Assembly: GCF_037975245.1 (NCBI RefSeq)
Contig: NC_092572.1
Location: forward strand, 1,279,501 to 1,343,500
Direction: 5' to 3'
Length of the DNA: 64,000 nt
Origin: Apostichopus japonicus
Lineage: Eukaryota > Echinodermata > Holothuroidea > Aspidochirotida > Stichopodidae
Made by a program: the position numbers and the translations under genes
The notes under the pieces: generated by a model
The model's database searches: none
What the model was told of the DNA's origin: nothing
What the model saw: only the letters and a program-made list of their open reading frames with translations
Part shown: positions 1 through 64,000 of the stretch, in pieces
Numbering within the stretch: position 1 is the stretch's first letter
Layout of the letters: every line of letters begins with the position of its first letter

Positions 1-1084
1 GTAACATACATTTTGCTACCATTATTACGGTGACTATTACAATTGAGTATTGGGGCTATGGATCTATGTATATTTAAGTGAATCATTTTAGACAGTACTC
101 TGAATGCACTGTATATTACGTGACTTACCAGTAAGCTGTATTTCTCCTTCAGATGTCTGACTAATTGAGCTCACTTGAGTTTGGAAAATGTCTCTGGTAC
201 AACGCTGTCAATGAAACTAGTAAAAAATGAAACTAAATTTAGAGGGCTCATTATTTGAAATGACTGCATTGTTCAAGTGATAATTTAAACAAACTATCAA
301 ATCATATCTTCAAAGTTTAGTAACCAAGGGCTTGGCCTGTTTGGCCAAGATAATGTAGGAGAAATTAATGTGGCACTATTATTTTCAACTAATAATTAAC
401 TTTGTTAACGAGAAAATTAATTAATTTTGAATAAATATATTGTTTTAATCCAATTGTGGCAGGGATAGATATGATTAGAAAAATTGTATTTGTATTGTAT
501 CGCCTGTGCTTCTACTTTATTTAAAGGTTAAGTGTGGATTGCATTAATGGTTCTAAACACACAATTCAAATCTAAAGTTTTATGTGATTAATAAGTGAGG
601 TATGTTAGAAAGAAATCTCCATCCAGTAGAAAGTTGTAAAAGAACGGTTTTCCTGTTTTTTATTATGCAGTCTTTCAACGTCTTTCAGATTCAGCCTACA
701 TTCAGATATTGAGTCCTCATACTGTTATCGATTACATAAAACGTATCGTTGGCCACCAAAGGCAAATATAGTTAATATTTCTATATCAATTCGTATATGA
801 GAATGAATGTCTGTTGTAAATCATCGGTATCGTAAACCAGCTAAAATGTTGTGCATATTTGGGGACAGCGTTTAAATGTATTGTAAGAAAAGTACAGTAC
901 GAAATAGAACAGATTTTATTACTTTCAGTTACCGACAGGTCACAATAAGCACTTGTTATTTTGACATAAAAATTGAAACGAACTTATAGCCCTGTTATAC
1001 GTCCAACCTAAAACTATCGGGAATGTTAAAAAAAAATCTTTAAAGCCTAGATCATAAGAATTACTTACTTTTATACTTGATCAC

Positions 1085-1252
1085 TTACTTCATTGTTAAA
1101 GTTTGGGTTAAAAATCTCCTTATGAGACTGGTGAACTGTTGATCTTCTAGCCAACCATTCTGAAACGTCAGCTCCTTCTCCACGTTTGGTAAATTACAGC
1201 TATCCAATGACGGTGGATAACCATCACGAAATGTCAATGTACTGACCGTAAT
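1085..1252 (-). CDS. C-terminal leucine-rich exon of gene A
   Basis: Reads in phase 0 from acceptor AAAGCAG|ATTACG and contains LTFRDGYPPSLDSCNLP, VEKELTFQN and a Leu/Phe-rich end. Equivalent exons occur at 32189-32022 (gene B) and 43546-43387 (gene C), with the common pattern LTF..PPS..LP..E..L.F.N..L. It resembles one leucine-rich-repeat unit of the kind that follows NACHT domains in NLR proteins, but one unit is too little to be sure. Confidence 0.6.
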   Translation of the reverse strand: MTVSTLTFRDGYPPSLDSCNLPNVEKELTFQNGWLEDQQFTSLIRRFLTQTLTMK

Positions 1253-4200
1253 CTGCTTTAAAAATAAAAGCATTATTGTTAAGAAATGTTACTTTGACAA
1301 GTTAATTTCGTTCAAACGGCCGTAGCGTTCTCTAACGTAAAGGTGATATGTTTATGACTTTGTCAGAATGTTACGTGTACTACTCTGCTGCGGCAATGGG
1401 AAGATTGGAGTTGACCTTTTCAACCAGGCATCCATATATTGTGAGTCGTAACTTTCACTTTATTTGGGGGATATGACCACCTCTTGTGCAAACAATTTTC
1501 AAAAATATATCTGTCTCCATATGTAGAATGTGTATTTAATTCTACTTCTTGCTTGAAGTTATGCTGATAAATTGGAATCATAGGATTATATTGCAACAGG
1601 TATTCCTTACTCTGGACTTGTATTACTTTGTATTAAATTTTGAGATAGCAGCAACCTAATTAATTTGCTGACTGAACAAAGCATAATATCAATGGTGACA
1701 TACTTACGTTTGCTCCAATGTACCTGGTACACAAATCCTTCACTAAGCTCATATTATCTACGTTATTGTCATTCGTAAACACCAGGTCCTTTCCATCAAA
1801 CCTGCTTCTCAATTGTTCACTTTTCAACTCATTCTTACAAAATTCGAATAATATCCATAAGAGCTGGAAGTGTTTAGTTTGACTCAAGTGTATTTTATCA
1901 TTATCAATTTGTAAAAGACTTCCCGTCAAATTTGCTATCATTCTCGTTGAATCTGTCTTTGTTTGCAACCTATTTTGGTATTTCGGTATCAAATAATTTG
2001 ATGCGAATGCATAAAACACTAGAGGACATTTTGTAATAACATCATGGTTCTTTAAATTTTGACAATGATTCTTCCAAGACGATTCAATGGATTCCGTTAA
2101 GCTTGAATCCTGAGAAAGCAGACGGCTATCCTCACCGATATCTTTAGTTTCTTTGAATTCATTGACGTTCAACTTTACCATTTGCTGCAATATAGTTTTT
2201 CTTTGTTCCTCGTTGAAACCATACAATGCAACTTTCCTATACCATCTACTAAATGTGATGGTATTTAGTTGACGACACGTTACCCAGACTTTTAACTTCT
2301 TGAAGTTTTCTAAATTATTTAGCATGTAATTTTCTGCAGATAAACTGTTAGTTTTGCTTTGTGTGTCAATTTCTGAATTGCCTTTTTCTAAATCCGTGCT
2401 ATCGTTGGATTCCAAAGTCACGTTAGAAAGTCCATCAAGATGCAATAGACACTCACGCTCTTGCAAAATACTGGAAAGAGCCTCAACTGATTGGAACCGT
2501 CCATCCATAGAGTTTACCGCCTCTTCCAAAATACATGCGTTCCTACAGAAAGGTTTGAGTTTGATATATATCACGATTATATTTTGCAGAATTTCCCCTT
2601 TGGCCCACAATCCTGCCACGTGCTTAAATAAATACGTCTTATCAAATCCTACTTTACCGGTAAATATTACACAATCACTGTTGTTGAAGAATGATTCCTT
2701 AAGTATATCGTCACTGGTTGCACCCTCTACATCCTCCTCTGAAGTCCTAATCGCGCAATCACACACCGCGTAAGAGGAATTAACACCAACATTGAATTTC
2801 TTCAAATAGTACTTCTTCAAGGCGTCATTCAATGGATCTGTGCCAAGAAAACAAAATATCAGTGATTACGTAATTATTATGAAGGCTGCTTCGATAATAT
2901 TTTAATGGATGTTTTTTGTAAGGAATTACTGTCTTAAGCTGATAAAAATACTTATTTAACAAATGTATTGATTAACTTCATATGTGTCAAATGTAGTTAA
3001 CCAGTGATAAACTGCTTACTTAATTTTATTGTTTTCTTGAAGCATGTAAGAACTTTAAGTTTACAAAGGCGATTCGTCAAATTGATATATCTGACAGAAA
3101 TTTTCATGTCATGCGACAAACATGTGTACTACAGTTCTTTAGCCATAACTAGTAGTTTGTTTTTCATTTTCTAGTGTATGATAACAAAAAATGCACCTGA
3201 TCAAAGTAAGTCATATAATGTGACTTCAATGATTTAACAACTGACGATTTACTCAGAGATAAAGTCAAAGTAGAGGAGAAAATTTACTAATGGATGTATT
3301 CAATCTAACTGTGTAATGTCGGGTTATCATTATATAGTTACGAAAATTGTAATTTTGTTCTAAGTTTACACCAGACATCTAATCTATACCAAATAACAAA
3401 AAAGCAATACATGTTAAAATTCTGTTCTCATTCATACCGCGGTATTTTTATTTGGAAGCTCAACTGAGGATGCATATTAACATAAAAAATAGTTAATTAT
3501 TTCTTGTTAACATAAATACCATAAACAGGTCTATGTGAATTAATATATGAATGGTACACACTTCTGAAATTTGGTTCACAATTTATCCCATCCACGGGGA
3601 TATTCAGGCTCAAGACATTGATATTTGATATTAATACATTGATTAGATAAAACAAATTGAAAATCTTACTAAAATTCTCTCTTCGATGCATCATCCATAA
3701 ACAAAAACAAACTAGCACCATAGAAAAGATGAAGATTATGATAATGTAAACGATTATGACCAGCGTAGATAACGGAAGGACTGGAACGTGACGAGACGGT
3801 ACCGAAGCTGATGGAAGTACCGTTGCAAAGTGATCATCAACACCGTCTTCCGACGGACATGGATCTAAATAAAGAGAACACATCGGCTTGAAATGTTAGA
3901 TTATTCAATAGATGTGCAAACACATTGTGAATGATTAAAGTAGCAAAACAAATTAAAGATTCCTCAAGTTAAAGCTAGGCATATTCAATTATGTGCAGAG
4001 TAGTTTCTTTTTTTCCAAAACAAATACTACCCATGAACTTAACTTAAATTCTTAGATGTCACATTTAAGTTTACTCGACTATGGTAGTTTCATATTCATC
4101 CATTAAATCTAATTCAGAAAGAAGTAGAAGTATAAAGCAAATACTCTGTATTTAAGTTCAAAATGTTACACCAGTACTTGGTTAACGACAAAGTAAGAAT

Positions 4201-5867
4201 GCCTTGTGTGTTCAAGTTTATTTGATATCATTATAACAGTTAGTAGATGATCAAGACAAACTCACCAGTTTTTAATTCAATATTACTATCAGAACGCTGC
4301 ATAAAATGTACATCTCCTTCGGCCAGGCATCTGATTTCTGCAAACCCATCACAAGCTGACACTGTGTATTCGGCAGATATGTATGTATTCCATGTACCAA
4401 ATACATTACCAACGTGTGAAATTAGTTCTTTTGGTGTGAATTGGAGCCTGTTGATGTTAATTATCTCCCATCGAAGAAATAGTTGAGGACGGGATCCGCT
4501 AACTCTACGTATTAGCTTACCAGTTTGTTTTATCCGTAGACCGCAACTGAAACATGAGCTACAACCACTTATTTTTGGACATTCCTGCTGCGGACGAACT
4601 GAAAAAATATAATCACTTATTCAATATCATACTAATACGTTTCAAGTTCATTCAAAATTGTTAACATGCGGTACATAAACATATACATGCATATGCATAA
4701 AGTTTGGTTTAGACTGAAATACCTTAATTGCTGAATTGTCTTCTTTCTTCAATAATTTAGTTTTAATAAATTGCATATCCCTCATAAAACCGATAGCTAT
4801 AACTGTATTGATTGATTTTGAAAATCGAAATATGTATTGCAACATTTGCTATTAGACGATTGCCTGATGCTTTAAAATACTAACGGACTTTTAGAGTTAG
4901 TATACATATGTTGTAAATAATTATCACTCCATTTGTTCCATACTGTGACGGGAATGTCCAATACGTGGAGATTATGTTCAATGACAACAATTTTTATTTG
5001 GAACAGTACATGTTACCTATTATTTGTATGGTGATTTGTTCTTGGTGGAAATTTTCTAGCGAAAAATAAGTAACAACGGTGTAATTGCCTTCATCTTCTA
5101 AATGCGCATTCGAAATTAACATTTTGCCTTCAAAATTGATATCAAATCGAATGTCGTCATATAGTGTGCCAGATTTTTGGTCATTTGCTAACACCAGGAT
5201 TGGCATTGTACTGGATGGAGGTCCGTTATACCAAAACACCTCTGTTGGCACTTCAGTTGAACGCACCCAATCGTTGCATTGTGACCCTTTTCGATTTGAT
5301 AAGTTGATTGGCAAGCCATTTTCACACCTATAGGCAAACGTAATAAAACCTCTAACAAATTCATTATAATTTTACGAACAATTGATTATATATATTTGAT
5401 TTATTGAAAACCCTGTCGAGCCTTACAACTAGAATGGCAACATTCTAACGTTTATTTTCATCACAAAAACATAATAAATAGTGTAATATTTCATGCAATG
5501 TTACTGTAAACATTGACCAAGCTACTGATATAACTAGTTAAAAACAGATCACGCTTCGTATGAAGCAACACATCATGCCCATTTATGAAGACAATGAACA
5601 AATATCTCGAAATCTTTGCTAATGTCAAATTTACTGATTTGTAATATAAACAGAACTCCTCTGCAATATAAGCAACATGTATTAATGTATTTATGTCACT
5701 GACAGATGCTTAATTAAGATTGTTATTCCTTGGTAGTGTGCTAATTACGAACGTCATCATTGATATCATAGAATACAAAGTAAGTTATACTCACCTATGA
5801 AAGTATCAATTACAATGAGCAGGAAGAACCACGTTTTGTAAGTTGCATTAAAACTCTTCATTTTCAT
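1085..5867 (-). CDS. Gene A: Ig-Ig-TM-NACHT receptor
   Basis: Predicted type I membrane receptor, read from six exons: 5867-5795 signal peptide, 5349-5017 Ig1, 4598-4266 Ig2, 3864-3670 transmembrane, 2837-1708 NACHT, 1252-1085 C-terminal. The first five join as 688 codons without a stop, all at phase 1 until the NACHT exon ends at phase 0. The start gives MKMKSFN followed by a hydrophobic stretch (WFFLLIVI). Ig1 begins with CENG and contains FWYNG and DEGNYT, but the usual second Cys is absent. Ig2 has CPKISGCSSC, RW and C-rich ends. The helix VIIVYIIIIFIFSMVLVCFC lies at about residues 281-305 and is followed by basic MMHRRE. Ig1 uses the acceptor TTAGAG at 5350; the better-looking TATAG at 5328 breaks the frame. 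The last exon reaches TAA inside a consensus donor (AA|GTAAGTG), so more exons may lie beyond the window start. The family and its function are inferred. Confidence 0.75.
1708..2837 (-). CDS. NACHT exon of gene A
   Basis: A single 1130-nt exon encodes the intracellular STAND NTPase (residues about 312-688). After a linker with conserved VCDCAIR and TSDDILKESFF comes Walker A, GKVGFDKT (residues about 372-379). The canonical Gly before Lys is Asp here; the paralogue at 33783-32664 has Gly. Walker B is LLHLDGLS (about 442-449). A sensor-like KVWVTCRQ, the GFNEEQRKT motif typical of NACHT proteins, and a winged-helix-like CPLVFYAFASN follow. The exon starts after CACAG at 2838 and ends at AAC|GTAAGT (1708). 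The Asp probably weakens nucleotide binding, so A may act as a non-cycling NACHT. NACHT identity is from motif order, with no database search. Confidence 0.8.
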
Positions 5868-7727
5868 ATCTATATGGAAGAACAATAAACTTAGACAATT
5901 AGTGTTTGAAATAATAAGAATATGTTGTAATCGTATCAGTTTACTAGGACTGTTGTCAATGTATTATTTGCAGTATTGACGCATTGGATGATTTCTTACA
6001 TAAAATCAAGTTTGGTCAACTTACATGTCAAGTAATTTGCAAGATCACTCAAATAAAAACATCTACCCAAGCTATAACTGTGGCTGAATAATTGGCTAAC
6101 AGAAGTCAAAATTCCAATCGATCACTCCTTAATGGTAAATAGATAACTTGACTAGACCGTGGTACCTTTTAATTATATGTTATGCTGTGTTACAATACTT
6201 TATTTAAAAATAACCTCCTTTCAAGATGAAATATGTTGCCGCCCACACAAATCAGTAAATATAAATGTACTTAAGTGAATAAGATGATATCTTCACTTTC
6301 ATATTACCAATGGTTGACGTATACTCTCCATTACTTAATGCCAGTTCTGTTACCTTTACCCCCTGATGTTTGAAAATGAACTTTAAATCCATAGCTTCAG
6401 TACGTTTTCATTGTTCTAAGACAAAAAAATAATACAACTTTCCGAAGTTGAGTAAGATTGGTCAATAAGAGCTTGTTACTTCAATTACTGAAAAATGAAA
6501 ACTCAAGTCTACCGTCGGATGTGATTCAAGTCAAGTTGTTTTGTGATTTTTCACTCGATTAAAGTCAAGTCAAAAGAAAATTAGACTATGGGCGAGCTGA
6601 TTTGTAGTCAATGACTTGACGTGTACATCGAAAATCTTGAATTCGTATTTTTTAGATACATGATGAGTGATAAGTATTTGCTCATTAATAAGTTAGTAGT
6701 ATCATCAAAGCGCAAACCAAACCAATATCATTGGTTTACATAATTTAAATAAATGTGATTTACAACCTATTCACTGGTTAGGACAAAAAATGTACTTCAC
6801 AATGCTGAAGACGTGGGACAAGCGTAAATATGATATAATTGATGCACTTTATTGATTACACTTTAGTTGATAACAAATGTTTTTATGTTATTACATAACA
6901 TCAATATCAGTTGTGAACGTGACATCATGATGCTTAAGGTGTCACGCTGTCTACACGTTTCCTTGGAAATATGTAGAAAATATCAAATTACGACATCACG
7001 CATTATTACTATTCTAGGACATCTCCCACACAGAGCTATAGTTTTTTATAGCTGTTGGGAGTTGTTTGGAACGAACCACATTATTATTTATTTTCTAAAG
7101 ATGTTCTGTGTCTCCCTTACTGGTCAAATAACAAGACGTCGTAAATCAAACTAATATTAGTTACATAAATATAACATCATCAGTACACTTATGATTAATA
7201 GATTTCTTTTCGTATCCCTTAGCCAAATATGGTTTATTTAAGTTGCTTATATAGTATGTTTCATGCATGATTGTCATATGTTCTGCATTTAAAACAGTTA
7301 TTTACTTGTCTATCAAAGGTATTTTTTAAACCTCTGCCTCAATGCGTTTTTCTTGCTATACAATAACATATTGTTGAAACGTCATTAAACCAACATTTGG
7401 GCAAAATGCATTAACATCATTTTTAAGCAATTAATACATATTGCCATGCTGTCTTGGCCATCATTCCATAACAGATGTAGCTACTGTAGAGAAGCGGCAA
7501 AACAAGAATCATAATTTAATTTTAGATTTAGAGCAATGTAGGACTATCTGTGGTTTGAGTTCTTTTAATGCAACATTGTGATGTCAAAATGGAGGTCTAT
7601 TACAGGTAGCCGTAGAGTCATGCTGATTTTACTTTCATAATTTACTTCCGCATATCAAACTGCCTTAGATTAAAATTATTATAATCAATCCACACGTGCA
7701 ACTGTTAAGAGCTAAAGGTATCGACTA
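5868..7727. promoter_or_regulatory. Divergent intergenic region between genes A and D
   Basis: About 1.86 kb separates the start codon of gene A (minus) from that of gene D (plus). I see no convincing exon, transposon or strong TATA box in it. Its position makes it the likely shared promoter region of a head-to-head pair, matching the 2.1-kb gap between genes C and E. Regulation by this segment is inferred from layout only. Confidence 0.4.
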
Positions 7728-8506
7728 ATGAGAATGTTTTCGTCCGTTCAAGTGCTATTTTTCTTTTTGCTTACGCTTTTTCTTCTTGTGAAAGGTTATT
7801 ATTATTGGCAATACCGATGTCATAGTAATATGTTTTCTTATCAGATTGATTCTCTCCCTTTTTTCATGTTTCAGGAGAGACGCGAGATGACTTTATTTGT
7901 AGCAGTAAGGAAAGCTCTAAAAATAGTAACTTTGTCGACTGTAAATGTTTACGCAATTCTTCAAATTGTTTAATTTGCAAAGCGCCAAAAGAAGGAGATA
8001 ACGTTTCGTGGTACAATGACGGAAAAGAATTGATCTTAGCTAAGGACTCGTTTGCAGTATCCACACAAGAAACCGTTGAGCTAAATAGTTGCAGCTTGTT
8101 AAATTATTCCATGAAGATAACTACGCCCTGTAGTGAAGAAAACCAAGCGATGTACTCTTGTCGCCGTAGAAATCTGACAGTTACGAAGTTCTTCTTGAAG
8201 TTACAAGGTAAATTACTCAGTTTTGTTACATACATGATTTAAGAGGGAATTCATGCATTTATTTTGCTTTTAATTTGCCTTTTGTGTTTTTAATTTAATA
8301 TTTCATAAACTCAGTTTGATGTACACATGATTTCTTCTGTTTACATTTGAACAGTCACCCCAGTTGTCTTATTGAATGGAGTTAACGTGACAGGTGACAA
8401 CTCTTTACTAATAATGCCTAATAAGAATGAAACTATTCAATGCAAAGTTATAGACACAGTTTTACCTATTTCAATTACATGGTACGTGAAAGAAAAATGT
8501 GCTTAA
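7728..8506 (+). CDS. Gene D signal peptide and Ig-like exons
   Basis: The start gives MRMFSSVQ and a strongly hydrophobic core (LFFFLLTLFLLV), ending at AAAG|GTTATT (7794, phase 1). The 333-nt Ig1 exon has many Cys (CKCLRNSSNC, CLICKAP), then VSWYNDGKELI and MYSCRRRN, the C-W-C spacing of an Ig fold, and ends at CAAG|GTAAAT (8207). The next exon opens after TTTGAACAG (8354) with VTPVVLLNGVNV and reaches ETIQCKV and SITWYVKEKC, then a TAA at 8504. It holds only the first half of an Ig domain. A possible donor, ATG|GTACGTG, occurs at 8481, but I did not find the second half downstream. Either the domain is split by a long intron or it is broken. Confidence 0.65.
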
Positions 8507-11500
8507 AATATTTTTATTTGCTAGTTAAACTTAGAAGCAAGACATTAGGCGAAACTTGTCAATGACAAATATACTATTACCCTAAATTAGTAAAACCCAA
8601 CATTTTCTGCATTGGAGTAAAAACTTTTCTAAGAAGCGAAAACGTACAACCTCCAAATTACGATAAAAAAAAATACTTATAATACTTCTAGTTAGGTCAG
8701 AAAATGACTAGACTCACATATAAGCATTTGCAACTGTGTATGTATGCAATCTCGTTATTACAAGTAAAGGTAGTTTACTTCATTACTTCATTTCGATTTA
8801 TAACATTTCCAACCATTAATAATTACAATATTTGGAAACTGTATGGAGTATGACATCATAAAGACGATCAAACAAAAAAATATGCTACGATTTATTTCGG
8901 GGGCTGACAGTAGACGATCAGTTTTAAATAGATTCATTCACGGTGCTATGAACTGATCTCATCTACATTCTCAATTTTCCCGGGTCGATTCCAGATAGTC
9001 ATATATAGTAAAGTGTTAATGTATTGTTCGTTATTAGAACGTAGGGCGTGATGGTATTGGCTGACAAACATCATGTGACGAAAGCTTTGCTTGTGTTGAG
9101 TGAATCGCACGTATGCTATTCGTACACGGTCGTACTCTGACTCCATCTTTTCGCAACTTTGCCTTCACGAAATACTGTAATGGATCCGGTAGAGGCAAAT
9201 TTACTTCGATGGTGATTGCAGAAGTACGTAAAGAATTTCAAAGGTGAGGCATTAGACACTTTTCATTTCGTTTGTTGTGTTAATTATATGCAATAAAGTG
9301 AGTGATGTGAAAAGCAATGCTCACAGGCGTACCGAGGCCTAGCGTTATACAGTTTTGTTAATAACATAAAAATAATAATAATAATTTATTTTGTAAAGCG
9401 TAAAATCCACAAAAGTGCTCTAAAACGCTATGCGTGTGGTAACTAAATTGTATACCGCTAGGAAGGTTTTTGGTTGCCTGTACTGCGCAGTGTACTACAG
9501 TACGCCTAACATTATTACTGTATGACGGGTTAATATTTTGTGCTACTTTGCCACAAATTGGATTGTAGCTTCACGATAAGCAATTTGAATGACATGGGTT
9601 AGGTAATAGGGGTTCCCGTTAATTTCCGGACCCGTTAGTTTCCATCCTGAATAACGTGAGGCCTAGTTTCCTACCCTAATAACATTATTTTACTGCCCTA
9701 ACTCATGGGATAGAAACTATAAATTCTTAAGAGAGGAAAATATCGTGTTGTTTTTTTAGGGGAGGAAAGTATCGTTTCTCAGGAGAGGAAGATCAAAGTG
9801 ATGTTGGAAAAGCTACACTGTTTCTCTTTTGTTATTAATGCACCATACTTTTATCTGAGCCTATTTTATCATGAAATAACCTTCGTCTTTTTATATGAGA
9901 AAGGAAGATCTAACTAGCAGAAGTGAATAACATCCTGCCTTTCAAAATAAATAGTTGCATCATTGCTATGTGAGCTGTTCGGATTTAAAGATAAATAGAG
10001 CGATGGTGTTATTTCTAGTAGAAACAGTAACCTGCATCCTCTCCCTCTTTCTCTACCTTAAATATGTTTATTTCACGTATAGTTACAATGGTAACATTCT
10101 CAATTATTCAAGCACTTGTTCTTTCCAAACATGTTGGTGGTTTGAAAGTTTTCATTTATGAACACCTTCATAATACCCTAAGCTGATATATTTGCTTAAA
10201 CTATATTTGCTTGGTTAAAGTTCAAGGATTATTTAGGGTCAAATTAAATGTCTGAAATGTTGAAATGACGCTACTTAATCTTCTATATATCATCATATAC
10301 AACTTTATTTGTTTTTAAGGCTTTGCCTATTTACTCAGTACGAAATTAACATTCCAATTTCCCAAATAGGTGAAGATGCAAAGAAGCACAAATATATTTT
10401 TGTTGTTTTTCAGTCGTATGTAGAGTTTGTTAGAGTACCCTACTAAACACTATTTCTCCATGTAGAACAGTTAGTGCAAGTAATGTTAAGTAAAACTTTT
10501 AAGAGGTAAATAAAGTAAGGAAATTATTTTTACAAACAGTAAACAGTTTCCATCATTGGTGTGCTATGAAGTGATTTCTACGAATATCAAATGCGTGTTA
10601 AGATGTTTGTGTAAATTTTCAAAATTGTACCCATTAAATTTTAGATTTGCTTTATGGTTCCCTGCAAATGTGAGATATCTGAATTGATCATCTTATTTAT
10701 TATTAGTGTTATAGATCAAAAAGGCACCCCATATACAATATACAATTAATAAAAAGTTTAAATGTTAAAAGCCCAAACTGTCATCAATACATACCATATC
10801 AGTGTTCATTTTCCTTGATTGAGATTTATGTGTGGTCCGTTTTTCCGTGCAGCTATTATCACTACCATGCTTTCGGTTCCTAACGTTGCTTACGTTACAA
10901 TATTCAACTGCTATGTTTACTTCTATGTTAAAAATTACATGCACTTATGACAAATTAGTAATTTAATGTATTGAATTGTATTTCAATTCATCGACATGAT
11001 TTTCGTCACATACTTAAAAGGTCCATTAATTTACAGGTAGTTACAATCTTCAACGAACACAATATTCATATATTATACCTCATCATACGTTATCATATTC
11101 TTCTGTTGATAATCTTTTCAAAGTCAATACTGGACACAACCTAATGGGGCTGATTCACCAACTACCGAAGAAAATGCCTACAACGTGTGTTATGAAAGCA
11201 GTGACCACGAATATGCTTCAATACTTTCACAACATGTCATGGTTGTTACGGAAATTACGCTCCAAAATTGTCACATCTTTATATCTTTATTACTTGCTGT
11301 AAGTAATTACATCTTTCTACTGGATACGAACTATCAACGACAACATGTAGTGTCGAGTATTATTTATCGAATATTAACATTTTCTGGCTCGTTTTACCCT
11401 ATAAAAACCCGTCCTCTCCGAGGATTATCGTTGTCATCGCGCCATTCGACGCTAAGTAGTTCTGCCAAACCGTTGCTAACACTAACAACCATATCGTTCC

Positions 11501-14500
11501 GTTACGGGTTAGCTAGTGCTGTAAAGCTGCATCATGGCAGAGTGTATTGGTCAATCTGACGTAATCGTTAATGAGCTACATAACAAAGATTACTTATATC
11601 ACTATTCTTATTAGCACAGAGAGGATAAACCGATACATATTTTAACTTTTATTTAGATAATTTGGTAGCTGCAACGTCTAGGTAAAATATTGCTTTAGAT
11701 AAAGAACAAGCTCGCCATCGATATTGGTTTCCAATTTGAAAATGAATGTTTACTCTACTGTCCAATACATTGTACCTGCGATACCTTCATTCCATTGGAA
11801 GTTCAGTCAATATGAAACATGCCAGTAAAAAGAAAAAAACATGCTTCGGCCAGACATGTTTGTAATTGTTACAGGGCAATGATATTTCGGAGCTGAATTC
11901 AGAGTGAAATCTTTTGAAATGAAAGATACTCTAAGAAGCATCTCTATTACTTCATTTACTGGTCAGCATTTGTGTTGAAGAATTACTTTACGGCTTCATG
12001 TGCTCACCTACATGCATCTGCACCACTTACCCTAGAATAACACCAAGTTATATCATATGTATCCTACGCCTACTGTCATTAATTCTTGAGTCAGAACACA
12101 GCAAAGGTACAAGGTCATCACATAATTCATGTGGGCATGGCATTTGAATGATGTTTCAACCTAGAACGATTCTTTGTTTTATTATATATCACGTGAACTA
12201 ATATTACAATGCTCAAAGTGTGACACTACCCAGCCGCAGGCTATGAACGTTAACAATAATATACATAACATTTCTACATTTCGCGTTCACATGCAGATAC
12301 GTCAACTACACCAACTATATATGAGGTATTGTGACGCCCAGGGGAGCGTCACGTAAACGCCTCCGTACATAGGTGGCATTACTGCTGGAGTAGTTGTCCT
12401 GTTTGTGTGTATTGTTTTATTGTTCTCTGGGGGTCTGTTTTATCTAATATCTTTTTATATGTAAAGTGAATTGTTGTAGTTTCATATGCTAATTTATACC
12501 TTTTGTTTCCGTCTCCCTTTCAGCTGTCCAGCTCTCGTGACAAAAGTCTGGTCCCTCCGTAGCTATGTGGAATGTTCGAGCCACGCGAAGTTCCAATGTT
12601 TCGTTTCAGTTTTTGTGTTAAGTTAGGGCACTTGCCATTTTGGGTTCTAAGAGTGTGTTCCATTTTTTGGTGTTTGCTGCTGCCTAGTGAGGTCCGTTGG
12701 TCAGTTCGTTAAGTAAGTTAAATGTTCTTTTATAGTTTAGGCAAGTCCGAGTCCTATTTCTTATAATATTGTAGGCGTATTTCCCCGTTTGTCAGAATCC
12801 CTTTAAATTATTACACCTAAATTTACTAAAAGGTTGGGAGCACGGTCGATATTATCGCCGCACCCTGCGGGGTAATTCTTATATTTGTGGCGCGGGGGTG
12901 ACCTTAATTCGGGTTGAATTTTCCCCGAGGCAACGCCTACGTATTGTAGATTTAGGACTCGAAATTATACGTTTGGCCACGGACTTCACAGGTACGTATC
13001 GTTATCATTTATGTAAATTATAAGCTGGAATTTATGTGGATTTGTATGTTATTAACTGAATATTGGTCCTAATTTATCACCTTACTACCTTATTTTTGGA
13101 GGTCACTGCGTTGACCTCCTGTATTATTTAATTTGGTTTTTATAGACACCTGCCCAAGTGGAGAAGGCAAAGGTTTTTTTGTATTAAATGTATTAGAAGC
13201 TTAAAAAGCAATTTATTTGTTCGTGTGTTTATTGGTTCAGTGTGTCTCAACTTGTAGTTGCCCCACATTCATCCTGACATAGGGTGGCCGACAGCGGCCC
13301 TATCGAACCCACGGCCGCTCGGCAAGTTATAACCCCGTTTGGGGCGCTACAGTATACAACGTTTATATGGTATTTCGTAACCCTGGGTCAATGTTGAGAG
13401 AGTTCACAATACTATACAAAGGCCGTGTTATTTACATAGACCTCTGAACAGATGTGAACTGCGAACAAAATGTACTACGTACACTTAAGTTGGAATTTTA
13501 AGGCAGAAGTAATTAATCTTAAACTTGAGCCAAAACCAGGATAAATAAGCCAAAAAAGTTGACATTTTGCATAATGAAGTGTATAAAACTAGTTGCAGTA
13601 AACAATTATCATATAAAAATCAGAGAAAATGCTGAAAAGGAAATACTTTTCTCCCTCAAAATGTAAACAAAATGGTGGCTATGTGGGCAATATTGAGTCA
13701 GACTGTCTAATTGACCAACATGTTGCGCGTTGGTTTATTTATATGACCGATTTGTCCACTTTCCTTTGAAAGGTAAACAACAACATGTTTACTATCAAAA
13801 CATCAATTACATCAAGTAAAATTGTCCAAATTATATCACAGAAAGATATGATTTGGCCAGTTACAAGATAAACATATGAACTTATACCTTAAAACAACTA
13901 AGTTCACTCAATTACTGGAAGGACACATTAGTAAATGCTACATTCCATCCACAATATATTAAAAACTGATGTTTAAAAATGAACTTTGTCGGTGTTTTGC
14001 TTTAACATTAGGTCATTAACAATTCGGAGATATGTTAGCTAACGTACAAAGTCTTCTGTCATAAACAAAGATGTCCGTTACTAAGACCGTTCAGAATATC
14101 GAATCAATAAATCAGAAGGAAGAAGATCATAGCGTAGACTTTATTATACTCACATATGGCCTCACCGTATTGTCCACAACTGAGTTTGGTATTCTTTTTA
14201 ACTTTGGTTATTTTTAATTGATTAAACCGAATTGAAACTGGACTCGATTAACTGTAACTCTTTTTTGTTATAGTAGGCTATGTACTAATGTTAAACGTGT
14301 TGAATCATAGGGCTTCACGCTCGTTATTTGTAGCATTGGTTAATTCCAGACACGTCATGGGGAATTCCAACTCAATAGAACTACATATATGTCAGTTGTT
14401 ATACCTATTAATAGATACTATAGCATTTCCACGGTGTACAATGAATGAATACCGCGGTTCTACATTTACAGTAAGTTTGCCTATACATATGTCATTGGGT

Positions 14501-17500
14501 CCGTACTATTTATTGCAACCTTACGGCATCAGTCACTAACAACGGTTATTCATCTAAGTCATTTTCTATTTATAGAGGAGTGAGACAGGGATGCCCATTA
14601 AGTCCTTATATCTTTATTATCTGCGCTGAAATTTTAGCTATTTATATTAATTCCAATCCACTTATCCGTGGTATTTGAATTCTTAATGAAGAGTTTCAGA
14701 TTATGCAATATGCAGATGATACTACAATATTTCTTGATGGTTCCCACACTACTCTGAGTGAAATTGTTCATATATTTAGGGATTTTGAGTGGGCATCTGG
14801 CCTTAAAGTAAACTATGATAAGACCAATTTTTATCCACTTGGCCATTTGATTACTAGGAAGCCTCATTTTATAGATAATTATGATCTTAAGTGGACCAAT
14901 GGCCCAATCACTGGGTATTGTGGTTAGTAATGACAGAGATAGTCTGTTTCGGCTGAATTTTCTCCCCAAGCTTTCTCGCCTCAAAAATATTCTTAATATG
15001 TGGTCATGTCGAGACCTCACTCCTATTGGTAAAATTGTCCTAGTTAAGTCATTGTAATCTCTCAGTTTGTCTATCTTTTTTTCAGAATCTTCCGAACCCG
15101 CCTGAATACTTCACGAAGTTGATTTAGTCGATTATTTATAAGTTTATGGAAAACCTGATAAAATTAGGCAAACTACTTTAATAAATCCCTTTTCCAGTTG
15201 TGGGTTAAAAACAGTTCATCTTAACAGCTTCATTGATGATTTAAAATGTACTTTGGTTAGGCAATATCATGACAAAAGTGTCGCATTATAGAAATTATAC
15301 TTCAACTTTTATTTTTATATGAATTTTGGCAAACATCGTTTATTTGTTTGTATTTATTCGTATGGAGATATTAAGACTAATAAGATTTTAAATGACGTTA
15401 TCCATGGCTGGTCCCGTTTTGCATTTCAGAACCCAAGTTGTAATTTCAAGGAACACATCATTTGGAATAATCATTATATTAAAGTTGATCATAAAGTTGT
15501 TTTTTAAAAAAAACCTGGCAGGACAAGGGGATTAAATATTTAAAAGATTTATTAGATGACAACTATTATTTCTTATCACACTCGTCGTTGACAAGAAAGT
15601 ATAACTTTAATTGTCCTCTTACAACGTATTGCGGTATTATCCACGCAATTCCCAGTCATTGGAAAGAGTTATTTACCCAGGGTGATAACAATGGGGTGTC
15701 TTTACTAGATTCTATTCATAGCATGTCATTCCTTTCACAATATATATATAATCAGCTTATCCAGAGATTCGTAACACCACCAAAGTCAATCTCTAATTGG
15801 AAATTTGCACTTCAATATATGTGAGCTCCAAGGGAGATATATATTTTTCATATTCCTTTCCAGTCACTTAGAGATAATAAGATTCAATACTTTCAGTTTC
15901 GCTTATACATCGTATTTTAGGTACTAATTATTTTTTTTTTTTAATGAATAAGGAGGATAATCCACGGTGTACGTTCTCTGGTGAGAGAGATGAAACGTTA
16001 GTTCATTTATTTTGGGAGTGTAATATAACCTCCAACTTTATTTTAAATAATGAGCAGAAAATATTTAATAGACAATTTGTTTTCTCTAAGCAAGATATAT
16101 GTTTTGGTTACCGTTTTCAAGTAAAACACCCTATGAATTTCCTTATCTTTCATATGAAGTATTATATTTATCAGGAAAAAATGAACAGTGGTATTCCAAA
16201 TACAAATGCATTCTTCAATAACTTTAAATTCTTACTACAGGTGGAGAAATATCTTCATAAGTGTGAAACTCGCTCTCCCATTTTCTAGTTGTACTTCTCG
16301 TTTTGATGTTTAGGTTTTCGGAGTCACTATTTATTTGTCCTGATACAGTTATACCTTGATTATCTGCTGCGTGGGAATGTTTATTATATATTTCGAAATT
16401 GGTATTACTCTAATATACTTGGTTAATCGATCACTTTAGTTTTCACAATTATGGTCGCTATTTAAGAAATAGCTATAGTTTATTTACGAAAATGTAAAAA
16501 CAGAATTGTACATTGAAAGTTTGAATAAAAGATGGCAAACGAAATGTTTGCCTATACAGCAATCGTCACAATCATAACAGATGTGCATATGTTGCTCTTT
16601 TGATAGAAATGAACGAAATTGGCTAAAATGTATTTTGCTGTATTCCATAGAGGCCATAGCCACGTATATATCGAACGACAATATGTGCTGGGTGGGTGAG
16701 TGTTCTTATTTTGCAGGCCTTAGCGTAGCTAGCCGGGGGGGGGGGGAGCAGGAGTCCTGTAAAATGTCCTCCCTCTATTTTCCCCCACTGCCCAATTGTC
16801 ATTCGGGGGTAAACAGGTTTGGACGAAAATTTCAATGCATTTAAAGTCTCAGTTAAAGCAGTTTGCGGTTGACGTTAATCATGCAGTGACTTACTTAACT
16901 GACTTAGTTGCGTAGGACGCTGTGTCCCTTTGCCCTCTGGCGAGTAATCCTTCTCCAATCTTGGCTTGCTGAAGTCATTCTTGAATGCTTGGTATGGAAG
17001 CCGATGCTCCGGCATCCTAAATACATGGCCGGCCCATTTCAGGCGTCTCTTGCAGATTGCAGCATTGATGGTAGTTGTGACATTCAGCCTTTGTCTGATG
17101 GTGTCGTTCCTCACTTTATCTAGGATGGAGACACCCAGTATTGCTCTGAGACATCTCATTTCAAAGACATCAAGACGATGACGATCTTTTTCACGGAGTG
17201 CCCAGGATTCAGAACTGTATGTTGCTATTGGCAGAATGAGGGCCTGGTAAATCCTTACTTTCAGGGATCTGGTGATCTCATGGTATTTTGACCAGATGGT
17301 ATTTTTCAGTCTTCCAAAAGACCAGGAAGCCAACCTTATGCGGCGTTTGACGTCTTCTTCCATTGAGGGGACATTGCTGCCCAGGAAGACAAAGTTGTCA
17401 ACTTTCTCAACAGTTACTTGGTTAAGGAGAACATCTTTGGTGTCTTCAGACATTATTTTACACTTTGTTGGGTTGATTTTCATTCCCCGTCTTGTGCATG

Positions 17501-20500
17501 CTTCTTGAAGTTTGTTGGTGGCCTCCTGTAGGCTGTCAATGTCCATTTCTATGAGAGTGGTGTCATCGGCATAACGGATGTTGTTTATACACATGTTGCC
17601 CATCTTCAGACCTGAGTCAAGATTTCTTTCATGACAAACTCCAGGTAGATGTTGAAGAGACAGGAAGATAGTAGGCAGCCTTGTCTGACACCAACTTGAA
17701 CCTCAAACCACTCAGTGATCTTTCTATTCACCATCAACAGAACACTTTGTTTTCTCATACATCCTTGCCATGAGGTCTTCTAGCTTTGGATCTACTCCAA
17801 TTGAGCGCAGGCATTTCCAGGGAGCCTCCCTCCAAATTGTGTCGACGGCTGCTTTGAAGTCCACAAAGTTCCAGTGAAGCAGTATTTTCCTCTCTTTGGC
17901 TTTTTCGAAGATCTGGCGGACTGTGAAGATGGCATCTGTTGTTCCTCTGGAGGCTCTGAATCCGCACTGCTCCTCACTGAGGTGGTTTTCTACAGTATCT
18001 TGGATTCTAGTAAGCAGCATCCTGGAGAAGACTTTTCCTGGGATGGACAGGCTCCGGGATGGTTTTTAAGGATGTCATCATCTCTGGGGAATTATGTGTT
18101 TAGATGTTTGTTGAAATGGTCTTCCCAGCACTTCATCACTTCGTCTGGAGCTGTCCTTACAATGCCTTGATTGTCTTTGGCTGCAGCCTTGGTTGTTGTT
18201 TTCTCCCAAGCTAGCTTCCTCACTTTTTTGAAGAGGTCATGGCTGTTGTTCATACTATAGGCTTGTTCCATTTCAGAAACATCATTTTCTATGAGTTTCC
18301 TTTTTCAATGTTTTACCTCATATTTCACCTTTTTGTTAAACGTCTTGTAGTTGTTCTAATTGGCTGCTGTAGGGTTGTTGAGCACCTCAACTCTAGCTTT
18401 CCTGCGGAGATGGCACATTTTTCTGATTTCTTCTGGCAGGCCTTTCACCAGTTTCTTCCGCTGGAAGCCTACTCTTCCGTGAATTTGTTTGTGGTGTTTT
18501 TGAACTTTTCCCACAAGGTTTCAACATCTGTGTCCTCTAGATGTAATAGAGGTTCAAAGTCACCTCCTATTTTTGCTCTGAACCCCTCCGCAATCAGTGG
18601 ATTGTGAAGTTTGCTAACATCATAGCTTTTTGGAGTTGTTTTAAGACGCTTGACCTTAACCGGTGCTAATAGTACTGTTGCCAGGACGAGATTATGGTCT
18701 GACCCCACATCTTCTGAGCAGTAGGACCGGCAGTTCTTGAATGTAGTCAGGTTTTCTTGCTGGGTAATAATGAAGTCAATCATATTCTTGTACTTTCCAC
18801 AAGGGGAGGTCCATGTTACTTTCCTACCATCTTTGTGCTGGAAATGTGTGTTGCACACTGTTAGCTTGTTGAGCATACAGAATTCTAACAGCTTTTCTCC
18901 ACGCTCATTGATTTTCCCCAAGCCAAATCTACCCATTGCAGGGCTCCAGTTGTTCTGGTCTGTGCCTATTTTTGCATTGAAGTCACCCATGAGGATGAGG
19001 CGCTCCCTCCTATTGACTTTCTGAAGGTGGCGCTGCAGCACATTATAGAATTGATCACTTTCTGTTTCACTATGCGTCGAGGTCGGGGCATATACTTGGA
19101 TGATGTTAAATATCCCTTCCTTGGGTCTAAACTTGGCTGTGATAATCCTTGGTGACACTGACTCAAAGCTAACAAGACAACTTAGTAGTGATTGTAATAT
19201 CACGAGTCCCACACCTTCGCTCCCAATTCCGTCTTTCCTACAACCGAGTAAGGCGGTAAACTCCTCTTTGCTAATCATGGAATCAGATTCAGTCAGGTGG
19301 GTTTCACTTAGTCCAAGGATGTCTAGGTTGAAACTTCTGGCTTCTTCCAAGAGAATTTCCCAATTACCTTCCTTTCTCAGTGTTCTGACACTACATGTCG
19401 CAATATTTAGATTACTGGAGCTCCCTTTTCCAGGTTCCTCAACAGTAGTTTTAGTCACAGTTGGTTTATTTGTCACAGATTGGCGTTTATTAGTCACAAA
19501 TTGGCGTTTGGTTGATTTCCGGTTACTTACGCTGGTCCTTGTCAGAGTTCGGCTACTTACGCTGATTGGTTCATTCTCCTTTTTCTTAGCTGCGGTGTCT
19601 TTTTTTTACCTGTGGAGATGGCAACCAAACATCCGGCAGATTCTTCGCACCCTGCTACTCTGTTGGCAGCGAGTAGCCACCGGGACTCGGGGCCGTAACG
19701 GGGAGTCGACTATCATGAAGGTTTAAGTTTACTCAACAGAGTATATAGCCTGGTAGAATAATGAAACTGGGCACGCGGCTACTGACTTCCCAGTAGAGGC
19801 TGGATGAACTCCTTGGACTCCTGCCCGATCTAAAGGAGGTCTTAGTCAGATCTTGGTCTTACTTCTGACAGTAGGTCCAGAACCTCCTGCACACTCTGGA
19901 ACTAGTGTTCCAGGGGGAGGGGGGGGGGCTCTGTTCAGTCGCCGAGGGCTCGACTATGTGACAGGTGGTACCGGGTTACATGGTAACCGGTAGCAAGAGA
20001 GATCAATCATGCAGTAATGGAAGAAAACTCTCAAATTAATACCAGACAATTACGTCAATTTAAATATTAGGCCTATGTTGTTATTTCGCTTTTTGCCATC
20101 ACAACGATGTTCGGTCCCGAGAATAGATTTACGAAGAAACAAATCGAAGGTGTAAGTCTTCAACAGGTGTTGCCGTCGGTATCAATAACCTGTTTTTTGT
20201 ATAATGTATATAACTTCTTATAATATTCTAATGAAAAGATTAATATTTTACTGATATTGATACAAGGAATATCAAAAAGTCCATCACACGTGTGACAGAT
20301 AGAAATCATCCACAAAATATGATATTTGTTATCATATGTAGCGAAACTACAACGTGGTTCTTATCATTTGCTTCTTACAAATTTCAAGGTCGTTTACAAT
20401 TTCCTAAAAAGATTTCAAGCAAGTATATATCACTAGTCTGACTAATCAAGTGGTGAAAATTCAAAATGTAGACCCAAGTAATTAAAAAAGCTATATTATT

Positions 20501-23500
20501 TCTCTTGCCAGATTACCAGATCACAGATACAGTGCCTGCGACAACTGGTAAACAGAATTGTTTATTTCCTTTCAAGTTTGTAAAAATATTCATAAAATTA
20601 CAAGCTTAACAAGAAAGTAAACTTAACAATATGACTCAATATATGTAATGTAAATAATTATACGGAAGTTCTTGATCCAGTTCTAACTATGAATGAATAT
20701 ATTTTAGACAAGTGATTTCATAGTTATGTATTTTTACCCTTAATTGGTGACAGAAGGTGAATATTCATTTTTTTTCCTTTTTTACGTGAACAATAAGAAT
20801 GAGGTAAGCAAACTCGGTATTTAAACATAAGTTCATGATATCTACATTACGGCATGGCAGACGACAGCTAGTGCATTCAGACGCAGAGCCAATATGGCAC
20901 ACAATTTAAATCCATTGAAGAAACGGGCACTTGTATCTCCCATGGTTATTTTCAGGAATGCTTTCTTTCGTTGTCCACAGAGACTCTACATACAACACAA
21001 AAATCAGAAGGGCGACAACCACGGCAATTAGAAAACACATGGATGATAGTGGCTGGTGTATTCGTGTTGATTTCCAGTTGCCTGTTGGTCTGTGTGTGCA
21101 TCACAGTCAGGAAATTAAGATGTATGATAAAGTGTTGTACATACCTTTGATATTTAAAGTTAAGGAACAGAAATATTAAAGCAATTTGTATTATATATAT
21201 ATATATAGACTTACGATGCCAAATAATTTCGTATTGGGTCAAATACGATACACAAACATTATTGAAACCAGGCGTGGAAGCAATATCCAGGGGTCGCCAT
21301 GAATTAGTCAATGTGAGGTGATTTGTTATTTGTGGTAAAAAATCTCATCCATACTTTTAACAAATGACAGTAAAGGTAATCTTATGTTAAATCAGGGTTT
21401 ATTGATTACCCATAAACTATACACTTTTTCAATAGTTATATTATATTAAATTCACTTGGCCTCTCAATGATTTGAAATTACTAGCATAGGGGTCCTTAAC
21501 ACAAGTAGGTTTTGTTAATTTGAATAATAATTATGTTCACAAAAAAGGAATAGTAATCAACGTCTGCGTTACTTACCCTCATTGTGAACGGATTAACCCA
21601 AACATACATTCATTCTATGTCCGTTTACAGTTTCAGTAACAAGAAACCGCCAAGGGTGAGAATTAATAAAAACATAATATTGCAAATTGTTCACCCCCTC
21701 CCCCTTTCACTGTTATAGTTTACTCTCGAAATACTGTATTATATTTGTTAAGCTTGCTGTGACACGCAGTCAAATTACCATTAACGTTGATGAAACAATC
21801 CAAAAGTTATACTATGCTTTTAATTCATTATTTTCCGTTTGGTTCAGAAATATCAACTCAATTCATCAAATGAACGTACTCGATAAAGACGCCTTAGATA
21901 CCGATCAATCAAGTATGATATAGTTTCATGTCATGTCAGTTTCTGAATTCGATGAAGGGATATTGAGAATCTTATGAACGTTGATTTTTATTTGAAGCAC
22001 GATTCCATATCCAACAAATAGGACACATATATGGTATTACTTTAGATACATGTTTCATCGAATAACATGACAACTTGCATTTGGTAAATTGTACATGTGG
22101 CTGCAATTTCGTTCAAATGCAACAATTCAAACAATAAATACTGGTGCAATTCAAAGTAAAAAAAATATGCATTCCTTCGTACATATTTAACAAATTGATA
22201 ATTTGTTCTGGATGTCTTATGTTGATTAACATATTGTTTCAATATCATGTATCAAATATTTAATCACCATGACAAAAATTGAAATACATATATAAAAGAA
22301 ACCAATGCAGTTGTTTGAGATAAAACATCGACTTTATTATGTTATAGTTCATCGAAATGAGAGACTGACAGAAGGGAGGTAAGCTATTTTATTAATGATC
22401 TTTACAACTTTATAACGGAACCGCCAAGGTTTAAGTCGCCAAGCTTTAAACGTCCCAGCTTTAAACCGCAATTTTTTTTCTGCTCTCCATCCCTTGTCTA
22501 CTAATCCCCTTACATCTATCTCTTTGTGTTCACCATGCTCATTAACCTGTCTGTTTTCTGTGCGTGTTTTTGTCCCCTCTGTTACTGTTACTTGTCATTT
22601 AGCTTTTGAAGAAGATCCTGCTAGGATCCTGCTAGGATCGAAACGTCATGCCAATTTACATTTACACAAGCTTTAAACTAATGTACAAACTAAATATTAA
22701 AGTTTATTATAGTTACAATAATTACAGATAATTTGCATTGATATATTAATAGGTCATGACATATGTTATTGTGATACGGGAAGAGTATTCGTTTAACTTC
22801 ACTGGTTATCGTTACTGATTTCTAAAGCAGGAAAGAATTACCAAAGATACCTGTTGACGAGGAAAACTCACAAAACTCCCACAATTCTGGAGGAAGTGAA
22901 CCTACTAAGTTTACTCAATACAACGATAAGTAATGTAAATGAATCAATTAAGACGTGAGACAAATTCATATTATTTATTACAGACTGGCAGCACTAAAAG
23001 GAGATGCAGATAAGATTTGCCAATGAGAATGATTTCCCCAATAGCTATAGAAGAAAATGGATACGACTGTGTGATACTTATGCCATTGTGTTATACAGTC
23101 CACCAAGAATAAATTGTTACTGAGGATCATATAGAGCCACTGTTTATTCATAAATACTGAGTAAATACAAGAGACAAACTCGAATAGGTTATTTGTACTA
23201 TTTGTTATGTTATTTGCATTTTTCTCAGTTTACAATCTCTTTCTCTTTGGCAGATTATTATTCTACAGCAGATGTAATTTCAGGAGAAGATCACCGGATT
23301 TTGAATGATGATGATATTTCCATCACCATGAATATCAAGATGGGAAAAATCTACAAAAGATGGATGGGATCTATTCATCTTTCTAATGAGACCGATAAGT
23401 GTGTCGTTGTAGTAACAACTCTAACAGGCTAGTGACATTATGATATGCAATTTTTGTAATTATTGAGTTTCAAAGCCACGGTCAGTTATTATATAATACT

Positions 23501-26500
23501 ACGTCTGTATCGATTTTGTGTCAGAACGGTGAATTGTTGGCAATGGTGTCCCTTTTACACATCATTTGAAGATGAGAGGGGATCAATCGATTTGTGTAAC
23601 AATCTGAAGTATATATTAATTTGTGACTTTTTTGGTTCTGTTTTCAGAAAAACTATTTAGAAAGAACGAAATTCATTGGGAGGGTTTCATCAGAAAATGT
23701 CTCGAATTACCAGCATCGAACCATCTAGCAAAGATCGAGGCTATATCTATCCAAAGCAGTGAGTTATTATTGTCCATATATTATATATCAAGTTATAGTA
23801 TATTGTTAACGGTTGTTTTATGCTTTAAAGAAAACGAAATGAGGTCCATTCACCAATATTTTTCAAACTTTAACACCACGCCTTCCTAAAACTCAGTGTG
23901 TGACTATGTCCGCTAAATGGAATAGAAAGGAATGAAATAGACTAAGGAGCTGATATAATCTACTGGTCATCATAAATATGTGACCAAGAACCTGAAATAG
24001 TTATAACCATTTAAATTAGCTGCTAAACGATTCCAGAATTGTAGTAATTATATATTATAATTATAAAGTTCTTACGCTACAATAATTATCATATGCATGT
24101 CATTTCAACATATGTTAATGTATTTTATTATGAACACGTTTTCTTTAACGTAATTTCTCCTATTTTGTTTCTTGTATTGTTTCAGACAAACTGTTTCTTA
24201 TCAGTGAACACCTCGTTTGTGAAAACATGCACAAAGTATTGTCACGTGACACTAAAGATGAGATGGACTACTATTGTTGTAGTTCATTGTCAGTTCCTGA
24301 CGTCATCAAACATATAGCAGGAGTTTTGGAAGGAATCGACATTCTTAACACGTTCGGTGTAAGGAAAAGGATATAGACATTTGTACTTAATACGTAACAA
24401 CAGTTATAACGTATTTTTATATAGCTGTCTGATTATTGAGTATTATCGTCATCTACAATTTTTTTTTTTTTTTTCATAAACTTATCTTGATTTCTTAAAT
24501 CATTTCTAAGTGACACTTTGTCTCATATTACCCATTTGTGCTTTTCTACACATGAATCTAACTTATTGTTTTTCATCTTCGCTTAGTTCCTCCACCCTGG
24601 CTTAACAACTAAAAAGGTTGTGCTAACCAAGGAAGGACAGGTCAAATTATTTTACTTTTGTCTGGCTCGCGATGCACCGAAAATAGCTGCTCTAAAGAAA
24701 GAAAAGGTAGAATAAAAATGTATAATTTAAATAATAAAGACAAAATAAGATAAATACATTCTTCAATCAACTAATTCGTTATCTCGTAATAAATCTTCCA
24801 ATTGCTCATTGATTTAATTTACCCAAATATTAAAAACATGATGTTTTAGATTGATTTTTTAATCATTCATCAATTTTGTGTGTCAAATTAAATTTATTAA
24901 AGAAATAACGAGATCTTGGATATACTTATATAATAGAGAGCAACAAAAACACATCAATTAAACCTTCAGTGAGAGTGCTTTTTATTTCAAAATGTTCCGA
25001 ATATGTTGTATAATAATGTACAATAACATGCATGACTTGTTTGCATTTTTTAACTACTGCAGTCAGAGCAACTTCCTCTTTTATTATGCCTTATCCTAAT
25101 ATGATGAAGTGTTCCACACATTGGATTTTAAAATGTTAAATTGTCATTGATTATCTCAGAACAATATACACAGTTGCCCCAATGCAGCACCAATGTTCAC
25201 CGCACAGCTAATTTAACTGTGGTTTAATACAACATTTCTATTTATATGAAATATATGCCTTTTACTTCAGATTCGTTCCGTGACTTTGAATCAATTTCCA
25301 CCTGAAATGTTGATGTTGAATCAATATACAGAATCCAGTGACGTATGGTCTACAGCAGTAGTAATATGGGAGATTATGAAAGCTGGTAACTCAAACTGAA
25401 TTCTTCTTAAACTTAAGGCAGTTGCATAAAGAGAAAGTATCGACACATATTCCAATTATGAAGCATAACATTGAATTGAATATACTTATATAACATATGC
25501 AACAATAATAAGTGATGTTTTTAAAAGTAAATAAACATCACCATCGATTTACTGACGATTGTAATATTTTTACTATATTGCTCCACGGGTGACGAAAAAT
25601 ACTGATCTTGAGTAGTACCGATATTTAAGACAATTTATTGACTTTGAACGAATTAGAAACATGAAATACTTTACGATCTAAGGCACTGGTTACACCCTTC
25701 TTTATTAAGCAATATATAATGGTTTCCAGCAATGTAGTCGGTAAATGTAAAGAATGAAGGGGAGAGAAGTTAATGCCAAAAAACACAGAAAAGACGGATT
25801 CTTCAGGTACTTATCAAGAAATATTTCGGTAGTCAAAAGTAACTGGATTATACCAGACAAGTAGGTGTCTGTTTGAGATAACCTCTTTTCTAATTTATCA
25901 TATTACTAAATATACCATGCTAGTAGTTTGATTTTAATGGAAGCTCGTGAGGTTCACTGACATAATACAAACGTATATGCAAAAAGTAGAAGTTTAAAAT
26001 AGCCATAGTATATCTAGCCCGCTCCCGTTCTACCTGTGATGTTTGGGCACGGTAGCTATAGTGTAACCTAAGTTTTAAAAGTTGTTTACCAGTATCAATG
26101 ATTATAAATCCTTAATTTTGTAAGGAATCCCACCATTTCCTGATGAACGGGAAGTTAGATTTGACGAGGAAATTATCAAACCATCAGTACCCAGGCCCGA
26201 GAAGTACTTATTGATAAGGTAAGAAAGCATATGCTTTTTCAATTGTCTGGTTTATTTTCAACGGACCAACATGACACATTAAATATGTTATTTGAACACA
26301 TAAATGTAGTAATCGCATCCTTTACAACCCTATTGTATTGTGTGCGAGTTCTGAGCTGGATGCAGAACTGTGGATATCTGGACAATGGACTTTGGAAGAT
26401 TAATCAGTTAATTTTAATTTAATGTTTATACAATTGTTCTTTTACTTAGTGTATCATGCAGACAAAAGAGTAATTTAAGGAACACTGACTCTTCTCTTCA

Positions 26501-27173
26501 CAAAAATTCCAGATAAGTGAATTTTTTCGTTGCTGATTATGTTACAGCTTTGTAGTCCTTACTTCAGTTGTTAGATTTAAATTGACAGAGCAAAAACTGT
26601 CATAATGCCTTCATACGTTTCAAGCATATTGTACTCAACATAACATTAATATCTACTGAGTATATTAAAATCTCGTTGATTAAGTATTTGTAGTAGTATA
26701 TTACTCAATTATTTACAGGGATAAAATCTTGTTCGATTGTTGGAATTATAACTGTTCTCTTCGACCCTCCATTCATCAATTGAGAGCAACATTCGTAGCT
26801 GTAAGTATTCACTACTCATCTTTAAAACAACATTTATCAATCAGTCCATAGTATAAGAGTTAATAAGTATGTGGTACCGCAAATACTTTGATAAATAGTC
26901 TGCTTTGCTCTTCGAAATATTTCAACTCAGGTTTTTCTTGCAAAAACGTATACTGAACTAACAAGACCCTCTGCTAATAGTTAATTACAACTTAATGCTA
27001 ATTCTACTTTGCTTATCATGATTTCTTATCCTACAGTACTTACTGATATTATCACTCAACAGATATTTGAGAAATTAATCACGGACAGTTCTTACGAGAT
27101 ACCAATACCTACGACGTATTTACCTATGAGAGCCCCTGATACCGCAGAACAAATATACCATGCTGGACTGTGA
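7728..27173 (+). CDS. Gene D: Ig-TM receptor pseudokinase
   Basis: Receptor-tyrosine-kinase-like gene read from exons 7728-7794 (signal peptide), 7875-8207 (Ig1), 8355-about 8506 (partial Ig2), 20981-21121 (transmembrane), 22831-22929 (juxtamembrane), 23254-23427, 23648-23758, 24186-24358, 24587-24706, 25271-25385, 26125-26218, 26719-26800 and 27063-27173 (kinase-like domain and tail). The kinase exons from 23254 onward join without a stop. Ig2 is cut short, and the second intron (12.5 kb) carries two decayed LINEs and a solo LTR. The joins at both ends of the juxtamembrane exon do not match in phase, so at least one small exon is missing from the model. A polyadenylation signal AATAAA lies at 27352. 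The gene is head to head with gene A. Confidence 0.65.
8507..12325. other. Intron 2 of gene D, first part: no gene recognised
   Basis: No protein domain or transposon body is recognised in this stretch. There is a short AAT run near 9371. A TATAAAAA sequence at 11400, followed by a 26-codon open frame at 11534-11614 (starting MAECIGQSDV), looks like the edge of an unrecognised element or promoter, but cannot be supported further. Confidence 0.4.
12330..13351. mobile_element. Solo LTR with 4-bp target duplication
   Basis: This 1022-bp segment begins TGTGACGCCC and ends GGGGCGCTACA, imperfect inverted ends in the TG...CA form of LTRs. It is flanked by GTAT on both sides (12326-12329 and 13352-13355), as expected for a Ty3/gypsy-type insertion. 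No coding sequence or second LTR is present, so it is probably a solo LTR left by recombination. It is richer in G and C than its surroundings. Confidence 0.7.
13356..14536. other. Intronic DNA, nothing recognised
   Basis: AT-rich sequence inside the second intron of gene D, with no exon, repeat or element that I can identify. Confidence 0.4.
14537..16288 (+). mobile_element. Decayed L1/Tx1-like LINE fragment
   Basis: Frames along this stretch read as reverse transcriptase: IYRGVRQGCPLSPYIF near 14567, then QYADDTTIFLD (the YADD catalytic box) near 14703, then WASGLKVNYDKT. The 3' part carries the Cys/His tail CTFSGERDETLVHLFWEC (about 15970-16021) typical of L1/Tx1-type elements. Several stops (14673, 14926, 15825) and frame changes show it is dead. 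The 5' endonuclease part is missing, as in a 5'-truncated insertion. It lies in the second intron of gene D. Confidence 0.75.
16289..16874. other. Spacer between the two LINE fragments
   Basis: No gene recognised. It contains an uninterrupted G run at about 16736-16747 within agccggggg, similar in appearance to the hAT-type terminal sequence at 36915 but without a matching partner. Confidence 0.35.
16875..19575 (-). mobile_element. RTE-like LINE, decayed
   Basis: On the minus strand an apurinic-type endonuclease comes first (19497-18469), with NIATCSVRTL, LGLSETHLT, LMGDFNAKIG and GSDHNLVLA, the expected active-site blocks. Reverse transcriptase follows (about 18040-16875) with SEEQCGFRASRGTTDAIF, VGVRQGCLLSS and RYADDTTL, ending in SWALREKDRHRLDVFEMRC and RRLKWAGHVFRM, typical of RTE-type elements. 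Three frames are used, so at least two frameshifts are present and the element is dead. It is antisense to gene D inside its second intron. Confidence 0.8.
19576..20980. other. LINE 5' flank and intron 2 end of gene D
   Basis: The first 450 bases are G/C-rich and may be the 5' untranslated end of the RTE-like LINE, including a G run at about 19915-19929. The remainder is AT-rich intron running up to the acceptor TTGTCCACAG at 20980. No exon recognised. Confidence 0.35.
20981..22929 (+). CDS. Gene D transmembrane and juxtamembrane exons
   Basis: Exon 20981-21121 follows acceptor TTGTCCACAG and reads ETLHTTQKSEG, then a helix MIVAGVFVLISSCLLVCVCI and the basic stop-transfer RKLR, ending AAGAT|GTATGA in phase 1. 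Exon 22831-22929, after acceptor TCTAAAGCAG, reads KELPKIPVDEENSQNSHN and ends near QYNDK, resembling the end of the juxtamembrane exon of gene E. The join between them needs a small exon like the 22-nt exon of gene E (56950-56971), which I did not find. Confidence 0.6.
21122..22420. other. Intron of gene D, nothing recognised
   Basis: AT-rich intron with a short TA run near 21194-21209. No exon or element is supported. Confidence 0.4.
22421..22680 (+). mobile_element. Short interspersed element with hammerhead-like core
   Basis: Related to copies at 56660-56800 and 57945-58530. Shared text includes ctgctctccatcccttgtct, tctctttgtgttc and the core TGAAGAAGATCC..GGATCGAAACGTC. In this copy the hairpin segment is doubled (GATCCTGCTAG repeated at 22615-22638). 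The element type is uncertain; see the findings on the hammerhead-like core. Confidence 0.55.
23254..27173 (+). CDS. Gene D pseudokinase exons and tyrosine tail
   Basis: Nine exons give a receptor-type kinase fold without catalytic residues. Exon 23254-23427 holds the N-lobe with a degraded glycine loop (IKMGKIYKRW) and CVVVVTTL where VAIK is expected, so the ATP-binding Lys is lost; it ends at an ACAG|GC donor. Exon 24186-24358 matches the hinge and helix E (LFLISEHLV, IAGVLEGIDIL). Exon 24587-24706 has FLHPGLTTKKVVL for HRDLAARNVL and LFYFCLARD for the DFG region. Exon 25271-25385 keeps PPEML and SDVW, and 26719-26800 keeps CW and RPS. The last exon (27063-27173) ends in a tail with YEIP and YLPM, possible SH2-docking tyrosines; YLPM fits the PI3-kinase YxxM pattern. 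It is probably a signalling scaffold, not an enzyme. Confidence 0.75.
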
Positions 27174-27351
27174 ACTTGGACTCTGATATTGGTTGCCACT
27201 GCGGTATCTGGAGAGCCCCGGAGGCTGTTGGAGTTACCTACCGCGGCAGTTCTAACATGCTCGAATGTATATAATACGTCAAAAGGGTCATTACTATACC
27301 ATGATGAAGTAAAAACTTATTTAAAATATGAAATCATGATGAAATCATGTA

Positions 27352-27357
27352 AATAAA
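27352..27357 (+). terminator. Polyadenylation signal of gene D
   Basis: AATAAA about 180 bases after the gene D stop codon, in gtaaataaaggcg. The duplicated unit carries a second copy near 28886. Confidence 0.5.
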
Positions 27358-28596
27358 GGCGTTTGATGTTTGTATGTATTTCGATCCTCCTGCAAGCATG
27401 AACTCGCGAAGAAGCCATCATTGGCTTACCAAAGCCTCAAGATGATGATGAGGATGTCTTTTTGATATAGACGCTTTTCTTTCAATTTGAAAGCTTTTTG
27501 TTAATCCGATACGGATTATATCATGGTCGTTGCCATAAATCAGTACGAAATCCAAATAAGTTTTACACAGCAGACAAGAGTACAATCTGCTATCCGATCA
27601 GCAATGTTGTTTGATGCGAATCACACATTATAGAATATTAACAGCTTGAATGCTGTGCTGTTTGGGAAGTGCTAGACTGTTATTCAAAGTAGGGTTAACC
27701 AATTTTCCCAACAAGTAAAACTACATCATATCCATAACCAATAGCCGTCAATTGAAGAAGATTAATTTCTCCATGTTCGACTATATGAACACCGTTTTGA
27801 ACCCTTCAATTGTATTCCACGTGGCTGAGTTCACTATTTAAAAAAATGTTTTGAATTCGATAGATTTTTTATCGTAAAGATACACATTAATAAGGTTTGG
27901 TAAACATTTTATGAAATTATGTAATTGGCAAGTTTCGTGATTAGTAAACCGCAAGAGTGCGGTCGGATATTAGGCCAGCTTGTATAGAAAGAAAGTTATA
28001 TTCTCTAACACATTACCTTTTGCTTCAGATAAGTACTAGTATATTTCACCTCGATATTCCTGTTGGACACAAACGTTATATTAACTACTGAATTTGCGAC
28101 TGTTGCAGATAGTTGGACTGCCTACATATGAAAGCACGTACCTGCTAAACGTTAGAAATCTCCATTACAAACTGTTAATTTCATATTCATCAGAGCAATT
28201 ATTAAGGCCTTACAGGGAATAGACTTACGGAGAAACACCATCGATATGTAGTAAGAAAATTAAAACTAACCTTTCCTGGATATGCAACTAGTCATTATTC
28301 ATTCTTTTAAAGTCTGAGACGTTATTTGTCATGCGAATTCGAGTTGAAACCACATTTAAAACAACATTTATCAATCAGTCCATAGTATAAGAGTTAATAA
28401 GTATGTGGTACCGCAAATACTTTGATAAATAGTCTGCTTTGCTCTTCGAAATATTTCAACTCAGGTTTTTCTTGCAAAAACGTATACTGAACTAACAAGA
28501 CCCTCTGCTAATAGTTAATTACAACTTAATGCTAATTCTACTTTGCTTATCATGATTTCTTATCCTACAGTACTTACTGATATTATCACTCAACAG

Positions 28597-28707
28597 ATAT
28601 TTGAGAAATTAATCACGGACAGTTCTTACGAGATACCAATACCTACGACGTATTTACCTATGAGAGCCCCTGATACCGCAGAACAAATATACCATGCTGG
28701 ACTGTGA
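28597..28707 (+). pseudogene. Duplicate last exon of gene D
   Basis: Exact second copy of the last coding exon (27063-27173), with the same acceptor tract and stop codon, lying in unit 2 of the tandem duplication. It could be spliced as an alternative last exon encoding the same peptide, or it may be inert. Confidence 0.7.
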
Positions 28708-29886
28708 ACTTGGACTCTGATATTGGTTGCCACTGCGGTATCTGGAGAGCCCCGGAGGCTGTTGGAGTTACCTACCGCGGCAGTTCTAACATGCTCGAAT
28801 GTATATAATACGTCAAAAGGGTCATTACTATACCATGATGAAGTAAAAACTTATTTAAAATATGAAATCATGATGAAATCATGTAAATAAAGGCGTTTGA
28901 TGTTTGTATGTATTTCGATCCTCCTGCAAGCATGAACTCGCGAAGAAGCCATCATTGGCTTACCAAAGCCTCAAGATGATGATGAGGATGTCTTTTTGAT
29001 ATAGACGCTTTTCTTTCAATTTGAAAGCTTTTTGTTAATCCGATACGGATTATATCATGGTCGTTGCCATAAATCAGTACGAAATCCAAATAAGTTTTAC
29101 ACAGCAGACAAGAGTACAATCTGCTATCCGATCAGCAATGTTGTTTGATGCGAATCACACATTATAGAATATTAACAGCTTGAATGCTGTGCTGTTTGGG
29201 AAGTGCTAGACTGTTATTCAAAGTAGGGTTAACCAATTTTCCCAACAAGTAAAACTACATCATATCCATAACCAATAGCCGTCAATTGAAGAAGATTAAT
29301 TTCTCCATGTTCGACTATATGAACACCGTTTTGAACCCTTCAATTGTATTCCACGTGGCTGAGTTCACTATTTAAAAAAATGTTTTGAATTCGATAGATT
29401 TTTTATCGTAAAGATACACATTAATAAGGTTTGGTAAACATTTTATGAAATTATGTAATTGGCAAGTTTCGTGATTAGTAAACCGCAAGAGTGCGGTCGG
29501 ATATTAGGCCAGCTTGTATAGAAAGAAAGTTATATTCTCTAACACATTACCTTTTGCTTCAGATAAGTACTAGTATATTTCACCTCGATATTCCTGTTGG
29601 ACACAAACGTTATATTAACTACTGAATTTGCGACTGTTGCAGATAGTTGGACTGCCTACATATGAAAGCACGTACCTGCTAAACGTTAGAAATCTCCATT
29701 ACAAACTGTTAATTTCATATTCATCAGAGCAATTATTAAGGCCTTACAGGGAATAGACTTACGGAGAAACACCATCGATATGTAGTAAGAAAATTAAAAC
29801 TAACCTTTCCTGGATATGCAACTAGTCATTATTCATTCTTTTAAAGTCTGAGACGTTATTTGTCATGCGAATTCGAGTTGAAACCA

Positions 29887-30753
29887 ATCTGCCTGTGCAT
29901 GACGTACGGTGCACCGTTAGATGAACCTATCCAACAAATAGCCAGCAGCAATTAGGTCATTTACTATAAAGTTAATAAATTGAAATGTATCCTATGCCAA
30001 ATGTATCCTATGGGAGTGGCAGAGGGGCCAGTCAGTACGTGGGTTTTCATTCTCTCATCGGAGAGAAGGATGGCGGTAGGAGCGGAGCTTTGGAAAAGAG
30101 TAGGCCATTTTGAATATACTTTAATTGGTTGTTGAAAGAAAATATAGACGTACTTAATATTTTTATACAGGATATAACGTTATCTGTAGTTGCTTGAAAT
30201 AAACAGCACGAGTAACATAATATTACATGTTACATGGAAACTACCAGTAATTGATACCGTATCTGATTAAATATAAATCTTCCACATGCCAAGCGTTCAT
30301 ACCAAAAAGGCTATCAGAGAAAAACCTCTCATTCTAAAAAGAGATCGTGATCAAAAGCGACCTTTCAAGACATCATCGTTATAAAAGCTGTTACAATAAC
30401 AATAAACGAACCAACAGGCATATTTTATATTTGTTTGCGGTCATTCTACTTCATACGAAATTAACTTTATCTCATCATTCCAAATAAACAAGAGTACTGC
30501 TTATCTTGATTCAGACGGCAATTACTAACATTAACATTACCAGGAGTATGTTAGTTCCTACAGTAATCCTAAGAATTAAGAAGAAAGTTTTGTTTAGTAC
30601 AGCTGCTTCTCTGTGTAAATTCTCTCAATACAACAAAAAATTATACTAATGATCGTCTTTGCTACATTTTATCAACAGACTAGAAACTAATAAAGGTTTG
30701 CGGGAAATGCATATGTGAATTATAATAATCGTAAATACCCACAGAAACAACAA
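29887..30753. other. Intergenic DNA, nothing recognised
   Basis: No exon or element is recognised between the tandem duplication and the tail of the gene B region. Confidence 0.4.
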
Positions 30754-30863
30754 TTACACAACGGTGCTTTGAACTAAGGACGTCGTTTCGTCCTGTTTAC
30801 TCTTTATCCACTTTCCTTCTTCAAAGTGTAGGTTGAAGGCCTCCTCGTCTTTTTGGCGATTGA
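30754..30863 (-). CDS. Candidate terminal exon, possibly of gene B
   Basis: After a good acceptor on the minus strand (CATTTATTTTGCAG at 30864) one frame reads NRQKDEEAFNLHFEEGKW and on to a stop, with the C-terminus QSTVV, which fits a PDZ-ligand pattern. Hydrophilic content and position suit a cytoplasmic tail of gene B. The phase does not match the known end of exon 6 directly, so an unseen exon would be needed. Confidence 0.3.
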
Positions 30864-31044
30864 CTGCAAAATAAATGACAAACATGTTTACATTTATTAT
30901 TATCCTCTCATCATGTACATAGTAAGTTTGATTTTCCAGTCGTGAATATATTAGCTTATATACCATCGGCGAATTTAAAAATGGGTCTTTCAGTAAAATT
31001 TTAACCTTTCACGCTTTACTTTGAAATTATATGACAGGCACATC

Positions 31045-34000
31045 AGGCGTTACATGGGTAACATACATTCTGCTACCATAATTATGGTGAAAATGACATT
31101 TAAGTATCGGGGCTATGGATATATGTTTATTTAAGCCTATGGATCCTTTAAGTGAAAGTTTTAGACAGTACCCTGACTGCATTACTCAAGTGATCATTTA
31201 AACAAACTATCCATTCAATATAATCAAAGTTTAGTAAACAAGTGCTCGACCTGTTTGGCCTCAATAATCTAAAAGAAATTAATGTGGCACTATTATTTTC
31301 AATTAATAACAAACCTTATTGACGAGATAATAAACTAATTTTGAATAAATATATTGTTGTAATCCAATTGTGGCAGGAATAGATATTTGTAGAAAATTGT
31401 ATTTGTATTGTATCGTCTTTGCTTCTACTGTATTGAAAGGTTAAGTGTGGATTGCATTAATGGTTCTAAACGCACTGTCCAAATCTAAAGTTGTATGTGA
31501 TTAATAAGTGAGGTATGTTAGATAAAAATCTCTATCCAGTAGAAAGTTGTAACAGAACGGTTTTCCTGTTTTTTATTGCGCAATCTTTTAACGTGTTTCA
31601 GATTCGGCTTACATTCAGATGTTGAGTCCCCATACTCCAATCTATAACATACACAAATGTATCGTTGGCCATCAAGGACCAATATAGTTAATAATTCTAT
31701 ATTACTTTGAATATGCGAGTGAGTGTCTGTTGTAGACCGGCTCTCCATTGATGATCATCGGTATCGTACCAGCAAATTTGTTGAGCATATTTGGGGACAG
31801 CGTTTATCATGTAATATATTATAAGACTAGTACAGTACATATTAGAACAAGATTTATTACTATCAGTTACCGACAGGTTACAATAAGCGCTGTTATTGTG
31901 ACATACAAATTGAAACGAACTTGTAGCCCGACTACACGCCCAACCTTAAGCTATCAGGATTGTTAACATTTTTACATGAAGGCCTAGGTCCTGAGAAATG
32001 CTTACATTTATACTTGATCACTTACTTTATTTTTAAATTTTGGGTTAAAAATCTCTTTATGAGACCGGTGAACTGTTTATCTTCTAGCCGAACATTCTGG
32101 AACGTCAGCTCCTTCTCCACGTTTGGTAAATTACAGCTATCCAATGACGGTGGATAACCATCACTGAATGTCAATGTACTAACCGTTATCTGCATTAAAA
32201 ATAAAAACATTATTGTTAAGAAATATTACTTTGACAAGTTTTTTCGTTCAAACGACCGTAGCGTTCTCCTACGTAAAGCTGATAAGTTTATGACTTGACC
32301 AAAAAGTACAGTGTACTCAGCGTTAATGCTCTGTGCCGTGACAATATGTAGATTGGTGTAATATTTTGTGACGTCTTCAACCAGGCGTACATATATTCTG
32401 AGTTTCACTTTCACTTTATTTGGGGAAGATGGACACAGGTAGATCGAGCAATTTCCGAAATTATCTTTTTCTCAATATGTTGAATGTGGTAATTGTATTT
32501 ACTCTTTGCTTGAAATTGTGCTGATAAATTGAAATTGAAGTATTACTTTTCAACACGTCTCCTTATTCTGGACTTGTATTACTTCGAACTGAATTTTGCG
32601 ATAGTAGCTGACTAATGAATTTTCTTACTGAACAATTCACTAAAGCTATACTGATATACTTACGTTTGCTCCCATGTACCTGGTACATAAATCTTTTACT
32701 AAGCTCATATTCTCTTCATCGTTGACATTCGTAAACAACAGGTCCTTTCCTTCAAAAATGTTTAGTATTTCTTTACTTTTCTCTTCATCCTCAGAACATT
32801 CAAATAATGTCCATAAGAGTTGGAAATGCTTAGTTTGACTCAAGTGTATCTTATTAGCATCAATATGTAAAAGACTTTCCATGAAACTCTTTAAGTCTGT
32901 CTGTGTTTGCAACCTATTTCGGTATTTCGGTATCAAACAATTTGATGCGAATGCACGAAACACCAGTGGACTTTTTGTAATAATATTATAATCCTTAAAA
33001 TGTACACAATGATTCCTCCAAGATGATTCAATGAATTCCGGTAAGCTTGAATGTTGTTGACACAGTAGACGGCTCTCCTCACCGATATCTTTAGTTTCTT
33101 CGAATTCATTGCCGTTAAACGTTACCATTTGCTGCAATATTGTTTTTCTCTGTTCCTCGTCGAAACCATCCAATGTAACTTTCTTATACCGTCTATGAAA
33201 TTGGTGGTTTTTAGTTGACGACACGTTACCCAGACTGTTAACTTCTTGAAGTTAATTAAATTATTAAGCATGCAATTGTCTGCATATAAATTGTTAGTTT
33301 TGCTTTGTGTGTCTCTTTCGGAATTGCCTTTTTCTAAATCCTTGACATCGCTGTTTTCCAAAGTCAAGTTAGTAAATCCATCAAGAAGCAATAGACACTC
33401 ACGCTCTTGCAAAATACTGGAAAGAGCCCCAACTGATTTGAACTGTCCATCCATAGATTTCACCACCCTTTCTAAAATACAGGCTCTCTTACAAAAAGGT
33501 TTCAGTTTGATATATATCACGATTGCATTCTGCAGAATTTCCCCTTTGGCCCACAGTCTTGTCACGTGCTGAAATAAATACGTCTTGCCAAATCCAACTT
33601 TACCGGTAAATATTACAAAATCGTTGTTGTTGAAGAATGATTTCTTAAGTATATCGTCACTGGTTGCACACTGTACATCCTCCTCTGAAATCCTAATCAC
33701 GCAATCACACACCGCGTAAGAGGAATTAACACCATAATTAAATTGCTTTAAATAGTACTTCTGCAAGGCGTCCTTCAATGTTTCTGTGCAAAGTAAGAAA
33801 AAACAGCACTGATTACGATTACGTAATTCTTATGAAGGCTGCTTCAATCATTATTTATGGAACTTATAAGGTAATATAATGTGTCAAATGTGTGTCAAAT
33901 GTGCGTCAAATGTGGCTGATAATGATACAACTGCTTACTTCATTTTATTTTTTAATATTGGAGCAATGGAACTTCCTACTCGACATGCGATTTTAACCCG

Positions 34001-34170
34001 AGTTGATTGGAGATTGTTGTTCATCATTAATTGAAGCATATAAGAACATTAAATTTACAAAAGCGGTTCGTCAAATTGATATATCTGACAAAAATCTTCA
34101 TGTCATGCGACAAACATATGTACATCAGTTCTTTAGTCATTATAAAACGTATTTTTTGCATTTTCTAGTA
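31045..34170. repeat. Segmental duplication, copy 2 (NACHT half of gene B)
   Basis: Counterpart of 1-3180, collinear through exons and introns. A possible extra exon at about 31700-31600 (minus) follows the shared acceptor ACAACAG, and both copies read HSHI......LTI....GQRY in the same frame, which hints at coding conservation beyond exon 6. Confidence 0.8.
32664..33783 (-). pseudogene. NACHT exon of gene B, one-base deletion
   Basis: Walker A is intact here (GKVGFGKT), Walker B is LLLLDGFTN, and GFDEEQRKT and SPLVFRAFASN follow. Compared with gene A, one base is missing at about 33191-33212: the reading changes from VWVTCRQLKTTNF to another frame that resumes as RRYKKVTLDGF. The exon is 1120 nt, and one more base would restore divisibility with the flanking phases (1 to 0), so a single-base loss explains everything. 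The donor AAC|GTAAGT matches gene A. Confidence 0.8.
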
Positions 34171-35459
34171 GATATCATTACAACAACCTACGTTCCGTTA
34201 CCTTTCCGTTTGCAAGATGTTGTGTAACTTCTAGTCAGGCAAATACTTATGACAGTACAGATAATCGCTGTTGCAAAAATTATCACCCAGATGAAAATGC
34301 ATGGAGTGAGATCGAGTTTGAAGCATACTTTCTTCGAAACATTCAACGGTTTCTCGGTAGACATGTCATGACACCTTTCTAATTGAAAGAACAAATCAAG
34401 AAAACACTATTTTGAATAATTTTTTAAACATATTCAACAATATATCTGACACTATTAATCCATGTATGTTTTTAGTAACCTCACAAGCATTTGTAAATAT
34501 AACTTAAAGAATCAGGTAGGTTAATGACAGTTCTTCTTTAACATGGTTGTCCATTAAACTCTCATCCATTGTATAATGTTTACTCCAAAAGAATAACAAC
34601 TTAATGATCGTCCCCCTCAGCTTTTATAGGCATTTTAATCTTTGCTGCGTTGTTACAATTCTACCATCATGCGCTTGCTTAACATAATTACTAAGAACCT
34701 TAGGAAACTGACGTGGCTATATCAGTAAGTAATAAGTGTTTAAAAGCTCATTTTAACACTAACTTACGTTAACCATTTCCGAGTTAACCTACACGAATTT
34801 TAAGAGGGAAGTTGTCACAGACATAACTTGCAATGCATATTTTCACAACTAGGGCAAACTGTGAACTATTCTTAAAACATAAGGAAAGCTCTAAAACATG
34901 TGTATCTGTGAGTGGAGATGAGCGTAACTGTTCGTAGAGATCTTTCCATACAATTTGCTTAATTCCATTGTTTAAACAGGAAGAAGTCTACTAAAACGAA
35001 TTAATGCATTCGTTGATATTTGTTAATGACTTACAATAGAAACATTCTAATTGTTACTTTCAGCCTCACTGAAAGCATACCTGAATTTACTTCAACTTTT
35101 GAAGTTGATGTCAGATTCAACAGCCACCCGTCGCTATAAATATAGCAATTGAAAACTGTTGTTTCTCCACATGGCATTTTGTAGACGATTATAGTTGACA
35201 CAGTCCATGTATCTCTAGTATGATTCGTTAGTTCAGAATGCGACTCGTTCTTTGTGACATTAGCGACTCCTTCATATGTCCAGTACATGACAGGTTGTGG
35301 ACGAACTCCCTCAATAAAACAAGTCAAGTTAGCATATTCGTTCTCCGGCTGTATCACTTCACATTTACCACACTCGGCACAAGCTGGGATGCTAGGACAA
35401 AGCTGTGTCGGTGTATCTTGAGAAATAGTAAGAAACAATACTGAGGCTATTCGTTTACT

Positions 35460-35575
35460 AACAAGTCTGTTATTGTTTCAGTGAAACCGTCGTCTGCTCC
35501 ATCTATAACTTTGATGTATTCACATGATTCTATGAGTAATGATGGAAGAGTCATCTTAAAATAGAAAAGTTCAAT
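35460..35575 (+). other. Exon-like Ig fragment on the plus strand
   Basis: Inside intron 2 of gene B a plus-strand acceptor (TTATTGTTTCAG at 35480) is followed in phase 1 by VKPSSAPSITLMYSHDSM and a stop. It resembles the opening of an Ig2 exon of the kinase-type receptors and could be a relic of a lost plus-strand gene. Weak evidence. Confidence 0.2.
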
Positions 35576-35614
35576 GTTGTTTCATTGTTGTTTCTTTTAT
35601 TTAACTTCTTAATA

Positions 35615-35670
35615 CCCGCAGGCTCTCTAGTGGATAAGCAGTTTGCTAATAGTTTTATTTTATTTTTATT
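35615..35670 (+). repeat. 3' end of hammerhead-like element
   Basis: The text caggctctctagtggataag, then cagtttgctaatag and tttattttattttt, matches the 3' end of the copy at 58476-58530. Only the tail of the element is present, within intron 2 of gene B. Confidence 0.5.
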
Positions 35671-36914
35671 CTTAATACCTAAAATAAAAAAATGTCATCA
35701 AGAAAGTATCACCTGACTTGACGCTCTTCTCTCTGAGGTAACTGTTGTAAGCGATACCGTGATTGACAACACTAACTTACCCTGACCTATGCTACCCTAG
35801 TACAAGTAACATAGTAAGATTTGCAAGCGTCTGTTGTTCAAACATACAAGCTAGTATATAGGCCAATAACATAATGTTTCTTACGATACTGTATTATGAT
35901 AAATTGTGATATGCGTACTTGTAATAATCACTGATATATCCCGTGTCCAGAAAGAGTCATTGGTAAAGAACGCAACAAATGTATAGGTAGCTTCATGCTC
36001 CAGCTGTGCATTCTTTATCTTCATATCACCAGTCGGAGTAATATCATAATGTCCATCATTGTACTTAGACCCGCCCACTTTACCGTTTACTAAATTAAGA
36101 ATTGGATCGGTCTCTGACGTTGAGCCCATATACCAATAGTATTGGTTGATTTCAGCAAGAGCATCACATCGTATCGTGTTAGTACCTATTCTTTCGATAA
36201 ATTGACTTGAAGGACATGTATCGGAAAACCCTGTACTGAAGAAGAAAGCTTTATAATATTTGTTACTGTGGGGTCTGCCGGTGACTGTGAAATACGTAGT
36301 AACAATACGTTATCAGCAATTTCATGTAGCTTTATATTTTATTCTCTTCAAGACGTTGGCAAAAAAAAACCATATTTCTCTATTCCAAAGAGACTGTTTC
36401 TACAAACAACTACTGTCAAGTAATATTGACCTTCTAAAGGTGCATGGCGTCAAATACAGAATGAATACCATTTATACATATGATAAACAAAGATAGATAC
36501 CTCCGACAAGAACGCTGGAATAAATTACCATGACCCAAAGCATCTCCATCTTGTTAGAATTCATACAAAACTTTTTTTTTTGCAAAAGACAAAATATACA
36601 ACCATAATAGATTATAAAATGTGTATTGCAGTACGTGCAAAAATATTCCCACGCAACCTTAAACTTACTCGCAACATAGGACATTGGGTTATTACGCTAA
36701 TTTTCATAGAACCTCTTTCCTAAATTTGCTATTTCCATGAATAATATCTGCTACGGTAATAATTAAGACAATGGATATTGTACCTAAAATATGATGGTAG
36801 AATTAATCTAAATTTGAATTCTGATATATAACACACTAGTAATGAAACTTTTAATGATGATGTTTGTTGATTGTCTCTCGTGATAGCTAATGCTCCAAAG
36901 CATGACGTGTAGAA

Positions 36915-37694
36915 CAGGGACGTAGCCAGGGGGGGGGGTGTGGGCATGGGAGCAACTGCTCCCCCCTTTCAGTGTCGAAAAAAAGTTTTTTTTTGTTGCA
37001 TGGTATTTTGTCAGTGCTGTTTTGATCTTGAATACTCGTCAGCTTCGTTAACTCGATTATAACCAAAGTAACATTCAGGCCTGTTGATTCAGCTACTTTG
37101 TTTGGCAGATGCTATTAGCTAAATTTAGCCTATGCCCTATTACCATCCTACAGTTGGCCACTGCGTAATAAAATACATACAGCCTACCTAATCGATGAAG
37201 TGTCACGACCTTATGCACAACGACGACGACAACGTGCGCTCTCAACCTTTTTATGATTCGTCATTAGTTGTAGCACGAACAGCATGTTAAAAAAACTAAG
37301 CTAGCAATCGTACGCGCTACGCGCTTCTTATAAATCATTGTTACACTGCTAAATATGAAAGTTTATTTTGTCCAATATTTTTTAAGGTCGTCAAATGTAT
37401 TAAATTTCTGACATTGGACAACAAACAATAATCATCCTACTGGAAAAATTGTAAAAGAGCAATATGTTTGTCTTTCTGATATAATATGTAAACGAACATG
37501 TACAAATATAATTCAAACCGGAAATAGAATCTGCTGATAATATGATATCATATGATAATGATGAAACTGGCGAAACATTGCACCAGATCGCATCTAAGGA
37601 CATTCAATTGTTCGAAACATGCTCCCCTTAGACCCTCCCCATGTCAATCGCAAAATCCCCCCCCCCCCCTTGCAAATTCCTGGCTTCGTCGCTT
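36915..37694. mobile_element. hAT-type non-autonomous element (MITE)
   Basis: Starts CAGGGACGTAGCCAGG and ends with the degraded inverse CCTGGCTTCGTCGCTT, each next to a long G or C run. An 8-bp direct repeat GTGTAGAA flanks it (36907-36914 and 37695-37702), the duplication size of hAT transposons. The 780 bp inside carries no transposase. It inserted just upstream of gene B. Confidence 0.8.
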
Positions 37695-37702
37695 GTGTAG
37701 AA

Positions 37703-39270
37703 AACAATCACTGGTACACTGGACCAAAATAAGTGTCCACTTCCGTACAACTATATGGGAAAGGAGATCATCGAAAACAGAAAATACAAGAAACTGCTAG
37801 CAAACTAAGAGGGAAGACAAAATGTTAGCAAACTACATATATACTGCAAGGATGGCTTAAAAGTATAACAATGGTAGGTAATCAGTATTGAGGTGAAAAG
37901 GATGGACATGGGATTAGAAAGGAATGTGCAAGTAAATGGTGCCAATGCGTTGAGTCCACAGGCTGTCTTTGCCGAGGCGAACTGTATCGCGGGATACATT
38001 ACTTCTTGTCTGGGACGGACCAACATACTTATTGAAGTTAACGTTTTGTTAAGGTATGTACTGAAATGAAAACAAATGATTTATTACGCCACGTTTGGTT
38101 AAGCCCATTATCCTTTTGTTACCTCTTGTCAAACCTATTATAACTTGTTACAAAGAAACGGCTGATTTAACATGCATACTCTCAACTGTTCACATTAAAT
38201 TGGCGTACAACTGATAAATTCATTTAGGTTTCATATAGACCACCGTTTTAGCAATAGTGTACCTGAATTATGCAAGATATACGATTTCTGCAAGATACGT
38301 GTGTGTTAGATTAAATTTCAATGTTCTTCGAACAGCGACCCAGTATTGCAGTGCGTCGCAATCAGCGTAATTGTTTGAACATTGAAATGCCTGTATGATT
38401 CCAAGCAAGGAGAGGGTTTAATTTCCATTTGCCTGCAATGAAATATTCTCAGGTGGTTTATTTTTAACTCTCTTCACATTCATCTAATGCAATTATATTT
38501 GATGTACGTCTTGCGATTTTGTCTTCAATATTCCAACAATCATTTAAGGTGCTTTATCTTATAGGCAAACATTTAAACCTTTTCCTTTTTTAGAGTATGG
38601 TTTGCGATTAAGTGATCCTCGCGTAAAATTTCAGTCAGTCTGACAGTCGCATGAATACTTACAAATTTTAACCTCTTATTTAAATAAGTTGGGTGACTTT
38701 TATTTATCGCAAACGTAACCTAAGTTAACATATTTAAAATAATGTCCAACCTGGCCTCTTTAGTTCTGATTCAAAGGACTTTTCGTAATTTGGCAAAACT
38801 TTGGCGTAACCTCATCACACCAACAATTCCCTAGGTGTATTATGCAAAGATTTGTGTTATTCCAGTAATGGAGGAACTTGTAAACATAATATGGTGATGC
38901 CATATGGACAATATGTTACAAGGAGCAACAACCGGCAGATTGCAAAGTTCAAGTGGATTGATAAACAACTGTTTTGCCTTATCGTTAAACGGGATTGCAA
39001 GTGCAGGTCAAAACAATTACCCAGGACTGATCTAGATGTTACACCGAGTTATCAATGCCAAACATGAAGGAACTATTATTTCTTTCAAGATGTACTGATG
39101 GCACTAGATTACGTATTAATACTTATATGCACTTAAATAGGTAAAATACTGCATGGACTCTCCATCTCGCGCTTGTTATTAAAAATAAGAATCTCTTATA
39201 GAGCGTTTTCATACACTGAACGCGTTTTGTTTAACTTGGCCGATCGCTCCTGATCGGCGCTCCTGATAGA
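37703..39270. other. Intergenic DNA, nothing recognised
   Basis: No gene, domain or element identified between the hAT-type MITE and the repeat-armed element. Confidence 0.4.
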
Positions 39271-39274
39271 AATA

Positions 39275-40725
39275 TAGCAGTTGACCCTGGTGGAAATTCC
39301 AGTTGAAATTTTGAACTGGGTTCAACTGGAATTTTCTATACGGAAATTGGCCCAAATGTGAACTAGGTTGAACTGGGTGAACTGGGGTTCCCAACTGATT
39401 CAACTATGTTTTACTGGGTCCAACTGGTACAGCTATGTTTTACTGGGTCCAACTGGTTCAAGTTCAGCTATGTTTTACTGGGTCCAACTGGTTCAACTAT
39501 TTTTACTGGGTCCAACTGGTTCAACTATGTTTTACTGGGTCCAACTGGTTCAACTATGTTTTACTGGGTCCAACTGGCTCAACTATGTTTTACTGGGTCA
39601 ACTATGTTTTACTGGGTCAACTATGTTTTACTGGGTCAACTATGTTTTACTGGGTTCAACTGGGTCAACTATGTTTTGCTGGGTTCAACTGGGTCAACTA
39701 TGTTTTACTTTTTATATGTTTAAATAGTTTTAATAATATAAAGATACTGCTAGATCACAAGGAGGGAACTTAGCCGCGGCAATAATTTAAAATTGTTGAC
39801 AAAATCAGTTACAAATGCGATTATTCTGCGAAGCTTCTGTTGGCGTATGTGGTTTGCGGATTCGGAATTGATAAATTTAGCGCTGACGCAAGGGACAAAT
39901 GTCAAATTTCAAATTAAGTTGGATCATACTATTTTGCACTAGGAAGGCATTTTGCCTACCAATTGTTCAAATCGTCGAAAAAAGTATAACATAATTTTTT
40001 TTTTCAAATTTATTTAATAGGAAATATTTCATATTTTTAATCATTGCTGTAAAAAAATGTAATCGTTTAATCATAACTGTGATAAATATGACAAAGATTT
40101 ATTTTACACCCCTCATAAGTTGGCTAATTTAGCATTTTCAATATATTACGATTACTGCTTACGAACTTACATTATAATATTCTCGATAATTACGCCTAAA
40201 ATAAAAGCAGTCAACATAGTCCAAACCCAGTTGGGCCAGTGTGAAACCTAGTTCAACCCCTACAGGGCAAGTTCACCAGTAAACATAGTTCAAACCCAGT
40301 CGAGCTTGTGCAAACCAGTGAAACCTAGTTAAAACCCAGCTGGGTCTGTTCAAAAGCCAATAATCCAAACCCAGTTGGGCCAGTGCAAAACCAGTTGAAA
40401 CCTAGTTCAACCCCAACAGGGCAAGTTCACCAGTCAACATAGTTCAAACCCATTAGGGCTATTGCAAAAACCAGTGAAACCTAGTTGAAGCCCAACTGGA
40501 TCAGTTCAAACATAGTTCAAACTCAGTTGGGCCTGAACAAACCCAGTTGAACATTGTGTAAACACAGTTGAACCTAGCTCTTGTACAGCATAGCCCAGTT
40601 GGAACCCAGTAAGACCCAGTTAAACACAGTTAAAAACCAGTTTAACATAGTAGGCCCTAGTAGAACCTAGTTGATTTTTTAACTGGGTTCTACTGGAATT
40701 TCTACCAGGGAACTAGAACGTTCAC
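39275..40725. mobile_element. DNA element with tandem-repeat inverted arms
   Basis: Left arm (about 39280-39715): CCCTGGTGGAAATTCCAGTT, then many units of about 28 bp (ttttactgggtccaactgg), then shorter 17-bp units. Right arm (about 40205-40715): the same text inverted (ccagttgggcc, aacatagttcaaacccag), ending ggaatttctaccaggg. The ends are inverted repeats, so this looks like a foldback-type DNA element whose arms grew by repeat expansion. The 0.5-kb centre is AT-rich with no transposase. Open frames in the arms (repeats such as FYWVQL) are by-products of the repeat. Confidence 0.65.
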
Positions 40726-42004
40726 ATGTTAAGTTTTGTCAAAGTGTTTAGTATGATGTCTGAGGATAAAACTCAAGCTAAGGTCATTCTTAGGTCTTCA
40801 TTAAATGTGTTTAGACATGAGAGAGGGTATCGTGGATTGTCCTCTTTCTGCTTTATGTGTTGGTTTATAATCCTGAAGATCCCAAATACATATTACGTCA
40901 CGTAATCAAAGTACAATACAATTCGTGAAAACATGGGACCAAAGTGATATGATATTGGAAGAAACCCTGCAGCATTCCTGCATATGGAGACATCAGCTTT
41001 TACAGTGAATATATTATTTTTTCTATAAAAGAAACTTATGCCACTCTGTAATGACGTTTACTGTAATGATGATGTTTTAACTGTTGTTATGTGTGATGTT
41101 ATAAATGCGTTATCGCGTAATAACGTTACAATTGACCATTCTGTGACACTGAGTATGTGACACAGAGTGACATAGGTCAGAAACTTTTAAGGTGTTGTAG
41201 TCGATGCCTTTGCACATGTTGTTGATGTTTTTGCTTTACCCTAGTACACGTGTCCTATTAAGAAATATTTTTTATATCATTTCCAAACAACACGAAATAA
41301 GAAGTGAAATGCATCATGTAATGACACGTCTGTGAAAGAAACTAACACAAGGTTGTCCATTCCACTTCCAGGCACACATCAACTCAAAGATCTGCTTCAC
41401 AGAAAAAAATAAAAAAAACGTAAAGGATACTAATAAAATCGAATATTTGTCAGTATAGCGTAAAAGGAAGCAATTTATACTAAGAAAATCTGTCTAGCTC
41501 TGTGTTCAGGTAATTCAAGTATGATATTGAGTGGAGTCAAATGTGTGGTAATGGGGGGGGGGGTACCTAAAGCTCCCTTTGGCTGATTGATCCAGATCCA
41601 GATACAAAGGAAGTATTTCATAAAGGTGGAACTGTACTTCGGCCATTGTAGTCGACTCCTATGTAGATGTGTTTCGAGTGCACTCTTAGAATTAATAACA
41701 TTTAAACGAGCATTCAAGTAACTCACGTAGCTATAAACCCAATATTTTCCTAATAAATGAAAATTAACTCCCACATGTACCCGATTGCTTTAATTATTGA
41801 AATGAATATTTATGGACGGGCAACATGTGGATGAAGTGTTTTATAATATATGGGGTGCTGTGGTGGGATTATTGACGCCAACCACCATGTATAGGTATCT
41901 TAAGAATGTATCTACTTATGAGTCTCCTTAAGTATGAAGGCTTCTCACCGGAAGCAAATGACGTCAAATGGTGCATTCTGAATCATACTTAGACTCTAAG
42001 TTAC
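40726..42004. other. Intergenic DNA, nothing recognised
   Basis: No gene seen. It includes a run of G at about 41552-41562 and short homopolymer tracts. Confidence 0.35.
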
Positions 42005-42610
42005 GACTACCTTTCGTTAATTACTTGTTACTCAATTACAAAAAACAAATCTCAGATGTACGTTTGGATTCTGAAAATCATGTTCCAATTTTCCCTACAT
42101 GATGTAATACATACACTGATTATCAAAATGGTATAATTTATTTACAATGATCTTAATCAACCTTTTGTTAATTACCTGTTACTTAATTTTGAAAAAAAAT
42201 TCCCAGATGAAGGTTTGGATTCTGAAAATCATGTTTAAGTATTCCCTACATGATGTTATACATACACTGAATATCCAAATAGTATAACGTATTTACAATG
42301 ATTTTAATTTACCTTTAATTAATTACCTGTTACCTAATAAAACAAAATCTCAGTTGTAGGTTTGGATTCTGAAAATCCTGCTCAAATGTTCCCTACATGA
42401 TATAATACATACACTGATCCTCAAAATGGTATAACTTATTTACAATGATCTTAATCTACCTGTTGTTAATTACCTGATACTTTTTTTTCTTTTTTTTATT
42501 TCAGATTACAATTGGATTCTGAAAATCACGTTCATGCATCCCTACATGATATACGACACGATACATGATACATGATATATGATTACATACACTGATTATC
42601 AAAACGGTAT
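42005..42610. repeat. Tandem repeat, four units of about 150 bp
   Basis: Four diverged units start near 42007, 42157, 42308 and 42456. Each has gttaattac.tgtta, then ttggattctgaaaatca, then ccctacatgat and acatacactgat. It is a local satellite-like array with no coding content. Confidence 0.75.
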
Positions 42611-43250
42611 CACTTATTTGTAAAGATTTATTTTAATCGGTAAATAAGAAGAGAGGCAGAGACGCCGATGCCAGTTGAGACCGTCATTCATCAAACGTGA
42701 TGGATTAATTTGTAGATGTATTTCTTTAAATCTAACTGGATACTAGAATAACGTTGTGTAAGGTGACTACATCAACCTCAAACGATGTGCGAAGTGGCAT
42801 TTTACAATATGCTAGGTGTATTTTTACGCAAACTCATAAGCTAATTGTAATGAGCGTTATTTTTATTTGGCTACACGGTTTCTAAGCATGCTTGTGCGTC
42901 GGGATCATGTTCAAGCATCCTCAGTCACTGAGTAGACTCCACAAGTTTCGGCTGTTGTCATCTCTCCTCTGAATTGCTCCACCTAGTTTTTCCCGAATAA
43001 TAGTTATACGTTTCCTTCCTCATAACACGCTGCAGATAATATAAAGCAATATTGCCCTCATTAATTAATCATTACATCATTATAATTTTAACGTATTTAG
43101 ACAGACAGGAATAGTGGCGAAATGGAACTTCGTGCCCACTGACTTGTATAAGATACCTTGACGACCAATCATGCATACTTTGCCAATATATTAGGGATTG
43201 ATTTGAGTGATAATATGATAATATGACTCACTTCACACGTTATAGAAAAT
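42611..43250. other. Downstream flank of gene C, nothing recognised
   Basis: No exon or element identified here. A further exon of gene C is expected in this direction because its last visible exon ends at a strong splice donor, but I could not find it. Confidence 0.35.
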
Positions 43251-43253
43251 ATA

Positions 43254-43256
<3 letters not shown>

Positions 43257-43345
<89 letters not shown>
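43257..43345. repeat. (TA)n microsatellite
   Basis: About 90 bp of uninterrupted TA dinucleotides beside the last visible exon of gene C. Similar TA runs lie at about 45557-45614, 45804-45872, 51770-51803 and 52199-52305. Confidence 0.95.
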
Positions 43346-43350
<5 letters not shown>

Positions 43351-44313
43351 TATGAGGCCATTGCTCAGAATATAATGAGGACTTACTTATCTTAAAAGAT
43401 TTCCCTTCAAATGGTCGAAAAATGTTGATATAATCAGACTTTTGTAGTTTGACATTTTCGAAGATCAGGTCTGTTTCTATGTCCGGCAAAGTTTTATATA
43501 TTGATGGCGGAAAATCACCACGGAAAGTCAATTTGCCCAGAATAACCTTTGCAATAAAAGCAAAAATGTAAGAAACACATCAAAATCTTTGCAAAGGCAA
43601 AGTAATACTGTTACATGTAGGCAATGTATGGTGTTACAGATCCCATCCCAGTATTTGTGGATATATAGGTTTTCATATATGCATTCAATGCCTCGCGGGT
43701 ACAACGCCTAATATATTTTATCTGTTTTAAATGGTAAGTTTGTTAAACACTCGCTTGACCTCTTACTGTTAACCCAATGGTGCACTATAAATATGATACC
43801 CATGCACACATCCACCAAGTTAAAATCAATCGTTCTAAGGTTTTGAACTCGTGACACCCGTTTTGGGGAATGATGTTGGAATAATTTTAGAGCCAAAATT
43901 AGAAGAATTTGTTCGAAAGAGTACAATCTCTCACCAAAATCACAGTACTTGTATAGATGAGATAAATTTGACTGTTAACAATATCGAAAGTGTTATGATA
44001 CTTTGAAATCATAACTAAACACGGATATAAAAAAGGTTTCATCGGAGGAGCACAATCCCAACACTTCCCTTCAGCATCGAGACAGCCTGATCCAAGGATT
44101 ATACCTCCCTAAACTCGCAACAAGGCTACTGGACCTAAAGTGGTTTGGTGGATTTCAACAGTACCTATGTATTATTTATGTAGTAACATAAGTTGGTAGT
44201 TAACTACAAAGGCAGTGGAATTATTTCTAATTTATTTTTATGAAACGGGTAACAACTTTACTAGCAAACATGTTGAGGTTGAGAACAATATACACAAAAT
44301 ATGGAATACTTAC

Positions 44314-45485
44314 ACCAGACCTTTTGCAGGAGGTACACACATCTTTCACCAGGTCTTCACTGTAGCCAGGTGCTTCTCTGTCAAATACTACGTCCTTTCT
44401 TTCGAATTTTCGACACCAATTGTCTATGTTCCAGTATTTCCATAGCTTCCAAAAGACGTACACGTTATCAGTTAGAGAAAAGTTTAAACTGATATTTTGA
44501 TAACAATATTCTTTTGTAAATGATCCTTGAAACAGCAAAAATAAGATTTGAGTCAACAGGGGCGATTTTTTGACATTGCTATCAATTTGAAAGATATTTT
44601 TCCAAATTGCCTCCATGGATTCAGTTGGATTTTTTTCCCCGCCAAGATCCTGGATTCTAGACGGGTCAATATCGGTAATGGTGTTTTTCTAGTGGGTATT
44701 TCTTTGGGAATCAGTAAAACCGTTCAAATTAACTGACGTATATTCTGTTTTAAATAATGATATACTGCTTTTGTTTAGACGAACCGTTGCCCAGACTTTC
44801 AATCTTGGGAAACTATTTAATTCGTTATTCAGGAGATTTCCTACAGTTAGTGTGTTGTTTCTTGATGTTTTAGTTGCAGAATCGTTTTCCAACTTTAAAT
44901 GGGAAAGTCCATCAAGAAGCACGAGGGTATCCCTCTGTCGCAGGGCACAGGACAAAGCTTCTACAGACTGAATTTGCCCATTCGTAGCTTTTACTACTTC
45001 CTCCAAAATACAGCTGTTTCTAGATAAACCGTGAAGCTTGATATATATTAGGATAACATCATTCAGAATGATCTTCGTCGCCCACTGCTGTAGTACGTAT
45101 TGCAATAAGTACGTTTTACCAAATCCTTCTTCACCAATAATGAGAACACGTTCATTGTTATCGAAGAATTTTTCGTGAAGTATTTCGTCGCTGGTAGACT
45201 TTCGTTCTTCTTCCTGCACACGTGTTATCACGCAGTCACATGTTGTGTATAAGGATTGCTTTCCTTCTTTGCGGTAAGGTTTCTTCAAAACTTCTTCTAC
45301 TGTCTCTACACTTTCCGTCACTGCTGTATTTTCTCTCACTGCTGTATTTTCCGTCACTGTTGTATTTATCGTCCCTAATGTAATTTCTGTCACTGATGAA
45401 CTTTCCGTCATTGCTGTATATTCTGTCACTGATGTATTTTCCGTCAATGTTGTATTTTCTATTACTGCTGTATTTTCTGTCCCTA
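44314..45485 (-). pseudogene. NACHT exon of gene C, with in-frame TAG
   Basis: After a 10-unit hexapeptide repeat and TVEEVLKKPYRKEG come TTCDCVITR, TSDEILHEKFF, an intact Walker A GEEGFGKT, Walker B LVLLDGLS, KVWATVRL and LNGFTDSQRNTH, then TAG. The same frame then continues without another stop for 125 codons (ESMEAIWKNIFQI, DVCTSCKRSG) to the donor GGT|GTAAGT at 44314. The exon is 1172 nt and phase-consistent. One substitution therefore accounts for the break. It is clearly more diverged than A and B are from each other. Confidence 0.8.
45304..45483 (-). repeat. Coding 18-bp minisatellite (hexapeptide repeat)
   Basis: Ten in-frame 18-bp units at the start of the NACHT exon of gene C encode variants of VTENTA (for example VTENTA, VTEYTA, VRENTA). 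Genes A and B lack this insertion. It lies just inside the membrane and would form a Thr/Glu-rich linker. Confidence 0.85.
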
Positions 45486-45562
45486 CTGGTAGAATGCTCG
45501 ATACTGATAATACTTAAGATGAATATAAGATAATATATAATATCATTAATTATATATGTATA

Positions 45563-45620
<58 letters not shown>

Positions 45621-45699
45621 GATATACATCATTTTCACTTGATTCGCGATATTTTGAATAAAATGACGCTATTGTTCATAATAAAATGTTAATAGTGTA

Positions 45700-45802
45700 T
45701 AATAATCTTAAAAGATTTCCCTTCAAATGGTCGAAATATTTTGTTATAATCTTGCTTTGATAGTTTGACACTTTCAATGATCAGGTCTGTTTTTATGTCC
45801 GG

Positions 45803-45805
<3 letters not shown>
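45700..45805 (-). pseudogene. Duplicated fragment of the C-terminal exon
   Basis: Reads PDIKTDLIIESVKLSKQDY and IFRPFEGKSFK, closely matching the exon at 43546-43387. It is cut off on one side by a TA microsatellite and lacks the splice donor. It sits in the intron between the transmembrane and NACHT exons of gene C, so it is a stray copy carried with neighbouring TA-repeat DNA. Confidence 0.7.
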
Positions 45806-45873
<68 letters not shown>

Positions 45874-46569
45874 CCCTCAAGAGATCATAGAAATCAGCTT
45901 ACTTTTGTTGTAAGCTTCGTCAAGACACATTACAAGCAGCATTCCCAAAAAAACACCGAACAATAAAACGTCTACCAACAGCAATATCACATCGGTGTCG
46001 CTCCAATGTTGAATAGAGAATTTCGGCCATAGCTTCGTTGATGTACCATGTGATTGACCTTATAAACAAGCATAAAGTTTTGGAAAAAATCTTCTGTACC
46101 GCAGCAAATAATATGTGGTGAAATATATTTCGTTTGTGTTTAAAAATACTTGTCAATCACGACGCTTGAGTACTTTGATGTTCCGTTTTATTTGTTGAAA
46201 AATGCACATCTATAGCAATTCAAAAGTAAAGGGTATCTTCCTGTGTGATTTATTTATAAACAATAATTTAAATCCAAAGAAATTGGTATAAAACAACAGA
46301 ATAATAATAGGCTTATCACTGCAGGTGATCATTCTCTGACATTGAGTTATCATCACACATGTAGTATATTTCGCATTCCGCCGTCGAATTAACTACAAAA
46401 TAACACAGCAAGATGTTGAATTCATTTGTAATGATAGGTGATATGAGTATGGTCAAATTCAAATCTTGAGGTAAATCAATTACATTTAGAGAGAAATCGT
46501 CAAGTTGCTATGTCGATATTTCAAGAGAAGTTGCTGAATTGTAGAGACAACTTTTCCAATTATATATAT

Positions 46570-47240
46570 TGTTATGTAACCCACTTATTCATCTACCCTA
46601 TTTCGTAATATAAGTTACCATTCAAGTCTCCGAGTCTTCCGATTGTTACGATCCCAGATGCGCTCACGCATTCTATATAACTGGAACTCGCCAACAAAGT
46701 GTTTCTGCGGACTTCATGAATATTCATAACTTACTGGAACATTCCTTTACACTCCGGGGATAAAAGCCACAGACGCCCGATTGAGCGCGCTCTCCGTTTT
46801 CTCCGTTCGTTCCGTTCAGAGGTTGCCACACCTCTGATGGTTCCTTGGCATCGATTACTGTGCCCATTTTAAACACAGTATATATTTAACTCTATACTTT
46901 TGTCGGAACTCCGACCTACTCACTCTAATGGATTCACGTCGCTCTATCTGAACTTTATCTACATCCAGCCGAACTACTTCTAAAGCAAACCTGGACACTA
47001 TCCGCCTAGCACTATAAGGTAACTCAAGAAATAAGCAGAAACTCTCCCCCCGGTTCTCCAAGTCCAGAAAGACGTTAATTGAATTAAGAATCTATAGTTA
47101 TGTATTATGTTCATATTTATACTTTGTTCTGCCATGTAAATAGCTTATTAAATGCTTTAAACTTACTTTCATCCTCGTGTTCTCCTTTTTATGTCACGTG
47201 ATCTGTTCTCCACATTAAGTCTGAGAACGGTCACGTAACA
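46570..47240 (+). repeat. 5' LTR of the gypsy element
   Basis: 671 bp, TG...CA ends. Contains gggataaaagcc, a plausible TATA-type promoter, at about 46758. Confidence 0.9.
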
Positions 47241-47300
47241 AAATTGGGGGCCTATCCGGGAAGTTGAATTAGACGAACTTCCTTAATTCAGACATCCATT

Positions 47301-50300
47301 ATGTCTTTCGATTTGAAAAAGTTTATCGATAAGCCATCTATTGATGAGCTAAATTCCCTTACGAAATCTGACATTATTCAGATTGCGAAACATTATCAAG
47401 TTGACTTCAAAACGAACATGAGAAAGGATGAAATTAAGAAGTTAGTAGCAGAACATTTGGTTGATGAAAATGAATTAGAGGAATCGGAACTTGGGGATTT
47501 GTCCTATGTGAGCTTCAATGAGGGTGCAAGCACGTTAGAATTGAGAAAATTAGAGCTACAAGCCCAAAAAGAGATTAAATTGATGGAAATTGAAATGGAG
47601 AAAGAAATCAGATTGAAGGAATTAGATTTAAAATCATCGGCTGCAGACCCTGGCTCACCCATTTCCCTGGTTTCTGGTTTACACATTAGTAAATATTTGT
47701 CTCTAATTCCTAAGTTTAAAGAAGTTGATGTAGACAATTTCTTTTGTCATTTTGAGAAATTGGCGCATACGTTGTTATGGCCAAAAGATAAATGGGTATT
47801 GTTGATTCAAAGTTCTTTTGTTGGCAAGGCACAAGAAATTTATTCTGCATTATCTCTGGCAGATAGCCTTGATTATGATATTGTAAAAACAGCGGTTCTT
47901 AATGCTTATGAACTTGTACCTGAAGCGTATAGGCAAAAGTTTCGAAATTTCAAGAAACAACCAAATCAAAATTATGTTGAATTTGCTCGGGTGAAAGAAA
48001 CTCATTTCAATCACTGGTGTTCTTCTAAAGAGGTTCAGGAATTCGAGGAACTGAGACAACTTATGCTGGTTGAAGAGTTCAAAAACTGTCTAAGTAACGA
48101 AATTAGAGTTCACCTTGATGAACGCCAAGTTGATTCTTTATCTAAAGCTGCTGTAATGGCAGACGATTATACCCTCACTCACCAATCTTTGAGAAATGTA
48201 ACAAATAAGTCGCATCTTAATTATGTTAGGGCTAGTAATCCTTCCAAGTCGTATGATTCTGTTAACAAACGGCAATCATACCCAAGTCGCAGTAAAGACG
48301 ACTATGTCAGCTCTAACAGGGTTGACCCTGGTGTACCTGTTTGTGGTTATTGTCGTAGTAAAGGTCACCTAATGGCAAATTGTTTCAAATTGGCTAGAAA
48401 GAGAGAACGGGAGAGGGAAATGTCACCAAATGCATTAGCAATTGTAGATAGATCACCCCATAAGCTTGTAACACCTGTGAGAACTGGCAAAATTACTAGG
48501 CGTACTAATGAAATCCAAGACGAATTTTTACCATTTGTCTCTGATGGTTTTGTATCTCTTAACGAGGATCTCCCGCCAGTGAAAATTAGGGTATTACGGG
48601 ACACGGGTGCTGATCAATCTCTGCTATTGGAAGGCATATTGCCACTGTCTGAACAAACATCAGCTGGCGGAGATGTATTGCTTCAGGGGGTGGGGTGTAT
48701 TTCTATTCCTGTGCCAGTTCATAACATCCATCTTCAATCAAACATTGTATCGGGTATGGTTATGGTGGGTGTTAGACCATATCTTCCTGCAAAAGGGGTG
48801 CAGTTTCTCTTAGGCAATGATTTGGCAGGTGGCAGAGTAATAGTCAATCCAATTGTCACTGACAAGCCGAGCACTTGTGATAACACAGAGCAGTTACAGA
48901 AAGAAATTCCTAATCTCTTCCCTGCATGTGCTGTGACTCGCGCTATGTCTCAAAAACTTCAAGAAGTTTCAAATTCGGATCATTCTTCCTTTTCAAACGA
49001 GACTAACTCCAAACATAGGGAGTCTCCTAAGAAATGTCCTCCAAAAGAGGCTTTCCATAATTCCCAAGCGGAATTTAATTTGGCTGATACCTTTTTGGGT
49101 CGCCTTTATAATGATCCCGACCCTCCTTTGGGTCCCCTAAGTTCGTTACCAAACGGTGTGAACCCAGAACAGTCAAACTCTGTTCCTTTTGAGGTGTTCT
49201 CTTCTGATTCCCTGTCAAGAGAACAACTCCTGTTAGAGCAGAAAAAAGATCCTGAACTAACCTTGCTGTGCGACAAGGCAATCACCGAGGACGAAGCAGA
49301 AAACGTCCCGGTTTGTTTTTACCTTAAAAAGGGTATATTAATGAGAAAGTGGAGACCACCAGATGTATCCGCATTTGATGAGTGGCGAGTTTATCACCAA
49401 GTGGTCGTTCCTAAAGTCTATAGGTCTGATGTATTAAGTTTGGCACATGAGACGCCTTTTTCTGGTCATCTTGGCGTTAACAAAACATACCATCGTATTT
49501 TGAATCACTTCTTGTGGCCAAATCTTAAGAAAGATGTTTCTTATTTCTGTAGAACATGTCATACATGTCAACTAGTGGGTAAACCGAATCAAACAATCCC
49601 ACCAGCACCACTTAAACCAATTCCCGCTTTTGAAGAGCCTTTTAGTAGAGTGATCATAGATTGCGTCAGTCCTCTACCGAAAACTAAATCTGGTAACCAG
49701 TATATGCTTACTATAATGTGCGCATCGACAAGGTTCCCCGAAGCTATTCCTGTTAGGGATATTAAGGCTAAGACCGTGTGTAAGGTTTTGATTAAATTCT
49801 TTACTTTGGTTGGTTTACCAAAGTCTGTTCAATCCGATCAGGGTTCAAATTTTATGTCAAGAGTTTTCCAACAAGCTATGTATCAGTTGAATATTAGACA
49901 AGTTACATCTAGCGCTTATCATCCACAAAGCCAAGGTGCGTTGGAAAGATTCCACCAAACATTGAAGAGTATGATTAGGACATATTGTTTTGAAAATGTA
50001 AAAGGTTGGGATGAAGGTGTTCATTTCTTAATGTTTGCTGCCCGAGAGTCAATTCAAGAGTCATTAGGGTTTAGCCCGTTCGAGCTTGTGTTTGGTCACA
50101 GAGTTCGTGGTCCACTAAAAATGTTGAAAGAAAAGTGGATGTGCGAGACAGAAGACCTGAATATTCTTGATTATGTCTGTAAGTTCAAGTACAGACTTCA
50201 CAGAGCATGTGAGATTGCCAGAGAAAACCAAAAGAGTGCTCAAAATAGCATGAAACTTAGATATGACAAACGTGCGGTAGATAGATCATTTTCACCTGGA

Positions 50301-50948
50301 AACAAAGTATTAGTGTTTTTGCCAGTTCCTAATTCACCATTGCATGCTCGATATTTTGGCCCTTATGTTATTCACAAAAAAGTGAGTGACACTGATTACA
50401 TTGTTTTGACTCCGGACAGACGTAAATCCAAGAGATTGTGTCATATTAACATGCTTAAGAAATATTACGAGAGAAACTCTAAGGATAATAGTTTCAAGAT
50501 TACGTCATCAATTGTTACTTCTGAAGTAGATTGTGAAGATGAGGTCGAAGGTCAAAATGCTTTTGATAAAATCAAGGCAATCTTAATGAGTTCCCCTGTT
50601 TTAAGAGCTCCAAATTTTTCTAAGCAGTTTACGTTAGCAACAGACGCAAGTGATTTTGGTGTAGGCGCTGTTCTCTTACAAATCGATGATCACGGTGTCG
50701 ATCACCCAGTGTGTTATTTTTCTAAAAAGTTCAATTCACATCAAAAGAATTATTCCACCATTGAGAAGGAAACTTTATCTTTGTTGTTAGGACTTCAACA
50801 TTTTGATGTTTACTTAGGCACTACTTCATTTCCAATTATCGTGCTAACCGATCATAATCCTTTAACGTTTTTGCAAAAGATGAGAAACAAGAATCAAAGA
50901 TTGATTCGATGGAGCTTATTTTTGCAACAGTATAATTTATGTATTTAG
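47301..50948 (+). CDS. Gag-protease-integrase-RNase H polyprotein without RT
   Basis: One 1215-codon frame. Gag occupies about residues 1-370, with a Lys/Glu-rich coiled-coil-like start and a CCHC knuckle (CGYCRSKGHLMANC). The protease follows with RDTGADQS. Integrase comes next, with an HHCC part (HETPFSGHLG, CRTCHTC) and a DDE core (IDCVSPL, SDQGSNF, GALERFHQ), then a C-terminal GNKVLVFL domain. RNase H comes last (LATDASDFGVGAVLL, LTDHNPLTFLQ). The order protease-integrase-RNase H matches Gmr1-type gypsy elements, in which integrase precedes RT. The RT domain that should lie between integrase and RNase H is missing, with the frame kept. A TAG at 50946 interrupts the frame shortly before a second stop near 50998. 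The element cannot be autonomous. Confidence 0.85.
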   Translation: MSFDLKKFIDKPSIDELNSLTKSDIIQIAKHYQVDFKTNMRKDEIKKLVAEHLVDENELEESELGDLSYVSFNEGASTLELRKLELQAQKEIKLMEIEMEKEIRLKELDLKSSAADPGSPISLVSGLHISKYLSLIPKFKEVDVDNFFCHFEKLAHTLLWPKDKWVLLIQSSFVGKAQEIYSALSLADSLDYDIVKTAVLNAYELVPEAYRQKFRNFKKQPNQNYVEFARVKETHFNHWCSSKEVQEFEELRQLMLVEEFKNCLSNEIRVHLDERQVDSLSKAAVMADDYTLTHQSLRNVTNKSHLNYVRASNPSKSYDSVNKRQSYPSRSKDDYVSSNRVDPGVPVCGYCRSKGHLMANCFKLARKREREREMSPNALAIVDRSPHKLVTPVRTGKITRRTNEIQDEFLPFVSDGFVSLNEDLPPVKIRVLRDTGADQSLLLEGILPLSEQTSAGGDVLLQGVGCISIPVPVHNIHLQSNIVSGMVMVGVRPYLPAKGVQFLLGNDLAGGRVIVNPIVTDKPSTCDNTEQLQKEIPNLFPACAVTRAMSQKLQEVSNSDHSSFSNETNSKHRESPKKCPPKEAFHNSQAEFNLADTFLGRLYNDPDPPLGPLSSLPNGVNPEQSNSVPFEVFSSDSLSREQLLLEQKKDPELTLLCDKAITEDEAENVPVCFYLKKGILMRKWRPPDVSAFDEWRVYHQVVVPKVYRSDVLSLAHETPFSGHLGVNKTYHRILNHFLWPNLKKDVSYFCRTCHTCQLVGKPNQTIPPAPLKPIPAFEEPFSRVIIDCVSPLPKTKSGNQYMLTIMCASTRFPEAIPVRDIKAKTVCKVLIKFFTLVGLPKSVQSDQGSNFMSRVFQQAMYQLNIRQVTSSAYHPQSQGALERFHQTLKSMIRTYCFENVKGWDEGVHFLMFAARESIQESLGFSPFELVFGHRVRGPLKMLKEKWMCETEDLNILDYVCKFKYRLHRACEIARENQKSAQNSMKLRYDKRAVDRSFSPGNKVLVFLPVPNSPLHARYFGPYVIHKKVSDTDYIVLTPDRRKSKRLCHINMLKKYYERNSKDNSFKITSSIVTSEVDCEDEVEGQNAFDKIKAILMSSPVLRAPNFSKQFTLATDASDFGVGAVLLQIDDHGVDHPVCYFSKKFNSHQKNYSTIEKETLSLLLGLQHFDVYLGTTSFPIIVLTDHNPLTFLQKMRNKNQRLIRWSLFLQQYNLCI

Positions 50949-51100
50949 CACATTAAAGGAAAAGAAAATGTCATTCCAGATGTATTGTCAAGAGCATAAA
51001 ATGCATTCGAATATTTATCTTCTTCAATGTGTAATTCCTTAAAAAAGGATTGTATTAAAGCTTTGTTCTATGGACCAAACCTTTTCCCCAGGAGGGAGAG

Positions 51101-51767
51101 TGTTATGTAACCCACTTATTCATCTACCCTATTTCGTAATATAAGTTACCATTCAAGTCTCCGAGTCTTCCGATTGTTACGATCCCAGATGCGCTCACGC
51201 ATTCTACATAACTGGAACTCGCCAACAAAGTGTTTCTGCGGACTTCATGAATATTCATAACTTACTGGAACATTCCTTTACACTCCGGGGATAAAAGCCA
51301 CAGACGCCCGATTGAGCGCGCTCTCCGTTTTCTCCGTTCGTTCCGTTCAGAGGTTGCCACACCTCTGATGGTTCCTTGGCATCGATTACTGTGCCCATTT
51401 TAAACACAGTATATATTTAACTCTATACTTTTGTCGGAACTCCGACCTACTCACTCTAATGGATTCGCGTCGCTCTATCTGAACTTTATCTACATCCAGC
51501 CGAACTACTTCTAAAGCAAACCTGGACACTATCCGCCTAGCACTATAAGGTAACTCAAGAAATAAGCAGAAACTCTCCCCCCGGTTCTCCAAGTCCAGAG
51601 AGACGTTAATTGAATTAAGAATCTATAGTTATGTATTATGTTCATATTTATACTTTGTTCTGCCATGTAAATAGCTTATTAAATGCTTTAAACTTACTTT
51701 CATCCTCGTGTTCTCCTTTTTATGTCACGTGATCTGTTCTCCACATTAAGTCTGAGAACGGTCACGT

Positions 51768-51771
<4 letters not shown>
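51101..51771 (+). repeat. 3' LTR of the gypsy element
   Basis: 671 bp, nearly identical to the 5' LTR (differences seen at the positions of attctaYataa, gattcRcgtcg and ccagaRagacg). Confidence 0.9.
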
Positions 51772-51807
<36 letters not shown>

Positions 51808-52074
51808 CGATTTTCATTTATATATATATATATATTCATTTGCCTTTGTCGTTTACCTCCATTGCATTAACATAAAGTCTGTTCAAAGTATCTCTTTCGA
51901 GATCCGGCTTTAGGAATCACGAATTATTTCGAGTTGGTTAGCATCATGTTTGATCTCTAGAGTAGGGCAAAATATGTCACCAAAAACAGAACTAGTATTG
52001 TTCGATACAGGTGACAAACGCCTACAGTGGAATTACGACCTTCCTTACCGGTTTCGAACCTCTGGACATACAAT

Positions 52075-52160
52075 CAGCGTACATAGCCTAGTGGTTAGGG
52101 TGTCCGCGTACAGAGCGGAAGGCCCGTGGTTCGAATCCCGGTGGAGGCTGAAAGTTTTTT
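52075..52160 (+). mobile_element. tRNA-derived SINE head
   Basis: Contains an A-box-like TAGCCTAGTGG and a B box GGTTCGAATCC about 40 bases apart, with a CCGC/GCGG stem between. The full clover-leaf does not form well, so it is a tRNA-derived SINE, not a working tRNA. A degraded relative on the opposite strand is at about 59765-59830. TA repeats follow. Confidence 0.6.
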
Positions 52161-52195
52161 CACTGTTCTTGATTTTCCAACTCATTACGATTTTC

Positions 52196-52198
<3 letters not shown>

Positions 52199-52253
<55 letters not shown>

Positions 52254-52267
52254 ATATATATATATAA

Positions 52268-52305
<38 letters not shown>
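52199..52305. repeat. (TA)n microsatellite after the SINE
   Basis: TA-rich run interrupted by a few ttta and aaata units. Probably the tail region of the SINE or an independent expansion. Confidence 0.9.
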
Positions 52306-52306
<1 letters not shown>

Positions 52307-52529
52307 CATTAAAAGGGAATGCCCACTATTACATTACAGGACATCAAGTTGCCGTCACATTTGCCGTCACATATTCACAAATACCACACACATACAAGGC
52401 ACAATGAATGGGAGGCGTAACATTTAACTCGAAGTAAAGGAAATGAATGACTAATATTGTAATACTTTATAAGCAATTATAATTACCTTCGACGAAAAGA
52501 CTGCTTAAAATAACTATGAGGAATAACAT

Positions 52530-54671
52530 TTTTGTCTTGTTGTAATTCACGCAAATCTATTTTCTGGAAGAAAAAGGAAACAAAAATGTTCTTGTTTATA
52601 TATTCTTAATTTCTTATTATCTGAATTTAAACGTCCGTAACTCGCAAGAGGCATCATGTTTTTAGCTTTTTTCGACGGCCGTTTCCACCTTTCTTTTCTG
52701 CTCATCTTTTCCTTACACTTTAAATACCTGAAACCACCAAAGCTTGGTATATTTAGTAGATTCTTATTTCGTCTGCTTATCCTATTTGAGTTAGTTTCCT
52801 TTAGATGAAACTAATGATCTTTATTTATTTATTTACATCTTCTAGGGTATATATTTAAACATTTCTTAGCTGGTTTAATTGTCCTTTTGCTGATAAAGAT
52901 TAAAATAAATATCGAAGCTTCCAAAGATGATGTTGCACCCATTCTACGTTTTAGTTTTTAGTTGTTTATATTTATTTATGTAGTATAAAGCGTTCGTTAA
53001 TACCAAGTTTGCTAGAAGACATACAAGCTAAGCTTTGGCAAACGTTTTATGCTGTGTTACAAAATAGTTATATTTTTACACCATTTAGGCCTACGTGTAG
53101 GCCGATAGGCTAGGATATATTGATAGTTGTTAGGCAATATCTGTGCCTCAATCATTTTGTGATACAAACGCAACTTAGATCTTCTACAAGATCTCCAAAG
53201 GAATAGCATAATTCCTTGAGCTGTTGAAGGGTTCAATTATCATTCTACTGCTTGTTTGGAAAAGGTTAACGGTTTGGAATGAGATTTTCAACTGACGTTA
53301 TGCCTACTACTGGAAAACCGATGGGCTATGCTACAACATATGCTTACCGCAATCGTTTGTGCCTATATTATAAAAACTTGCAAGGGCTTTTAGCTACTCT
53401 ATTCAAAATTGATGCAATTGATCCATGCGTCAGTGAAAGATAAATGGTAAATTGCATTTTTACTTTCATCATATTTTGTGTGGGATGTGCATCGACAGTA
53501 CAGTGTCATTGAAACATGAAAATAACACTGCACCATGTTGCATAGCAACAGATACATATTCCCTCCAAAATCGATGTTTATCTATGGATTTGCTCAAACT
53601 ATCCGTTACTGAAGAATAACGGATAGTCAAGAACCGTTAAATGAGGTCATATCAGAAAATCAGACGCAAGCATGAAAGTAACAGACAGAAAAGAGTTAGA
53701 AAATAAGAAATAATACAAACGGATGGATGTAATGATGTATTTTTGGACGGAAGGATTGATGGATTGATGTTTTAATTCAAATGGATGACTGAAATGACTG
53801 ACTGAATGACTTACCAAGTGACTGAAGGAATGACCGAATGAAAGAAGGATTGCATGACTTACTGATTGAATGAATGAACAAATTAATTAATTAATTAATG
53901 ACTGAATGAATGAATGAAAGAATAATTGAATAAATGAATGAAAGAATAAAGAAATGATTTAATGACTGAACAGATGGATGACTGAACGGCCGGAAGGCCG
54001 GACGGACGGACGAATGGATGGCCGTCCATTGCATTAATCTCACCAGAAACATGAGTTGTTTTCACTAGGTCAATTATCAAGGCAGGATATTCTACAAACT
54101 AGTGTGACCCTTGACATAACTTTTTATTGAAGATTATTTAGATATGATGAAATGAAAGTCTCTACAAGATAACCCCAACATGACTGAACATCTGCGGTAT
54201 CTAACTCAATCAGCCACAATGTGACATTGCTTCTTTCCGACCTCGCTCGACTAGTGACAGTTCTTCAAATAGGCTTAGGACCACATCAACATTCTCGTTG
54301 CAAGGATCGGATAGAAGTGGGTGTTACAAAATAATTCACCATTCATTAAGTTGATGGTGAAACAAATTAATGACATATAAGTTTGGGCGTTCTAATACCT
54401 TTAGGCATTTGCAGAAATCGAAAGCTTAAGTTGTAATGAACCTGCAGGCATGATCTGCATTACTACCCTCTATATTGTCATATCGTGCAACATACCCCGT
54501 AAAAGGAAAGCATAAGGTTTCTATCACTTACTATAAAGTATTAAATTATGAGTCCATTTCAGCCAATCAGATGAAGTTTATAACGATATACAAGGGTTGT
54601 ATAAATCCACAGTTACATTACGTTAAATGAGAACATAACTGTTATTGGCAATACATACAAAGGTAGAAATT
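52530..54671. promoter_or_regulatory. Divergent intergenic region between genes C and E
   Basis: 2.1 kb between the predicted start codons of gene C (minus) and gene E (plus). No exon is recognised. It contains a degenerate tgaatgaa repeat (about 53690-54020). The shared-promoter role is inferred from the head-to-head layout, which repeats that of genes A and D. Confidence 0.4.
53690..54020. repeat. Degenerate tetranucleotide repeat (TGAA/GAAT)
   Basis: A long run of variants of tgaatgaatgaa, tgactgaa and ggacggac, typical of a decaying simple repeat. Confidence 0.85.
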
Positions 54672-56143
54672 ATGGAGGTGTCTTACTTGTGCAGTCCGCT
54701 ACTTTTGATTCAAATATTGTTCTGTTTTTTCGGTAAGTAAATTACCAGTCTTTTGACCTCTGAATGCATAAATATGAAACTGCTGTGCTGATGTTTTCGA
54801 TATTGCTGTTTTCACAGATGATAAACAAGGAGCTTTTGCTGTGTGTCATGTAGGAAATGAATCCTCACCAGGACATGTTACTACGTGCGAGAGCTCATAT
54901 TGTGCACCAGTTTGCCTCGTTTGTGGATACCATCAAACCAAGGGTGTACAATGGAAAATGGGTGACGCTCTAATTGCTCAGGGAGAATTCACATTCGAAG
55001 TTATCAGTGGCTCCAAAGTGAACACGTGCCATGGGAACAGTTCCTCATTAAGTTTAGATTCATGTCACGAGCGAATTAATAATACCATTCGATGTGAGGT
55101 AGATGACAAGGTTTTGGCTGAATTTAGGATGCAGCGTTCCGCGAAAGGTAAGAACATATTTCATAAAGTAAAGTTAACTATTACTCTTGTACGTCTCGAA
55201 TTGGTGCTCAAGTGTGTAGCTCATCATTAATTTGGAATTTATGTTATAGCAAGTTCACTTGTAGAAGACAACTGTTGTGTCCTATAGCATATTTAGACTA
55301 AACGCATGTTTATTAGTATGTCTAGCCCCGATATTGTGCTGATAACTACTACTACTGTTTTTCGAGTAGGGATACACGAAAGTCGTGCATTCTCTACACA
55401 GACCTGGATCCACGCCTTCCTGTGTAATTTATTAAGCCTGATCATAGGCTTGTTTATAAACACGGTTCATCAGCACAATATAAGTTGACGTAGATATGGA
55501 ATACACAGTTTTTTTTTGTTTTTTTTCGGTTTCAGAGACATTAACCATCGTTGGAGATACCTTTCAATATACCGGTCATAACATGACTCTCGCACGAGGG
55601 CTCAACGTTTACCTCCTTTGCTTCATTCCAAACGCAATACCTCCAGTTACTCTGGAATGGCGTGTTGACGAAAGAAAGATTTATAGAGAGAAATTTACTT
55701 CAAATGTGACGACTAACTTTTCAATACCATTGTTTATAAATACAAGTACTGTTCAAGACACTATAACTTGCGCTAGCTATGGCGATAAACAAAATATGAG
55801 CCAACGGCTATTGATTTCAATTAGCAGCACGACAACAGGTGAGGTTACATTCAATTTACTGTGTAGTTATTATATTTAAGTAACGATCTTGTTACAACTG
55901 TGAACGTTATATTAAAAACGTAGTTTATTGTTTATGTGTATGCAATCTACCCGACATTAAGGAGTAACAATGTTCACAAGGAATTAATGAAAAATTTGAA
56001 GTTAAATTAAAACCGAACGGCATTTACATAATGATATTTAAACTTTTCAGATGTTTCAGAAACAGCAAACAGACAATTTGGAATGGCAGTAGCGTTTGTT
56101 CTGGCTGCAATATTCACCATCATAATCTTCTTCATGAAACTAT
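54672..56143 (+). CDS. Gene E ectodomain and transmembrane exons
   Basis: The signal is MEVSYLCSPLLLIQILFCFF. Ig1 (330 nt) is Cys-rich (CAPVCLVCGYH), with VQWKMGD and TIRCEVDD, and matches the first Ig exon of gene D. Ig2 (303 nt) has VYLLCFIPN, LEWRVDE and DTITCASYG, a C2-like Ig pattern with several N-glycosylation sites. The helix GMAVAFVLAAIFTIIIFFM (about residues 242-260) is followed by Lys. All introns here are phase 1. The ectodomain faces outward and probably binds a ligand or partner, but none can be named. Confidence 0.8.
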
Positions 56144-59100
56144 GTAAGTCAGGGTACCATGTAGAATTGTAAAATAACATCAATAATCAGAATATTATAC
56201 TTGATGCAATTGTGTAGTCCAATTTTTGTCATCCATAAGAGTAATAAATCAAATTAGATAGTTTTCTAAATAATAGCACAATGAAAATTGCAATACACTA
56301 TGAATCCAACTAATGACTATGTGAAAACAGTATCTGATGGAACAATAGAAACAACTAGAATAACATACATCTCTTTTATTTTCTGTTCAAAATAATTTTA
56401 TCTTATTACATCCCGCTCGATAAGAAGCCAAATATTATCTTGGGTTGGAACAAACTTAATTCAAGGTTTTTGGGTTTTATATTTCTTCGAAGTAAACTTC
56501 TCACGCAATGATACTTATATATATATATCGTTTTCGCACCTTAGACATGCCTTGCTGTATAATATATGTATTGCATCTAATGTACTATACAATTTGTTCG
56601 TATCGATTAACAATTTTACACTGCTCCACGAAAACGCATGGATCAGTTACTCGGAAATGTAGGAGTAAAAAAGCCCCTCTGAAGAAGATCCTGCTAAGAT
56701 CGAAACGTTAGGCCCATTACCTGTTACACATTCTCTTGCACAGGCTATTTAGTTGATAAGCAGTTAGCTAACAATTCTGTTTTATTTTGATCAAAGCAAT
56801 AATTAAATCGCATTGAACCAACCATCGGGAAGTATTAACTTTAAAAAAAAAACGTAAATAATGTATATATTAACACGAATGTTTGCCATCAGATCATATA
56901 TTCACGTGAAAATGTGATAATTGTAATTCTTTCTCTCTTGATGTTTCAGATAACATTTGCAAAGAGAAAGGGTAGAGTAACTTAACTGTACCTCTTCAAA
57001 ATTATACTTTCTTGAAAAAGACAGTCTTCCTTAAAATACATTTTATTAGTTTTTACTAAGTTTGCAGCGTTCAGTGATGACATTATAGAACTTTTGGGTG
57101 TACCTGTACGTGCTTGTATTTGTGAAATACTGTAATCCAAAAGCGTTGCGGAATAGGGGTAATGTTGTAAACATAGCCAAACAATTCATGTAAGAAGCAA
57201 TTGTAGGGATTTGTGGAAGTAACTGCTTTATATTTTTCAAATGGTTATGTAATAGCTACAGGGGTGGCCGGTCAATTTTCACCTAGACCGGTCCATTATT
57301 CATTAATATGTTACTTACATAGTGATCGCCGTCCTGGGGAGGGGTTTAAGGGCAACACTTGAATAAACTGAGAAAAGTTAACAACGTAAACAAAAATAAA
57401 TGTTTTACACTGGAGTTTATTTAGTTTTTCAAGCATTTTGTACAACATGCTTGAAAAAATGAAAAAAATAAAAAATAAAATCCGTTAGCCCGGACGGGTT
57501 ACCAATAACACGTTCTTTTGTTACGAACTAACATAGCGATTTCATGAGCTGATTCCCACAGTTAAAAAATATATTTCTACACAGCCCGTCTGTATTCTAT
57601 CAACTAATGTAAAAATGGGCTGTCTTTTCTACCAGCTCACCGGCCAACCGGGCCACCGGCCAACCGGGTATTGCCAAAATGCCTGTGTTACCAGTCACCT
57701 ACTGAATAGCTACAAAAATGTATACAAGATCATAAACAGCTTCTGCTTTGTTTTGCAACGCTCATATATTTTAACTAAAACTGCTTTAGGAAAAAAGGGA
57801 CACAAATCAAATATGACTGCATTTTGCTTGCTTTATTGAAGAACCATGTTTATAAACATTTGGTTTGATAAATGCGTAGCCAGTGTTTGTTAAATTTGGT
57901 TTTTAGATTATATATATTGGAATGAATTTAATTATGTGTAAAAGTAAGTTGGCCTGACGTTTCGATCCAAGCATGATCTTCTTCAGAGGCTAAATGACAA
58001 GTAACTGCAGTGACAAAAACACGCGCAGAATAGAGAGAAAGGATAGGATTAGGGCAAGGGGGTAGGGTATAAACTAGAGAAGGACAAAGACATAACTATT
58101 AGAGGAGAAAAAAAAAGGTGGAAGATAGCTATGAGAAGAGGAGTGACCCTTCCACCCTTTTTTGATCTTCACCTTTCTGTCTTTGTCCTTCTGTAGTTTA
58201 TTCCCTACCCCCTTCTCTTAATTATGTCATTGTCCCTCTACTGTTGATCTCGAACTTCTTCTCTTCCCCTTTTGGTTTCTTTTTTTTCCTTCTCTCCATC
58301 CCTTGTCTCCTTATTCCCTTACATATATCTCTTTGTGTTCGCCATGCACATTAACCTGTATGTATTCTGTACGTATTTTTGTCCCTCATGTTACTGTTAC
58401 TTGTCATTTAGCCTCTGAAGAAGATCCTGCCAAGATCGAAACGTCAGGCCAACTTACCTTTTCACATTCTCTTACACAGGCTCTCTGTGGATAATCAGTT
58501 TGCTAACAGTTTTATTTTATTTTGAATTTACTTATATCTGCAGAGGGACAAATAGTATTGATATGGAAGAGAACGTGTGTTATGTAGGACTAGATAATCT
58601 GCCAACTGGAATGATAAGAACGGAGACAGAGCCAATGACGTCGTTGGATAAGGTACAATTCCTCATCTTGTTGTGTCAATTGTATTGTTAATGTTGTGTA
58701 CGGCATTGCATATACTCTTATCAGACTGGGAACCAGGAACTATGATTATTTAAAAATACTAGATACTGTAAGAAACTTAAAATATAGTACAACAACGCAG
58801 AGGCTGGGAGCTGATTATTCCTAGTTACGTTTGTAACTGTTACACAATCTTATGCAAAAATGGTAACCGTATGCATGTTAATTACTATAAAATTATAACT
58901 GTTTCTAGTTATGCTAATTGGTTGACGATGTCAGTACTCTCAGCACAGATTAATGCACTTATTGTGCACATTTGTCATAGAATCAGAAGAAACGAAAGAC
59001 AAGAAGCCACTTCTAACAAAACAAATTCAGTCAGGGCAACCGTTTGAATACTGGAGTGCATTGATTTCAACCAAAGACTCGCAGTCATACTCGTGTGTGG

Positions 59101-61880
59101 CCAAGAAACTCTCAGGTAACATGAACTTTTACAATTTGTCTCTCAATTCACTTTTGAAAACAAACGGATTTGCCACAATTAAGAACCGAATAGACTTGAT
59201 TTAATATTGTTAGTACTTGACTTGGTACACTTTGAGATAAGGTTTTGTTCTACTCTATGTTATTTTTGTTAAGAATCGGCAGTTGTTTATTTGTCTCATG
59301 CATGATTATATTTCGTACATTCCTAAGATCAAGCAACAATCCGGGACTATGAAAGTATGACAAATCTTGTGCAGAGTCTTTCGTTGCTCGACATGGGCAA
59401 TGGCTTCGTTCAAATCTTGCATTCATCCATTCAAATACGTAAGTACATGTACAGTACTTATATCTCCATTATGTCCTCACGCATGAATCATGAAGGGTAA
59501 AATTGTGTGCTTCTAAGTGAAGCAACGCCTGTCTGTTACTGCACTGCCAAGCGTTTTGAATCCGCATAACTTTGACTGATTCTTTTTTTTTTTTGTCACA
59601 GACTTAAGTCCGTACTGTTCGACCAGAGTGATTCTGCTTGTGTGAATGCATATATACCATTAATACTCATGCACACACCAGTAGACATAATGTCGTGAAG
59701 TAGAATTGTGTTGGTGTATTGATCTTCAGTAATATGTTATAGGCTTATATCTTTCCATACCACTTGATACAGACCAGAGAGAAAGCTTCCAGAGGCCACC
59801 GGAATTCAAACCCGGGCCTGTGAATGGCTTCTTCCTTTAAATGTCCTTGTATTTTGTTCACCAGTTCCATTTGCCATTTACTATGAAGAGTTGAATTTTG
59901 GAACTCTCCGAGACCATGTATTGAGTCGTTTTCCAAAAGAACTGTTCATTAGCACCGACAGAAAATTTCAGCCTACCAATCATGCTCCTGTTCTGAAAAA
60001 CCTCCTCAAGTTTGCAGAGGACATCATAAAAGCAATGCAATATCTTGCTCATAAACAGGTAGGTATTTAAATATTATCTGTAGTGATTGGGATTGGAAAA
60101 ATATTTTATTACATGTCATACCCGCCAAAATTGTTATTAGTTACGTTTGCTCTATTACATCATTATCGGCTAGATTCAATGCTAAGCATCACTGTCGTTT
60201 GTAGCTGTAAATATCGGACGAATGTCCAGTCTGTTCCCTTTAAAACTATAGAGGAGATCCGCCTTACCGATTATACGTTCGCCCAGATTCTTGTTATGCA
60301 TACATACTAACACGCATACACATACACATATACATATATATTTCTATATATTTTTACATTTATATATTCATGCATATCGTTTGCAGTTTAGTCACCCTGC
60401 TCTGTCTTTGAAGAAAGTTCTAATGACGGAAAACGGCTCTTGTAAACTCTACAGCATTTACCCGAATACATTATGTGTTGAAAGGATCCAGCAATTGTTG
60501 AAAAAGGTATTTGTTTTTTCGCTGAAGATGAGGTGACATATTTACCGCTGTATATTAGAATCCTAATTTGTAATAGTGAGACCCACTTAACGACATCAGT
60601 ATTGTAGAATAATTAAAACTAGTAATTGCAATTGCATCCCTTAAACAAAACTATCTATGTCAATATTGTATGTGTCATTTTACTCTTTTACTTATATATG
60701 TATGTGTGGGCAGTCGTGTGCGTGTGTGTATATGTTATCACTTATTTTACTGTTCATCGTTTTGCCATCATTAGTATTTAATATGAAATGTTAGATTTGT
60801 GATTGTACCGATAGAATGACGTCGTTTAGCACCAATCACTTTTTATTTCAACTTCGTTTTACAAATAGAACAACCCTCCTATTGCTTGGATGGCTACAGA
60901 AGTATTTCTACTCGAGAAATACTTTCCAGAGAGTGACATCTGGAACATTTCCGTGTTCATGTGGGAACTTCTATCTATTGGTAATATAAATATTTGCTAT
61001 CTTTGTGTATTTTTTTATTTCTTATAACTACTTCGTATCATCTTTATCATAATTGGTTCCTCCATACAATTTTCATGTCCACGTAAATCATTAACTTGTT
61101 TGTAATTGTCTTGTGTAGGTGAATACCCCTGCGCTGGATTGCCTCAAATGGATATCAAAACGAAGATTCTGGAAAGTTTCCTGCTACCAAGACCAAAAGT
61201 CTGTCCAAAGAATCTGTGCGTACTGTGATATATTGTGTAAATGAGAATTAACATGCTCACCAAACATCAACGTTATATGAAACGGTCACAGTTTACCTTG
61301 ACAAATGTTAATTTGCGATTAATTCGATGCAATCTTTTACTAGTTTACCTAGTTCTGTATCATGTTAAAATATACAGACAATAAGCAAGATAATCACATT
61401 GTTTAATTGTTCAATCAGATTTCGAGTTTTGATGTCTTGCTGGCGTAAGGACCTCAGCATGCGACCATCGTTAGCTGATATTTTACAAACAACTCGAGAT
61501 TTACGTGTTAAACTGGATACGGTAAGTAAAGTAAGTCAGTTTCTGCGTGAACATTCACGATATGCCGATAATCAACTCACAGCTCGCCAAGCTTCACCAT
61601 TTTTTTATTGCCCATAAATTTGCATCCTGCATTTGTCATTATTTCATGGATACGTTAAGAAATATTTGACATGACAACCCGTCAATAATTACCACATTAA
61701 CTTATGTTCCCTCCTTTTTTTTTCTTTTTTACATATTGAAACATATTTTCATCATTTGCAAATTTTTAACTTTGTCCTTATTTTGTTGTATAATATATTC
61801 ATTTTTTCTATGCATAACTATGAAGATAATCCGTATTCAGAAATTGAAGATCAATCTGATTCAACGTCCCGAGTTTGAAA
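54672..61880 (+). CDS. Gene E: Ig-Ig-TM receptor pseudokinase
   Basis: Exons: 54672-54732 signal peptide, 54818-55147 Ig1, 55536-55838 Ig2, 56051-56143 transmembrane, 56950-56971 micro-exon, 58544-58652 juxtamembrane, 58981-59115, 59328-59438, 59865-60058, 60387-60506, 60870-60980 (first base 60869), 61119-61215, 61419-61521 kinase-like, and a last exon near 61827-61880. All exons are open and the phases agree, except that the join from 58652 (phase 0) to 58981 (phase 1) does not match, so a small exon is missing or an acceptor differs. Exon sizes equal those of gene D where comparable (111 and 120 nt). Apart from that join, this is the best-preserved receptor in the window. Confidence 0.8.
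56660..56800 (+). mobile_element. Hammerhead-like element copy, partial
   Basis: Contains CTCTGAAGAAGATCC, AGATCGAAACGTTAGGCCC and the tail acattctcttgcacaggc, then cagttagctaacaattctg. Partial copy of the element at 58200-58530, inside an intron of gene E. Confidence 0.6.
57240..57720. other. Possible DNA-element relic in an intron of gene E
   Basis: The stretch opens with caggggtggccggtca and closes with accggccaaccgggtattgcc, a loose inverted likeness, around an AT-rich interior. It may be a decayed MITE. No target duplication seen. Confidence 0.25.
57945..58530. mobile_element. Inverted pair of hammerhead-like elements
   Basis: Left arm (57945-58140) is on the minus strand and right arm (about 58160-58530) on the plus strand. 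Shared inverted text includes ttggcctgacgtttcgatcc against the matching core at 58412-58451, and tgtctttgtcct with ccctaccccc. The right arm ends in cagtttgctaacag and tttattttatttt. The whole is a long imperfect palindrome in an intron of gene E. Confidence 0.65.
58544..61521 (+). CDS. Gene E juxtamembrane and pseudokinase exons
   Basis: Juxtamembrane exon: MEENVCYVGLDNLPTGMI. N-lobe: IQSGQPFEYWSALI in place of the glycine loop and YSCVAKKLS, which keeps the VAIK-type Lys. Hinge and helices: AIYYEELNFGTLRDHV and IIKAMQYLAHKQ. Catalytic loop: FSHPALSLKKVL, with Arg, Asp and Asn of HRDxxxxN all replaced; the next strand reads CKLYSIYP where DFG should be. Exon 60869-60980 has PPIAWMATEVF and SDIWNISVFMWELL. 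The last full exon has SCWRKDLSMRPSLADIL. Gene D shares HP.L..KKV at the same place, so the loss of catalysis is a family trait. It is likely a scaffold or allosteric partner. Confidence 0.8.
59765..59830 (-). mobile_element. Degraded tRNA-derived SINE fragment
   Basis: On the minus strand ggcccgggtttgaattccgg, then tggcctctggaagc, parallels ggcccgtggttcgaatcccg at 52120. The B-box likeness is kept and the A-box side is lost. Confidence 0.4.
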
Positions 61881-61897
61881 AGGATATAGTTAGTTAG
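61827..61897 (+). CDS. Probable last exon of gene E, frame uncertain
   Basis: After acceptor-like ACTATGAAG, the frame required by the preceding exon (phase 0) reads IIRIQKLKINLIQRPEFEKD to a TAG at 61895-61897. Another frame reads NPYSEIEDQSDSTSRV and stops at 61878, a more typical receptor tail with a tyrosine motif, but it needs a different splice. I cannot decide between them. Confidence 0.35.
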
Positions 61898-62874
61898 CAA
61901 GACGCAAGTGAAATATTATTGGATGTTCCAGGCATAAAACTTTGTTTGTCTATCCTTTGGATGAAAGGAAACAGTTATGTGAGATAAGTGAATGTTAACT
62001 CTTGTACATATCATAAGTGTACCCCTTGCTCTTAAAATGTTACTGTGTAAACTTGTGATGATAAGTTAAGATGAAAACCAGTGTCCTAATCACTCTGATA
62101 GGTATTAGTAACCACATCAATTAAAACCGAGAAACATTGGTTATTTATGTACATTGATCATGTAAATGGAGTGACTGCAAAGTGTTCTGTCATGTTATCA
62201 CTTTCTTTTACAATTTTTTTTTTTCAAGGGCACTCATCTCACCGATATTTTGAAATATGTTGTTGCCTTCCATAGAAAGAGGAACATCACTTTGTTCAAA
62301 TGATAAATGTTAGCTTGTAATAAGGGGTTAACTTATTAAGGCCTAAACTTACTGCAGCACTCCTTGTAACATGTTGCACTTATTTAATAAGTTTCCAAGA
62401 TTTATCATAAGGTTATATGTGTATATCTTAGAAACCAAGAACAATTTCAATATATTTTGAATTAGTTTATCAAACACTACAACTTTACTGAATGTGGGAC
62501 GAATTGTCTATAGCTGCTCTTAGTACTTAAAACAATCAAGAAACGTGTTGATACCCAACGTATCATAAACAATTACCAGATGTTGTATCAGAATTTTGAA
62601 TTTATGTAAATGTGAGTAATTTTTCAGGCTAGTATAAACAGTTTTCAGGTTTTAATATTTATGGATGTTTTGACAAATTTATATGATCTATGGCGTAGTT
62701 ATTATGTGCATGCATTCAATATATATTTCACGGAAGTGAAAGGGAAGCTAGGTGGAGTCGTATAAGCATACATAACTAGTAAATGACAAATGTAGCTTTT
62801 TAACATTTGTGCACAGAGAACTATAAATTACTACAGCATCATGGCCCATGTAATTCACAGCTTTTGATGTGATA

Positions 62875-62905
<31 letters not shown>

Positions 62906-64000
62906 TTATTATCAACAAATTAACATAAACAATATTTGACAATGTGTCGAAACTCTGAAAGAAAGGCAATCTATGACTTCGCATCTCACTAGAGAGATTG
63001 TCATTTGTCAGCGCACATGTTCTTGCTATGCTGTTTAATTCAATAACTAAGAGCTACACGTTTCAATGTATAGTGATAACACTAGACACAAATGTGCATG
63101 TCTCATCAAAAAATAAAATACTTAAGATGCTTTTACGTCCCGCCTTCAGTCAGAGTTTCATTAATATTTCACTGATGTTAGCCGCACGTTTAATCGAATT
63201 TCATTTGCAGTTTGACTTACGGTTTACCAACAATCCAAGGAGATCTCTTTTGAAATATCAAAATTTAAGTGAGAGCCATCATATATTTCAAACAAATTTG
63301 CAAAACAAAGCTTAGCTTTGCTTGCATGTAGCATTAAAATGTTTTTAGAATGGCTAGTTGGCGTTGTTCATGGTGTACCTATAAATTATGTAGACGTTTG
63401 TGTTTCTTCGATGGGAATAAGGTCAGGTGATACACAATGACGACGATAATAAAGACTGTTTGACATACTGCAAACCGAAAATGAAAGAAGTACTCTTTTG
63501 AAATATCAAAGTTCAAGTGACAGCCGTAATATATTTCCACAAGAAGTGCAATAAATAGCTTAGCCATACTTGCATATAGCATTAAAATGCTTTTATAATG
63601 GGTAGCTGGTGTTTTTCATGGCGTTCATATAAAGTGTTTCCTCCATGGGAATAAGGTCACATGCTACACATACTGTAAACCGAAAATGAACGAAATACTC
63701 TTTCAAATATTAAAGCATACCAAAGTACCAGCCGTCACATATCTCCTCATTTTTTGTTCTTGGCCGTCTTGCATTTAAATTTAACACTGTCACATGGTGC
63801 ATACACAGCTAAATGTTGATATAACAAATTGTGATTTTCACTATAGTTACAAGAAAAGAGAATAACAAATATTTTCGCAAATAAACAATTTATATGACTT
63901 TTATTTTTGATGAGCAACATCCACTCATCCACAAACCAAATTACGAAACACCTGGTTTTTGTCTCTGAGTTATCATAGTTAACTTTCTCTTACATGTACC
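61898..64000. other. Downstream of gene E: simple and tandem repeats
   Basis: No gene seen. A (TTA)n run lies at about 62877-62905. From about 63100 to 63760 there are three diverged units of about 230 bp, each with atgggaataaggtca, accgaaaatga and tagcattaaaatg, forming a local tandem array. Confidence 0.55.

Follow-up and report, generated by a model that had tools for sequence, protein, structure and literature searches.

Minus-strand loci in the window

The window is a 64,000-nucleotide stretch of Apostichopus japonicus DNA (GCF_037975245.1, NC_092572.1). On its minus strand, from 1085 to 52529, we found the three loci described in the initial annotation (L1, L2 and L3), each with a signal-peptide exon, a transmembrane (TM) exon and a large NACHT exon, and two Ig-like exons are present in two of the three (L1 and L2). 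From 5' to 3' the exons run signal, the two Ig exons where present, TM, NACHT and one short C-terminal exon.

L1
5795..5867, minus: signal-peptide exon, MKMKSFNATYKTWFFLLIVIDTFIG, ending in phase 1
5017..5327, minus: Ig1 exon, V-set-like; frameshift near 5250; both splice sites consistent with phase 1-1
4266..4598, minus: Ig2 exon, divergent; phase 1-1; without a Pfam match of its own
3670..3864, minus: stalk and TM exon; Kyte-Doolittle maximum 3.36
1708..2837, minus: NACHT exon, open; degenerate P-loop GKVGFDKT
1089..1252, minus: first C-terminal exon

L2
36501..36564, minus: signal-peptide exon, MNSNKMEMLWVMVIYSSVLVGG
35919..36230, minus: Ig1 exon, V-set-like, open
35081..35416, minus: Ig2 exon, open
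34202..34378, minus: TM exon, open; phase 1-1
32664..33783, minus: NACHT exon; frameshift near 33190
32026..32189, minus: first C-terminal exon

L3
52487..52529, minus: signal-peptide exon, MLFLIVILSSLFVEG
45903..46058, minus: TM exon, open; phase 1-1
44314..45512, minus: NACHT exon; one in-frame TAG; 5' boundary uncertain
43388..43546, minus: first C-terminal exon, resembling its L1 and L2 counterparts by eye

Signal peptides were called by eye. From the signal to the NACHT exon the junctions fit phase 1, as had been proposed, with the reservation on the L3 NACHT boundary given above. The Pfam NACHT profile (cut-off 26.7 bits) recognises the large exons of L3 (47.3) and L2 (35.0), while L1 (24.4) stays under it. 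The Ig assignment fared less well in the window itself, where every Ig exon is under its Pfam cut-off: the Ig1 exons score 23.1 and 24.1 bits against 26 for V-set, and the L2 Ig2 17.9 against 21.8. It is the undamaged paralog L039 that passes with both Ig exons (V-set Ig1 29.1/26, ig Ig2 22.2/21.8) and with NACHT (49.5/26.7). The L1 and L2 Ig exons are recognised by homology. No death-fold or LRR domains were found by Pfam among the window exons scanned. The L1 first C-terminal exon has four matches in the genome, each 3' of one of the four closest NACHT exons.

Between the signal and TM exons of L3 we found no Ig exon; the two are separated by an LTR element (46570-51775) with LTRs 99.4% alike. 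The window loci are damaged members of a tandem receptor family of A. japonicus, and they are probably non-functional or yield shortened products, because skipping an ectodomain exon of phase 1-1 leaves the reading frame intact. We lean slightly towards regarding them as dead relics, with only other members of the family working: all three copies carry lesions that the initial annotation did not list (frameshifts in L1 and L2, a stop codon in L3), the L1 P-loop is degenerate and L3 has received the LTR insertion. On the other hand, the L2 Ig exons show a dN/dS of 0.23-0.33 against intact paralogs, so that the damage in L2 may be recent; the broken Ig1 of L1 is skippable, being phase 1-1; and it is possible that other animals carry intact alleles.

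Tandem array and Ig-NACHT linkage across the genome

The window loci are part of a tandem array that spans C12:1.13–2.25 Mb and has 26 NACHT exons, all on the minus strand. Across the genome, 157 NACHT places are listed, and in 84 of them a related Ig exon lies within 10 kb upstream on the same strand; 17 of these 84 are on C7 and mostly decayed. This count covers Ig and NACHT; TM exons were followed in the loci read individually, where hydropathy and phases place one TM between Ig and NACHT. Among the best 106 Pfam NACHT places, Ig is found upstream in 53, and downstream or on the opposite strand in none; points drawn at random on C7, C12 and C16 give Ig in 0.8%. The Ig-before-NACHT arrangement exceeds chance. 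Where both Ig types are present, the Ig1 match is the more 5' one in all 31 places. For 11 of the 26 array NACHT exons no Ig exon was found with three single-sequence queries, and the ORF lists of three of these (L3, L041 and L042) show none either.

Order and phase are concordant in L1 and L2, the paralogs L039 and L043, and the published gene AjNLRC4 (our L046). L039 and L043 are open genes, at C12:1748200-1754700 and C12:1445100-1452000 respectively. In L043, Ig1 (30.6/26) and NACHT (40.9/26.7) pass the Pfam cut-offs and Ig2 does not (C1-set, 19.9/21); neither a clear donor for its NACHT exon nor a signal exon was identified. Nei-Gojobori estimates from few sequence pairs put dN/dS at 0.20-0.33 for the Ig exons and 0.54-0.70 for NACHT; in these pairs the Ig exons evolve under purifying constraint.

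From paralogy and exon phases we strongly infer a single transcript running from signal to NACHT. If the Ig-TM and NACHT exons were instead separate adjoining genes, Ig matches should not be so consistently upstream on the same strand (84/157, with 0/106 downstream or opposite in the Pfam set), and the matching exon phases and the identical plan published for AjNLRC4 (PMC8699970) also argue against it. Moreover, Met is absent from the 50 residues ahead of the P-loop (31 residues for L031) in 19 of 23 NACHT exons from the array, which makes them unlikely protein starts. In favour of separate genes, 6 of 51 places in another set have an Ig match within 10 kb downstream, as a dense array would likewise give. 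We consider separate genes very improbable.

The initial proposal of a membrane receptor with Ig, TM and intracellular NACHT is supported for the family: the paralogs, the exon phases, the Pfam matches and a relative published from cloned cDNA all speak for it. It is qualified for the window, where the copies are damaged and one (L3) has no Ig exon found. The view that the layout has no named family, of which the initial annotation knew none, finds no support, since AjNLRC4 (PMC8699970) and AjNLR-new (PMC13133943) already have Ig-TM-NACHT. What is new here is Ig-TM-NACHT as a large tandem family, the layout itself being already published for two A. japonicus genes.

Comparison with known receptors

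AjNLRC4 is a published Ig-TM-NACHT membrane receptor of A. japonicus (PMC8699970), with the accession MN607598 as named in PMC11932488. Its EX and qPCR primers both fall within L046 (C16:4494500-4503500), which ties a cDNA-cloned gene to the Ig-TM-NACHT exon plan. A search of L046 that tolerated 3 substitutions at most did not turn up the siRNA sequence. The published intracellular-domain primers mismatch, which bears on existing mechanism claims. Like the array, AjNLRC4 has an Ig ectodomain, a TM, an intracellular NACHT, phase-1 exons, and a related Ig1 and last Ig. It differs in having four Ig-like units (by eye), a canonical DE acid pair, a NACHT from another clade and a location on another chromosome. 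The exon with its middle two Ig units, the only one scanned with Pfam, scores 34.8 bits for V-set. No signal exon was identified for it.

AjNLR-new (PIK48001.1, 1197 aa) is described in PMC13133943 as having a predicted TM segment on each side of its Ig-like and Ig domains, with NACHT after the second; it is longer than the exons read in the array, and its authors place NACHT outside. It could be a member of the C12 array. In another holothurian, Chiridota heheva, at most 6 NLR genes with an Ig V-set domain are reported, resembling the array in joining Ig and NACHT within one protein; the available portion of that description mentions neither TM nor an array (PMC8913654).

Classical cytosolic NLRs share the NACHT domain with the array and are not known to carry a signal peptide, Ig or TM. 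We rejected this label for the array, as no N-terminal CARD, PYD, DED or Death domain was found and what lies 5' of NACHT is TM, Ig and signal exons, not death-fold. The classical combination of Walker A and extended Walker B is also incomplete in the array, with Walker A in 20/22 parsed genes and the acid pair in 0/22. The four first C-terminal exons scanned, though repeat-like by eye, have no Pfam match.

Topology

NACHT proteins are usually regarded as cytosolic sensors. We favour Ig outside and NACHT inside on three grounds: the presence of signal exons, the distribution of glycosylation sites and the charge around the TM. By eye or homology, 5'-terminal signal exons were recognised in L1, L2, L3, L039, L040 and L041, the L041 match alone being weak (E 0.071). 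Sequons are denser in Ig than in NACHT exons (2.24 per 100 aa in 12 exons vs 0.97 in 7), with two of the 12 Ig exons having none. Net charge after the TM is positive in 7/7 and above the preceding charge in 6/7; L1 has +1 on each side, so the positive-inside rule shows no difference there, and for AjNLRC4 only two residues follow the TM. Each of these three observations speaks against the reverse orientation (NACHT outside, Ig inside), reported for AjNLR-new from TMHMM, binding assays and 293T localisation in PMC13133943. The first TM of that protein may be a misread N-terminal signal peptide. For the array, we hold the reverse orientation to be highly unlikely.

NACHT site and proposed mechanism

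Walker A (P-loop) is intact in 20 of 22 parsed array NACHTs, while the extended Walker B acid pair is present in none of them, compared with 15 of 16 other NACHTs. In the tree, the array NACHTs form their own clade on a long branch. These motifs suggest that they may bind nucleotide with inefficient hydrolysis. Modelling the L1 NACHT exon in AlphaFold with the three window rows gave an unusable structure (pLDDT 34.7), and nucleotide binding therefore rests on sequence motifs.

We think it likely that the array encodes type-I membrane receptors. Such a receptor would have a signal peptide, two outer Ig domains, one TM helix, an inner NACHT exon predicted at ~380 residues and short C-terminal exons. 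The Ig domains would bind a microbial or self ligand, and clustering would draw the NACHT parts together; these would bind nucleotide and hydrolyse it poorly, acting as a scaffold or one-way switch, not as a cycling ATPase. If AjNLRC4 is a guide, signalling could lead to phagocytosis or caspase recruitment.

A broader version, which we regard as unlikely, is that the A. japonicus NACHT expansion is largely an Ig-NACHT membrane superfamily, with the C12 NACHTs as hydrolysis-poor scaffolds interleaved with plus-strand Ig-TM-kinase-like genes (catalytic motifs degenerate), possibly forming divergently transcribed paired complexes.

Independently of that version, a large germline family with NACHT placed behind an Ig receptor at the cell surface would imply that holothurians shifted NLR-type switching to the membrane at wide scale. 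Published Ig-TM-NACHT cases were presented as unique genes, whereas in this genome NACHT exons with Ig exons ahead of them are numerous, the NTPase site is altered in one array, and open paralogs allow tests of topology, transcription and hydrolysis.

Origin of the Ig-NACHT join

The C12 array and AjNLRC4 NACHTs could have been joined separately to related Ig ectodomains, so that Ig-TM-NACHT arose twice. The array NACHTs sit in a clade of their own, at the end of a long branch. The Ig ectodomains of the array and AjNLRC4 can be aligned in Ig1 and in Ig2/Ig4, at 24% and 23% identity to the first row. Array Ig queries match Ig exons ahead of C16 NACHT genes, though AjNLRC4 is not among them; in the other direction, Ig4 of AjNLRC4 as query matches one array-region place (E 3.9e-4). 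However, in the pairs compared NACHT evolves at a higher rate than Ig (dN/dS as given above), and one origin could therefore yield an identical tree; genes at C12:7-8 Mb with Ig and the canonical DE pair also look intermediate. We find two origins rather doubtful.

Homology of the Ig2 of a plus-strand kinase gene to the array Ig2 was considered and set aside as too weak (phmmer 18.2 bits, E 1.8e-6, in a 16-sequence set). Close divergent pairing of a NACHT and a kinase gene (~2 kb) occurs twice in the window.

Exon organization, domains and damage of the three loci

The initial annotation described three minus-strand loci with signal peptide, transmembrane (TM) and NACHT exons in phase-compatible order, two of them with two Ig-like exons, and its reading of them as membrane receptors with an intracellular NACHT was right in outline. 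These exons were read in all three loci (L1 to L3), with a first and a second Ig-like exon (Ig1 and Ig2) in L1 and L2. Between the signal exon and NACHT, the junctions are compatible with phase 1, the L3 NACHT acceptor being a choice among several, and a gtaagt in each locus is a possible phase 0 end of the NACHT exon. The anatomy of the three loci is real.

Exons of the window loci, from exon reading
5867-5795, minus, L1 signal exon
5327-5017, minus, L1 Ig1 exon
4598-4266, minus, L1 Ig2 exon
3864-3670, minus, L1 TM exon
2837-1708, minus, L1 NACHT exon
1252-1089, minus, L1 C-terminal exon
36564-36501, minus, L2 signal exon
36230-35919, minus, L2 Ig1 exon
35416-35081, minus, L2 Ig2 exon
34378-34202, minus, L2 TM exon
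33783-32664, minus, L2 NACHT exon
32189-32026, minus, L2 C-terminal exon
52529-52487, minus, L3 signal exon
46058-45903, minus, L3 TM exon
45512-44314, minus, L3 NACHT exon (acceptor chosen among several)
43546-43388, minus, L3 C-terminal exon

L1 and L2 are duplicates (261-2909 and 31174-33861; 82.8% over 2709 columns), and all three copies are damaged. In L1, the Ig1 frame differs between the first part (to about 5254) and the remainder, and the P-loop reads GKVGFDKT; the NACHT exon of L2 has a frame shift near 33190 and that of L3 one TAG. A retroelement flanked by LTRs and matching integrase and RNase H (46570-51775) sits between the signal and TM exons of L3, and is probably a young insertion since its LTRs are 99.4% identical. 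In L041, a near relative in the C12 array, the NACHT exon is open and a look for Ig exons found none, so the absence of Ig in this branch probably predates the insertion.

Pfam profiles confirmed NACHT in L2 and L3 (35.0 and 47.3 bits, cut-off 26.7) and left the L1 NACHT (24.4) and the Ig exons of the window below cut-off or unmatched: V-set reached 23.1 and 24.1 (cut-off 26), L2 Ig2 17.9 (cut-off 21.8), and L1 Ig2 had no match. In the undamaged paralog L039, V-set (29.1), ig (22.2) and NACHT (49.5) exceed the cut-offs, as do V-set (30.6) and NACHT (40.9) in L043, where Ig2 stays below (C1-set, 19.9 vs 21). The best listed PDB-sequence matches to the Ig1 and Ig2 profiles are Ig-superfamily proteins. 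Pfam gave no match for the first C-terminal exons of the four loci scanned, and AlphaFold gave no usable model for the L1 NACHT exon.

The C12 array and its published relatives

As a genome query, the L1 NACHT exon gave 52 matches among those listed. C12 contains 26 NACHT exons between 1.13 and 2.25 Mb, a stretch that includes the window (C12:1279501-1343500). All are on the minus strand (26/26), and an upstream Ig exon was found for 15 of them. L039 and L043 have Ig1, Ig2, TM and NACHT exons all open, ordered and with phases matching into NACHT. The TM exon of L040 is spread over two frames, and 3 of 23 array NACHT exons are shortened: those of L2 (L012), L3 (L015) and L029 (308 residues). 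Since 19 of 23 array NACHT exons lack a Met within 50 residues upstream of the P-loop (31 residues for L031), these exons would be unlikely protein starts.

The same exon plan, with phase 1 up to NACHT, is found in the AjNLRC4 locus (L046, C16:4494500-4503500), which likewise speaks for a probable single transcript spanning these exons. The AjNLRC4 qF and qR primers match the genome exactly and EX-F and EX-R have one mismatch each, the EX primers falling in the first and last Ig exons of L046. Both AjNLRC4-IN primers printed in Table 1 of PMC8699970 exactly match C14:1474164-1477174, with no match in L046. Either the primer table or the NACHT construct may be wrong. The C14 locus around the first IN primer (L044) contains a ZZ zinc-finger exon (Pfam, 45.7 bits), which we take to be p62/SQSTM1-like.

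Our initial view that no named family has this layout is not supported, as Ig, Ig, TM and NACHT are described in one protein for AjNLRC4 (PMC8699970) and AjNLR-new is also published (PMC13133943); the Ig-TM-NACHT kind is already known. AjNLRC4 has a reported role in a caspase-1 complex (PMC11932488), Chiridota heheva has V-set NLRs (PMC8913654), and Ig-NACHT genes such as AjNLR-new are spoken of in the plural (PMC13133943). Passages of PMC13228809, PMC13428168 and PMC3308324 contain no Ig-NACHT protein, and we found no description of the array, the genome-wide Ig share or the missing acid pair in passages of the open-access literature. The present analysis adds to the published cases how far the family extends, an array confined to one strand, a changed NTPase site and a probable correction of the topology.

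NTPase site, phylogeny and selection

The Walker A and extended Walker B motifs have established roles in STAND NTPases. Among the array genes that could be parsed, 20 of 22 retain GxxxxGK[TS], as do 10 of 16 other NACHT genes, with the first G changed to A in six of these 16. Following the Walker B DG, 15 of the 16 other NACHT genes have an acid pair, DE or EE; the one that departs from this, L003, seems to have been misparsed. None of the array genes (0/22) has such a pair, and most of them have SN instead. From these motif roles, we infer that the array NACHT would hydrolyse poorly. A tree built from 34 NACHT rows, with the C12:7-8 and 13 Mb genes left out and a program warning of long branches, groups the 23 array rows in a single long-branched clade (100/100), separate from AjNLRC4 and the remaining NACHT kinds. 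For Ig1 and Ig2, dN/dS values between pairs are 0.20-0.33 (11/12 pairs; one not computable), and for NACHT 0.54-0.70 (3 pairs, two including the damaged L1); in these few sequences, the Ig exons seem to be coding and under constraint, and NACHT looser.

Genome-wide association of Ig and NACHT exons

Two sets of NACHT places, the best 106 of 488 Pfam candidates and 51 of the 52 found with the L1 NACHT exon, were joined with the Ig hits listed for three queries of one sequence each (150, 80 and 121 hits). These searches score best candidates only, and the join covers Ig and NACHT, TM exons being known from loci read individually. Within the best 106 Pfam places, 53 have an Ig hit on the same strand up to 10 kb upstream, with none downstream and none on the opposite strand; the value for random points on C7, C12 and C16 is 0.8%. 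Counted per place, upstream Ig occurs in 28/34 on C16, 16/18 on C7 and 3/38 at C12:25-35 Mb, the internal negative set. For the 51 places of the L1 query, Ig lies upstream in 31 and downstream in 6, the latter being what a dense array would give. Overall, 84 of 157 listed NACHT places have upstream Ig (17 of the 84 on C7), and an Ig1 hit is farther 5' in all 31 places with both Ig types.

In the NLR genes of C7, an Ig exon with stops precedes most listed NACHT exons. Of the 16 C7 Ig rows from one Ig query, 15 carry stop codons, each having a TAG together with one to three TGA, the NACHT frames listed are open, and a TM-like stretch is still readable in the single C7 locus read (L049). The C7 Ig exon looks like a fossil, as if the Ig domain had been lost before the family expanded. 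At C12:7.5-8.1 and 13 Mb (L033-L038), NACHT exons combine a canonical DE pair with the P-loop AD(L/I)GxGKT, in which A takes the place of the first G. Upstream Ig was found in 12/12 places at 7.5-8.2 Mb and 3/5 at 13 Mb. These genes are possible intermediates.

Topology

Signal exons were recognized by eye or homology in six loci, and not identified in L043 and AjNLRC4. Sequons per 100 residues amount to 2.24 in 12 Ig exons (zero in two of them) vs 0.97 in 7 NACHT exons, and the residues that follow the TM have a positive net charge in 7/7 cases, exceeding the charge before it in 6/7. Together, these features favour an extracellular Ig side. AjNLR-new was placed the opposite way, in part by TMHMM (PMC13133943); we suggest that what was taken for its first TM may be a signal peptide. 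In AjNLRC4, a second TM was claimed at 776-795, with NACHT starting at 600 (PMC8699970). Setting this start on the Pfam start puts 776-795 at approximately LSDLCQIPLFFVLFAHITFE in the NACHT exon, where hydropathy peaks at 1.70 vs 2.04-3.38 in seven TM exons, so the claimed TM is probably an internal helix.

Neighboring genes and repeats

An Ig-TM-tyrosine-kinase-like gene (54778-61617, plus strand) lies head to head with L3, about 2 kb from its signal exon. One kinase piece scored 32.3 bits (cut-off 23.1), the Ig-like exons had no Pfam match, and by eye YSI stands at the DFG position and CSD at the HRD position. A second Ig-TM-kinase-like gene is probably located at about 7728-26848 (plus strand), head to head with L1 and about 1.9 kb apart, with a kinase piece at 25250-25396 (33.1 bits) and FCL, by eye, at the DFG position. 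A genome search with Ig2 from the plus-strand kinase-like gene gave 11 matches, all on the plus strand at C12:1.07-1.97 Mb, a region overlapping the minus-strand NACHT array. The kinase-like gene facing L1 has an exact 1532-bp tandem duplication at its 3' end (26821-29886), which either arose very recently or stems from the assembly. On the minus strand, 16875-19605 contains LINE-like pieces of endonuclease and reverse transcriptase.
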